The translations under genes and the position numbers were made by a program. DNA of 44,819 nt from contig DWZJ01000100.1 in assembly GCA_019118245.1 (NCBI GenBank), positions 1 through 44,819 of the forward strand, given 5' to 3'. A model generated the notes under the pieces. The model was not told the origin of the DNA. It did no database searches and saw only the letters and a program-made list of their open reading frames with translations. Positions 1-44,819 of this stretch are shown here, piece after piece (position 1 is the stretch's first letter; every line of letters starts with the position of its first letter). Origin of the DNA: Candidatus Oscillibacter excrementigallinarum (GTDB lineage Bacteria > Bacillota > Clostridia > Oscillospirales > Oscillospiraceae).

Positions 1-485
1 GCAGAAGCCCCATCAACCACCGGGCCAGCGGCAGCGAAAAGCGGCGCAGGGTGTATCCCTGTACTTCCCCGGGCCAAAGGATTCCCCAAGGGCGGCGCGT
101 TTCCGTCTCTGACCGCCGCAAAGGACTGCCAACCATCCCCCGCCGGCGGCAGGAGGTCTGCGCGGGCGCAGACCGACCCGCCGAACATTTTTTCTTTTCC
201 ACCGGGCGCGGCGCATTTTCTTTTTGATGTCTCAAAAAGAAAATGGGGGGCGCATCCTGGCTGGACAAGCCCCCCTGGCGGGAGCCAGACCCCCGTGGCC
301 GCCGTTCGGCGGCCAGATACGCCCGGAGGAAATATCCATTGCGGGCCGATGAGGGCAGAAGGTGAATTGCCCCGCAGGGGCAAGAGAAGCCACCCTGGGG
401 TGTCGGCCCCTACGCCCCTGCCGGGGAACCCGGCAAATCAATACAAATCCTTCGATAGAAAGAAAGATAAAAGAGGTGACCCCTT
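1..485. other. Gene-free leader region upstream of mutS
   Basis: I find no credible gene here. Open frames in this stretch lack ribosome binding sites and recognisable protein sequence. It holds a dispersed repeat (195-322, listed separately), a perfect palindrome at 367-383 (TTGCCCC, loop GCA, GGGGCAA) and GC-rich inverted repeats around 413-437. The mutS ribosome binding site GAGGTGA lies near 472-478. No convincing sigma-A promoter could be read. Confidence 0.6.
195..322 (+). repeat. Dispersed intergenic repeat, copy 1
   Basis: The block begins TTTTCCACCGGGCGCGGCGC, continues through TTTTTGATGTCTC and ends with a GTGGCCGCCG / CGGCGGCC hairpin. The same ordered blocks occur in reverse complement at 44584-44819, so the two copies are inverted relative to each other at the ends of the window. 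Within copy 1, CTTTTTGA and TCAAAAAG form a hairpin at about 220-239. There is no coding content. It resembles a non-autonomous intergenic repeat, and its mobility is unknown. Confidence 0.6.
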
Positions 486-3092
486 TTGGCCGAACTGACC
501 CCCATGATGAAACAATACCTGGAGATCAAGAAGGACAACCCGGACTCCATCCTGTTCTTCCGCCTGGGCGACTTCTACGAGATGTTCGCCGACGACGCCA
601 AGCTGGCCTCCAAGGAATTGGACCTGACCCTCACCTCCCGGGACCACGGCAAGCACGCCAAGCCCGAGGAGGAGCGGGTGCCCATGTGCGGCATCCCCTA
701 CCATGCCAGCGAGGCCTATATCGCCCGGCTCATCGCCAAGGGCTACAAGGTGGCCATCTGCGAGCAGATGGAGGACCCCGCCACCGCCAAGGGCTTGGTG
801 AAGCGGGACATCATCCGGGTGGTGACCCCCGGCACGGTCATCGACGCCGCCTGTCTGGAGGACAAGTCCTCCAACTTCCTCTGCGGCATCTACATGGACA
901 GCCAGAACGCCGGCGTGGCCTTCTGCGACATCTCCACCGGCAAGACCCACCTGACGGCCTTTGACGGCCCGGAGCGGGTGGAGCACGTCATCAACGAGCT
1001 GGGCCGCTTCTCCCCGGCGGAGGCGGTGGTCAACGACGGGGCCTGTTCGGAAAAGGCCCTCACCGACACCCTGACGGAGAAGTTCCATTGCCGTGTGGAA
1101 AACGGCGGCGAGGGCCGCTTCCGCCTGGCGGAGGCGGAGAAGCACATCCGCCGCCAGTTCGGGGAGGAGGCGTTCGACCGCCTGCCCCGAAACAACCCGG
1201 CGGCGGCCATGGCCCTGGGGGGACTGCTGAATTATCTGTACGAGACCCAGAAGACGGATCTGTCCCACATCAACGACCTGGACTACTACGAGCAGGGCCG
1301 GTTCATGGAACTGGACCTGACTGCCCGGCGGAATCTGGAGCTGACGGAGACCCTCCGGGGCCAGGAGAAGAAGGGGTCTCTCCTGTGGGTGCTGGACAAG
1401 ACCAGGACTCCCATGGGAGGCCGGCTGCTCCGCAGCTGGCTGGAGCGGCCGCTGCTGAGCGTCACCGCCATCGTCAAGCGCAACGCCGCCGTGGCCGCCC
1501 TGGTGGAGAACACCATCCAGCGGGAGGAGCTCATCGCCGCCATGACGGGGCTGGGGGACATGGAGCGGCTCATCGGCCGCATCGTCTACGGCACCGCCGG
1601 CGGGCGGGACATGGTGTCCCTGCGGTCCGCCATTGAGCGGCTGCCCGTCCTGCGGGAACAGCTGGCGGCCTTCTCCGGCGGCCGGCTGGCGGAGCTGGCG
1701 GCGGAGCTGGACGACCTGACGGAGATCGGGGAGCGCATCGGCGCGGCCATCTGCGACGAGCCGCCGTTCTCCGTCCGGGAGGGCGGCTTCATCCGGGACG
1801 GCTACCACGAGGAAGTGGACCGCCTGCGCCGCATCATGAACGGCGGCAAGGGCGTCCTGGCGGAGATCGAGGCCAAGGAGAAGGAGAAGACCGGCATCCG
1901 CACCCTGAAGATCGGCTACAACAAGGTGTTCGGGTATTACATCGAGGTGTCCAATTCCTTCAAGGACCAGGTGCCGGACACCTACATCCGCAAGCAGACG
2001 CTGGTGAACGGGGAGCGGTACATCACCCAGGAGCTGAAGGACCTGGAGCACGAGATCCTCACCGCCTCGGACCGGGTGGTGGCCCTGGAGTACGAGCTCT
2101 TCACAGAGCTGCGGCAGGCCATCTCCGCCCAGAGCGCCCGCATCCAGCGGACTGCGGCCGCGGTGGCGGAGGTGGATGCCCTGGTGTCCTTCGCCGCGGT
2201 GGCGGTGCGGAACCACTACTGCCGCCCCACGGTGGACGAGTCCGGCGTCATCGAGATCCACGACGGCCGCCACCCGGTGGTGGAGCAGATGCTCAAGGAC
2301 AGTCTCTTCGTCCCCAACGACACCTTCATGGGGGAGAAGGAGGATCGGGTGGCCATCATCACGGGGCCAAACATGGCGGGCAAGTCCACCTATATGCGCC
2401 AGGTGGCCCTGATTGTGCTGATGGCCCAGATGGGGTCCTTCGTCCCGGCGGCCAGCGCCCGCATCGGCGTGGTGGACCGGATCTTCACCCGCATCGGCGC
2501 CAGCGACGACCTGTCCGCCGGCAAGTCCACCTTCATGGTGGAGATGACGGAGGTGGCGGACATCCTGCGCCACGCCACCCGCCACTCCCTGCTGATCCTG
2601 GACGAGATCGGCCGGGGCACCAGCACCTTTGACGGGATGTCCATCGCCCGGGCGGTGCTGGAGTACTGCGCGGACAAGAAGCTGCTGGGGGCCAAGACCC
2701 TCTTCGCCACCCATTACCACGAGCTGACGGAGCTGGAGAACACCCTGCCCGGCACCGTGAACTACAACATCGCCGTCAAGACCCGGGGAGAGGACATCAT
2801 CTTCCTGAGGAAGATCCTCCTCGGCGGGGCGGACCGCAGCTACGGCATCGAGGTGGCCAAGCTGGCGGGGTTGCCGGACAAGGTGGTCCAGCGGGCCAAG
2901 ACGGTCTTGAAGGAGCTGGAGGAGGAAAACGGCGTCCAGTACGTGGCCGCCCGGAAGGAAGAGGACCAGGTGTCCCTCACCGCCATCAGCGAGGGGGAGG
3001 TCCTGGACGCCCTCCGCCGCTGCCAGGTGGAGACGCTGACGCCGCTGGAGGCCATGAATCTCATTTATGAGTGGAAAAAGAAGCTCAGCTAA
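486..3092 (+). CDS. mutS: DNA mismatch repair protein MutS
   Basis: MutS recognises mispaired bases and starts methyl-independent mismatch repair with MutL. The protein is 868 residues, the usual family length. The mismatch-wedge motif F30-Y-E32 sits in GDFYEMF near the N-terminus. The ATPase domain carries the Walker A motif GPNMAGKST at 627-635 and the Walker B/signature DEIGRGTSTFDG near 705-717. I chose the TTG start at 486 because GAGGTGA lies 7 nt upstream; the ATG at 504 has no ribosome binding site. The last 84 bp of the gene (3009-3092) are repeated at 3222-3305 beyond a hairpin-rich insert, with 9 differences. The functional C-terminus may therefore be of secondary origin. mutL follows after two unrelated genes. 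Confidence 0.97.
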   Translation: MAELTPMMKQYLEIKKDNPDSILFFRLGDFYEMFADDAKLASKELDLTLTSRDHGKHAKPEEERVPMCGIPYHASEAYIARLIAKGYKVAICEQMEDPATAKGLVKRDIIRVVTPGTVIDAACLEDKSSNFLCGIYMDSQNAGVAFCDISTGKTHLTAFDGPERVEHVINELGRFSPAEAVVNDGACSEKALTDTLTEKFHCRVENGGEGRFRLAEAEKHIRRQFGEEAFDRLPRNNPAAAMALGGLLNYLYETQKTDLSHINDLDYYEQGRFMELDLTARRNLELTETLRGQEKKGSLLWVLDKTRTPMGGRLLRSWLERPLLSVTAIVKRNAAVAALVENTIQREELIAAMTGLGDMERLIGRIVYGTAGGRDMVSLRSAIERLPVLREQLAAFSGGRLAELAAELDDLTEIGERIGAAICDEPPFSVREGGFIRDGYHEEVDRLRRIMNGGKGVLAEIEAKEKEKTGIRTLKIGYNKVFGYYIEVSNSFKDQVPDTYIRKQTLVNGERYITQELKDLEHEILTASDRVVALEYELFTELRQAISAQSARIQRTAAAVAEVDALVSFAAVAVRNHYCRPTVDESGVIEIHDGRHPVVEQMLKDSLFVPNDTFMGEKEDRVAIITGPNMAGKSTYMRQVALIVLMAQMGSFVPAASARIGVVDRIFTRIGASDDLSAGKSTFMVEMTEVADILRHATRHSLLILDEIGRGTSTFDGMSIARAVLEYCADKKLLGAKTLFATHYHELTELENTLPGTVNYNIAVKTRGEDIIFLRKILLGGADRSYGIEVAKLAGLPDKVVQRAKTVLKELEEENGVQYVAARKEEDQVSLTAISEGEVLDALRRCQVETLTPLEAMNLIYEWKKKLS

Positions 3093-3221
3093 GGAGGGCG
3101 TCCAGCCGCGCCGAGTGGCGCGTACAAGCGTTTTGCGGAGCAAAACCTTGGAATGGGCAGGCTTTGCCTGACCATTCGAATCAAATGCGGGGCCCCCGCC
3201 GGGCCTGCCCGGTGGGGTGCG
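3093..3221 (+). mobile_element. Four-hairpin insert at the mutS 3' end
   Basis: This 129-bp non-coding segment lies between the mutS stop codon and a second copy of the mutS end. It contains, in order: hairpin 1 at 3107-3122 (CGCGCC/GGCGCG); hairpin 2 at 3130-3146 (GTTTTGC, loop GGA, GCAAAAC) within the core AAGC...CCTTGG; hairpin 3 at 3151-3177 (GAATGG-GCAGGC/GCCTG-ACCATTC); and hairpin 4 at 3193-3217 (CCCCGCCGGGC/GCCCGGTGGGG), ending GTGCGG. The same order recurs at 10005-10131, 19945-20088 and, inverted, at 17980-18105. There is no U-tract, so it is not an ordinary terminator, and no protein is encoded. Calling it mobile is an inference from its recurrence and the flanking duplications. 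Confidence 0.6.
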
Positions 3222-3305
3222 GCCCTTCGCCGCTGCCAGGTGGAGACGCTGCCGCCGCTGGAGGCCATGAATCTGATCTACGAGTGGAAACAGAAGCTGA
3301 AGTAA
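3222..3305 (+). pseudogene. Detached second copy of the mutS 3' end
   Basis: These 84 bp match mutS 3009-3092 at 75 of 84 positions, in frame through the stop codon, without gaps. Eight codons differ and five of those changes are synonymous. The encoded end is ALRRCQVETLPPLEAMNLIY..., against ...ETLTPLEAMNLIY... in the intact gene. It has no start codon and cannot be expressed alone. It lies directly before the ribosome binding site of the next gene, so it is probably the original end of mutS, displaced by the insert. That direction of events is inferred. Confidence 0.85.
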
Positions 3306-3323
3306 CCATCGGGAGGAAACGAG

Positions 3324-4034
3324 ATGCCAAGAAGAAAGAGTGCCGCTTATATGTCGGCGGGGGAACAGATCGCGGGCACGGTGCTCTTTGTCATCTACCT
3401 GCTGGTGCTGCCCTTCGTCACCGCGCCCCTGTTCCGCCTGATCGGCGGACTGCTGGGGGTGACCATCAGCGAAGGACTGCAGAATATCCTCTATTACTAC
3501 ATCCTGTTCGCCGCAACCATCATCATCTTCCACGGCTTTCTGGGCCGGACCTCCCGGAACTTCGCGGACAACCTGGGCACGTCCTGCAAGTTCATGGCCG
3601 TGGGACTGGTGGCCCTGTACGGCCTGAACGAGCTGGCTTACCGGCTGACCCGGCTGGTGGTGCCCACCCAGACCAACCTGAACGACACCACCATCTCCGC
3701 CCAGATCCAGGACGCGCCCCACATGACGCTGCTGATCGTCATCTTCCTGGCGCCCTTTGTGGAGGAGGTCCTGTTCCGGGGACTGGTGTTCGGCAACCTC
3801 CGGCGCAAGAGCGCGGCGGTGGGCTACATCGTCAGCTGCCTGCTGTTCGCCCTGCTGCACGTGTGGCAGTTCGCGGTGGTGAACCGGGACATCACCTACT
3901 TCCTGCTGATGCTCCAGTACCTGGTGCCGGGGCTGGTGCTGGCCTGGGTCTATGACCGGACGGGGACGCTTTGGACCTCCATCGGCCTCCACGCGGCGGC
4001 CAACGCCCTGGCTGCCTGGACCCTTGTGGCGTGA
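3324..4034 (+). CDS. CPBP family intramembrane metalloprotease (CAAX-type)
   Basis: This 236-residue, strongly hydrophobic protein has about six to eight membrane segments. It carries the CPBP glutamate-arginine motif E147-E148-V-L-F-R152 and a downstream histidine, H179 in LLHVW, which together form the metal and active site of the family. A C-terminal GLHAAANALAAW segment supplies the last conserved motif. The family includes Rce1-like CAAX proteases and bacteriocin-immunity or signalling proteins, and the substrate cannot be predicted here. The ATG start follows GGGAGG at a good distance. It is the first complete gene after the displaced mutS end and separates mutS from mutL. Confidence 0.9.
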   Translation: MPRRKSAAYMSAGEQIAGTVLFVIYLLVLPFVTAPLFRLIGGLLGVTISEGLQNILYYYILFAATIIIFHGFLGRTSRNFADNLGTSCKFMAVGLVALYGLNELAYRLTRLVVPTQTNLNDTTISAQIQDAPHMTLLIVIFLAPFVEEVLFRGLVFGNLRRKSAAVGYIVSCLLFALLHVWQFAVVNRDITYFLLMLQYLVPGLVLAWVYDRTGTLWTSIGLHAAANALAAWTLVA

Positions 4035-4069
4035 GAACGCTCGAAAAGACGACGAGGAGAGAACGACGC

Positions 4070-4981
4070 ATGAATTTCTGGGACGTATTCGGAGAGATGC
4101 TGGTGATCCTGTTCGCCATCGCGGCGGGATACGCGGCCAACCGGCTGGGGTATCTGGGCGGGGAAACCGACCAGAAGATCTCCAAGCTGCTGCTGAACAT
4201 CACCATGCCCGCCATGATCGTGGCGGCGGTGATCACCGGCGAGGAGCTGCCGGAGCTGGGCACCATCCTCTCCATTCTGGAGGTGGGCATGGTGTTCTAC
4301 CTGCTGGAGCTGGTGTTCGTGCTGGTGGTGCCCCGGTTTCTGTCGGGGACGCCGTCGCAGAAGGGCGTCTGGAAGTACGCCCTGGCCTTTCCCAATGTGG
4401 GTTTCATCGGCTATCCCGTGGCGGTGGCCCTGTTTGGGGACGGCGCGCTGTTCTACGCCGCCATCCTGGCCCTGCCCTTCAATCTCCTGTCCTACAGCCT
4501 TGGTCCTCTGCTGCTGGCCGGCGCCGCCCGGTTCCGGTGGAAGCAGCTGTTCACTCCCTGCATTGTGGCCTCCGTCCTGGGGCTGGTGCTGGCCCTGACC
4601 CGACTGCGTCCCCCGGCACTGGTGGGGGAGATGCTGGACTTTGTGGGGGATATCACCGTGCCGCTGTCCCTGCTGGTGGTGGGGTCCCTGCTGGCGGGAA
4701 TGTCCGCCGGGCAGGTGCTCCGCTCCCCCAAGCTGTGGCTGCTGACGGCCATCCGCCTGCTGGTGCTGCCCGTGGTGCTGTGCCTGGTCCTCCGGCTCAT
4801 GGGCATCGACTCCCTGGTGCTGGGCATCGCCGTCACCCAGATGGCCATGCCCGTGGCGGTGAACGGAACGCTTCTGAGCATGGAGTACGGCGGCGACACA
4901 GAGTGCATGGCCCAGATCACCTTTTTGACCACGGCGGCTTCCATTTTGACCATTCCCATTGTCGCCGTGATGCTGCTTTGA
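4070..4981 (+). CDS. AEC family transporter (auxin efflux carrier-like permease)
   Basis: This 303-residue membrane protein has about ten hydrophobic segments. It shows the AEC pattern of two five-helix halves, with conserved early residues (AAGYAANRLGYL) and NITMPAMIVAAV in the first half. Bacterial members export or import small organic acids or amino-acid derivatives; the substrate is unknown here. I chose the ATG at 4070 over an upstream in-frame start because GAGGAGAGAACG precedes it. The gene begins 35 nt after the CPBP gene and ends 19 nt before mutL, so these genes are probably co-transcribed. Confidence 0.88.
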   Translation: MNFWDVFGEMLVILFAIAAGYAANRLGYLGGETDQKISKLLLNITMPAMIVAAVITGEELPELGTILSILEVGMVFYLLELVFVLVVPRFLSGTPSQKGVWKYALAFPNVGFIGYPVAVALFGDGALFYAAILALPFNLLSYSLGPLLLAGAARFRWKQLFTPCIVASVLGLVLALTRLRPPALVGEMLDFVGDITVPLSLLVVGSLLAGMSAGQVLRSPKLWLLTAIRLLVLPVVLCLVLRLMGIDSLVLGIAVTQMAMPVAVNGTLLSMEYGGDTECMAQITFLTTAASILTIPIVAVMLL

Positions 4982-5000
4982 GCTTAGAAAGGAACGCAAA

Positions 5001-7064
5001 ATGCCACACATTCAACAACTGGACAGCCATGTGGCGGACCTGATCGCCGCCGGCGAGGTGGTGGAACGGCCCGCCAGCGTGGTGAAGGAACTGGTGGAAA
5101 ATGCCATTGACGCCGGAAGCTCCGCCGTGGTGGTGGAGATCCGCCGGGGCGGCATGGGCCTGATCCGGGTGACGGACAACGGATGCGGCATCGCCCCGGC
5201 CGAGCTGCCCACCGCCTTCCTGCGCCACGCCACCTCCAAGCTGCGGACGGAGGCGGATCTGGGGAAGATCGGCACCCTGGGGTTCCGGGGCGAGGCTCTG
5301 GCCGCCATCTCCGCCGTCAGCCGGGTGGACATCCTGACCCGCCAGGCCGGCATGGCGGAGGGAGCATCCCTCCACCTGGAAGGGGGCGTACCTGGTCAGG
5401 TGGAGGCCGCCGGGGCGCCGGAGGGCACCACCATCACGGTCCGGGACCTGTTCTACAACACCCCGGCCCGGCTGAAATTCATGCGCAAGGACAGCGCGGA
5501 GACCGCGGCGGTGAACGGCCTGATGCAGCATCTGGCCCTGTCCCACCCGGATATCTCCTTCAAATTCATCAAGGATGGGGTGGAGGCTCTGCTGACCCCC
5601 GGCGACGGAAAGCTGGCCTCCGCCGTCTACGCGGCCCTGGGCCGGGACTTTGCCCGGGGACTGGTGCCGGTGTCCGGCAGCGGGGGAGACATCTCCGTCT
5701 CCGGCTTTGTCACCGCGCCGCTGATGGGCCGGGGCTCCCGGTCCATGCAGGTATTCTTCGTCAACGGCCGGTTCATCAAGTCCCAGCTGCTGACGGCGGC
5801 GCTGGAGGAGGGCTACCGCAACCAGATCATGAAGGGCAAGTTCCCCGGCTGCGTCCTGTCCGTCACCCTGCCGGTGACGGCGGTGGACGTGAACGTCCAC
5901 CCGGCCAAGACCCAGGTGAAGTTCGCCCGGGAGCACGACGTGTTCGACGCCGTCTACCACACGGTGCTGGATGCCCTGGACAAGACCGGCGCGCCCGCTG
6001 CCGCCCCGGCAAAGGAGCCGCCTTTGCCGGCGCCCTCCCGGCAGGACTTCTTCCAGACCATGGACGCCAAGACCTTCCGCCAGGGCGGCGGGAAGCCCCA
6101 GACCCCGGCCCCGGTCCGGCCCGCCTGGAACACGGAGCTGCGGGCATCCGCCAAAGTGGCGGACAGCGGGCAGACCTCCTTCTACCAGACGAAGCGGCAG
6201 GCCTCTGCGGCCCAGAGCGCTCTGGGCCGGGCTCCGTCCTCTGTGACAGCGCCATCCGAGAGGCAGCAGTCGCCCCCGGCTCCCGCATACCGGAGTGCAT
6301 TGGGGCAGCCTCCAGCCTCTGTGGCCGCACCGGCGGCGGAACAGCGGAGAGAGGAGCCCGTGGCTCCCGCCCCGGCATCCGTCCCTGCGGAAATAGCGAC
6401 CCCACAGCCGGCCGCCCCCCGGCCCTTTGTGCCGGCCATCCCGCCGGAGCAGCTGAAGCTGACGGAGAACCTGCCGGGCCAGACCGCCCTGGAGACGAAG
6501 GAGGTCCCCTGGCGGATCGCCGGGGAGGTGCTGCGGACCTACATCATCTGCGAGAGCGAAGATGGCTGCGTCTGGCTCATCGACAAGCACGCCGCCCACG
6601 AGCGGATCAACTTTGATAAGCTGAAGAATGCCCAGGAGCCCCCCATGCGGCAGACGCTGCTGGTCCCCATCGCGGCGGAGCTGAGCCGGGAGGACGGGGC
6701 GCTGCTGCTGGAGAACCTGCCCCTGCTGGAGCAGTTCGGCTTTGCCTGCGAGGACTTCGGCGGCGGGGCCCTGCTGGTGCGGGAGGTGCCTGCGGACATT
6801 GATGCCGCCGACACCGTGTCCACCCTGGAGGAGTTCGCCGAGTGCCTGCGGACCGGCCGGTCCCCGGACGAGAAGCGGGAGAATCTGCTCCACACCATGG
6901 CCTGCAAGGCGGCCATCAAGGGCGGCTGGGTCAGCGACCCGGCGGAGCTGCGGGTGCTGGTGGACCGGGTCCAGAGCGGAGAGGTCAAATACTGCCCCCA
7001 CGGCCGCCCGGTGGCGGTGAAGCTGACGAGGTACGAACTGGAAAAAATGTTCCACCGAGCGTAA
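5001..7064 (+). CDS. mutL: DNA mismatch repair protein MutL (endonuclease type)
   Basis: MutL couples mismatch recognition by MutS to strand incision. The protein is 687 residues. The N-terminal GHKL ATPase shows ELVENAIDAGS, DNGCGI and TLGFRGEAL. A proline/alanine-rich linker spans about 335-480. The C-terminal dimerisation/endonuclease domain has D528-K-H-A-A-H-E534, ACKAAIKGG and C665-P-H-G-R-P, the metal-site motifs of MutL proteins that nick DNA. The usual final glutamate of the DQHA(x)2E(x)4E motif is an aspartate here. A lack of MutH would fit this organism group. The stop codon lies inside a 14-bp stem at 7059-7091. Confidence 0.97.
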   Translation: MPHIQQLDSHVADLIAAGEVVERPASVVKELVENAIDAGSSAVVVEIRRGGMGLIRVTDNGCGIAPAELPTAFLRHATSKLRTEADLGKIGTLGFRGEALAAISAVSRVDILTRQAGMAEGASLHLEGGVPGQVEAAGAPEGTTITVRDLFYNTPARLKFMRKDSAETAAVNGLMQHLALSHPDISFKFIKDGVEALLTPGDGKLASAVYAALGRDFARGLVPVSGSGGDISVSGFVTAPLMGRGSRSMQVFFVNGRFIKSQLLTAALEEGYRNQIMKGKFPGCVLSVTLPVTAVDVNVHPAKTQVKFAREHDVFDAVYHTVLDALDKTGAPAAAPAKEPPLPAPSRQDFFQTMDAKTFRQGGGKPQTPAPVRPAWNTELRASAKVADSGQTSFYQTKRQASAAQSALGRAPSSVTAPSERQQSPPAPAYRSALGQPPASVAAPAAEQRREEPVAPAPASVPAEIATPQPAAPRPFVPAIPPEQLKLTENLPGQTALETKEVPWRIAGEVLRTYIICESEDGCVWLIDKHAAHERINFDKLKNAQEPPMRQTLLVPIAAELSREDGALLLENLPLLEQFGFACEDFGGGALLVREVPADIDAADTVSTLEEFAECLRTGRSPDEKRENLLHTMACKAAIKGGWVSDPAELRVLVDRVQSGEVKYCPHGRPVAVKLTRYELEKMFHRA

Positions 7065-7091
7065 AGGGGGGACACAGTCCCCCCTTTACGC
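7059..7091. terminator. Strong hairpin over the mutL stop codon
   Basis: GCGTAAAGGGGGGA pairs with TCCCCCCTTTACGC around a 5-nt loop (14 bp). No T-run follows (CTCCGG), so it is not a textbook Rho-independent terminator. It may protect the 3' end of mRNA or belong to the palindrome cluster that follows. Confidence 0.5.
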
Positions 7092-7366
7092 TCCGGCAGA
7101 CCGGGGGTATGCCTCCGCTATTCCTCCCTCACCAGTCTGCGGACTGGTGTGTGCGCCAAAGGCGCACGGGTCAAGGTATTTTCGCCACGTACACGCCGCG
7201 GCGAAAATGATTTCAATTTATTCGTTCGCCAGTGGCGAACGAACTGGGGAAATCCGGATGGGGTTCCCCTAGCCCCCTTCTTTTTGTGGAAAACCGCAGG
7301 TTTTTCCCTGGCCCCTTTTCCTGGTGGGGGTGGCGGACGATGTTTGTTTTTCAGGAGGTTTCTTGT
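7065..7366. repeat. Palindrome-rich gene-free stretch between mutL and a small gene
   Basis: No gene is visible. Hairpins follow one another closely: 7130-7149 (CACCAGTC/GACTGGTG), 7151-7167 (GTGCGCC/GGCGCAC), 7178-7208 (ATTTTCGCC/GGCGAAAAT) and 7223-7241 (CGTTCGCC/GGCGAACG). A GGAAAACC/GGTTTTTCC hairpin follows near 7288-7307. The arrangement resembles an array of short palindromic intergenic repeats. It lacks the core and the gene-end duplication of the four-hairpin inserts. Confidence 0.55.
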
Positions 7367-7561
7367 ATGGCGAAGAAGGAGAAGCGATTCGTGCGGACCC
7401 ATACGGAGAGCAGTGCGTTTGAAGAGAACTCCATCTGGGTGGACCGGGAGACCGGCGTGAATTATCTGTGGCATTCCACCGGCCATGCCGGCGGGATGAC
7501 GCCGCTGTTGGACCGGGACGGGAAGCCTGTTATCACCACGGTACTGGACGAGGAGGAGTAA
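7367..7561 (+). CDS. Small DUF6440-like protein
   Basis: This 64-residue protein has the pattern FVRTHTESSAF...WVDRETGVNYLW...GGMTPLLDRDGKPVI, which I recognise as the small DUF6440-type family of Clostridia. Its function is unknown. The start is fixed by AGGAGG at 7353-7358, nine bases before the ATG. An earlier in-frame ATG would add residues from the palindromic leader and has no ribosome binding site. It has no signal or membrane segment. It ends 4 nt before the flavodoxin-fold gene, so the two are probably co-translated. Confidence 0.8.
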   Translation: MAKKEKRFVRTHTESSAFEENSIWVDRETGVNYLWHSTGHAGGMTPLLDRDGKPVITTVLDEEE

Positions 7562-7565
7562 ACGG

Positions 7566-8159
7566 ATGAAACTGCTGTTTGTGAATGGCTGCATCAGCCA
7601 GCGGGGAGAGGGGTCCCGCACCCTGGCGCTGGCGAAGGCGTTTCTGGAGACCTGGAAGGACCTTCACCCCGAGGCGGAGGTGGAGACCGTGGCGCCGGAG
7701 GCGCTGCTGGCGCTGAAGCCCTTTGAACCGGGGATGCTGAACGACCGGGACGCCCTGGCGGGCATCCGGTGCTTTGACGCGCCGGTGTATGACCTGGCCC
7801 GCCAGTTCCGGGCGGCGGACCGGATCGTGGTGGCGGCGCCCTTCTGGGACCTGACCTTCCCGGCGGCCCTGCGGACCTATATCGAGTATATCTCCGCCAA
7901 CGGCCTGACCTACCACTACGAGGTCGACGGCTGCCACGGGGACTGCCGGGCCGAGAAGCTGGTGTACCTCACCTCCGGCGGCGATGTGGAGCGGCCGGAG
8001 AGTTTGGGCGTCCTGTACTGGAAGCAGCTGTCCGCCATGTTCGGCATCCCGGCTTTTGACCATGTGTTCGCCGGCGGCCTGGATCTGGACCCCGCCAGGA
8101 CGGCGGAGATTTTGGCGGAGGCCTGCGAGAAGGCCCGCCGGCTGGCGGAGGACTTCTGA
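7566..8159 (+). CDS. NAD(P)H-dependent flavodoxin-fold oxidoreductase
   Basis: This 197-residue protein is predicted to bind FMN and reduce a quinone, azo or similar acceptor with NAD(P)H. The N-terminus (MKLLFVNGCISQRGEGSRT) matches the phosphate-binding start of Flavodoxin_2 / NADPH-dependent FMN reductase folds. AAPFWDLTFPAALRTYIEY is the typical second flavin contact (P-x-W/Y) region, and YLTSGGD the third. There is no signal peptide, so it should be cytosolic. It is tightly linked to the small upstream gene. The exact substrate is not predictable. Confidence 0.82.
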   Translation: MKLLFVNGCISQRGEGSRTLALAKAFLETWKDLHPEAEVETVAPEALLALKPFEPGMLNDRDALAGIRCFDAPVYDLARQFRAADRIVVAAPFWDLTFPAALRTYIEYISANGLTYHYEVDGCHGDCRAEKLVYLTSGGDVERPESLGVLYWKQLSAMFGIPAFDHVFAGGLDLDPARTAEILAEACEKARRLAEDF

Positions 8160-8174
8160 AAGGAGACGGCTGCC

Positions 8175-8729
8175 ATGAGAGGGAGAATACTGGCTGTGCT
8201 GGTGCCGGTACTTCTGCTGTCCGCCTGCGGCGGACGGGAGGTCTCTCTGGAGGAGCTGCGGCAGCAGGCGGCGGATGGCGCGTATGTGCTGAGCGTGGAT
8301 GCGGATGTGGAGGCCGGCAGGGACACCTGGATGGACTTTTATGAGGCGGCTCAGGCGGGTGAGGATGCCGAGGTCACCCTGGTGTCCTGGTATTCCGGTG
8401 ACCCATTCGACGTCAGCCGTCAGGACAGATTCTACACATACCATCTGTCGTTTGCGGATGGAGTTTACACGCTGACGGCTCCAATCTCCGAGGAGGAGTC
8501 GGTGTTGGAAACTTATGCGTGTCTGCTGTGCTTCGCCGAGGAGCCGCTGGCCAGGTCTGAAGCACGCTATCAGGAAGTAATCGCCTATGTGCTGGCGGAC
8601 GATGCGGACCTGACATGGAGAGAGGTCGTCGGGAATATGGGGAGATCACCGGTGGATGGCCCTCTTTATATCCGGGAGCGGATCATATATAGCGAGTATG
8701 TCTACGCAGCAGAGGCGGAACCGTCTTGA
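8175..8729 (+). CDS. Putative lipoprotein of unknown function
   Basis: This 184-residue protein begins with a lipoprotein signal: MRGR, then a hydrophobic stretch ending LLLSAC, with C18 as the expected lipidated residue. The mature part is acidic and rich in aspartate and glutamate, with no motif I recognise. It should sit on the outer face of the cytoplasmic membrane. AAGGAG precedes the ATG, 15 nt after the flavodoxin-fold gene. Codon use from about 8400 on is less GC-rich than in neighbouring housekeeping genes. Confidence 0.75.
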   Translation: MRGRILAVLVPVLLLSACGGREVSLEELRQQAADGAYVLSVDADVEAGRDTWMDFYEAAQAGEDAEVTLVSWYSGDPFDVSRQDRFYTYHLSFADGVYTLTAPISEEESVLETYACLLCFAEEPLARSEARYQEVIAYVLADDADLTWREVVGNMGRSPVDGPLYIRERIIYSEYVYAAEAEPS

Positions 8730-8750
8730 GCGGTGAGAGGAGGGACGGCG

Positions 8751-9695
8751 GTGCCGGAGAAGATCATCTGTGTGGTGGGCCCCACGGCCTGCGGCAAAAC
8801 GAAGCTGGGGGTCCTGCTGGCAAAGCAATATAACGGGGAAGTGGTCTCCGCCGATTCCATGCAGATCTACAGAGGAATGACCATCGGCACCGCCGCCCCC
8901 ACGGCGGAGGAGATGGAAAACGTGCCCCACCACATGATCGCCGTGGCGGACCCGGCGGAGCAGTGGTCCGCCGCCCGGTACGCCCAGGCGGCTGTCCCCA
9001 TTGTGGACGACATCCTGCGGCGGGGAAAGCGCCCCATCCTGGTTGGCGGCACCGGACTGTGGCTGGACGCCGTGGTCCAGGGCCGGACCTTTGCCGGGGG
9101 CCACGCCGGCGGCGCGGTCCGAAAGGAGCTCCAGGACCGGTTAGAGCAGGAGGGCATCGCCCCCCTGCTGGAGGAGCTGCGGCAGGTAGACCCGGCGGCG
9201 GCGGACCGGCTGCACCCGGCGGATACCAAGCGCATCCTCCGGGCGCTGGAGGTCTACCGGGAGACAGGAAAGACCATCTCCGCCCACAACGCGGAGACAA
9301 AGGAGCTGCCGCCCCGGTACGACGCCGTCTGGATCGGCCTGCAGTTCCGGGACCGGGCGGACATGAAGGCCCTCATCGACCGCCGGGTGGACAAGATGGT
9401 GGCCGATGGCCTGCTGGAGGAGGTACGGCAGCTGCTCCAAAGCGGCCTGCCCCGGGACGCCACGGCCCTCCAGGCCATCGGGTATAAGGAATTCCTGGGG
9501 GTCCTGGACGGCACCGCCACCGTGGAGGAGGCCATCGCGGAGGTAAAGCTCCGCTCCCGGCAGTACGCCAAGCGCCAGCTGACCTGGCTGCGGCGGAATC
9601 CGGACATCCACTGGATCTGGTGGGAAAAAGACCGGGATTTTGCCCGGGCCCTCCAGGTTTCGACGGAAATTCTGGCCGCCGCTGGCGTATCCTAG
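8751..9695 (+). CDS. miaA: tRNA dimethylallyltransferase
   Basis: MiaA transfers a dimethylallyl group from DMAPP to N6 of A37 in tRNAs that read UNN codons. The protein is 314 residues from the GTG at 8751, which follows GAGAGGAGGGA at good spacing; a GTG at 8733 would place the ribosome binding site inside the gene. The Walker A motif GPTACGKT is at residues 10-17. It is followed by DSMQIYRGMTIGTA (substrate-binding), VGGTGLWLDA and the C-terminal LKLRSRQYAKRQLTWLR-type tRNA contact region (here VKLRSRQYAKRQLTW). miaA next to hfq is a classic pair in Clostridia and other bacteria. Confidence 0.96.
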   Translation: MPEKIICVVGPTACGKTKLGVLLAKQYNGEVVSADSMQIYRGMTIGTAAPTAEEMENVPHHMIAVADPAEQWSAARYAQAAVPIVDDILRRGKRPILVGGTGLWLDAVVQGRTFAGGHAGGAVRKELQDRLEQEGIAPLLEELRQVDPAAADRLHPADTKRILRALEVYRETGKTISAHNAETKELPPRYDAVWIGLQFRDRADMKALIDRRVDKMVADGLLEEVRQLLQSGLPRDATALQAIGYKEFLGVLDGTATVEEAIAEVKLRSRQYAKRQLTWLRRNPDIHWIWWEKDRDFARALQVSTEILAAAGVS

Positions 9696-9758
9696 CGGTG
9701 AGCGGACGGGAGACAGGAACATCGTCCGACTCAGATACAGAAAAAGGAGCGGACATAT

Positions 9759-10004
9759 ATGCAGACGAAAGCGAATCTACAAGACCTGTTTCTTCTCCGG
9801 GCCAGACGGGACAAGCTGCCCGTCACCATGTTTCTGATGAACGGCTTCCAGATGCGGGGCGTCATCACCGGCTTTGACGCCTTCGTGGTGGTGCTGGACA
9901 GCGACGGCCGCCAGCAGATCATCTACAAGCACGCGATCTCCACCATCGCGCCGGTGCGGCCGGTGGACCTGGAGAGCGGGGAGCCGGCCGACGCGCAAGC
10001 GTGA
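9759..10004 (+). CDS. hfq: RNA chaperone Hfq
   Basis: Hfq forms a hexameric Sm-like ring that binds sRNAs and mRNAs. The protein is 81 residues. The Sm1 region includes [15 protein letters not shown], and the Sm2 region has the YKHAISTI motif (canonical YKHA) that lines the proximal U-binding face. The C-terminal tail is short, as in Gram-positive Hfq. AAGGAG precedes the ATG. The last 99 bp (9906-10004) are repeated at 10132-10230 with only two differences, separated by a four-hairpin insert. The tail ends EPADAQA in the gene and EPAAAQA in the detached copy. Confidence 0.96.
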
Positions 10005-10131
10005 GCGCGCCGCCGCGGAAGCGGCGTGAAAGTGTTTTGTGAAACAAAACCTTTCCATGGGCCGGATTCACTTCGGCCCATGAAAATGAGATCCGGGGGT
10101 CCCCAGTCAGCGCGGAGCGCTGATTGGGGCC
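10005..10131 (+). mobile_element. Four-hairpin insert at the hfq 3' end
   Basis: This 127-bp non-coding insert lies between hfq and a duplicated hfq end. Hairpin 1 is at 10011-10026 (CGCCGC/GCGGCG). Hairpin 2 is at 10034-10050 (GTTTTGT, loop GAA, ACAAAAC) with the AAGTG...CCTTT core. Hairpin 3 is at 10056-10082 (CATGGGCCG/CGGCCCATG). Hairpin 4 is at 10101-10129 (CCCCAGTCAGCGC/GCGCTGATTGGGG). The stem sequences differ from the mutS and lepA inserts, but positions and pairing are kept. Similarity between the two hfq copies runs about 20 nt past the stop codon, so hairpin 1 may belong to the duplicated flank here. Confidence 0.6.
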
Positions 10132-10230
10132 GGCCGGCAGCAGATCATCTACAAGCACGCGATCTCCACCATCGCGCCGGTGCGGCCGGTGGACCTGGAG
10201 AGCGGGGAGCCGGCCGCCGCGCAAGCGTGA
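10132..10230 (+). pseudogene. Detached second copy of the hfq 3' end
   Basis: These 99 bp match hfq 9906-10004 at 97 positions, including the stop codon. The differences are one synonymous change (Arg, CGC to CGG) and one Asp-to-Ala change in the tail. Similarity continues for some 20 nt beyond the stop. It covers the YKHA region to the C-terminus but has no start codon or ribosome binding site. It is the youngest-looking of the four duplicated ends. Confidence 0.88.
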
Positions 10231-10284
10231 ACGCGCCGCTGCGGGAGCAGGACTCCCTCGGACACAGAGATAAAGAGGTAACCC

Positions 10285-11568
10285 ATGAAAGAGAGAACCC
10301 TTGGCACGAAACTCCTGCTGGCCCTGGTGACCCTGGGCGTTCTGGCTTATTTTATCATGCAGGCCGTGCGGTATTTTGGGGACCCGCTGACCACCACCGT
10401 GGCCTACCAATATGAGGTGGAGTTATCCACGGCCCTGTCCGGCTACGTGGTGCGGGACGAGCTGGTCCTGCCGGATGACACCAATGGCCTGCTGCAGCAG
10501 CAGCGGTCGGAGGGAGAGCGGGTCAGCGACGGCGGCACGGTGGCTCTGGTCTACGCGGACCAGGCCTCTCTGGACCTGCAGGAGCAGATCCGGTCCCTGC
10601 AGACCCAGATCGAGCAGCTGCAGTATGCGGAGGAAGCGGCGCTGGGCGCGGAGGTCACTCTGCGTCTGGACACCCAGATCCTCCAGAGCATCCGGGACTA
10701 CCGGAGGGCCCTGGCGGCGGACCGGCTGGACACGGCGGAGGACGTGGGCACGGAGCTGCGGAGCCTGGTGATGAAGCGGGACTACAGCCACGCGGACACG
10801 GCGGACGTCTCCGCACAGCTGGCGGACCTGCAGAGCCAGCTGAGCAGCCTGCGGGCCCAGGCGGGGAGCTCCGTCCGGCGGATCACAGCGCCGGATGCGG
10901 GACTGTACTCCGCCGTGGTGGACGGCTATGAGACGGTGCTGACGCCGGAGATCCTGGAAAGCGTGACCCCCAGCCAGCTGGACGGCCTGGAGCCGGATGA
11001 GAGCGGCCTGCCCAATCACGTTGGGAAGCTGGTGCTGGGGGATACCTGGTACTATGCGGCGACTCTGTCGGAGGACGAGGCCCAGACCCTGGAGGAGAGC
11101 CGAAATCTGAAGCTGCGGTTCGCCAAAGGCGTGGGCCGGGATCTGGATGTGGAGCTGACGTATGTCAGCGAGGCGGAAAACGGCCAGGTGGCGGTGGTGT
11201 TTCAAGGGGATACGTACCTGTCGGAGCTGACGCTGCTGCGCCAGCAGAGCGCGGAGGTGATCCGGCGGACCATCACCGGGATCCGGGTGCCAGAGGAGGC
11301 CGTGCGGGTGCGGGAACGGACCGTCACCGATGAGGACGGCACGGAGTCCGTGGTCAGTGAGACCGGCATCTACTGCATCGTGGGAATGGAGGCCCGCTTC
11401 AAGCCAGTGGACGTGCTCTACAGCGGGGATGGCTTTGCCCTGGTCCGCTCCACCTTGGAGGATGCGGAGGAGGTCACCAGCACCCAGGAGCAGATCCGCC
11501 TGCGGGCGGGAGATGAGGTCATCATCACCGCTTATGACCTGTATGACGGCAAGGCCGTGAGAAGCTGA
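10285..11568 (+). CDS. HlyD-like membrane-fusion / adaptor protein
   Basis: This 427-residue protein has one N-terminal membrane segment (about 9-27: LLLALVTLGVLAYFIMQAV). A lipoyl/barrel-sandwich half-motif (ALSGYVVRDELVL...GERVSDGGTVALVY) follows. A glutamine-rich coiled coil covers about 93-195, and then come the returning barrel region and beta domains. This is the layout of HlyD/MFP adaptors, but no ABC or RND partner gene is adjacent. The position between hfq and yggS-sepF-divIVA suggests an envelope or division-related role, which is inference. The ATG follows AAAGAGG. Confidence 0.75.
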   Translation: MKERTLGTKLLLALVTLGVLAYFIMQAVRYFGDPLTTTVAYQYEVELSTALSGYVVRDELVLPDDTNGLLQQQRSEGERVSDGGTVALVYADQASLDLQEQIRSLQTQIEQLQYAEEAALGAEVTLRLDTQILQSIRDYRRALAADRLDTAEDVGTELRSLVMKRDYSHADTADVSAQLADLQSQLSSLRAQAGSSVRRITAPDAGLYSAVVDGYETVLTPEILESVTPSQLDGLEPDESGLPNHVGKLVLGDTWYYAATLSEDEAQTLEESRNLKLRFAKGVGRDLDVELTYVSEAENGQVAVVFQGDTYLSELTLLRQQSAEVIRRTITGIRVPEEAVRVRERTVTDEDGTESVVSETGIYCIVGMEARFKPVDVLYSGDGFALVRSTLEDAEEVTSTQEQIRLRAGDEVIITAYDLYDGKAVRS

Positions 11569-11617
11569 CAGAGACAGGGCCGGGCACCGGTCCGAGGAAA
11601 GGAGTATTGGAACGCGG

Positions 11618-12310
<693 letters not shown>

Positions 12311-12346
12311 GAAAACCGGAGCGCCGCTCCGCAAGGAGGCTTCCAG

Positions 12347-12781
12347 ATGAGTATTTTGGACGAACTGAAAAAATGGACCCACCCCTACGAGGATGAGGAC
12401 GAGGACTACGACGACTTTGACGAACCCGCCCGGCAGAGCGCCTTTGAGGACCGCAAGCCCCGGGTGGAGGACCGCCGCAACAAGGTGGTGAACATCCACG
12501 CCACCACCCAGCTGAAGGTGGTGCTGGTGAAGCCGGAGCGGTTCGAAAACGCCTCCGAGATCGCGGACCACCTGAAGGACAAGCGGACGGTGGTGCTGAA
12601 TCTGGAGTCCACCAACAAGGACATCGCCCGCCGCCTGATCGACTTCCTCTCCGGCGTGGCCTATGCCGGTGAGGGAAAAATCAAGAAGGTGGCCGCCAAT
12701 ACATACATCATCACGCCCTACCATGTGGACATCGAGGGCGATCTGATCGACGAGCTGGAGAACAACGGCCTCTATTTCTGA
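12347..12781 (+). CDS. sepF: Cell division protein SepF
   Basis: SepF forms rings that align and tether FtsZ filaments to the membrane. The protein is 144 residues. It has a short amphipathic N-terminal helix (MSILDELKKW), an acidic linker (EDEDEDYDDFDE) and a C-terminal SepF domain with LKVVLVKPERFENA, DHLKDKRTVVLNLE, RRLIDFLSGVAYA and ITPYHVDIEG. The ATG follows AAGGAGG. Its neighbours, yggS upstream and divIVA 27 nt downstream, reproduce the standard Firmicutes division cluster. Confidence 0.96.
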   Translation: MSILDELKKWTHPYEDEDEDYDDFDEPARQSAFEDRKPRVEDRRNKVVNIHATTQLKVVLVKPERFENASEIADHLKDKRTVVLNLESTNKDIARRLIDFLSGVAYAGEGKIKKVAANTYIITPYHVDIEGDLIDELENNGLYF

Positions 12782-12808
12782 AAGGACACGAGGGGGTAAC
12801 ATCACGCT

Positions 12809-13513
12809 ATGCTGACACCACAGGAAGTTTCCACCCATGCCTTTTCCAAGGCGGTGATGGGCGGATATAATATGGCGATGGTCGATGAGTTCCTGGACGA
12901 GCTCACCGACGACTACACCGCGCTCTATAAGGAGAACGCGGCCCTGAAAGCCAAGCTGAAGGTCCTGGTGGAGAAGGTGGAGGACTACCGCGCCACCGAG
13001 GACTCCATGCGGGCCACGCTGCTGACCGCCCAGAAGATGGCGGACTCCATCGTCCACGAGGCGGAGGCCAAGCGGGATGAGATCCTGGCCCAGGCGGAAA
13101 ACAGTGCCAAGGAGAAGATCGGCCAGCTGCGCCAGGAGGTGGAGGCCGCCGAAGAGCGGCTGCGCCAGGGCCAGCAGGATCTGGCGCAGTTTGTCGCCGC
13201 CGCCCGGGAGCTGTGTGACCGGGAGCTGAAATTCCTGGAGCAGCTGCCCACGCTGCCGGTGGAGACGGAGGCGCCCGCGGCGTCCCAGCCGGAGCCGGAG
13301 GAGACAGTCCAGCAGATCGAGGAAAAGGTGATGGCCGCCTTCGGCCAGCAGGAGCTGGAGGAGGAAGCGGCCCCGGAGGAGGAGACACCCGCCCCGGAGG
13401 ACGATTATCCAGAGGGAGACCCCTTTGCCACAGACCCCGTGGACGAGCCCACCCGCCGCATCAACCTCAATGATCTGAAATTCGGCCGCAACTATACCGG
13501 CGGTGACGACTAA
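12809..13513 (+). CDS. divIVA: DivIVA-domain protein
   Basis: DivIVA-type proteins recognise curved membrane at poles and septa and recruit partners. The protein is 234 residues. The N-terminal lipid-binding domain (LTPQEVSTHAFSKAVMGGYN, VDEFLDELTDDYTALY) leads into a long coiled coil at about 32-150. An acidic, proline-rich tail at about 155-215 (repeated E/P/A) then precedes the end RRINLNDLKFGRNY. The tail is longer and more acidic than in many DivIVA proteins. It is probably the last gene of the yggS-sepF transcript, because a strong terminator follows directly. Confidence 0.93.
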   Translation: MLTPQEVSTHAFSKAVMGGYNMAMVDEFLDELTDDYTALYKENAALKAKLKVLVEKVEDYRATEDSMRATLLTAQKMADSIVHEAEAKRDEILAQAENSAKEKIGQLRQEVEAAEERLRQGQQDLAQFVAAARELCDRELKFLEQLPTLPVETEAPAASQPEPEETVQQIEEKVMAAFGQQELEEEAAPEEETPAPEDDYPEGDPFATDPVDEPTRRINLNDLKFGRNYTGGDD

Positions 13514-13518
13514 GCAGA

Positions 13519-13547
13519 AAAAGCGGCTCACGGGAGCCGCTTTTTTC
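13519..13547 (+). terminator. Rho-independent terminator after divIVA
   Basis: AAGCGGCTC pairs with GAGCCGCTT around a short loop and is followed by a T-rich run (TTTTTTCTTC). It closes the hfq/yggS/sepF/divIVA transcript. Confidence 0.92.
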
Positions 13548-13577
13548 TTCCCTGGATTTTGATTGGAGGCGCCAGCC

Positions 13578-14456
13578 ATGAAGCAGCAGCCCATCGTGGC
13601 CTTTCTGTACGACTTTGACAAGACCCTCTGCACCACGGATATGCAGGACTACGCCTTCATCCCCTCCCTGGGGATGACCCCGGCCGAGTTCTGGGCGGAG
13701 GCCAACGGCTTCGGCCAGCGGAACCGGATGGACGGCATCCTGGCTTATATGTACACCATGATCCGGGAGGCGGAGCGGCGGGACCGGCCTTTCACCCGGG
13801 CGGACCTGGTGGAGAAGGGCCGCAGCATCGTGCTGTTCCCCGGTGTGGAGGACTGGTTCCGCCGGATCAACGACTTCGGCGCCAGCCAGGGCGTCCAGGT
13901 GGAGCACTACATCATCTCCTCCGGCCTGCGGGAGATCATCGAGGGCTCCTCTATCAGCCAGGAGTTCAAGGAGATCTACGCCAGTGAGTTCTACTACGAC
14001 GAGAACGGCGTGCCCGTGTGGCCCAAGCTGGCGGTGAACTTCACCGCCAAGACCCAGTTCGTCTACCGGATCAACAAGGGGGTCCTGGACGTGTCCAACG
14101 ACCGGGACCTGAACGCCTCCATGCCGGATGACAGCAAGCGGGTGCCCTTCACCAACATGATCTACATGGGAGACGGCCTCTCCGACGTGCCCTGCATGAA
14201 GATGATGCGGGCCTACGGCGGCCAGGCCATCGCCGTGTACCAGGCCGGCAACCGCCCCGGCGTGGAGGACCTGCTGGCGAAGGGCCGGGTGGACTTCATC
14301 TTCCCGGCGGACTACCGGGCGGGCTCCGCCCTGGAGGCCACGGTGCAGGACATCATCCGGAAGATGGCGGTGACGGACCGGCTGTGGGAGGAGAACGTCC
14401 GCCAGCTGCGCTCCATCGGCGGGGACGTGCTGCTGGGGCAGCTGGGACTGTTTTGA
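13578..14456 (+). CDS. HAD family hydrolase / phosphatase
   Basis: This 292-residue protein carries HAD motif I as YDFDKTLC near residues 11-18, motif II in YIISSGLREI, a lysine region and motif III as YMGDGLSDVPCM. It belongs to the phosphoserine-phosphatase-like (type I cap) group, and the substrate is unknown. I chose the ATG at 13578 because TTGGAGG lies 8 nt upstream; an in-frame TTG at 13563 overlaps that site. It is flanked by terminators on both sides, so it is probably monocistronic. Confidence 0.88.
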   Translation: MKQQPIVAFLYDFDKTLCTTDMQDYAFIPSLGMTPAEFWAEANGFGQRNRMDGILAYMYTMIREAERRDRPFTRADLVEKGRSIVLFPGVEDWFRRINDFGASQGVQVEHYIISSGLREIIEGSSISQEFKEIYASEFYYDENGVPVWPKLAVNFTAKTQFVYRINKGVLDVSNDRDLNASMPDDSKRVPFTNMIYMGDGLSDVPCMKMMRAYGGQAIAVYQAGNRPGVEDLLAKGRVDFIFPADYRAGSALEATVQDIIRKMAVTDRLWEENVRQLRSIGGDVLLGQLGLF

Positions 14457-14476
14457 ACGAGAGGCCGGATACCCTT

Positions 14477-14515
14477 GGGGGAAGGCGCCTTGACGGCACC
14501 TTCCCCTTCGGTTTT
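14477..14515 (+). terminator. Terminator after the HAD gene
   Basis: GGGGAAGG pairs with CCTTCCCC, with an inner GC-rich bulge. A short T-containing tract (TTCGGTTTTG) follows. It separates the HAD gene from the promoter of the next operon. Confidence 0.75.
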
Positions 14516-14537
14516 GCCCCGGCGGGGGGAATGGCTC

Positions 14538-14566
14538 TTTACAATTCGTAGCATGTTTGTTAAACT
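14538..14566 (+). promoter_or_regulatory. Sigma-A promoter of the XRE / MBOAT operon
   Basis: The -35 box TTTACA (14538-14543) and the -10 box TAAACT (14561-14566) are separated by 17 bp in a locally AT-rich stretch. The start codon of the XRE gene lies 42 nt downstream of the -10 box. Confidence 0.75.
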
Positions 14567-14607
14567 ATACATCGTGTATTATACAGATCCTGAAGGAGAG
14601 AGAAAAA

Positions 14608-15297
14608 ATGGCTGCTTCCACTGAATTTTCCCGGACCCTGTCCCTGCTGCGGCAGGAGCGGGGCGTCTCCCAGCGCACCGCCGCAGCGGACCTGGGCATC
14701 TCCCAGGCCCTGCTGAGCCACTATGAGAACGGCATCCGGGAGCCGGGCCTGGCCTTTGTGGTGAAGGCCTGCGATTACTACCACGTCTCCGCGGACTTCA
14801 TCCTGGGCCGCACCCTGTCCCGGGAGGGGAATATGCTGACGGAACAGGAGATCCTCAACGCCGCCGAGCCGGGGAACATCCTCCAGGGCAGCGTGCTGGC
14901 CACCCTCCAGAGCAAGCTGCTCTCCGGCGCCATCGGCGTGCTGTTCGGCCTGCTGGGCAAGCTGAACGACAAGGGGGCCATCAACGCCGCCGCCGGGTAT
15001 CTGGGCAGCGCCGTGTACCAGCTGTACCGCCACCTGTACCGGACCGCCGGCGCCAATGAGGCGTTTTTCTCCCTGGACCCCGCCGCCTGCACCATGGGCA
15101 CGGCGGAGGCGGACATGAAGCTGTCGGAGATCCAGTACACCCGCAGCCTCCGGGCCCAGGCGGCCAAGAAGGCGGCGTTCCCGGACCTGTCCAACGAGGC
15201 CCTGACCGCCGCCTATCCCGGCCGGTGCCAGAGCCTGACCCAGGTGCTGAGCACGGCGGACGCCCGCCTCAGCGCCCTGACGGAGAAGGGCAGATGA
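14608..15297 (+). CDS. XRE-type helix-turn-helix regulator
   Basis: This 229-residue protein has an N-terminal HTH_3 domain (LSLLRQERGVSQRTAAADLG, ISQALLSHYENGIREPGLAF) over about 8-64. The mainly helical C-terminal half has no recognised fold. The ATG at 14608 follows AAGGAGAG; an upstream in-frame ATG at 14557 overlaps the promoter and is rejected. Its stop codon overlaps the start of the acyltransferase gene (ATGA), so the regulator is translated together with the MBOAT gene. It probably regulates its own operon, but no operator was identified. Confidence 0.88.
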   Translation: MAASTEFSRTLSLLRQERGVSQRTAAADLGISQALLSHYENGIREPGLAFVVKACDYYHVSADFILGRTLSREGNMLTEQEILNAAEPGNILQGSVLATLQSKLLSGAIGVLFGLLGKLNDKGAINAAAGYLGSAVYQLYRHLYRTAGANEAFFSLDPAACTMGTAEADMKLSEIQYTRSLRAQAAKKAAFPDLSNEALTAAYPGRCQSLTQVLSTADARLSALTEKGR

Positions 15298-16733
15298 GCT
15301 TTCAATCCCTGGGCTTCTTGGCCTTTTTGATGTCAACACTGGCCGTGTGCCTGCCGGCGGGACGCCACAGCCCCAGAGCGGACGCGGCCCTGCTGACCAT
15401 CGCCTCCGCCGTCTTTTACCTTCTGGGCCCCGGCGGATGGACCGCGGTGCTGGGCGGGCTCGCCTGCCTGCTGCTGGGCATTGCGGTGACGGCCTGGGCC
15501 ATCCGGCGGATGGCCCGGTCCGGCGGCAGCCGCCGCCGGATCCTGGCGCTGGCCTGTGTCTATCACATCGCAGTGCTGGTGGGCTTCAAGTATACGGAGT
15601 TCCTCACCGGCGGCGCGGTGGAGGTGGGCTGGGCGCCCCTGGGGCTGAGCTTCTTCACCTTCCAGCAGCTGTGGCTGCTGAAAGAAGTTTATACCGGGGA
15701 ATACGTCCCCGCGCCGGGGGACAGCCTGCTGCTCTACGGCCTGTTTTTCCCCACCGTCACCTCGGGCCCCATCCTGCGGCCGGACACCTTCTTCCCCCAG
15801 CTGCGGGGAGAGAGCCTCCTTCGCCCGGACTGGCCCGACGCGGCGGCGGGCGTCTATGGCATCTGCTGCGGCACCATCAAGAAAGTGCTTCTGGCAGACG
15901 CCTTCGGCGTGGTGGTGGACAACGGCTGGGCCAACCCGGGGGAGCTGAGCGCCCCGGCGGCCTGGCTGGTGATCCTGGGCTACACCCTCCAGCTGTACTT
16001 TGACTTCTCTGGCTACTGCGACATCGCCGCCGGCATCGCCCGGCTCCTGGGCCTGCGGCTGCCTGTAAACTTCGACTCCCCCTACCGCAGCGCCTCCGTG
16101 ACGGAGTTCTGGAAGCGGTGGCACATCACCCTCACCACCTTCCTGCGGGAGTGTCTGTACTTCCCCCTGGGGGGCAGCCGCCGGGGGACGGCCCGGACGT
16201 ACCTGAACATCCTGATCATCTTTCTGGTCAGCGGCCTCTGGCACGGGGCGGGCTGGACGTTCCTGGTCTGGGGCGCCCTCCACGGCCTGGCCCAGGTCCT
16301 CGAGCGGGCCTGGGGCAAGCGCCGGGACCATCTGCCCCTCCTGCTCCGGTGGGGACTGACCGTCCTGTTCGTCAACCTCGCCTGGGTGTTCTTCCGGGCG
16401 CCGGACTGCGCCGCAGCCCTGGAGCTGCTGGGCCGGGCCGTCACCGGCGGCCTGACTGGGCCGGAGCCCTGGCTGCTGGAGGGCCTCTTTGCCCAGGAGA
16501 CCGACGCCGTGCAGCTGCTGTTTCCCGCCGTGGCAGCCCCCTGGTGGGACGCCCTGCGGACGGCACTGCTGTATGGCGCGGGAATGATCGCCGTCCTCTG
16601 GCCCCGGAACGTGATTCACCGGATGGAGGACTTCCGTCCCACCCTCTGGCGGGGCGCGGGCCTGGCGGTGCTGACGCTGTGGTGCGTGCTGTCCTTCAAC
16701 GGCGTCACCAGCTTTATCTATTCCAACTTCTGA
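15294..16733 (+). CDS. MBOAT family O-acyltransferase
   Basis: This 479-residue, multi-spanning membrane protein belongs to the AlgI/DltB/PatA group, which passes acyl groups across the membrane to extracellular polymers. Conserved blocks are FWKRWHITLTTFLRECLYFP, LGGSRRG and SGLWHGAGWTFLVWGALHG, with the catalytic histidine H317. The start overlaps the XRE stop codon by four bases. An SGNH-type partner follows 10 nt downstream, the arrangement seen for DltB/DltD and PatA/PatB. The acceptor (peptidoglycan, teichoic acid or exopolysaccharide) cannot be named, as no polymer synthesis genes are adjacent. Confidence 0.93.
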   Translation: MSFQSLGFLAFLMSTLAVCLPAGRHSPRADAALLTIASAVFYLLGPGGWTAVLGGLACLLLGIAVTAWAIRRMARSGGSRRRILALACVYHIAVLVGFKYTEFLTGGAVEVGWAPLGLSFFTFQQLWLLKEVYTGEYVPAPGDSLLLYGLFFPTVTSGPILRPDTFFPQLRGESLLRPDWPDAAAGVYGICCGTIKKVLLADAFGVVVDNGWANPGELSAPAAWLVILGYTLQLYFDFSGYCDIAAGIARLLGLRLPVNFDSPYRSASVTEFWKRWHITLTTFLRECLYFPLGGSRRGTARTYLNILIIFLVSGLWHGAGWTFLVWGALHGLAQVLERAWGKRRDHLPLLLRWGLTVLFVNLAWVFFRAPDCAAALELLGRAVTGGLTGPEPWLLEGLFAQETDAVQLLFPAVAAPWWDALRTALLYGAGMIAVLWPRNVIHRMEDFRPTLWRGAGLAVLTLWCVLSFNGVTSFIYSNF

Positions 16734-16743
16734 GGAGGGCCGT

Positions 16744-17823
16744 ATGAAGCAAGCGTATCGCCGCTGGGTCTGCGGCCTTCTGGCGGGCATCATCGCCCTG
16801 CTGGCGGCCTGCGGCGCGGTGGTCTATGTGGTGGACCCCTGCCTGTACTACCGGGTCCCGGACAAGTGGCAGCCAGTGCTGTTCAACGAGCGGTATCAGA
16901 TGGCGGGCCTGGCCAGGAACGTGGAGGCGGACACGGTGCTGGTGGGGACCTCCATGGCGGCCAATTACCGGGCCAGCTGGATCGAAGAGACCTTCGGCAC
17001 CTCCGCGGTGCGGCTCACCATTCCAGACGGATATTACAGTGAGTTTGACCAGGTGATGGACCTTCTGTTTCAGGCCCAGGACCGGGAGCGGGTGATCTTC
17101 GCCATGGATCTGAACACCCTGGTCCGGGATGAGAGCGGCCTGACAGGGGCACTGCCAGACTATCTCTACAACAGCAGCCCCCTGGACGATATCCAGTATC
17201 TGCTGAACAAGGACACTCTGTATTACAGTGTCTACACCCTGCTGGCCAACCACTGGGGACAGGGAGACACCATTGACGAGGGATTCACCTGGGACCAAAA
17301 TGAGTGGTGGAACCATATGTCTGCCCTGAAAAATTACCAGCGCCCGGAGATCGCCGGGGGGCAGCTGCCCGCTGGCGCGTACGCCGCCGATGTGGCCGCC
17401 AATCTGGCGGTGCTGGAGGGCTGGATCACGCGGCATCCCGAGACAGAGTTCGACATTTTTCTGTCGCCCTACAGCATCCTCTTCTGGGATAAGGTGATCC
17501 GGGATGGAAGCGTGGAGGCGGTGTTCGCCGCCATCCGCCAGGTGGGGGAGACCCTGCTGCAATATGACAATGTGAAGCTCTACGGCTATCTCATGGACGC
17601 GGACATCGTGGCGGATCTGGACAACTACTGTGACTATGTCCATCACTCCGGCGCTGTCTGCCAGGAGATCCTGGCCATGCTCCGGGCGGACGAGGGACGA
17701 TTGACGGCGGAAAATCTCGAGGAGACTCTGGCCAGCTGGCACGAGTTTGTGATACACTATGACTATGAAAAATTCTGGGACGAGAGCTTCTGGCACCAGT
17801 GGAACGCGGAGCACGGCGCCTGA
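16744..17823 (+). CDS. DltD/SGNH-like extracytoplasmic acyl-transfer partner
   Basis: This 359-residue protein has one N-terminal membrane anchor (about 8-30). VGTSMAAN supplies a candidate nucleophile, S70, and a C-terminal D297-Y-V-H300-H301 matches the D-x-x-H end motif of SGNH and DltD-type enzymes. The C-terminal region ends WHEFVIHYDYEKFWD. It probably takes the acyl group from the upstream MBOAT protein and moves it to an extracellular acceptor. That role is inferred from gene pairing and motifs. GAGGAGGGCCGT precedes the ATG. Confidence 0.75.
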   Translation: MKQAYRRWVCGLLAGIIALLAACGAVVYVVDPCLYYRVPDKWQPVLFNERYQMAGLARNVEADTVLVGTSMAANYRASWIEETFGTSAVRLTIPDGYYSEFDQVMDLLFQAQDRERVIFAMDLNTLVRDESGLTGALPDYLYNSSPLDDIQYLLNKDTLYYSVYTLLANHWGQGDTIDEGFTWDQNEWWNHMSALKNYQRPEIAGGQLPAGAYAADVAANLAVLEGWITRHPETEFDIFLSPYSILFWDKVIRDGSVEAVFAAIRQVGETLLQYDNVKLYGYLMDADIVADLDNYCDYVHHSGAVCQEILAMLRADEGRLTAENLEETLASWHEFVIHYDYEKFWDESFWHQWNAEHGA

Positions 17824-17866
17824 CGACGGCCCCGTTTGTGAATTGAATTTACGGCGTGACCCGCCG

Positions 17867-17883
17867 GGCCCGCATAGCGGGCC
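17867..17883. terminator. Hairpin downstream of the SGNH gene
   Basis: GGCCCGC pairs with GCGGGCC around a 3-nt loop. Only a weak T-tract follows (TTGCG), so termination is uncertain. It sits immediately before the first lepA end copy. Confidence 0.4.
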
Positions 17884-17885
17884 TT

Positions 17886-17979
17886 GCGTGGACCTGCCGA
17901 TGGAGGATTTCCGTATATGACAAAGCAATCGAACATCCGAAACTTTTCTATTATCGCCCATATCGACCGCGGCAAGTCC
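17886..17979 (+). pseudogene. Detached second copy of the lepA 5' end
   Basis: This copy covers the lepA leader (GCGTGGAC onward), ribosome binding site and first 21 codons, and matches 18106-18201. In the 63 coding bases 9 differ. Seven codons change and six of those changes are synonymous. The only replacement is the GTPase-motif histidine (codon 18), which is arginine here. The upstream copy keeps a GGAGG site and an ATG at 17917. It reads on into the insert and stops at 17997, giving a possible 26-residue peptide. It is probably the original lepA start, cut off by the insert. Confidence 0.87.
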
Positions 17980-18105
17980 GATTCCCACAAAGCCTGACGG
18001 CTTTGCGGGAGCCCTTTTGATGGAACATCCTCGGGCGGAGTGAATCCGCCCTGCGGCAAGGTTTTGGCTGCGCCAAAACGTTTGGACGCGCGTCCGCGCG
18101 AGGCA
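17980..18105 (-). mobile_element. Four-hairpin insert at the lepA 5' end (inverted)
   Basis: This 126-bp non-coding insert is inverted relative to the other three, so its core again faces the intact gene. Read on the reverse strand: hairpin 1 at 18084-18095 (a GGACGC/GCGTCC palindrome); hairpin 2 at 18061-18079 (GTTTTGGC, loop GCA, GCCAAAAC) in the AACG...CCTTG core; hairpin 3 at 18033-18051 (GGGCGGA/TCCGCCC); hairpin 4 at 17984-18009 (CCCGCAAAGCC/GGCTTTGTGGG). The last part of any transcript start signal for lepA must lie in or upstream of this insert. Confidence 0.6.
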
Positions 18106-18138
18106 GCGTGGACTTGCCCAAGGAGGTTTTTACAGAGT

Positions 18139-19944
18139 ATGACAAAACAGAGCAACATTCGAAACTTTTCTATCATCGCCCATATTGACCACGGCAAGTC
18201 CACGCTGGCGGACCGGCTGCTGGAGAAGTGCAACGCCGTCTCCGCCCGGGAGATGGAGAGCCAGCTGCTGGACAACATGGACCTGGAGCGGGAGCGGGGC
18301 ATCACCATCAAGGCCCGGGCCGTCCGGCTGACCTACCATGCCCAGGACGGGGAGGACTATGAACTGAACCTCATCGACACCCCGGGCCATGTGGATTTCA
18401 ACTACGAGGTGTCCCGATCCCTGGCTGCCTGCGAGGGCGCCGTGCTGGTGGTGGACTCCACCCAGGGCGTGGAGGCCCAGACGCTGGCCAACACGTACCT
18501 GGCCATGGAGCACGACCTGGAGATCCTGCCGGTGTTCAACAAGATCGACCTGCCGGCGGCGGACCCCGCCAAGGCCAAGCAGGAGGTGGAGGACATCATC
18601 GGCCTGCCGGCCCTGGACGCGCCGGAGATCTCCGCCAAAATGGGAACCAACATCGAAGCGGTGCTGGAGGACATTGTGAAAAATGTGCCGCCTCCCAAGG
18701 GGGATCCCAATGCCCCTCTGAAGGCGCTGATCTTCGACAGCCAGTATGACTCCTACAAGGGCGTCATCGTCTATTTCCGCATCATGGAGGGCACCCTCCG
18801 GACAGGCCAGCAGGTGAAGATGATGGCCTCCGGCGCCACCTACCAGGTCGTTGAGTGCGGCCATCTGCTGCCCCTGGGCATGGAGCCATGCGATCAGCTC
18901 CGGGCCGGCGAGGTGGGCTACTTCACCGCCTCCATCAAGAACGTGAAGGACACCCGGGTGGGCGACACCGTCACCGACGCCGCCGCCCCCACGGCGGAGC
19001 CGCTGCCCGGCTACCGGCCCGTGCAGCCCATGGTCTACTGCGGCATCTACACGGAGGACGGCTCCAAGTACCCGGACCTGCGGGACGCCCTGGAGAAGCT
19101 CCAGCTGAACGACGCCTCCCTGAGCTTTGAGCCGGAGAGCTCCGTGGCCCTGGGCTTCGGCTTCCGGTGCGGCTTTTTGGGGATGCTCCACATGGAGGTG
19201 ATCCAGGAGCGGCTGGAGCGGGAGTTCGACCTGGACCTGGTGACCACCCTGCCCTCCGTCATCTACCACGTGTACAAGACCGACGGCACACAGGTGTCCG
19301 TGGACAATCCCCACAACTACCCGGATCCGGCGGTGATCGAGCACGCGGAGGAGCCCTACGTCAAGGTGAACATCATCGCCCCCAACGAGTATGTGGGCAA
19401 CATCATGCCCATGTGCCAGGACCGCCGGGGCGAGTTCAAGGATATGCAGTACCTGGACACCAACCTGGTGGAGCTCCACTATCAGATGCCCCTGAACGAG
19501 ATCATCTACGACTTCTTCGACGCCCTGAAGGCCAACACCAAGGGCTACGCGTCCCTGGACTATGAGCTCTCCGGCTACCGGCCCAGCGAGCTGGTGAAGG
19601 TGGACCTGAAGCTGAACGGGGAGATGGTGGATGCCCTGAGCTTCATTGCCCACAGGGACAAGGCGTACCCCCGGGCCCGGCGGCTGTGCGAGAAGCTGAA
19701 GGAGAACATCCCCCGGCAGCTGTTCGAGGTGCCGGTCCAGGCGGCCATCGGCGGCCGGGTCATCGCCCGGGAGACCGTGAAGGCCATGCGGAAGGACGTG
19801 TTGGCCAAGTGCTACGGCGGCGACATCACCCGGAAGAAAAAGCTGCTGGAAAAGCAGAAGGAGGGCAAGAAAAAGATGCGCTCCCTGGGAAGTGTCCAGA
19901 TTCCCACAGAGGCGTTCCTGGCAGTTCTCAAGCTGAATGAGTGA
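18139..19944 (+). CDS. lepA: Elongation factor 4 (LepA), ribosome-associated GTPase
   Basis: LepA is a translational GTPase that binds ribosomes under stress and during initiation or biogenesis. The protein is 601 residues, the family length. The P-loop AHIDHGKS is at 14-21, followed by [17 protein letters not shown]-like domains III and V, and the LepA-specific C-terminal domain ([16 protein letters not shown]). I chose the ATG at 18139 because AAGGAGG precedes it; an upstream in-frame start at 18040 lies inside the insert. Both ends of the gene are flanked by four-hairpin inserts and detached end copies, so lepA has been hit twice. Confidence 0.96.
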
Positions 19945-20088
19945 TTTTGCCCTCCTGCGAGCAGCAGCGAGCCGCTGCGAGAGCGGCGTCAAGCGTTTTC
20001 CGAAGGAAAACCTTGGACCGGGCGGGCTTTGCCTGCCCGGTCAGGTCTTTTGCGGGGGCCCCGCAGGACCGAAGGCCCTGTGGGGTGC
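19945..20088 (+). mobile_element. Four-hairpin insert at the lepA 3' end
   Basis: This 144-bp non-coding insert contains hairpin 1 at 19971-19987 (GCCGCT/AGCGGC), hairpin 2 at 19995-20011 (GTTTTCC, loop GAA, GGAAAAC) in the AAGC...CCTTGG core, hairpin 3 at 20016-20042 (GACCGGGCGGGC/GCCTGCCCGGTC, loop TTT) and hairpin 4 at 20059-20085 (CCCCGCAGG/CCTGTGGGG). It ends GTGCGG like the mutS insert. In the four inserts the hairpin 2 inner pairs read GC/GC, GT/AC, GGC/GCC and CC/GG, so sequence changes while pairing stays. Confidence 0.62.
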
Positions 20089-20169
20089 GGCAAGAAAAAG
20101 ATGCGCTCCCTGGGAAGTGTCCAGATTCCCACAGAGGCGTTCCTGGCAGTTCTCAAGCTGGATGAATAA
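20089..20169 (+). pseudogene. Detached second copy of the lepA 3' end
   Basis: These 81 bp match lepA 19864-19944 at 78 positions. The differences are Asn to Asp in the third-last codon, one synonymous Glu change and TGA against TAA. The terminator at 20175-20203 follows this copy and not the functional gene end. That suggests the detached copy is the original lepA end in its native context. Confidence 0.88.
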
Positions 20170-20174
20170 TAAAG

Positions 20175-20203
20175 AAGCGCCGCAGGCTCTGCCTGCGGCG
20201 CTT
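20175..20203. terminator. Bidirectional terminator between lepA and the reverse-strand lipoprotein gene
   Basis: AAGCGCCGCAGGC pairs perfectly with GCCTGCGGCGCTT around TCT. T-richness downstream is modest (CTTGTC). It lies between convergent genes. Confidence 0.75.
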
Positions 20204-20208
20204 GTCGT

Positions 20209-21165
20209 CTATCCGCGTGGGGAGTGAAAGGTGATGCGGAGCAGGACTTCGCCCCGGTCCAGGTCGTCCGGATGCACCTCTTCCAGCGCGATGCTGGTGG
20301 CGTATTGAGAGCGGTCGGGCACGGCCGGAGGGGTCAGCGTGCAGATGACAGCGGTGTCCTCCCCGACTGTCTCCGTCCGGATGCTGTCGATAAACAGGTT
20401 GGAGGCGGATGTCTGGCAGTTCAGGGGCGCATTCTTGCAGAGGAGCGTCAATTCCCGCGCGTCCGGGTCATAGGTGAGCTGGATCTGGGGAAGGACTCCC
20501 TGTCCCAGGCTGTCGAACAGCAGGTCCAGGGTGTCGGCGCCGGCGTAAACGCCATTCAGAGACTGGGGCGCGCCGCCGCTGCCGCCGGGGATGGTCAGGG
20601 GACTGCCGTCTCCCATCTCCGGGATCAGCGGCCACCACTCCAGGCCGTATTCCCTGGAAGAGACAGTGACTGTGGCTGCGGAGACCGCCCCGCTGTCAGT
20701 GAGAAATTCGCCGGAACGGACGTCCACCAGCGTGGGATCCAATGCGGCAGAGAGGGTGTGCAGGGGATCGTCAGCCGGTTCCACGGAAATTTTGCCGGGG
20801 GAGACGTCTGTCACCGTCTGGGGATCGTAGGGGCCCTCCAATAGGGGATAGCAGATGCCTGTCTCGGCGAAGATCCAATCAAATCGGTATGCCGTCTCCG
20901 GCGAGCCGCCGCCCCTGGCGGCGGAGCAGACGCAGAAGCCTTCCTCCCAGCCCCAGAGGGCGGCGATCCGGCGGTCAAAGCCCTCCTCCGGGGATCCATA
21001 ATAGGCCCGAAGGCTCTCCTTCGTCACGGGCAGGGGCAGCCTGCGGCCGACAGTCAGGGTGATGTCGGATGCGGCAGGAGCATCGGCAGCCTCGGCGGCC
21101 AGAGAGACCTGTCCGCATCCGGACAGGAGCAGCAGACACAGGGAGGCAGCGCACAGACGTCTCAT
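20209..21165 (-). CDS. Putative lipoprotein of unknown function
   Basis: This 318-residue protein begins MRRLCAASLCLLLLSGC, a lipoprotein signal with C17 as lipidation site. The mature protein is rich in beta-forming segments and has no family I recognise. It should be anchored outside the cytoplasmic membrane. AAGGAGGG lies eight bases before the ATG, but an 11-bp stem directly upstream pairs with it (21173-21208), so translation may be controlled. It is downstream of the multi-PAS gene on the same strand, with a 101-nt gap. Confidence 0.75.
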   Translation of the reverse strand: MRRLCAASLCLLLLSGCGQVSLAAEAADAPAASDITLTVGRRLPLPVTKESLRAYYGSPEEGFDRRIAALWGWEEGFCVCSAARGGGSPETAYRFDWIFAETGICYPLLEGPYDPQTVTDVSPGKISVEPADDPLHTLSAALDPTLVDVRSGEFLTDSGAVSAATVTVSSREYGLEWWPLIPEMGDGSPLTIPGGSGGAPQSLNGVYAGADTLDLLFDSLGQGVLPQIQLTYDPDARELTLLCKNAPLNCQTSASNLFIDSIRTETVGEDTAVICTLTPPAVPDRSQYATSIALEEVHPDDLDRGEVLLRITFHSPRG

Positions 21166-21172
21166 AGAAATA

Positions 21173-21208
21173 CCCTCCTTTTCTCCATTTTACCGGGGAA
21201 AAGGAGGG
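21173..21208 (-). promoter_or_regulatory. Hairpin masking the ribosome binding site of the reverse-strand lipoprotein gene
   Basis: On the reverse strand CCCTCCTTTTC pairs with GAAAAGGAGGG. This is 11 consecutive pairs, then one A-C mismatch and two more pairs, with an 8-nt loop. The 3' arm is the Shine-Dalgarno sequence (AAGGAGGG), seven bases before the ATG. Such a fold would hide the site unless it is melted or bound. No ligand aptamer is visible. Confidence 0.6.
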
Positions 21209-21266
21209 GGTTCGTTGAAAGGTGATGTCAGAACGCAGACAATTTGGCAACAAGGGTAAAAAATGG

Positions 21267-23546
21267 TTACAGCCCATTCAGGAGGACCAGCAGTACATCG
21301 GACATTCCCTCCAGCCGGGAACACCGCAGCTGGAGGGGGCGTCCCCCCGGCGCGGGCAATTCCAGCTCCACGGCAGGGGCGGTTTCCAGCCGGGCCAGGA
21401 CCTGTTTCAGCGTGAGGGCTTTCCGCAGGGCCGCCCGCTCCGGCGTGGGCGGTAGCTGGCGGAGATACCAGACGGAAAGAGACCGGCAGGTGGCATCCTC
21501 CGGCAGGTGCTCCGCGGCGGGGCCGTGGGCACGGCAGCCGCCGGTGGCGGCGTCCACCGTCAGGATCAGACGGCCTTCCTGCTGGATCAGCGCCTCCAGA
21601 AGCGCCTCCCGCAGCCGGAGAGGACTCTGGTCCTGAAGCTGGAAAAAGGCCTCCAGATGCAGGGAGTCCGGGTTTTCCGCCACCTCCACCGTGGTCAGCA
21701 CCCAGCGGATCCCGCCCTTTCCCGTGGAGAGCCGGTGGGCCAGGGAGCACTGGAAGCAGCCCTGTGCGAACGCCTCGCCCAGAGCTGATGGGGAAAACCG
21801 TGCATCAAACCGGGCCCGCTCCTCCGGGTCCGGCAGGGCGGCGGCCATCCGCTGGAGGCAGGCGGCGGCCGTACGGTCAAACAGGGAGCGCAGCAGGTGC
21901 CGGGAGGCGGCCTTGGCGTCCAGGGTCTGGTCGGCGGTCAGGTCCAGCCGGGCAGAGGCCAGACAGGCCTTGGCCTGCTTCCGGTGCCGGGCCGCCAGCT
22001 GGCGGAAATGCTCCGCGACAGCCCTGCGGCTGGTGACATCCTCCGCCTTGCCCAGCAGGCGGCGGACGTCGCCGCTCTCGTCGAACAGGCACATCCAGGA
22101 GACCTGGTACCACCGCCAGCCGGTGCCCTCGTAATCCGCCCGGTAGGCGTGGGAGACGGTTCCGGGCCGGGAGACGGCCCTGCGGATGGCGGCGGCCAGC
22201 CGCCGCCGATCCTCCGGGTGAAGGTAGGGGGCGGTGGAGAGGCTTTTCAGATAGCCGGAAATGGTGCGGCTGGTGCGGCGGCCGCCGGGGCTGTGCCGCT
22301 GGATCTGGGCCAGATCCGCCGCCGGGTCGTAATCCAGGGTCAGAAGAGAGGTGTGCTCCAGCAGCAGGTCGCACAGCTGGGCCCGGATGCGGTGCTCCCG
22401 GTCCGCGGCCGCCTCCTGAGAGACGTCGGAGCAGGCGATGGACACCAGCCAGGAGCCGTCCGGCTGTGGGTCCCAGACCGCGTGGACGGAGAGGGCGCAG
22501 ATCCGGCCCTCACCGGAGACGATCCGACAGACCCGTCGCAGGGGGAGGCGGCACTCCCGGGCCCGGACCGCGTCTGCCAACAGCTCCTCACGCTGGTCCG
22601 CCTGCAGAAATCCGCCGGGGTCCTCCGCCAGGCGGTCGGCAAGGGCATCGGAGGAGAGGGCAAGCAGCTGGCAGAGGGCTTGATTGACCCGCACCACCTC
22701 TGTCCCGCCGTCAGGCCGGCGGCGCAGCAGGCAGAGCCCAACCGGCACCCGTTCCAGCAGATCCACCGCCTGCCGCCGGGCGGCCTCCTGTCGGGCCAGG
22801 GACTCCCGCAGCGCCGTCTCCCGCTGGCGGAGGCGGTCAATATCCGTGAAGATCCCCCGAAAGACCGTGCGTCCCTGCCGGGAGGAGAGAAGCTCCGCCC
22901 GCAGATTCACCCAGATGGGCCCGCCGTCCCGCCGCAGCAGCCGGAGGTCCTGGTCCGCGTCCCGCTTCTCCCGGGCGGCGTCCAGCAGGGCTTGCAGCAG
23001 CGCCGGCCAGTCCTCGGGGACCGTCAGGGCGGCGAACCCGTCCGCGCCCCGGTTCAGCAGGGATTTCTGGGTCCACCCGGTCAGCTGGCCCAGCATCCGG
23101 TTGCAGGCAACGCACCGCAGGCCGCTCCGGTCCAGCTCCAGCACGGCGGCGGGAACGGCCTCCGGAAGCGCGGGCGCTCCGCTGCCGGCGCTTTCCCGGC
23201 ATGGGTCCAGCAGACAGCCCACCACGCCGTACATCACCTGATAGCAGGTGACGGAGAGGGCCTGTCCCCCGGCGGTCTCACAGGAAAAGGTGGCGGAGGA
23301 GCCGGAAAAGGCCACCGCCTGTACGGGGGAGAGATCCTCCAGCGCGGGGAGGGGGCTCAGCTGGGAGAGCCGCCGTCCCTGCACCGCCTCCGGTGCGACC
23401 TGGAGCAGGGCGGCGGCGGCGGGATTCAAAAAGCGGCAGACCAGGTCCACCATCTGTCCTTGGCCGTTGGTCAGGACCTCTGCCAGCACAAAGGGGATGG
23501 CACTGTTCTGAAAGGGCCGGGTGAACTTCTCCAGATGCTTTGCCAC
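21267..23546 (-). CDS. Multi-PAS domain signalling protein without a recognised output domain
   Basis: This 759-residue protein starts at a GTG (23546) preceded by AAGGAGG and by a good promoter. At least four PAS-like units can be seen: about 10-115, 125-255 (IWVNLRAELL...GIFTDIDRLRQRETALRES), 280-400 (LLERVPVGLCLLR) and 410-530 (YRADYEGTGWRWYQVSWMCLF...GKAEDVTSRR). A coiled coil links the second and third. The C-terminal 200 residues show no histidine kinase, GGDEF, EAL or HTH motifs. There are no membrane segments. It resembles PAS proteins of gut Clostridia that may act on second-messenger partners, but function is not assignable. Confidence 0.75.
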   Translation of the reverse strand: MAKHLEKFTRPFQNSAIPFVLAEVLTNGQGQMVDLVCRFLNPAAAALLQVAPEAVQGRRLSQLSPLPALEDLSPVQAVAFSGSSATFSCETAGGQALSVTCYQVMYGVVGCLLDPCRESAGSGAPALPEAVPAAVLELDRSGLRCVACNRMLGQLTGWTQKSLLNRGADGFAALTVPEDWPALLQALLDAAREKRDADQDLRLLRRDGGPIWVNLRAELLSSRQGRTVFRGIFTDIDRLRQRETALRESLARQEAARRQAVDLLERVPVGLCLLRRRPDGGTEVVRVNQALCQLLALSSDALADRLAEDPGGFLQADQREELLADAVRARECRLPLRRVCRIVSGEGRICALSVHAVWDPQPDGSWLVSIACSDVSQEAAADREHRIRAQLCDLLLEHTSLLTLDYDPAADLAQIQRHSPGGRRTSRTISGYLKSLSTAPYLHPEDRRRLAAAIRRAVSRPGTVSHAYRADYEGTGWRWYQVSWMCLFDESGDVRRLLGKAEDVTSRRAVAEHFRQLAARHRKQAKACLASARLDLTADQTLDAKAASRHLLRSLFDRTAAACLQRMAAALPDPEERARFDARFSPSALGEAFAQGCFQCSLAHRLSTGKGGIRWVLTTVEVAENPDSLHLEAFFQLQDQSPLRLREALLEALIQQEGRLILTVDAATGGCRAHGPAAEHLPEDATCRSLSVWYLRQLPPTPERAALRKALTLKQVLARLETAPAVELELPAPGGRPLQLRCSRLEGMSDVLLVLLNGL

Positions 23547-23579
23547 GGGCCGCGCCTCCTTGCCGCTGTTGATGGTTTT

Positions 23580-23608
23580 ATTATAAAGGCCGGGCGGCCG
23601 CCTGGCAA
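23580..23608 (-). promoter_or_regulatory. Sigma-A promoter of the multi-PAS gene
   Basis: Read on the reverse strand, the -35 box TTGCCA (23603-23608) and the -10 box TATAAT (23580-23585) are 17 bp apart. The GTG start at 23546 lies about 33 nt beyond the -10 box. Confidence 0.82.
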
Positions 23609-23722
23609 CGGGGGACAAAAATTTTCCGGGCGGGAGGGCGGATAGGTCGACCTTTGCAATAATGCACAAAAAGTAATACCTATCTCCAGAAAAAACTCTA
23701 CCGCCTTTGGGGCTGGAAAGGA

Positions 23723-23751
23723 TTGACGGCTTCGGCAAAAAACCTCATAAT
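23723..23751 (+). promoter_or_regulatory. Sigma-A promoter of carA-carB
   Basis: The -35 box TTGACG (23723-23728) and the -10 box CATAAT (23746-23751) are separated by 17 bp. The carA start is 50 nt downstream. No PyrR site, ARG box or riboswitch was recognised in the short leader. Confidence 0.8.
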
Positions 23752-23801
23752 AACATCCAATAGGGATTTTTCCGGCCGGTGGGCCGGGATGGGAGGAAGA
23801 C

Positions 23802-24866
23802 ATGAAGAAGGGATATCTGGTATTACAGGACGGTCAGGTGTTTGAGGGCTTTCGGTTCGGCAGCCCGGAGAGCGCCGTGGGGGAGCTGGTGTTCACCACC
23901 GGCATGTGCGGCTACATCGAGACGCTGACGGATCCCAGCTACGCGGGGCAGATCGTGATGCAGACCTATCCGCTGATCGGCAATTACGGGATCATTCCGG
24001 AGGATTTTGAAGGCGCGTGTTGCGTCCGGGGCTACGTGGTGCGGGAGTGGTGTGAATCGCCGTCCAATTTCCGCTGCCAGGGGGACCTGGACGCTTTTTT
24101 AAGGGAACAGCACGTTCCCGGTCTCTGGGGGGTGGACACCCGGGAGCTGACCCGCATCATCCGGGAGCACGGCGTCATGAATGCGGTGATCTGCGATGAG
24201 ATTCCGGCGGACCTGACCGCGGTCAGGTCCTACGCCGTCACCGGCGTGGTGGAGGCGGTCACCTGCAAAGCGGCTTCCGTCCACCCGGCGGAGGGGGAGG
24301 AGCGGTTCCGGGTCAGCCTGCTGGACTACGGCGCCAAGAGGAACATCGTCCGGGAGCTCCAGAAGCGGGGCTGCACGGTCACTGTCCTGCCAGCGGACAC
24401 CGGCGCGGAGGAGATCCTGGCGGAAGAGCCCGACGGCATCATGCTCTCCAACGGCCCCGGGGACCCGGCGGAGAACACCTACCAGATCGAACAGATCCAA
24501 AAGCTGCTGGGCAAGGTGCCTCTGTTCGGCATCTGCCTGGGCCACCAGCTGACGGCCCTGGCAGTGGGGGGCAGCACCTATAAGCTGAAATACGGCCACC
24601 GGGGGGTCAACCAGCCGGTGCGGGACCTGAGCGGCGTCCGCACCTACATCACCAGCCAGAACCACGGCTACGCCGTGGACGGCGGCAGCCTGCCAGCGGG
24701 CAGGGTCCGGTTCGTCAACGCCAACGACGGCACCTGCGAGGGCATCGACTACCCGGACCTGCGGGCCTTCACGGTCCAGTTCCATCCGGAGGCCTGCACC
24801 GGCCCCAAGGACACGGCGTTTCTCTTCGACCAATTTGTAGACCTGATGAAAGGGGGTGACCGGTAA
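23802..24866 (+). CDS. carA: Carbamoyl-phosphate synthase small (glutaminase) subunit
   Basis: CarA hydrolyses glutamine and feeds ammonia to CarB for carbamoyl phosphate, used in pyrimidine and arginine synthesis. The protein is 354 residues, normal for the family. The N-terminal CPSase_sm_chain domain (FTTGMCGYIETLTDPSYAGQ) is followed by a class I amidotransferase with SNGPGDP, the nucleophile C245 in FGICLGHQ, and the H/E of VQFHPEA. GGGAGG precedes the ATG. The stop codon overlaps the carB start by one base (TAATG), so the two subunits are translationally coupled. Confidence 0.97.
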   Translation: MKKGYLVLQDGQVFEGFRFGSPESAVGELVFTTGMCGYIETLTDPSYAGQIVMQTYPLIGNYGIIPEDFEGACCVRGYVVREWCESPSNFRCQGDLDAFLREQHVPGLWGVDTRELTRIIREHGVMNAVICDEIPADLTAVRSYAVTGVVEAVTCKAASVHPAEGEERFRVSLLDYGAKRNIVRELQKRGCTVTVLPADTGAEEILAEEPDGIMLSNGPGDPAENTYQIEQIQKLLGKVPLFGICLGHQLTALAVGGSTYKLKYGHRGVNQPVRDLSGVRTYITSQNHGYAVDGGSLPAGRVRFVNANDGTCEGIDYPDLRAFTVQFHPEACTGPKDTAFLFDQFVDLMKGGDR

Positions 24867-27800
24867 TGCCGCTGGATAAGAGCATTCAAAAAGTTCTGGT
24901 GATCGGCTCCGGTCCCATCGTCATCGGCCAGGCGGCGGAGTTCGACTACGCCGGTGCCCAGGCCTGCCGCGTCTTGAAGGAGGCGGGGGTCAACGTGGTC
25001 CTCTGCAACTCCAACCCCGCCACCATCATGACGGACCAGGCCATGGCGGACGAGATCTACCTGGAGCCCCTGACGGTGGAGACCATCAAGCGCATCATCA
25101 AGAAGGAGCGGCCCGACTCCATCCTGGCAGGCCTGGGGGGCCAGACGGGCCTGACCCTGGCCATGCAGCTGGACAAGGAGGGCTTCCTCCAGGCCCAGGG
25201 GGTCCGCCTGCTGGGCACCGACGCGGCGGCCATCTCCCGGGCGGAGGACCGGGAGCTCTTTAAGGAGGCCATGGCGGAGATCGGCCAGCCGGTCATCGCC
25301 TCCGACATCGCGGAGACCGTGGACCAGGCCCTGGCGGTGGCGGAGAAGATCGGCTACCCCGTCATCGTGCGGCCGGCCTTCACCCTGGGCGGCGCCGGCG
25401 GCGGCGCGGCCAAGGACCCCGAGGAGCTGAAGATCATTGCCGCCACCGGCCTGGACGCCTCGCCCATCACCCAGATCCTGGTGGAGAAGGCCATCTTCGG
25501 CTGGAAGGAGATCGAGTTTGAGACCATGCGGGACGGCGTGGGCAACGTCATCGCTGTCTGCTCCATGGAGAACCTGGACCCGGTGGGCGTCCACACCGGC
25601 GATTCCATCGTGGTGGCCCCCACCCAGACCCTGGCGGACAAGGAGTTCCAGATGCTCCGCAAGGCGTCCCTGGACATCATCACCCACCTGGGCATCGTGG
25701 GCGGCTGCAACGTACAGCTGGCCCTGGACCCGGAGAGCTTTGAGTACGCGGTCATCGAGGTGAACCCCCGGGTGTCCCGCTCCTCGGCCCTGGCCTCCAA
25801 GGCCACCGGCTACCCCATCGCCAAGATCACCACCAAGATCGCCCTGGGGTACACCCTGGATGAAATTAAAAACGACATCACCGGCAAGACCTGCGCCTGC
25901 TTCGAGCCCACGCTGGACTACATCGTAGTGAAGATGCCCAAGTGGCCCTTTGACAAGTTCGCCGACGCCAGCCGCACCCTGGGCACCCAGATGAAGGCCA
26001 CCGGCGAGGTCATGGCCATCGCCCCCAGCTTCGAGATGGCGCTGCTGAAAGCCGTCCGGGGCGCGGAGATCGGCATGGATACCCTGAACCGCAGGCCGGA
26101 CCACGGGGACGACGCCCCCATCCGGGAGCGGCTCCGCCGGGTGGACGACCACCGGCTCTTCACGGTGTTCGAGGCGCTGAAGTCCGGCGTCACCGTGGAG
26201 GAGATCCACGCCATCACCAAAATCGACCGCTGGTTTTTGAACAAGCTGAAAAAGCTGGCGGAATTTGAGGCGTCTATCGAAGGCGGCCTCACGGAAGAGC
26301 AGTACCAGGAGGGCAAGCGGCTGGGCTACCCGGACGCCGCATTGACTCGCCTCTCCGGCGGCGGGGCGCTGCCGGAGCACCGGGACGCGGTCTACAAGAT
26401 GGTGGACACCTGCGGCGCGGAGTTCGACGCGGAGACGCCCTACTTCTACTCCACCTATGACCGCTTCTGCGAGTCCCGGGCCTTCCCCCGCAGCGGCAAG
26501 CCTGTCATCATGGTGCTGGGCTCCGGCCCCATCCGCATCGGCCAGGGCATTGAGTTCGACTACTCCTCCGTCCACTGCGTGTGGACGCTGAAGGAGCTGG
26601 GCTATGACGTGGTCATCGTCAACAACAACCCGGAGACCGTCTCCACCGACTACGACACTGCTGACCGCCTGTACTTCGAGCCCCTATATCCGGAAGATGT
26701 CATGCACATCATTGCCGTGGAGAAGCCGGTTGGCGTGGTGGTGGCCTTCGGCGGCCAGACGGCCATCAAGCTGACACAATTCCTGGACAGCCACGGCATC
26801 CCCATCCTGGGCACCAGCGCCGAGTCCATCGACATGGCGGAGGACCGGGAGCGGTTCGACGAGCTGCTGGAGCGGTTCTCCATCAAGCGGGCCGCCGGCC
26901 GGGGCGTTCTGGGCATGGAGGAGGCCCTGGCGGCGGCCAACGAGCTGGGCTATCCCGTGCTGCTGCGGCCCAGCTACGTCATCGGCGGCCAGAACATGGT
27001 CATCGCCCACAACGACGAGGAGGTCCGCCGGTACATGGAGATCATCCTCTCCGGCAAGATCGAGAACCCCGTCCTGGTGGACCAGTACCTCATGGGCAAG
27101 GAGCTGGAGGTGGACGTGATCTCCGACGGCACGGACGTGCTGATCCCCGGCGTCATGCAGCACATCGAGCGCACCGGCGTCCACTCCGGCGACTCCATCG
27201 CCGTCTACCCGCCCTTCTCCATCGGCGACAAGATGCTCAAGACCATCATCGACTGCTCGGAGAAGCTGGCGTTGTCCCTGAAGACCCGGGGCCTCATCAA
27301 CATCCAGTACCTGATCTACCAGGGGGAGCTGTACGTCATCGAGGTGAACCCACGGGCCAGCCGGACGGTGCCCTATATCTCCAAGGTCACCGGCGTGCCC
27401 ATGGTGGACCTGGCCACCCGGGTCATGGTGGGCCAGCCCCTGAAGGCCCTGGGCTACGGCACCGGCCTGTACCGCCAGCCCCCCTATGTGGCGGTGAAGG
27501 TGCCCGTGTTCTCCTTTGAGAAGATCACCGACGCCAACGCGGCCCTGTCCCCGGAGATGAAGTCCACCGGCGAGGTGCTGGGCCTGGGCGCCAACATGCA
27601 GGAGGCCCTGTTCAAGGGCCTGGTCTCCGCCGGATACAAGGTGGAGAAGAGCCAGCACGCGGGGGTCCTGATCTCCGTGAACCGCCGGGACCAGCCGGAG
27701 ATCGTGGACATCGCCCGGAAGCTGGACGAGATGGGCTTCCAGCTGTATGCCACCGACGGCACGGCCCGGGAGATCGGCCGCCTGGGCACCGATGTGGAGG

Positions 27801-28897
27801 TGGTGGGAAAGCTGGGCCAGGACAACCGGGTGTTCCAGCTGCTGGAGGACGGAAAGATCGACTACGTCATCCTCACCGGCTCCACGGAGCCGGAGTACAT
27901 CCGGGACTTCATCCACCTGAACCACCGGTGCGTCCAGCTGGGCATCCCCTGCCTGACCTCGCTGGACACGGCGGGCGCCCTGACGGACATCCTGGCCAGC
28001 CGCTACAACCAGGGGAACACGGAGCTCATCGACATCTGCCACCTGCGGACGGAGCGGCAGAAGCTGCCCTTTGCCAAGATGCAGACCTGCGGCAACGACT
28101 ACATCTTCCTGGAGGACTTCAACGGCCAGATCACCTGCCCGGAGGCGCTGTGCGTCACCCTCTGCGACCGGCACTACGGCATCGGCGCGGACGGCATCAT
28201 CCTCATGGAGCGGTCCCAAAAGGCGGACGCGAAGATGCGGATGTTCAACGCCGACGGGTCCGAGGGCTCCATGGCCGGCAACGCCCTGCGGTGCATGGCC
28301 AAGTACCTGTATGACAACCACATCGTCTCCAAGGAGGAGATGACCATCGAGACGGACAAGGGCACCAAGCGCGTCCAGGTGTACACCGCCAACGGCAAGG
28401 TGACCTCCGCCTGCGTGGACATGGGCTACGCCACCCTGGACACCACGGCCCTCCATCTGAACATCCCCAAGCGGTATGTGGTGGACTACCCGGTGGAGAT
28501 CGGCGGGGAGCCCTGGAACATCACCTGCGTGGACATGGGCAACCCCCACTGCGTGGTGTTCTGCCCCCGGGTGGACGGCGTGGACGTGGGCCGGATCGGG
28601 CCGCAGTTTGAGCACGCATCCTACTTCCCGGACCGGATCAACACGGAGTTCATCCGGGTGGTGAACCCCAGCACCATCAAGATGCGGGTCTGGGAGCGGG
28701 GCAGCGGCGAGACCATGGCCTGCGGCACCGGCGCCTGTGCGGCGGTGGTGGCCGCGGTGGCCGCCGGACAGTGCGAGCAGGGCCGGGACATCACGGTCCG
28801 GGTCCGGGGCGGCGACCTGGTGGTGAACTACACCGACGAGGCCGTCACCCTCACCGGCGACGCCAAGCTGGTCTACACCGGCACCGTGGAATACTGA
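24866..28897 (+). CDS. carB: CarB-DapF fusion: carbamoyl-phosphate synthase large subunit with C-terminal diaminopimelate epimerase-like domain
   Basis: The protein is 1343 residues, against about 1070 for normal CarB. Residues 1 to about 1065 are a complete CarB: two ATP-grasp halves (IGSGPIVIGQAAEFDYAG and LGSGPIRIGQGIEFDYSS) and an MGS-like allosteric domain ending in DICHLRTERQ. Without a stop, residues from about 1066 continue as DapF: KMQTCGNDYIFLE, HYGIGADGII, NADGSEG, NTEFIRVV and ERGSGETMACGTGACA. The first catalytic cysteine of DapF (in MCGN) is alanine here (A1137, MAGNALRC), while the second is kept (C1286). Epimerase activity is therefore doubtful. The frame is continuous, with good codon use across the joint and no internal ribosome binding site. 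Confidence 0.93.
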   Translation: MPLDKSIQKVLVIGSGPIVIGQAAEFDYAGAQACRVLKEAGVNVVLCNSNPATIMTDQAMADEIYLEPLTVETIKRIIKKERPDSILAGLGGQTGLTLAMQLDKEGFLQAQGVRLLGTDAAAISRAEDRELFKEAMAEIGQPVIASDIAETVDQALAVAEKIGYPVIVRPAFTLGGAGGGAAKDPEELKIIAATGLDASPITQILVEKAIFGWKEIEFETMRDGVGNVIAVCSMENLDPVGVHTGDSIVVAPTQTLADKEFQMLRKASLDIITHLGIVGGCNVQLALDPESFEYAVIEVNPRVSRSSALASKATGYPIAKITTKIALGYTLDEIKNDITGKTCACFEPTLDYIVVKMPKWPFDKFADASRTLGTQMKATGEVMAIAPSFEMALLKAVRGAEIGMDTLNRRPDHGDDAPIRERLRRVDDHRLFTVFEALKSGVTVEEIHAITKIDRWFLNKLKKLAEFEASIEGGLTEEQYQEGKRLGYPDAALTRLSGGGALPEHRDAVYKMVDTCGAEFDAETPYFYSTYDRFCESRAFPRSGKPVIMVLGSGPIRIGQGIEFDYSSVHCVWTLKELGYDVVIVNNNPETVSTDYDTADRLYFEPLYPEDVMHIIAVEKPVGVVVAFGGQTAIKLTQFLDSHGIPILGTSAESIDMAEDRERFDELLERFSIKRAAGRGVLGMEEALAAANELGYPVLLRPSYVIGGQNMVIAHNDEEVRRYMEIILSGKIENPVLVDQYLMGKELEVDVISDGTDVLIPGVMQHIERTGVHSGDSIAVYPPFSIGDKMLKTIIDCSEKLALSLKTRGLINIQYLIYQGELYVIEVNPRASRTVPYISKVTGVPMVDLATRVMVGQPLKALGYGTGLYRQPPYVAVKVPVFSFEKITDANAALSPEMKSTGEVLGLGANMQEALFKGLVSAGYKVEKSQHAGVLISVNRRDQPEIVDIARKLDEMGFQLYATDGTAREIGRLGTDVEVVGKLGQDNRVFQLLEDGKIDYVILTGSTEPEYIRDFIHLNHRCVQLGIPCLTSLDTAGALTDILASRYNQGNTELIDICHLRTERQKLPFAKMQTCGNDYIFLEDFNGQITCPEALCVTLCDRHYGIGADGIILMERSQKADAKMRMFNADGSEGSMAGNALRCMAKYLYDNHIVSKEEMTIETDKGTKRVQVYTANGKVTSACVDMGYATLDTTALHLNIPKRYVVDYPVEIGGEPWNITCVDMGNPHCVVFCPRVDGVDVGRIGPQFEHASYFPDRINTEFIRVVNPSTIKMRVWERGSGETMACGTGACAAVVAAVAAGQCEQGRDITVRVRGGDLVVNYTDEAVTLTGDAKLVYTGTVEY

Positions 28898-28904
28898 GCA
28901 GACA

Positions 28905-28937
28905 GCAGCCCCGGCATCCTTGGGATGCCGGGGCTGC
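28905..28937 (+). terminator. Terminator-like hairpin after carB-dapF
   Basis: GCAGCCCCGGCATCC pairs with GGATGCCGGGGCTGC, a perfect 15-bp stem with a 3-nt loop. It is followed by AAAATTTT instead of a pure T-run, so it is probably a terminator of moderate quality. Confidence 0.8.
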
Positions 28938-28976
28938 AAAATTTTGGCGGGGAGCTGGAAAACCGCCGAGCCGGAA

Positions 28977-29005
28977 TTGACAGCGCCATCCGCCCCGGTT
29001 ACAAT
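28977..29005 (+). promoter_or_regulatory. Strong sigma-A promoter of the AIM24-like gene
   Basis: A perfect -35 box TTGACA (28977-28982), a 17-bp spacer and the -10 box TACAAT (29000-29005) lie 41 nt before the ATG. Confidence 0.9.
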
Positions 29006-29046
29006 GGAGAAAACGGCCCCTGGCCGCAAAGAGAAAGGAGTACACC

Positions 29047-29727
29047 ATGGAATATCAGATCGAGGGCGCTCCGCTGCCGGTGGTGATCTGCCAGCTGGAA
29101 CCCGGCGAGACCATGATCACCGAGCGGGGCAGCATGAGCTGGATGACCCCCAACATGAAGATGGACACCAGTACCAACGGCGGCCTGGGCAAGGCATTTG
29201 GGCGGATGCTCTCCGGCGACTCCATCTTCCAGAACCGGTACACCGCCCAGGGCGGCCAGGGACTGATCGCCTTTGCCTCCAGCTTCCCCGGCAGCATCCG
29301 GGCCTTTGACATCGGTCCGGGCCGGGAGCTGGTGGTGCAGAAGAGCGGCTTCCTGGCCAGCGAGGAGGGTGTTCAGCTGTCCACTTTCTTCCAGAAAAAG
29401 CTGGGTTCCGGCTTCTTCGGCGGCGAGGGGTTCATCATGCAGAAGCTCTCCGGCAGAGGCGTGGCCTTCACGGAGTTCGACGGCCACATCGTGGAGTATG
29501 ACCTGGACCCCGGCGAGTCCCTGGTGGTGGACACCGGATACCTGGCGGCCATGGACGCCACCTGCTCCATGGACATCCAGGCGGTCCCGGGGCTCAAGAA
29601 CATGGTGTTCGGCGGAGAGGGCATTTTCAACACCGTCATCACCGGCCCCGGCCACGTCTATCTCCAGACCATGCCCATCTCCCAGGTGGCCGGTGTCCTC
29701 CGGCCCTTCTTCCCATCGGCCAAGTGA
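29047..29727 (+). CDS. AIM24 / TIGR00266 family protein
   Basis: This 226-residue, all-beta protein belongs to the AIM24/TIGR00266 family of unknown function. Family patterns include LEPGETMITERGSMSWM, the glycine-rich GGEGFIMQKLSG, and DPGESLVVDTGYLAAMD. The fold is a duplicated trimeric beta-prism related to mitochondrial AIM24. There is no signal or membrane segment. It has its own strong promoter and a terminator behind it, so it is probably monocistronic and well expressed. GAAAGGAG precedes the ATG. Confidence 0.92.
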   Translation: MEYQIEGAPLPVVICQLEPGETMITERGSMSWMTPNMKMDTSTNGGLGKAFGRMLSGDSIFQNRYTAQGGQGLIAFASSFPGSIRAFDIGPGRELVVQKSGFLASEEGVQLSTFFQKKLGSGFFGGEGFIMQKLSGRGVAFTEFDGHIVEYDLDPGESLVVDTGYLAAMDATCSMDIQAVPGLKNMVFGGEGIFNTVITGPGHVYLQTMPISQVAGVLRPFFPSAK

Positions 29728-29745
29728 GATGACGTACATCGAATG

Positions 29746-29782
29746 AAAAGACCGGACCGCCCATCGGGCGGTCCGGTCTTTT
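29746..29782. terminator. Bidirectional terminator between the AIM24-like gene and ppdK
   Basis: AAAGACCGGACCGCCC pairs with GGGCGGTCCGGTCTTT around ATC, flanked by A-run and T-run on either side. It serves both convergent genes. Confidence 0.93.
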
Positions 29783-29801
29783 GTCAGGGGAGCGGAGCGG
29801 C

Positions 29802-32432
29802 TCACTGGCCGTCCTTGATGGCCGCCTGGGCGGCAGCCAGCCGGGCGATGGGCACCCGGAAGGGAGAGCAGGACACGTAGTCCAGGCCCGTGCGGTGGAA
29901 GAACTCCACGCTGGAGGGGTCGCCGCCGTGCTCGCCGCACACGCCCAAGTGCAGGTCCGGGTTGGTGCCGCGGCCCAGTTTGCAGGCCATGTCCACCAGC
30001 TTGCCCACGCCGGTCTGGTCCAGCTTGGCAAAGGGATCGTTCTCGTAGATCTTCTTGTCGTAGTAGGCATCCAGGAACTTGCCGGCGTCGTCGCGGGAGA
30101 AGCCGAACGTCATCTGGGTCAGGTCGTTGGTGCCGAAGGAGAAGAAGTCCGCCTGCTTGGCGATCTCGTCGGCAGTGAGGGCAGCCCGGGGGATCTCGAT
30201 CATGGTGCCCACCAGGTACTTCATGTCAGAGCCCGCCTCCTTGATGATGGCGTCGGCGGTCTCCACCACGACCTTCTTCACATAGGCCAGCTCCTTGGCC
30301 TCGCCCACCAGGGGGATCATGATCTCAGGCACCATGGTCCACTCGGGGTGCTTGGCCTGGACATTCAGGGCGGCCTTGATGACGGCCCGGGTCTGCATGG
30401 CGGCGATCTCCGGATAGGTGACCGCCAGGCGGCAGCCACGGTGGCCCATCATGGGGTTGAACTCGTGGAGGCCGGCGATGATGGCCTTGATGTCGGCCAC
30501 GCTCTTGCCCATGTCCTTGGCCAGCAGCTCGATGTCCGCCTCGTCGGTGGGCACGAACTCATGCAGGGGGGGATCCAGGAAGCGAATGGTGACGGGCAGG
30601 CCCTCCATGGCCTCGTAGATGCCCTCGAAGTCGCTCTGCTGCATGGGCTCCAGCTTGGCCAGGGCCTTCTCCCGCTGCTCGGCGGTATCAGAGCAGATCA
30701 TCTGGCGGATGGCGGGGATGCGGTCCGCCTCAAAGAACATATGCTCGGTCCGGCACAGGCCGATGCCCTCAGCACCGAACTTCCGGGCCTGGGCGGCGTC
30801 GTGGGGGGTATCCGCATTGGTGCGGACCTTCAGGCGGCGGTACTGGTCGGCCCAGCCCATGACCCGGCCGAACTCGCCGCCGATGGAGGCATCCACCGTG
30901 GGAATGGCGCCGTCGTAGATCTTGCCGGTGGAGCCGTCGATGCTCAGCCAGTCGCCCTCGTGGAAGGTCTTGCCGGCAAGCTCAAACTGCTTGTTTTCCT
31001 CATCCATCTTGATGGCGCCGCAGCCGGAGACGCAGCACTTGCCCATGCCCCGGGCCACCACGGCCGCGTGGGAGGTCATGCCGCCCCGGACGGTCAGGAT
31101 GCCCTGGGCCGCCTTCATGCCCTCGATGTCCTCGGGAGAGGTCTCCAGCCGGACCAGGACCACCTTCTCGCCCCGCTCGGCCCAGGCCTTGGCGTCCTCA
31201 GCGGTGAAGACGATCTTGCCGCAGGCGGCGCCGGGAGAGGCAGCCAGGGCGCTGCCGATGACGGGGGTCTTCTTCAGCACTTCGCCGTCGAACTGGGGAT
31301 GCAGCAGGGTGTCCAGGGTGCGGGGGTCGATCATGGCCACGGCCCGCTTCTCGTCGATCATTCCCTCGTCCACCAAGTCGCAGGCGATCTTCAGGGCGGC
31401 GGCGGGGGTGCGCTTGCCGTTGCGGGTCTGCAGCATATAGAGCTTGCCGTGCTCCACGGTGAACTCCATGTCCTGCATATCCCGGTAGTGATTCTCCAGA
31501 GTCTGGCACACCTGCTCGAACTGGGCGAATGCCTCGGGGAACTTCTCGCTCATCTCGCTGATGGGCATGGGGGTCCGGATGCCGGCCACCACGTCCTCGC
31601 CCTGGGCGTTGGTCAGGAATTCGCCGAACAGCTTCTTCTCGCCGGTGGCGGGGTTGCGGGTGAAGGCCACGCCGGTGCCGCAGTCGTCGCCCATGTTGCC
31701 GAAGGCCATGGACTGGACGTTGACGGCGGTGCCCCAGGAGTAGGGGATGTCGTTGTCCCGGCGATACACATTGGCGCGGGGGTTGTCCCAGGAGCGGAAC
31801 ACGGCCTTGATGGCGCCCATCAGCTGCTCCTTGGGGTCGGTGGGGAAGTCCACGCCGATCTTGGACTTGTACTCGGCCTTGAACTGGCCGGCCAGCTCCT
31901 TCAGGTCGTCGGCAGTCAGCTCCACGTCCTGGGTGACGCCGCGGGCCTCCTTCATCTGGTCGATGAGCTGCTCAAAGTACTTCTTGCCCACCTCCATGAC
32001 CACGTCGGAGTACATCTGGATGAACCGGCGGTAGCAGTCCCAGGCCCAGCGGGGGTTGCCGGACTTCTTGGCCAGCACGTCCACCACGTCCTCATTCAGA
32101 CCCAGGTTCAGGATGGTGTCCATCATGCCGGGCATGGAGGCCCGGGCGCCGGAACGCACGGATACCAGCAGGGGATTCTCCTTGTCGCCGAACTTCTTGC
32201 CGGTGATCCCCTCCAGCTTGGTGATATACTCCATGATCTCCGCCTGGATCTCGTCATTGATCTTCTGGCCATCCTCATAGTACTGGGTGCAGGCCTCGGT
32301 GGTGATGGTGAAGCCCTGGGGAACCGGCAGGCCGATGTTGGTCATCTCCGCCAGGTTGGCGCCCTTTCCGCCCAGCAGCTCGCGCATATTGGCATTGCCC
32401 TCGCTGAACAGATAGACAAATTTTTTGCTCAT
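29802..32432 (-). CDS. ppdK: Pyruvate, phosphate dikinase
   Basis: PPDK interconverts pyruvate, ATP and Pi with PEP, AMP and PPi. In anaerobes it serves glycolysis and gluconeogenesis. The protein is 876 residues, close to the Clostridium symbiosum enzyme. The N-terminal ATP-grasp domain (GGKGANLAEM) is followed by the swivelling His domain with the phosphoryl-carrier H455 in GGMTSHAAVVARGMGK. The PEP/pyruvate barrel carries C832 in GVCGEHGGD. I chose the ATG at 32432, preceded by GAGAGG; an upstream in-frame ATG has no ribosome binding site. It has its own promoter and no co-transcribed neighbour. Confidence 0.97.
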   Translation of the reverse strand: MSKKFVYLFSEGNANMRELLGGKGANLAEMTNIGLPVPQGFTITTEACTQYYEDGQKINDEIQAEIMEYITKLEGITGKKFGDKENPLLVSVRSGARASMPGMMDTILNLGLNEDVVDVLAKKSGNPRWAWDCYRRFIQMYSDVVMEVGKKYFEQLIDQMKEARGVTQDVELTADDLKELAGQFKAEYKSKIGVDFPTDPKEQLMGAIKAVFRSWDNPRANVYRRDNDIPYSWGTAVNVQSMAFGNMGDDCGTGVAFTRNPATGEKKLFGEFLTNAQGEDVVAGIRTPMPISEMSEKFPEAFAQFEQVCQTLENHYRDMQDMEFTVEHGKLYMLQTRNGKRTPAAALKIACDLVDEGMIDEKRAVAMIDPRTLDTLLHPQFDGEVLKKTPVIGSALAASPGAACGKIVFTAEDAKAWAERGEKVVLVRLETSPEDIEGMKAAQGILTVRGGMTSHAAVVARGMGKCCVSGCGAIKMDEENKQFELAGKTFHEGDWLSIDGSTGKIYDGAIPTVDASIGGEFGRVMGWADQYRRLKVRTNADTPHDAAQARKFGAEGIGLCRTEHMFFEADRIPAIRQMICSDTAEQREKALAKLEPMQQSDFEGIYEAMEGLPVTIRFLDPPLHEFVPTDEADIELLAKDMGKSVADIKAIIAGLHEFNPMMGHRGCRLAVTYPEIAAMQTRAVIKAALNVQAKHPEWTMVPEIMIPLVGEAKELAYVKKVVVETADAIIKEAGSDMKYLVGTMIEIPRAALTADEIAKQADFFSFGTNDLTQMTFGFSRDDAGKFLDAYYDKKIYENDPFAKLDQTGVGKLVDMACKLGRGTNPDLHLGVCGEHGGDPSSVEFFHRTGLDYVSCSPFRVPIARLAAAQAAIKDGQ

Positions 32433-32837
32433 GTTGTCCAAACCTCTCTTTCTTGCCGCAGTCGAAAGTCGGATGGACCCCAATCTGCGGTTAAACGATT
32501 AGCCTCTTTGATGACGATACCATTATATTGGTAATTTTTTCGGAAAACAATACATAAAAATGCTAAGAAATCTGCCCAAACCTGGAATATTTCCACAAAG
32601 GTTTGTGCAATCCCAACAATTAACCGTTGCGCAACAAAGAAAACCTTTACGTACTTCCTTTTTGAGGGGGAATGTGGTAGAATGACCCCAGGACGGTCAT
32701 TGTACCATTGGCATGGCGGCCGGAGGGCGCTTGCCATGGCCGGGATGATGTCCGGCCCGTCCCTGCGGGACAACCGCCGGGGCGGAAAAGATTTTGAGAT
32801 CGACCCGCCCAACAGGGTGGGAAAAGGAGCGTACACC
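32433..32837. other. Gene-free divergent region between ppdK and holB
   Basis: This 405-bp stretch contains the ppdK promoter in an AT-rich core (about 32490-32680). Nearer to holB it turns GC-rich, with inverted repeats such as GCCGGGATGATGTCCGGC (32739-32756) and CCCGTCCCTGCGGGAC (32756-32771). A plausible -10 box TAGAAT (near 32678) for holB has no good -35 partner. No gene, RNA or insert of the four-hairpin type was seen. Confidence 0.6.
32522..32550 (-). promoter_or_regulatory. Sigma-A promoter of ppdK
   Basis: Read on the reverse strand, the -35 box TTGTTT (32545-32550) is followed after 17 bp by a perfect -10 box TATAAT (32522-32527). The untranslated leader is about 80 nt. The surroundings are AT-rich, unlike the rest of the window. 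Confidence 0.85.
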
Positions 32838-33698
32838 ATGTCCCAGTTGGGCCTGCGGCCGGAGGAGCCCGCCGCCATCCGTATCCGGGAGGCCGCCACC
32901 CGCGGCACCCTGTCCCACGCGCTGCTGTTCACCGGAAACGGAGACCTGGCGGCCGCCGCCAGCTATGCCGCCGCCGTCCTGGAGTGCGTGGGGACGGGAG
33001 AGCGGCCCTGCGGCGTCTGTCCCGCCTGCCGGAAGGTCCTGGCGGGCATCCATCCGGACGTGATCACCGTCCGGGACCCGGACCACAAGAGCATCGCGGT
33101 GGACGTGGTGCGGGACATCCGGGCGGACGCCTACATCCGCCCCAATGAGGGGACCCGGAAGGTCTATGTGTTCCCGGACTGCGCCCTTTTGACGGAGCAG
33201 GACCAGAACGTCCTGTTGAAGGTGGTGGAGGAGGGGCCGCCCTATGCGGCGTTCCTCTTCTGCGCGGAAAACGCCGCCGTGGTGCTCCAGACCCTCCGGT
33301 CCCGCTGCGTGGAGCTGAAGCTGCATCCCGCGGAGGAGCAGGGCGGCGAAGAGGTCCAGGCGGCGGAGGACCTGTGCCGCTGCCTGGCGGGGCGGAAGCG
33401 GGGCGCCCTGACGGAGCTGGCGGTGCGGCTGGAGAAAAAGCGCATGACCCGGGAGGAGCTGGCCGCCCTGCTGGAGCGGAGCCGGGCCCTGTGCGCGGCG
33501 GCGCTGCTTCTGCTGTACGGACAGAAACCGGCGGAAAACTGCCGGGAGATCGCCCAGATCCTGGCGAAAAACTTGACAAAGACCCAAATCATGCGCACAA
33601 TAGAGCTATTACAGAAGTATCGCGGGGAGTGCACCTACAACGTGGGCGTCGGCCACGTGCTGGGGGCCCTTGCGGTGGAATTGGAGGGTATCCTTTGA
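32838..33698 (+). CDS. holB: DNA polymerase III delta' subunit (clamp loader)
   Basis: Delta' is the stator of the clamp loader that places the sliding clamp on DNA. The protein is 286 residues. The N-terminal AAA+ domain has LSHALLFTGNGDL in place of a real P-loop (normal for delta'), a zinc-binding cluster (C-GVCPAC), DVVRDIRADAYIRP, and SRC-like LRSRCVELKL. The ATG follows AAAGGAGC. It overlaps ricT by four bases. The holB-ricT order is the standard Firmicutes arrangement, although tmk and yaaR do not lie immediately upstream here. Confidence 0.9.
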   Translation: MSQLGLRPEEPAAIRIREAATRGTLSHALLFTGNGDLAAAASYAAAVLECVGTGERPCGVCPACRKVLAGIHPDVITVRDPDHKSIAVDVVRDIRADAYIRPNEGTRKVYVFPDCALLTEQDQNVLLKVVEEGPPYAAFLFCAENAAVVLQTLRSRCVELKLHPAEEQGGEEVQAAEDLCRCLAGRKRGALTELAVRLEKKRMTREELAALLERSRALCAAALLLLYGQKPAENCREIAQILAKNLTKTQIMRTIELLQKYRGECTYNVGVGHVLGALAVELEGIL

Positions 33699-34960
33699 CA
33701 GAAGTCATCAGCGTCCGCTTTCGAGGCGGCTGTAAGAATTATTATTTCGACCCCTGCGGCCATCAGGTGAAGATGGGGGACCAGGTGATCGTGGAGACGT
33801 CCGCGGGCGTGGAGTTCGCCACCTGCACGGAGGGCAACCACGAGGTGGAGGACGCCGCCATCGTCAAACCCCTGAGCCCCATGCTGCGGATGGCCACGGA
33901 CAACGACCGCCGCACGGTGGAGCAGAACAAGAAGCGGGAGAGCGAGGCCTTCGACATCTGCGAGAAGAAGATCGCCGCCCATGGCCTGGAGATGAAGCTG
34001 GTGAACGTCTCCGCCAGCTTTGACGGCAACAAGATCGTATTCTACTTCACTGCCGACGGCCGGGTGGACTTCCGGGAGCTGGTGCGGGACCTGGCCGGCG
34101 TGTTCCGGGCACGGATCGAGCTGCGGCAGATCGGCGTCCGGGACGAGGCCAAGATGATCGGCGGCCTGGGCATCTGCGGCCGGCCCTTCTGCTGCTCCCA
34201 GTTCCTGGATGGGTTCCTGCCGGTGTCCATCAAGATGGCCAAGACCCAGAACCTCAGCCTGAACCCCGCCAAGATCTCCGGCACCTGCGGGCGGCTGATG
34301 TGCTGCCTGAAATACGAGCAGAACGTCTACGAGGACGCCGCAAAGCGGATGCCCAAGGTGGAGTCCTTCGTCCAGACGCCGGACGGCCCCGGCAACGTGA
34401 AGAGCGTGGACCTGCTGCGGGAGACCGTGAAGGTCAGCCTGGACAGCGCGCCGGAGCCCTTGAAGTGCTATCACGGCTGTGAGATCTGCGTCCTGCGCAA
34501 CGGCAAGGGCAGCCGGGAGGGCATCGCCATCCCGGAGCGGCCCGCCCGCTATGTGGAGGAAACGGAAGAGGAGGCGCTGGAGTCTCCGTCCTTCACCACG
34601 CCGTTCTATATGGACACCAAGCTGGAGGAGGCGCCCACCCGGGAGAAGATCGGCGCGCCGGGCAGCGGTGAGAGCAAGCCCCGCCGCCGGCACCGGGGCG
34701 GCCGCCGGAGAGGCGGCAGCAAGAGCGCCGATGGGGCCGAGCAGCCCAAGGCCGAGGCCAAGCGGCCAGAGCAGAAAGAGAGCAAGCCCCGTCCCCCCAA
34801 GCAGGAGCCCAAGCCTGCCCAGCCCAAGCCGGCGGAGGGACAGGCTGCCTCCGGCGGAGAAGGCGAGACCAAGCGCCGCCGCCGGCCCCATCACCGGGGC
34901 GGCCGCCGCAGGAACAAGGGCGGCGGTGAGGGTGGTAGCTCCGCCCCCAAGAGCGAATAA
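33695..34960 (+). CDS. ricT: RicT (YaaT) regulatory iron-sulfur protein, PSP1 domain
   Basis: RicT is part of the RicA-RicF-RicT complex that controls RNase Y and developmental phosphorelays in Bacillus. The TTG start at 33695 overlaps the holB stop codon and follows GGAGGGT. The protein is 421 residues. The PSP1 domain contains two cysteine clusters (CGRPFCCSQF near residue 160, CGRLMCCLKYE near 199), likely Fe-S ligands. Unlike Bacillus RicT, it carries a tail of about 130 residues, rich in Arg, Gly, Lys and Pro (RRRHRGGRRRGG, KRRRRPHHRGGRRRNKGG), that looks RNA-binding. Confidence 0.92.
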   Translation: MTEVISVRFRGGCKNYYFDPCGHQVKMGDQVIVETSAGVEFATCTEGNHEVEDAAIVKPLSPMLRMATDNDRRTVEQNKKRESEAFDICEKKIAAHGLEMKLVNVSASFDGNKIVFYFTADGRVDFRELVRDLAGVFRARIELRQIGVRDEAKMIGGLGICGRPFCCSQFLDGFLPVSIKMAKTQNLSLNPAKISGTCGRLMCCLKYEQNVYEDAAKRMPKVESFVQTPDGPGNVKSVDLLRETVKVSLDSAPEPLKCYHGCEICVLRNGKGSREGIAIPERPARYVEETEEEALESPSFTTPFYMDTKLEEAPTREKIGAPGSGESKPRRRHRGGRRRGGSKSADGAEQPKAEAKRPEQKESKPRPPKQEPKPAQPKPAEGQAASGGEGETKRRRRPHHRGGRRRNKGGGEGGSSAPKSE

Positions 34961-34968
34961 ATCCCAAG

Positions 34969-34995
34969 GGGAGGGGCGGCGCCTCTCCCTTTTTT
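34969..34995 (+). terminator. Rho-independent terminator after ricT
   Basis: GGGAGGGGC pairs with GCCTCTCCC (one G-T pair), followed by a run of six T. It ends the holB-ricT transcript. Confidence 0.88.
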
Positions 34996-35019
34996 ACGAA
35001 CGAATGAGGAGGAAGGCCC

Positions 35020-35868
35020 ATGGGAAGATTTGACGGCGTGCTGCTGGCCAGCGACTTTGACAACACCCTGATCTATACGGAGGACGCCCTGCTGCGGGGG
35101 GAGCCCATCCCGCCCCTGCCGGAGCGGAACCGACAGGCGCTGACGTATTTCATGGCGGAGGGCGGCCGGTTCGCTATCTCCACCGGCCGGGCCCTGGCGG
35201 CCTTTGAAAAGTACGCCCCGCTGGTGCCCATGAACGCCCCCGGCGTCATCTGCAACGGCGCGGCCCTGTACGATTTTGCACGGAACGAGTATCTGTTCAG
35301 CGCCCTGCTGGACGAGAGCGCCCGCCAGCGGGGCCAGCTGGTGCTGGACCGGTTCCTCCAGGCGGCGGTGGAGGCGTACCACATCGACAATGTGATCCAC
35401 GCGGTACATCCCAACGAGATCACCCGCCACCACGAGCATCTGACCAAGGTGGCGGTGACGGAGATGCCCTCCCTGCTGGACGTGCCCCTGCCCTTGGGAA
35501 AGCTGCTGTTCGAGGCGTCCCACGAAACGCTGGAGCAGATTCGGGCCTTTCTGCTGGACCAGGGCTGGGGCGGTGACTATGAGCTGATCTTCTCCGGCCA
35601 GAACCTGCTGGAGATGACCGCAAAGGGCGCCAACAAGGGCGGTATGGTCCGCCGTCTGGCAGAGCATTTGGGCATCGGCCTGGACCACCTCTACTGCGTG
35701 GGGGATGAGGCCAACGACCTGCCCATGCTGCGCCTGGCGGCGGAGGGCTTCGCCCCGGCCAACTGCATCCCGGCGGTGCGGGAGAGCGGCGTCACCCTCG
35801 TCTCTCACGCCAAAGACGGCGCCCTGGCGGACGTGGTGGAGATTTTGGAGCGAAAATACCCCGGATAA
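35020..35868 (+). CDS. Cof-type HAD-IIB family phosphatase
   Basis: This 282-residue protein has HAD motif I as SDFDNTLI near residues 10-18, motif II in FAISTGRALA, the lysine in TAKGANKGGMVRRLAEHLGI and motif III as GDEANDLPML. This order with a central cap marks the Cof/HAD-IIB sugar-phosphatase group. The substrate is unknown, and it should be cytosolic. GAGGAGG precedes the ATG. A small hairpin (GCTACC/GGTAGC at 35876-35890) follows but has no T-tract. Confidence 0.9.
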   Translation: MGRFDGVLLASDFDNTLIYTEDALLRGEPIPPLPERNRQALTYFMAEGGRFAISTGRALAAFEKYAPLVPMNAPGVICNGAALYDFARNEYLFSALLDESARQRGQLVLDRFLQAAVEAYHIDNVIHAVHPNEITRHHEHLTKVAVTEMPSLLDVPLPLGKLLFEASHETLEQIRAFLLDQGWGGDYELIFSGQNLLEMTAKGANKGGMVRRLAEHLGIGLDHLYCVGDEANDLPMLRLAAEGFAPANCIPAVRESGVTLVSHAKDGALADVVEILERKYPG

Positions 35869-35973
35869 GCCCGCCGCTACCACAGGTAGCGGAAGTTCCA
35901 GGTCCGGTTGCTGGCGTCAACCAGAGCCGTCTGGTATCCTGAACGTGTGAGAACGGCAGGGGAGGGAAGCGCC

Positions 35974-36750
35974 ATGACCTTTGGAGAGAAGCTGCAAAAG
36001 CTCCGGGCCCGGGCGGGCCTGAGCCAGGACCAGCTGGCCGAGCTGCTGGACGTGAGCCGCCAGGCGGTGAGCAAGTGGGAGCGGAACGAAGCCATGCCGG
36101 AGGCTGAGAAGATCATCCGCATCAGCCGCCAGTTCGGCGTGTCCACAGACTACTTATTATTCGAGGAACTGGAGAAACCGGAGACGCCCAAGGCCCCCAT
36201 CCCTGCGGCGGGCCCGTGGGACCGGGTCAAGCGGTGGTACCGAAACAAGGGCTACCTGCTGGCCTGGGTCCTGGCGGCCTGGGGCGGTGTACGGCTGCTG
36301 CGGGAAATCGTCAATACGGTGAACTTCTTTGCGGGACTGCTCGAATTCAATGATCCCACTCCGGAATTTTGGGAGGCGAATCTGATGAGCGCCTTTATCC
36401 CGGATGCCATCCCGCCCGTCTTGATGTCAGCCGCGGGGGTTGTCCTTGCGCTTTGGGGCCGTCGAATGGCGGGCCGTCTCCGCTGGTATCACCTGGGCTG
36501 GCTCTCGGTGCTGGTGGGGCTGCTGGGTACGGGATTTGCGCTGCCCCAACCGTTTCTCCATCTGACGTATGGTCTGGTGTGGAGTATTTCCTACGCACTG
36601 CTACTGATCTCACCGGAAAATACGGTTGAGTTTCTCTTGTCCGGACTTTGGGACGAACTGAAGTGTTTGCTGGTGACCATTCTGGGCCTCGCCATCCTCA
36701 TCCTGGGCCGGCGGCGTGAGCGGAACCGCCCGCCCGTCAAAATCCAATAA
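35974..36750 (+). CDS. Helix-turn-helix protein with C-terminal membrane segments
   Basis: This 258-residue protein has an N-terminal HTH_3 domain (LQKLRARAGLSQDQLAELLD, VSRQAVSKWERNEAMPE) over about 6-60, and a linker. Five or so hydrophobic segments follow from about 90 on. This membrane-tethered XRE layout is common in Clostridia, where the membrane part may sense envelope state. The ATG at 35974 follows GGAGGGAAG; an upstream in-frame start is rejected for lack of such a site. Codon use in the membrane half is less GC-rich than in neighbours. Confidence 0.85.
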   Translation: MTFGEKLQKLRARAGLSQDQLAELLDVSRQAVSKWERNEAMPEAEKIIRISRQFGVSTDYLLFEELEKPETPKAPIPAAGPWDRVKRWYRNKGYLLAWVLAAWGGVRLLREIVNTVNFFAGLLEFNDPTPEFWEANLMSAFIPDAIPPVLMSAAGVVLALWGRRMAGRLRWYHLGWLSVLVGLLGTGFALPQPFLHLTYGLVWSISYALLLISPENTVEFLLSGLWDELKCLLVTILGLAILILGRRRERNRPPVKIQ

Positions 36751-36763
36751 CGAAAAATCCCTT

Positions 36764-36795
36764 GCGCCGCAGCGGTTTGCCGCTGCGGCGCTTTT
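36764..36795 (+). terminator. Rho-independent terminator after the HTH membrane protein
   Basis: GCGCCGCAGCGG pairs with CCGCTGCGGCGC, followed by TTTTC. It separates this gene from the GntR/ABC promoter. Confidence 0.9.
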
Positions 36796-36823
36796 CGCTG
36801 TCAAAAAAATTTTTCCCTGCCCC

Positions 36824-36853
36824 TTGACAAATCCGCAAAATGTGTTATTGTAT
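36824..36853 (+). promoter_or_regulatory. Promoter of the GntR/ABC operon
   Basis: A perfect -35 box TTGACA (36824-36829) is followed after 18 bp by TTGTAT (36848-36853) as the -10 box. The -10 box overlaps the palindrome at 36848-36869. The GntR start is 40 nt downstream. Confidence 0.75.
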
Positions 36854-36869
36854 TAACTGCTTAGTACAA
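36848..36869. promoter_or_regulatory. Palindromic operator, probable target of the downstream GntR regulator
   Basis: TTGTATTAA and TTAGTACAA form a 9-bp inverted repeat (8 of 9 match) around CTGC. It covers the -10 box, so binding should block transcription. Outer TGTA/TACA half-sites are typical of YtrA-type GntR proteins. Autorepression is inferred. Confidence 0.72.
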
Positions 36870-36892
36870 TAAAACAAAAGGGAGGTGCTTCT

Positions 36893-37285
36893 GTGAAGTG
36901 GCAGTTTTCAAGCGACGCGCCGATCTATTCCCAGCTGATCGCCCAGATCAAGGTGGGCATCGTCACAGGCGCGTTTCCGCCCGGGGAGCGGCTGCCCTCC
37001 GTGCGGGACCTGGCCACGGAGGCCGGGGTGAACCCCAACACCATGCAGCGGGCGCTGACGGAGCTGGAACGGGACGGACTAGTCTACAGCCAGCGGACCA
37101 CGGGTAGATTTGTAACGGAGGATCAGGCCATGATCGCATCTGCAAAGAGAAGCTTGGCGGAGCGCCACATCCAGGCGTTCCTGGAGGCCATGACCCACCT
37201 GGACTATGGCCGGGAGGAGATCCTGACGCTGCTGCGGCAGGAGGAGATCAAGGGAGGAGAAGACAATGGCAGTTCTGGAGTGTAA
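36893..37285 (+). CDS. GntR family regulator, YtrA subfamily
   Basis: This 130-residue protein has an N-terminal winged helix (APIYSQLIAQIKVGIVTGAF, GERLPSVRDLATEAGVNPNTMQRALTELERDGLV) and a short helical C-terminal dimerisation part. The small C-domain marks the YtrA subfamily, which represses linked ABC transporter genes, often until cell-wall antibiotics are present. The GTG start at 36893 follows GGGAGGTG. The 3' end overlaps the ABC gene by 20 nt, showing co-transcription. The operator at 36848-36869 suggests self-control. Confidence 0.93.
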   Translation: MKWQFSSDAPIYSQLIAQIKVGIVTGAFPPGERLPSVRDLATEAGVNPNTMQRALTELERDGLVYSQRTTGRFVTEDQAMIASAKRSLAERHIQAFLEAMTHLDYGREEILTLLRQEEIKGGEDNGSSGV

Positions 37286-37961
37286 AGACCTGAGCAAGCA
37301 CTACGGCAATGCGCCGGCATTGAATCATGTAAATCTGGCAGTGGAGCCGGGCCGGATCGTGGGACTGCTGGGCCCCAACGGCAGCGGCAAGACCACCCTC
37401 ATCAAGCTGGCCAACGGCCTGCTGACCCCCAGCGAGGGCGAGGTCCTGGTGTGCGGGATGCGGCCGGGGAAGGAGAGCCACAAGAGCGTCAGCTACCTGC
37501 CGGAGCGGACCTGCATCCCCACCTGGATGTCCGTGAAGCAGCTGATGGACTTCTACGGCGACTTCTACCAGGACTTCAACCGGAAGGCGGCGGAAGAGAT
37601 GCTCTCCCACCTGAACATCCGCCTGACCCAGCGGATCAAGCAGATGTCCAAGGGCAACCGGGAGAAGGTGCAGCTCATCATGGTGATGAGCCGTGCCGCC
37701 AAGCTGTATCTGCTGGATGAGCCCATCGGCGGTGTGGACCCGGCCACCCGGGACTACATCCTCTCCACCATCATCGGAAACTACAACCCCGAGGCGGCGG
37801 TCATCCTCTCCACCCACCTGATCGCGGACGTGGAGAAGGTGCTGGACGAGGTCATTTTCATCAATCAGGGCCAGGTGGTGCTCCAGTCCTCCGTGGACGA
37901 GATCCGGGAGGAGAAGGGCATGAGCGTGGACGCCCTGTTCCGGGAGGTGTTCAAATGCTGA
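37266..37961 (+). CDS. ABC transporter ATP-binding protein
   Basis: This 231-residue ATPase has the Walker A motif GPNGSGKT at 36-43, a signature motif MSKGNREK in place of LSGGQ, Walker B LYLLDEPIGGVD and a switch histidine in LSTHLIADVE. The MSKGN variant is typical of YtrB-like ATPases partnered with YtrA regulators. It overlaps the GntR gene upstream and the permease gene downstream (7 nt). Export of, or resistance to, a membrane-active compound is likely by family; the substrate is unknown. Confidence 0.94.
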   Translation: MAVLECKDLSKHYGNAPALNHVNLAVEPGRIVGLLGPNGSGKTTLIKLANGLLTPSEGEVLVCGMRPGKESHKSVSYLPERTCIPTWMSVKQLMDFYGDFYQDFNRKAAEEMLSHLNIRLTQRIKQMSKGNREKVQLIMVMSRAAKLYLLDEPIGGVDPATRDYILSTIIGNYNPEAAVILSTHLIADVEKVLDEVIFINQGQVVLQSSVDEIREEKGMSVDALFREVFKC

Positions 37962-38764
37962 CGAAACTCTTGAAGCACGAATTCCGTGCCACGGCCCGCA
38001 TCATGGGCCCCCTGTATCTGGTCCTGCTGGCGGTGGCCCTGGGCTTCAACCTCTCCGCCCGGCTGATGGACTCCGGAAACTTCGTCCTGAATATGCTGGC
38101 CGCGCTGATTATCCTGGCCTATGTGGCGGCCATCATCGGCGTGTTCGTCGTGGCGTTCATCCTGATGCTCCAGCGGTTTTACAAAAACCTGCTGGGGGAC
38201 GAGGGCTACATCATGTTCACCCTGCCCGCCTCCGTCCACCAGCACGTGTGGAGCAAGCTGATCGTCTCCGCCGTGTGGTTCATCGCCACCGGCGTGGTGG
38301 TGATCCTGTCCGCCTTTGTGGCGGCGGCGGATGTCAGCTTCTTCACGGATCTGCTGGACGTGTTCCCCAAGCTGTTTGAACAGCTCAACGCCTACTACGC
38401 CTTCAACGGCACGGCGTTTCTTCTGGAATTCCTGGCGCTGATGCTGGCGGCCTGCATGAGCTTCTCCCTGCAATTCTATGCCGCCCTGGCGGTGGGTCAC
38501 AGCTTTGCCAATCACAAGATGGCCCTGTCGGTGGTGTTCTTCTTCGTGTTCCAGTTCGTGATGCAGATGGCCAGCGGCATTCTGCTGATCAGCCTGGATA
38601 ACGGGGCGATCCGGCATCTGCTGGCGGCGATGAACTTCCACGTCACCGGCGTGGCGGCCATGCACGTTGCTATGCTGGGGCTGATCATTCTGTCAGTGCT
38701 TTATGGCGCGGTGTTCTACATTGTTACCACGATCACCTTGAAAAAGCGTCTGAACCTGGAGTAA
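37955..38764 (+). CDS. ABC-2 type permease
   Basis: This 269-residue protein has six predicted membrane segments, including LYLVLLAVALGFNL near the N-terminus, MLAALIILAYVAAIIGVFVV and a C-terminal LGLIILSVLYGAVFYIV. It is the membrane partner of the ATPase it overlaps. The start ATG lies inside the ATPase gene, so translation is coupled. A GDEGYIMFTLPAS segment after the third membrane segment is common in such permeases. No terminator was seen directly behind it. Confidence 0.88.
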   Translation: MLTKLLKHEFRATARIMGPLYLVLLAVALGFNLSARLMDSGNFVLNMLAALIILAYVAAIIGVFVVAFILMLQRFYKNLLGDEGYIMFTLPASVHQHVWSKLIVSAVWFIATGVVVILSAFVAAADVSFFTDLLDVFPKLFEQLNAYYAFNGTAFLLEFLALMLAACMSFSLQFYAALAVGHSFANHKMALSVVFFFVFQFVMQMASGILLISLDNGAIRHLLAAMNFHVTGVAAMHVAMLGLIILSVLYGAVFYIVTTITLKKRLNLE

Positions 38765-38834
38765 ACTAGGCTGTACACTTCCGGCGGGTCCCGGGAAGTC
38801 CCGCGGCCCGCCGGAATTCTGAGGGAGGACGCCC

Positions 38835-39302
38835 ATGCCCATTGACGAAAACCTGAACGCTGTTCTGCTGACCTTCGGCACCGCCATGGTGCCGGTGCTG
38901 GAGCTCCGGGGAGCCATTCCCGTAGGCGTGGCCGCGGGGCTTTCGCCCGCCGCAGCCTGCGCGGTGGCTGTCCTGGGCAACATGGTGCCGGTGCCCTTCA
39001 TCCTGCTGCTGATCCGCCACATTTTCGACTGGCTGCGGGGCACCCGCCTCTTCGGCCCCAAGATCGACTGGCTGGAGCGCCGTGCCCACCTGAAGGGCCG
39101 GGTGGTGCAGAAGTACCGTTTGCCGGGCCTCATCATCCTGGTGGCCATCCCCCTGCCGGGGACCGGCGCCTGGACCGGCGCCCTGGTGGCGGCTCTGCTG
39201 GATATCCGGATGCGCCACGCGGTGCCCGCCATCTTCCTGGGCGTGGTGATCGCCGGGGCCATCGTCACGACGCTGACCTACGGCGTGGTGCAGCTGTTCT
39301 GA
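38835..39302 (+). CDS. Small multi-drug export protein family (COG2426)
   Basis: This 155-residue membrane protein has four hydrophobic segments. The conserved start VPVLELRGAIPVGVAAGL and the later AIPLPGTGAWTGALVA block identify the Sm_multidrug_ex family. Despite the family name, the transported substrate is not established. GAGGGAGG precedes the ATG. It lies 70 nt after the ABC permease gene and may be read from the same transcript. Confidence 0.9.
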   Translation: MPIDENLNAVLLTFGTAMVPVLELRGAIPVGVAAGLSPAAACAVAVLGNMVPVPFILLLIRHIFDWLRGTRLFGPKIDWLERRAHLKGRVVQKYRLPGLIILVAIPLPGTGAWTGALVAALLDIRMRHAVPAIFLGVVIAGAIVTTLTYGVVQLF

Positions 39303-39320
39303 GAGAAAGAGGGAACTTCT

Positions 39321-40025
39321 TTGAATGATTTGAAAAAGCGCCTGGGCATCCTTGCCCTGGCGGGCTTGACGACCCTGTCCCTGGCCGCCTGCAGCGTCCC
39401 TCTGGGGGACGCGGAGGTCCGCACTGGCGGGGAGGACGGCACGGTGGTGATCGACGGTGAAGCCATATGGGACGAGACGGACTCCAGTGCGGATACGGCG
39501 GCCCCAGAGACGGCGGCCCCGCCGGAGGATCCCGCCCCGGCGAAGGACACCGAGACCCTGTACGAGTATTACAGCACCCGGGAGGAGCTGTTGGCGGGCA
39601 TCCGGGAGGGGTACGTATTTTATCTGGACCACACCTTTGAGGAGGCGGCCCGGCCCACTGTCACCGGCGGCCACTGGCCCTTCCAGGTGTCCGGGGAGGA
39701 TGCCCTGGTTCTGGAGATCCGCTTCAGCGACCTGCTCCCCCTGGAGGACGAGGGCCTGATCTCCGGCGAGAGCCGGGTGGAGGTCCGCCTGACCTCCCCG
39801 GAGGGCGAGACGGTCTATGATTATGCAGCCACCGGAGCGGAGCTGGAGGAGGACACCGCCATTCAGGAGACCATCCCCCTGACGCCGGGGGAGTGGGATC
39901 TGGAGGTCTCCTTTGTATTCCGCAGCGCCGGCGGCGGCACGCCCGCGGCCCTGCGCATCTCCGCCCAGTGCCAGTCCCTGACCCAGGAGGATCTTTCCTA
40001 TCTGGAGGAACTGCGCCTGCGGTGA
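39321..40025 (+). CDS. Putative lipoprotein of unknown function
   Basis: This 234-residue protein starts at a TTG (39321) after GAGGGAAC. The signal sequence ends TLSLAAC, with C24 as the lipidation site. A low-complexity Ala/Pro/Glu linker (about 55-80) precedes a C-terminal beta-rich domain (residues 80-234). I do not recognise the family. It is followed by a second lipoprotein gene, so the pair may act together at the cell surface. Confidence 0.72.
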   Translation: MNDLKKRLGILALAGLTTLSLAACSVPLGDAEVRTGGEDGTVVIDGEAIWDETDSSADTAAPETAAPPEDPAPAKDTETLYEYYSTREELLAGIREGYVFYLDHTFEEAARPTVTGGHWPFQVSGEDALVLEIRFSDLLPLEDEGLISGESRVEVRLTSPEGETVYDYAATGAELEEDTAIQETIPLTPGEWDLEVSFVFRSAGGGTPAALRISAQCQSLTQEDLSYLEELRLR

Positions 40026-40053
40026 CGCGGGCAGAAGAACGATGGAGGCAGCT

Positions 40054-40560
40054 ATGAAAAAATATCTCATGCTCTGCGCCCTGGCCCTGACACTGCTACT
40101 GACCGCCTGCGGCGGAGGGCAGAACACGGACGACGCCGCCCAGGAGACAGAGAAGGACCACTACTACCAGATTCTGGACGCCGGTGGACAGGAGCTGTAC
40201 ACCGTCACAGATGACGCGGCGGTATCGGAGATCGACGCCCTGATTAACGAGGCCGGCGGCGAGAACGCCGCCCACGGGAGCGCGGAGGGAACGCCCCTCT
40301 ACACCTATGTCTACTGGCAGGAGACCACCCTCCACGCCGGAGAGGACCCGGATGCGGAGCGGGAGTATCTGGAAGTGTTCCGCACCCAGGTGCGCTCCGA
40401 CAGCAACGACGTCACCACAGAGGTCCTGTCCGACACCCTGGAAGGGGTGGGGGAGGCCATCAACGTAGAGGGCCTGGGCGGCCTGCTGACGTTCTCCACG
40501 GAGGTGTCCCAGGAGACGGCGGACGCCCTGCGGGACCCGGGGCAGTTTGCCGATACATGA
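40054..40560 (+). CDS. Putative small lipoprotein
   Basis: This 168-residue protein begins MKKYLMLCALALTLLLTAC, a clear lipoprotein signal with C19. The mature region is acidic, with a YYQILDAGGQELYTVTDD segment and no recognised family. I chose the ATG at 40054 because GGAGG lies directly upstream at good spacing; the ATG at 40042 overlaps that site. A strong terminator follows within 15 nt. Confidence 0.78.
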   Translation: MKKYLMLCALALTLLLTACGGGQNTDDAAQETEKDHYYQILDAGGQELYTVTDDAAVSEIDALINEAGGENAAHGSAEGTPLYTYVYWQETTLHAGEDPDAEREYLEVFRTQVRSDSNDVTTEVLSDTLEGVGEAINVEGLGGLLTFSTEVSQETADALRDPGQFADT

Positions 40561-40570
40561 CCGATCTCAA

Positions 40571-40608
40571 AAAGAAGCGGTGCATCCCAACGGATGCGCC
40601 GCTTCTTT
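40571..40608. terminator. Bidirectional terminator
   Basis: AAAGAAGCGG-GCATCC pairs with GGATGC-CCGCTTCTTT (single T/G mismatch), with A-rich and T-rich flanks. It lies between the small lipoprotein gene and the convergent anti-sigma-like gene. Confidence 0.9.
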
Positions 40609-40621
40609 GCCCGGTCTCCCT

Positions 40622-41689
40622 TCACCTCAGTTCGATGCGGGCCGCCGGCACCGGGCCGATCTCCCCGATCCGGATGGCCGTCACCTCCCCGGGGTCCAGC
40701 ACCGTCCGCAGGGTGGTGACGCAGGTGATCTGCCACTGGCCGGAGCTGTCCGATGGGGTGCCGCCGGACCAGTTGCTGATGGTCCGGAGAGGCACCGCCG
40801 TGCCGTCCCGGAGGAGCAGTTCCGCCCGCAGCCGCATCATCGTGCCGTAGGGCAGGTCCTCCTCCCGGGCCGCCTCCGCGGTGATGGTGACGGTCAGGGC
40901 CGTGACCTCCGCGGAGTAGCGGGCCTGTCCCGCCCGTACCGTGCCCGAGACCTGGGCGGAGGTGTGAATCGGCGTGAAGGTGACCGCCGCCGGGTGGTCC
41001 GCCAGCGGCTCCCAGCCTGTTTCCGCCTTCACCGCAGGCGGCAGCCAGGCAAACAGGGTCAGCGGCTCGCCGCTGGCGGGCGCACGGTCACATCTTCCGT
41101 ACAGCAGGACCGTTAGGGTCCGGGTCTCCGGGTCCACTGCCTCTATGCTTGTGGTCTCCACAAGGTAGAGATTGTTCAATTCCTGCATCGGTCCATTTTT
41201 GGCCTCGTGGGAAGTCAGGCCCTCCAGCTCCGCCCAGGACACACTTCCCTGATACAGGTCAAACAGAGGCGGGCTCACGGTGTCCATCCGGACCTGGTCC
41301 ATGTCCGTGTCCTCCGGCAGCTGATAGTCCACCAGCAGCCACACCGCACGCTGGTCCATCACCGCCTCCCGGACGGTCACCGTCACATCGCCGCAGACCT
41401 GGGCCGTCTCCACCGACTGGAACACCGTGTCCGCCAGTTCCGGGTCCACGGCGTCAAAGGACTCCTGGAAGAAGCGGTTCCAGGGCACCAGCTTGGACGC
41501 CGCCCCCACGCTGGCCGCCAGCACCGCCGCGGCCACGGCGGCCAGCAGGGCTTTTCGGGCCAAGCTCCAGGGGCGGTAGGGGACGGCCTTTCGCTCCGCG
41601 CCTCCCGCGGCCAGGACCCGCTGTTTCAGCCGCTCCCCCTGGTCAGCCGGGACCGGCAGCTCTTCCATCATGTTGGCATAGCGGTTCAT
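40622..41689 (-). CDS. DUF4179-type membrane protein, probable anti-sigma factor
   Basis: This 355-residue protein has a short cytosolic N-terminus, one membrane segment (about 45-65: ALLAAVAAAVLAASVG) and a large outside part. A DUF4179-like domain (VTVTVREAVMDQRAVWLLVDYQL) sits just after the membrane. Its start overlaps the ECF sigma stop codon (ATGA), the usual layout for a sigma/anti-sigma pair. No classical zinc-binding anti-sigma motif is visible in the N-terminus. The regulatory role is inferred from gene order. Confidence 0.82.
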   Translation of the reverse strand: MNRYANMMEELPVPADQGERLKQRVLAAGGAERKAVPYRPWSLARKALLAAVAAAVLAASVGAASKLVPWNRFFQESFDAVDPELADTVFQSVETAQVCGDVTVTVREAVMDQRAVWLLVDYQLPEDTDMDQVRMDTVSPPLFDLYQGSVSWAELEGLTSHEAKNGPMQELNNLYLVETTSIEAVDPETRTLTVLLYGRCDRAPASGEPLTLFAWLPPAVKAETGWEPLADHPAAVTFTPIHTSAQVSGTVRAGQARYSAEVTALTVTITAEAAREEDLPYGTMMRLRAELLLRDGTAVPLRTISNWSGGTPSDSSGQWQITCVTTLRTVLDPGEVTAIRIGEIGPVPAARIELR

Positions 41690-42153
41690 TCCTCCACCTC
41701 CCATGCCTGCCGCAGGGCCGCCCGGGCCCGGGCCAGCCGCATCTTCACCGCCGAGGCGGTCACGCCCAGCACCTCCGCGATCTCCTGCACTGAATACCCC
41801 TCCGCGTAGTGGAGGTGCACCACTGTGCGCTGCTTTTCCGGCAGAGCCGCCACCCGCTCCCACAGCCCCAGGTCTGTGACCTGCGGGGCGGGCAGATCCT
41901 CCGGCAGCGGTCCCGCCATCCGCCTGCGGCGCCGCAGCTCATCCCGGCACTGGTTCACCGCCACCCGGAACAGCCACCGGCGCTCCTGCTCCGGGGAGGG
42001 AAATCCCGGCGCCCGGTACAGCCGCTTGCAGAACACCTCCTGCAGGGCGTCCTCCGCGTCTGCGGGATCCCCCAGCTGCACCAGGCAGAAACGGTACAGC
42101 GATGCTCCATAGGCGGCGTAGACGCGCTCGAACAGCTCCTCTTCCCGGCACAT
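41686..42153 (-). CDS. ECF-type RNA polymerase sigma factor
   Basis: This 155-residue protein has a region 2 core (LYRFCLVQLGDPADAEDALQ, EVFCKRLYR) and region 4 helices (ALPEKQRTVVHLHYAEGYSV, QEIAEVLGVTASAVKMRLAR). Only regions 2 and 4 are present, which defines the ECF class. It redirects RNA polymerase to a stress regulon, and the signal is unknown. It is co-translated with the DUF4179 protein that probably restrains it. GGGAGAGGGA precedes the ATG. Confidence 0.94.
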   Translation of the reverse strand: MCREEELFERVYAAYGASLYRFCLVQLGDPADAEDALQEVFCKRLYRAPGFPSPEQERRWLFRVAVNQCRDELRRRRRMAGPLPEDLPAPQVTDLGLWERVAALPEKQRTVVHLHYAEGYSVQEIAEVLGVTASAVKMRLARARAALRQAWEVEE

Positions 42154-42176
42154 GGTCCCTCTCCCCCCTTTCGTCC

Positions 42177-42182
42177 ATTATA
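42177..42182 (-). promoter_or_regulatory. -10 box upstream of the sigma factor gene
   Basis: Read on the reverse strand, TATAAT lies 24 nt before the ATG. The best -35 candidate (GTGACC) is 19 bp away, so a sigma-A promoter is plausible but weak. No clear ECF-type AAC box was seen. Confidence 0.5.
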
Positions 42183-42231
42183 ACGTTGGAAAGGGGGCTC
42201 CGGTCACTTTTTTCCACAGTTTTCTTCGATT

Positions 42232-42981
42232 TTATCCCAGCGCCACATCCAGGACCATCATCACCAGAAATCCCAGCACGAAACCGCAGGTGCCCGCCCG
42301 GCTGTGGGCCTGGGGCACCAGCTCCTCCACCACCACGTACAGCATGGCCCCGGCGGCGAAGCTCAGCAGCCAGGGCATCAGCGGCTCCACACCGGCCGCA
42401 ACCAGCACCACGAGGACGCCGAACACCGGCTCCACAGCGCCGGAGAGCATCCCGCCCGCAAAGGCCCGGGACCGGGACCAGCCCCCCTGCCGCAGGGGCA
42501 GAGCCACGGCGGCGCCCTCCGGAAAGTTCTGGATGCCAATGCCCATGGCCAGGGCCGCCGCGCCGGCAAAGCCCTCTCCCCCCGCCGTCAGGGCGAAGGC
42601 CAGCCCCACCGCCATGCCCTCCGGCACGTTATGTAGGGTGATGGCCGTCATCAGCAGGGTGGCCTGCCGGGCATCCTGCCGGTCCCGCCGCAGATGGGGC
42701 AGCAGGGCGTCCAGTGCCGCCAGAAACACCACCCCCAGCAGCATCCCGCCCGCGGCGGGCAGCCAGGGCGGCTGCCCCCCCGCGGCCGCCTGATCGATGG
42801 CCGGGATCAGCAGGCTCCACACAGAGGCCGCCGTCATGACCCCGGCGGCAAAGCCCAGCAGTGTCCGCTGGAAGCGGGGCCGGGGCTCCCCCGCAAAGAA
42901 AAACACCATGGCCGCGCCGAGGGCCGTCATCAAAAACGTGAAGCCCGTGCCCAGGGCCGCCCAGCCAAGAGACTGCAACAT
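42232..42981 (-). CDS. ZIP family metal transporter
   Basis: This 249-residue protein has about eight membrane segments and moves divalent metals such as zinc or iron into the cytosol. The metal-site helices carry HNVPEGMAVG and IQNFPEGAAVA, the family signatures. It looks like a gufA-type prokaryotic ZIP. The ATG at 42981 is the first one with the membrane protein sequence; an earlier in-frame start would add about 50 residues without family similarity. It ends about 80 nt before the sigma factor gene on the same strand. No metal-responsive operator was seen. Confidence 0.93.
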   Translation of the reverse strand: MLQSLGWAALGTGFTFLMTALGAAMVFFFAGEPRPRFQRTLLGFAAGVMTAASVWSLLIPAIDQAAAGGQPPWLPAAGGMLLGVVFLAALDALLPHLRRDRQDARQATLLMTAITLHNVPEGMAVGLAFALTAGGEGFAGAAALAMGIGIQNFPEGAAVALPLRQGGWSRSRAFAGGMLSGAVEPVFGVLVVLVAAGVEPLMPWLLSFAAGAMLYVVVEELVPQAHSRAGTCGFVLGFLVMMVLDVALG

Positions 42982-43064
42982 AGCACCAACGCCTTTTCTC
43001 TGATTTGGGCGGAACGCCGCCCGTATGCCAGTATAAGCGGCGGGAAGCCACGGTGTGACAGGGC

Positions 43065-43093
43065 TTGCAACCGGCGGGAAACTGTGATATGGT
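43065..43093 (+). promoter_or_regulatory. Promoter of the guanine riboswitch / guaD transcript
   Basis: The -35 box TTGCAA (43065-43070) and the -10 box TATGGT (43088-43093) are 17 bp apart. Transcription would start near 43100, just before the aptamer. Confidence 0.65.
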
Positions 43094-43109
43094 ATAGGCA
43101 GCAGGAAAA

Positions 43110-43175
43110 ACTCATATAAGTTCGCTGTCATGGCGCGAACGTCTCTACGGGGCCGCCCGAGGCTCTGCTATGAGT
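43110..43175 (+). promoter_or_regulatory. Purine riboswitch aptamer, guanine class
   Basis: P1 pairs ACTCATA (43110-43116) with TATGAGT (43169-43175). The conserved J1/2 TATAA, P2 (GTTCGC/GCGAAC) with an ATGG-containing loop, J2/3 GTCTCTAC (43141-43148), P3 (CGGGGCC/GGCTCTG) with a CC-containing loop and J3/1 CTATG are all in order. The specificity base at 43168 is C, which in this family selects guanine (hypoxanthine) over adenine. L2 GG can pair with L3 CC, as in the family. The expression platform (43176-43255) is not clear. The gene controlled is guanine deaminase. Confidence 0.85.
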
Positions 43176-43259
43176 GTCTGTTGGGAGGGGAGCATCCTCT
43201 GCCGGCAGGCGCTTCTTTTCTGTCTGAAAATTCCGGAACGGAAACAAAGGAGATCTGCC

Positions 43260-44534
43260 ATGTCACTGACTGTATTGAAAGGGACCATTCTGTCCGCCCC
43301 CGCCCTGGGGCAGCTGGAGGCCGTGCCGGGCGGGTACCTGGTGGCTGAGGACGGCATCATCCAGGGCATCTATCCGGCGCTGCCGGAGCAGTACGCCGGG
43401 GCCCCGGTGGAGGACTGGGGGGACGCGCTGATCCTCCAGTCCTTCGCGGACCTGCACCTCCACGCGCCCCAGTACCCCATGCTGGGCATGGGCATGGACC
43501 TGCCTCTGCTGGATTGGCTGAACGCCTACGCCTTCCCCACCGAGGCCCGGTTCGCGGACACGGGCTACGCCCGGGAGATCTACCGCCGCCTGGCCCGGGA
43601 GCTGATCGAAAACGGCACCACCCGGGTGTGTATGTTCTCCTCCCTCCACACGGACGCCACGCTGATCCTGATGGAGGAGCTGGAAAAGGCCGGCGTCACC
43701 GGCTACGTGGGCAAGGTGAACATGGACCGGAACGCTGCCCCCGGCGTGCTGGAGGAGACCACGGAGGCGTCCATGCGGGAGACGCTCCGCTGGCTGGATG
43801 CGAGCCAGGACTTCCACCTGGTGAAGCCCATGCTGACGCCCCGGTTCACCCCCTCCTGCACCAACGAGCTGATGGCGTTTCTGGGCAGGCTGGCGGCAGA
43901 GCGGGATCTGCCCGTCCAGTCCCACCTGTCGGAAAACCAGGCGGAGATGGCCTGGGTGCGCCAGCTCCACCCGGACTGTGCGCAGTATTGGGAGACCTAC
44001 GCCAAATACGGCCTGTGGAACGGCCGCACCGTCATGGCCCACTGTGTCTGGTCCGACGCGCGGGAGCGGCGGGCCATGCGGGACGCCGGCGTCACAGCAG
44101 TCCACTGCGCCGACTCCAACCAGAACATCTGCTCCGGCGTGGCGCCGGTGCGGGCCATGCTGAACGAGGGCGTAAAGGTGGCCCTGGGCAGCGACATCGC
44201 CGGCGGGGACCACCTGCAGATGTTCGACGTGGTGGCCGCGTCCATCCGGGCCTCCAAGGCCCGGCGGGTGCTGGACAACTGGGAGACGGACTTCCTCACG
44301 GTGCCGGAGGGGTGGTATCTGGGCACCTCCGCCGGGGCGGCGTACTTCGGAGAGCGGCCGGGCTTTGCCCCGGGCAACCGTCTCCACGCCCTGGTCCTGG
44401 CGGACGACCAGCTGCCCCAGCCCCATCCCCTGATGCCCCAGGAGCGTCTGGAGCGGGCGGTGTACCTGCGGCAGAGCGGCGCCATCCGGGCGGTCTGGAG
44501 CGACGGACGGAAGGTGTTTTCCGCGGAGAAGTGA
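43260..44534 (+). CDS. guaD: Guanine deaminase (amidohydrolase family)
   Basis: GuaD converts guanine to xanthine and ammonia. The protein is 424 residues. The metal motif H66-x-H68 lies in FADLHLHAPQYPMLGMG, which is specific to the guanine deaminase branch of amidohydrolases. HLSENQAEM, VMAHCVW and LGSDIAGG supply the remaining metal and substrate residues. The ATG at 43260 follows AAAGGAGA; an upstream in-frame ATG at 43170 lies in the riboswitch and is rejected. A guanine-type riboswitch in the leader supports the assignment. Purine salvage or use of guanine as nitrogen source is the likely role. Confidence 0.95.
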   Translation: MSLTVLKGTILSAPALGQLEAVPGGYLVAEDGIIQGIYPALPEQYAGAPVEDWGDALILQSFADLHLHAPQYPMLGMGMDLPLLDWLNAYAFPTEARFADTGYAREIYRRLARELIENGTTRVCMFSSLHTDATLILMEELEKAGVTGYVGKVNMDRNAAPGVLEETTEASMRETLRWLDASQDFHLVKPMLTPRFTPSCTNELMAFLGRLAAERDLPVQSHLSENQAEMAWVRQLHPDCAQYWETYAKYGLWNGRTVMAHCVWSDARERRAMRDAGVTAVHCADSNQNICSGVAPVRAMLNEGVKVALGSDIAGGDHLQMFDVVAASIRASKARRVLDNWETDFLTVPEGWYLGTSAGAAYFGERPGFAPGNRLHALVLADDQLPQPHPLMPQERLERAVYLRQSGAIRAVWSDGRKVFSAEK

Positions 44535-44536
44535 GG

Positions 44537-44572
44537 AAAGAGCGGGACGCTGTGTGCGTCCCGCTCTTTTTG
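44537..44572 (+). terminator. Rho-independent terminator after guaD
   Basis: AAAGAGCGGGACGC pairs with GCGTCCCGCTCTTT, followed by TTTG. The stem of 14 bp is very stable. Confidence 0.94.
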
Positions 44573-44583
44573 TTCCCGGCCGG

Positions 44584-44819
44584 GAGGGTGATATGGGCCG
44601 CCGTCCGGCGGCCACGGGGGCGTCTGCTCCCGCAGGGGGCCGTTTCCACAGGGGGTGCGCTCCCCATTTCGCTGCTCCGGCTCTCCCCACCGCGCGGGGC
44701 GCGGCGGGGACCCCATATAGAGACATCAAAAAGACTGCGCTCGCAAGCGCGTGTCGAAGGCCAACCGCCCGCAGGGCGGCACTTAGGCCGGAGACAAATG
44801 CGCCGCGCCCGGTGGAAAA
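44584..44819 (-). repeat. Dispersed intergenic repeat, copy 2 (inverted)
   Basis: Read on the reverse strand, the block starts TTTTCCACCGGGCGCGGCGC at 44819. It continues to TCTTTTTGATGTCTC (44719-44733) and ends with the CCCCCGTGGCCGCCG / CGGCGGCC hairpin near 44595. Copy 1 at 195-322 has the same blocks in the same order but is shorter; copy 2 holds about 60 extra bases near 44734-44795, including GCGCTCGCAAGCGC and CCGCCCGCAGGGCGG palindromes. No coding content was seen. Confidence 0.6.

What the first reader, a model, noticed from the sequence alone, without database searches (positions are those of the whole stretch)
3009..20169. A family of four-hairpin inserts that duplicate the gene end they sit next to
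Seen: four non-coding inserts of 126-144 bp (3093-3221, 10005-10131, 17980-18105, 19945-20088) each lie between an intact gene and a second copy of 80-100 bp of that gene's end. All four carry four hairpins in the same order, with a conserved core AARYGTTTT...AAAACCTT at hairpin 2 and a CCCC...GGGG-type hairpin 4 at the far end. Stems differ in sequence but stay paired (hairpin 2 inner pairs GC/GC, GT/AC, GGC/GCC, CC/GG). Orientation follows the intact gene, so the copy at the lepA start is inverted. Inference: a structured RNA or single-stranded DNA element that integrates at gene ends and restores the gene, like tRNA-targeting islands but far smaller and without its own protein. I know of no described family like this.
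Basis: partly seen in the sequence, partly recalled or inferred. Interest (0 to 1): 0.96.

Follow-up and report, generated by a model that had tools for sequence, protein, structure and literature searches.

The report
Guide-carrying hairpin elements at gene ends
Short non-coding DNA elements in gut Oscillospiraceae sit at the ends of conserved genes, carry a spare copy of the gene end they interrupt, and contain a short stretch matching their own insertion site, which suggests a new kind of guided mobile DNA.

Summary
Each of the four inserts lies between an intact gene and a second copy of 64-118 bp of its end. They belong to a family found in 32 of 61 genomes of the genus, with strong covariation. 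A flanking repeat is present at 79 of 90 tested copies against 0 of 254 random positions.

I add three things. (1) Just 5' of the first hairpins lies a guide of about 10-16 nt, complementary to the gene across the insertion point (38 of 54 elements, 20 of 266 controls). It tracks species-specific target changes (71 better, 14 worse, 21 ties of 106). (2) The two gene ends differ like functional alleles (third codon positions 131 of 181). (3) Insert-free relatives exist for the mutS and lepA-end sites; there the displaced copy is the native one.

Best reading: a non-autonomous, guide-directed homing cassette, working most like IS200/IS605 guide-palindrome transposition or fungal gene-end homing elements. 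No enzyme was found: IS110, Y1/RAYT, reverse transcriptase, IscB and TnpB do not track it. My searches found no described equivalent.

The parts
3004..3015 (+). e1 target site in mutS, spanning the insertion point (between 3008 and 3009)
   Evidence: 12-nt perfect complement of the guide 3093-3104 (L010)
3009..3092 (+). e1 left (in-frame, used) copy of the mutS 3' end
   Evidence: gene named; 81/84 identical to element-bearing G058, 74/84 to empty G045
3093..3104 (+). e1 guide GGAGGGCGTCCA
3105..3177 (+). e1 hairpins H1, H2 (conserved core), H3
   Evidence: R1 match 94 bits; covariation
3178..3221 (+). e1 linker GGGGCCCCC motif, H4 and right end
3222..3305 (+). e1 displaced native mutS 3' end
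   Evidence: the empty site of G045 has a matching tail and the same 118-bp spacing to the downstream flank
9905..10004 (+). e2 left copy of the hfq 3' end (the repeat runs on to 10022)
   Evidence: Hfq
9985..9994 (+). e2 guide-like stretch CGGCCGACGC inside the hfq C-terminus (weak, one mismatch)
   Evidence: score 15
10005..10130 (+). e2 hairpins H1-H3 (10009-10082), linker and H4 (about 10101-10129)
10131..10248 (+). e2 displaced copy of the hfq 3' end and flank
17916..17979 (+). e3 displaced lepA start (not used; His codon of the HIDHGKS motif changed)
   Evidence: its leader resembles that of G045
17980..18102 (-). e3 H4, linker, H3, H2, H1 (element inverted)
   Evidence: R1 match on minus strand, 32.7 bits
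18104..18118 (-). e3 guide (GGCAAGTCCACGCTG on the minus strand)
   Evidence: 15-nt perfect complement of the lepA target around 18201/18202 (L023)
18138..18201 (+). e3 functional lepA start supplied next to the element, with a ribosome-binding site just before it
19864..19945 (+). e4 left copy of the lepA 3' end
   Evidence: LepA
19947..19956 (+). e4 guide TTGCCCTCCT
   Evidence: 10-nt complement of AGGAG|GGCAA at 19864 (L009)
19971..20042 (+). e4 H1-H3
   Evidence: R1 match 96.2 bits
20043..20088 (+). e4 linker GGGGGCCCC, H4, right end
20089..20170 (+). e4 displaced native lepA 3' end
   Evidence: stop and downstream match the empty site of G056

Best explanation
Each insert is the distal half of a mobile unit of about 220 bp: [donor gene end, 34-100 nt from the cut to the stop codon in the gene 3'-end type (n=46)] - [guide] - (H0) - H1 - H2 - H3 - GGGGYCCCC linker - H4. 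The guide base-pairs with one strand of an orthologous, empty gene across the future cut. The cut is made there, often just after GA (by eye). H4's end is joined to the right side of the cut, and the unit's own gene end continues the reading frame on the left. The host gene therefore stays intact and its native end is pushed downstream. The unit is a homing cassette specialised on one conserved gene, and it occasionally acquires a guide and gene end for a new gene. It encodes no protein, so a trans-acting or host enzyme must cut and join. The layout (a guide directly 5' of a palindrome, pairing with the cleavage site; a second palindrome whose outer arms pair at the right end) is closest to single-stranded IS200/IS605 transposition, with a much longer guide. 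Shown: architecture, guide-target pairing and its co-variation, allele-like divergence of the two ends, displaced copy native at mutS and the lepA end. Inferred: mobility now, a single-stranded DNA intermediate, the existence of the enzyme.
For: Guide: the best complement of the 32 nt before H1, searched over about 366 nt upstream, is centred within 10 nt of the insertion point in 38 of 54 elements, against 20 of 266 when another element's segment is used. The guide fits its own host's target better than the same gene's target in other species: 71 better, 14 worse, 21 ties of 106, Wilcoxon p=1.2e-5 over 42 guides. Guides of 9-16 nt recur at most of the sites with a repeat in other genera and in named isolates. 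In 38 of 56 units the predicted RNA fold pairs target and guide with at least 6 pairs. Differences between the two gene-end copies fall at codon positions 1/2/3 as 21/29/131 (p=1e-26 against one third), more biased than I would expect from duplication followed by decay of one copy (at most about half at position 3; my reasoning, not a test). The intact gene is on the guide side in 56 of 56 distinct copies with a gene called over the left copy. Empty sites: G045 at mutS (spacing 118 against 118 bp) and G056 at the lepA end (115 against 118); the lepA start of G045 is shorter by 222 bp, one unit. Scaffolds up to 88% identical stand at different genes with different guides. Elements at the same gene are more alike (0.81, n=46 pairs) than at different genes (0.715, n=1487).
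Against: No enzyme found. None of the candidate families tracks the carriers. Within one genome the two ends (80-100% identical) are generally more alike than the same ends across species (A-A mean 0.83, B-B 0.81), so the donor must usually be a close strain, or gene conversion acts. Carriers form essentially one clade in the 30 genomes treed, so vertical inheritance is large. Some elements are shared and decaying (hfq and mutS in G023, hfq in G045; by eye). Precise loss by recombination between the repeats would also make 'empty' sites. In 16 of 54 elements the best complement is not at the insertion point; the HinT-like and amidase-like groups match poorly. 11 of 90 lack a clear repeat. No near-identical pair at two genes was seen (maximum 88%), so retargeting is not recent here. 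Two L076 copies are tandem units without a gene end.
Confidence: 0.6

Rival explanations
1. The guide acts as RNA: the unit is transcribed and an RNA-guided recombinase, nuclease or reverse transcriptase (bridge-RNA-like, OMEGA-like homing, or target-primed reverse transcription) inserts it.
For: Guide directly 5' of a strongly covarying scaffold, like a guide RNA; right junction at the 3' end of the structure; 48 of 56 copies are co-oriented with the gene.
Against: 8 of 56 stand antisense at gene starts. Carriers against non-carriers with the family: IS110 7 of 14 vs 10 of 14, RVT_1 6 of 14 vs 7 of 14, IscB over cut-off 1 of 18 vs 2 of 14, TnpB 6 of 18 vs 9 of 14. No Rfam match at gathering score on the four inserts.
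Confidence: 0.25
2. There is no dedicated transposition. The tandem gene-end structures are old, maintained and exchanged by ordinary homologous recombination and transformation, and the hairpins and inverted repeat serve mRNA stability or regulation.
For: Carriers form one clade; tandem arrays with nearly identical units look like unequal crossing-over; element remnants persist; one non-carrier, G033, has a guide-like lepA leader; no enzyme found.
Against: Scaffold relatives at about 20 different genes with guides fitted to most of those tested; antisense copies at gene starts; insert-free mutS and lepA-end sites; the guide spans the insertion point.
Confidence: 0.12
3. A palindromic MITE that makes long target-site duplications; the second copy then decays neutrally.
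For: Direct repeats flank the insert; a conserved gene survives only if the duplication covers its end.
Against: Third-codon bias of the differences (131 of 181) suggests both copies were under selection; one orientation relative to the intact gene (56 of 56); the guide; unit length near 218 bp (n=56, range 160-266).
Confidence: 0.03

Closest known systems
IS200/IS605 insertion sequences (IS608, ISDra2) and TnpA-REP/REP hairpins
   Same: Cleavage sites chosen by base pairing with a guide 5' to a palindrome, and changing the guide retargets the element (PMC8266576, passages read); palindromes near both ends; non-autonomous derivatives exist (recalled).
   Different: Their guide is a tetranucleotide; here it is about 10-16 nt spanning the cut. 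Here the unit carries a host gene end and is one of many gene-specific versions. No Y1 transposase tracks the family.
Fungal mitochondrial mobile ORFs that replace a gene's C-terminus (Allomyces atp6, Glomus atp6/atp9/cox2/nad3)
   Same: The inserted element brings its own gene end and displaces the native end downstream; the native end matches relatives without the insert; in Glomus atp6 the two ends are 63.5% identical in DNA but 91% in protein (PMC3630166, passages read).
   Different: Those encode a homing endonuclease (about 400-1000 bp in that paper's table); this unit has no protein, is about 220 bp, has a covarying hairpin scaffold and a guide, and also occurs at gene starts.
IS110 bridge-RNA elements
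   Same: Programmable two-sided recognition of roughly a 14-bp target by a structured nucleic acid (recalled; papers seen only as search listing with the start of the abstract).
   Different: Contiguous complement to one strand rather than split loops; no IS110 recombinase association; carries a gene end.
tRNA-gene integrating islands
   Same: Insertion at a gene end with the gene restored by the incoming copy (recalled).
   Different: Those are kilobases long with an integrase (recalled); here many protein genes, about 220 bp, no integrase in the unit.

Membership tests
IS200/IS605 (including non-autonomous derivatives) | Y1 HUH transposase present or tracking the elements | tested here: not met
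   PF01797 in 9 of 14 carriers and 6 of 14 non-carriers, many of them fragments or RAYTs
IS200/IS605 (including non-autonomous derivatives) | Guide 5' of a palindrome complementary to the cleavage site | tested here: met
   but about 10-16 nt and spanning both sides of the cut
IS200/IS605 (including non-autonomous derivatives) | Insertion without target duplication; excision restores the site exactly | tested here: inconclusive
   mutS spacing 118/118 bp against G045 fits if the unit includes the gene end; homologous deletion would look the same
REP/RAYT system | RAYT gene co-occurring with and flanked by the repeats | tested here: not met
   RAYT profile in 9 of 32 carriers and 6 of 29 others; in the RAYT loci (L135-L139, L146, L150) the best model score is 13.7 bits; one Y1-fragment locus in a non-carrier, L148, gave 26.3 bits. 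The RAYT loci were not scanned
IS110 / bridge RNA | IS110 recombinase tracking the elements | tested here: not met
   7 of 14 carriers vs 10 of 14 non-carriers
OMEGA (IscB, TnpB) guide RNA elements | Nuclease gene tracking the elements | tested here: not met
   IscB over cut-off in 1 of 18 carriers vs 2 of 14; TnpB in 6 of 18 carriers vs 9 of 14 non-carriers
Group II intron / retrohoming | Reverse transcriptase in carrier genomes | tested here: not met
   No RVT_1 match in 8 of 14 carriers: G000, G004, G023, G027, G028, G045, G058, G059 (drafts, so absence is not proof)
Known Rfam RNA family | Match above gathering score | tested here: not met
   window; only a purine riboswitch elsewhere; 5 loci, none at gathering score; the best by E-value, ctRNA_pGA1 35.4 bits against 45, lies outside the element in L016
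Fungal-type gene-end homing element | Encoded homing endonuclease | tested here: not met
   Units of 160-266 bp (n=56)
Fungal-type gene-end homing element | Inserted end in frame, native end displaced and matching insert-free relatives | tested here: met
   for mutS and the lepA end; hfq and the lepA start have no pristine empty site

The most novel reading that the evidence does not exclude
A programmable, guide-directed insertion system without its own protein: about 220-bp cassettes that each carry a 10-16 nt guide for one conserved bacterial gene plus a replacement end for that gene, and home into empty alleles through an unknown cutting and joining enzyme. Cassettes reprogram to new genes by changing guide and gene end.
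Probability: 0.5. Interest if true: 0.95.

Novelty: categorically new. Interest (0 to 1): 0.88.

Why it matters
If true, this is a new class of guided mobile DNA in gut bacteria. It combines a programmable guide with a built-in repair of the gene it enters, so that it can live in conserved genes without harm. It would point to an unrecognised enzyme doing guided insertion, and it gives a large natural set of guide-target pairs to work out the rules. It could also explain how the ends of housekeeping genes are swapped between strains.

Tried and rejected
Simple target-site duplication: rejected on codon-position bias and orientation. Terminator or 3' UTR element only: disfavoured because copies stand antisense at lepA and uvrB starts and H4 is not followed by a T-run in the printed junctions. 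Intron: disfavoured for the antisense copies; no Rfam model matched the inserts. Enzyme search: IS110, Y1 (44), RAYT (50), RVT_1 (59), IscB (60), TnpB (90) - none tracks carriers. Proteins beside elements: the recurring clusters are orthologous neighbours or large superfamilies (GTPases, MutS family, ABC ATPases); no mobile-element protein stood out, by eye. Non-carriers were re-searched with laxer filters: 4 of 29 with one weak hit each. Plasmid collection: no match for one element. Four 'phage' records with hits: in L272 and L273, 8 of the 10 proteins scanned match ordinary metabolic, DNase or transport families and 2 match nothing, and L274 holds a tRNA, so I take them as chromosome pieces; proteins of L274 and L275 were not scanned. 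A longer version with its own ORF: none seen in the flanks printed; not searched systematically. Literature: ten full-text searches over open-access PMC; others returned nothing; several others gave capped lists (for example 12 of 147, 8 of 85). I read passages of two papers only and opened none of the bacterial ncRNA surveys listed. bioRxiv is not held as a library. My early label 'mutS2' was wrong; the gene is mutS. Notes give wrong tallies for IS110 and RVT_1; the counts here were re-read from the calls.
Full report
Observation. Direct repeats of 84, 118, 64 and 82 bp flank them, and each insert holds H1-H4 with the conserved H2 core. The genes are mutS, hfq and lepA; the lepA start copy is inverted.

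A family. From e1, e4 and two further copies found by a DNA search of the own genome I built a model of H1-H3. It finds 27 places at E<=1 in the own genome; by eye 18 have the architecture, 7 do not and 2 are opposite-strand shadows. 14 of the 18 have the flanking repeat. Of 61 genomes of the genus, 32 have matches, up to 30 per genome. The 29 without were searched again with laxer filters: 25 have none and 4 have one weak hit. Over the order, 11 of 247 genomes match. Among the genomes listed, 10 of 26 of the same family do (own genome included), and the single other-family genome, G298, gives two hits that do not look like the element. The 12 stretches found in named genomes include Oscillibacter sp. 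PC13 and Pseudoflavonifractor sp. An184, and the model matches in each of the 12. On a LepA tree of 30 genomes (the 30 best loci of 54 genomes with a match), carriers fall in one clade of 24 that holds one non-carrier.

Structure. On 83 distinct sequences the three helices are 97.6% paired against 83.3% in shuffles. 24 of 29 pairs show changes on both sides, and no shuffle of 500 reaches this. H4 is a hairpin preceded by GGGGYCCCC or a variant in most of the 90 linkers printed; it is missing or broken in some, such as L017, L018, L024, L026, L052 and the second unit of L080. H0, an extra hairpin between guide and H1, is often present.

Repeat and orientation. 79 of 90 elements have a direct repeat with score 50 or more, against 0 of 254 random positions in the same loci. 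The 90 were chosen from best and tandem hits, not at random. The right copy begins just after H4, and the left copy is preceded often by GA (a weak motif). Of 56 distinct copies with a gene called over the left copy, 48 are at gene 3' ends and 8 at gene starts, with that intact gene on the H0/H1 side and none called over the right copy. Exceptions: two tandem units of L076 have a gene only on the right and no gene-end repeat. The unit from repeat to repeat has median 218 bp (n=56). Tandem arrays of near-identical units occur.

Targets are conserved genes. Best NCBIfam matches, several of them below the family's curated cut-off: mutS, hfq, lepA (both ends), infB, era, uvrB start, IMP dehydrogenase, RNase HI, HinT-like, uppP, formate-tetrahydrofolate ligase, gpmI, pheT, trmL, prfB, alanine racemase, glucose-6-phosphate isomerase, a response regulator, an ABC ATPase and an amidase-like protein (20 representatives scanned).

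The guide. Just before H0 or H1 lies a stretch complementary to the gene across the insertion point, typically from about -7 to +7 (mean score 18.9 against 11.8 for mismatched pairs; 21 of 56 above the control's 99th percentile). Searching about 366 nt upstream without telling the script where the insertion is, 38 of 54 best complements fall within 10 nt of it, against 20 of 266 controls. Within one gene, guides fit their own host's version of the target better than other species' versions (71/14/21 of 106, p=1.2e-5). Examples at mutS: GCCCTCC with GGAGGGC (G000), GCCCTGC with GCAGGGC (G004), GCCATC with GATGGC (G022). Misses: the HinT-like group (3) and the amidase-like group (4) have weak or no contiguous match. 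Some of these keep complementarity on both sides with two unpaired bases at the cut (by eye; not tested).

Which copy is native. At mutS, G045 has no insert; its tail and downstream sequence match the displaced copy and the spacing is the same, 118 bp. The used copy is 81/84 identical to element-bearing G058 and 74/84 to G045. At the lepA end, G056 is empty and matches the displaced copy (spacing 115 against 118). At the lepA start, G045 is shorter by 222 bp, one unit, but keeps a guide-H0 remnant, so that site was occupied more than once. At hfq I found no pristine empty site among the nearest relatives; G045 and G023 hold decayed elements. Deletion between the repeats could also create empty sites; the non-carriers outside the clade with plain lepA ends suggest the direction. 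A guide-like complement above the shuffles' 95th percentile stands before the lepA start in 11 of 20 carriers with a readable leader (the own genome with its full element included) and in 1 (G033) of 6 non-carriers (G056, G008, G027 and G005 had no readable leader). G033 is a point against, or an old remnant.

Allele-like divergence. Differences between the two copies fall at codon positions 1, 2, 3 as 21, 29, 131. If one copy decayed after a plain duplication, I would expect at most about half at position 3 (reasoning, not a test). So both copies seem to have been functional recently, and the incoming unit to have carried its own end. Against a distant donor: across species the used ends are on average 83% alike and the displaced ends 81% (44 pairs), while the two ends within a genome are 80-100% alike. 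The donor is then usually a close strain, or gene conversion homogenises them.

Mechanism. The topology (guide 5' of a palindrome, pairing with the cleavage site) is that of IS200/IS605, whose guides are tetranucleotides and whose target changes with the guide (PMC8266576, passages). The gene-end exchange is that of fungal mitochondrial mobile ORFs (PMC3630166, passages). Neither family's enzyme is associated here. Tested families, carriers against non-carriers: IS110 7/14 and 10/14; Y1 9/14 and 6/14; RAYT 9/32 and 6/29; RVT_1 6/14 and 7/14; IscB over cut-off 1/18 and 2/14; TnpB 6/18 and 9/14. The 61 genomes are mostly drafts of 56-100% completeness, so absence is not proof. G037, a single-contig genome, carries 21 hits and has no TnpB or IscB match, though it has IS110, reverse transcriptase and a RAYT with a stop.

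Verdict. The feature is real, not chance, and not a member of any family I could test. The guided-homing reading is the best one; the enzyme and current mobility are unproven.

Noticed in passing
43092-43190: Purine riboswitch above its gathering score; ordinary.
   Followed up: no
L272 5916-6217; L274 1-171; own-genome L018 and L024: A sub-type without the usual H4 and gene end, in L272 and L274 in tandem (period about 97-121 bp), beside terminator-like hairpins next to tRNA-like genes (a tRNA-Cys confirmed only in L274); a short terminator-side sequence is repeated instead.
   Followed up: partly
L243 4943-5014 and 8642-8715: Two elements between genes of a phage-like IMG/VR contig (portal, major head protein), without duplicated gene ends; a possible vehicle for spread.
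   Followed up: partly
17880-17915: The displaced lepA leader carries its own guide-plus-hairpin remnant, also seen in relatives without a full element there: repeated occupation of one site.
   Followed up: partly
L139, L135, L138, L146: A RAYT gene beside a topoisomerase-like gene (GyrA/ParC by recalled motif) in four species of the genus; the one in G037 has an internal stop.
   Followed up: partly
L006, L007 (G000:C34): Two different hairpin arrays between genes share CCGGGCGGGCTTTGCCTGCCCGG (one letter differs) but lack H2; another repeat type.
   Followed up: no
L264 (G043 lepA end): A diverged element inserted about 3 nt away at the same gene end, with a guide that fits only with one bulged base (by eye).
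   Followed up: no
MT837775.1, MT838853.1: GenBank 'Bacteriophage sp.' scaffolds; 8 of the 10 proteins scanned match ordinary bacterial families; probably misclassified.
   Followed up: partly
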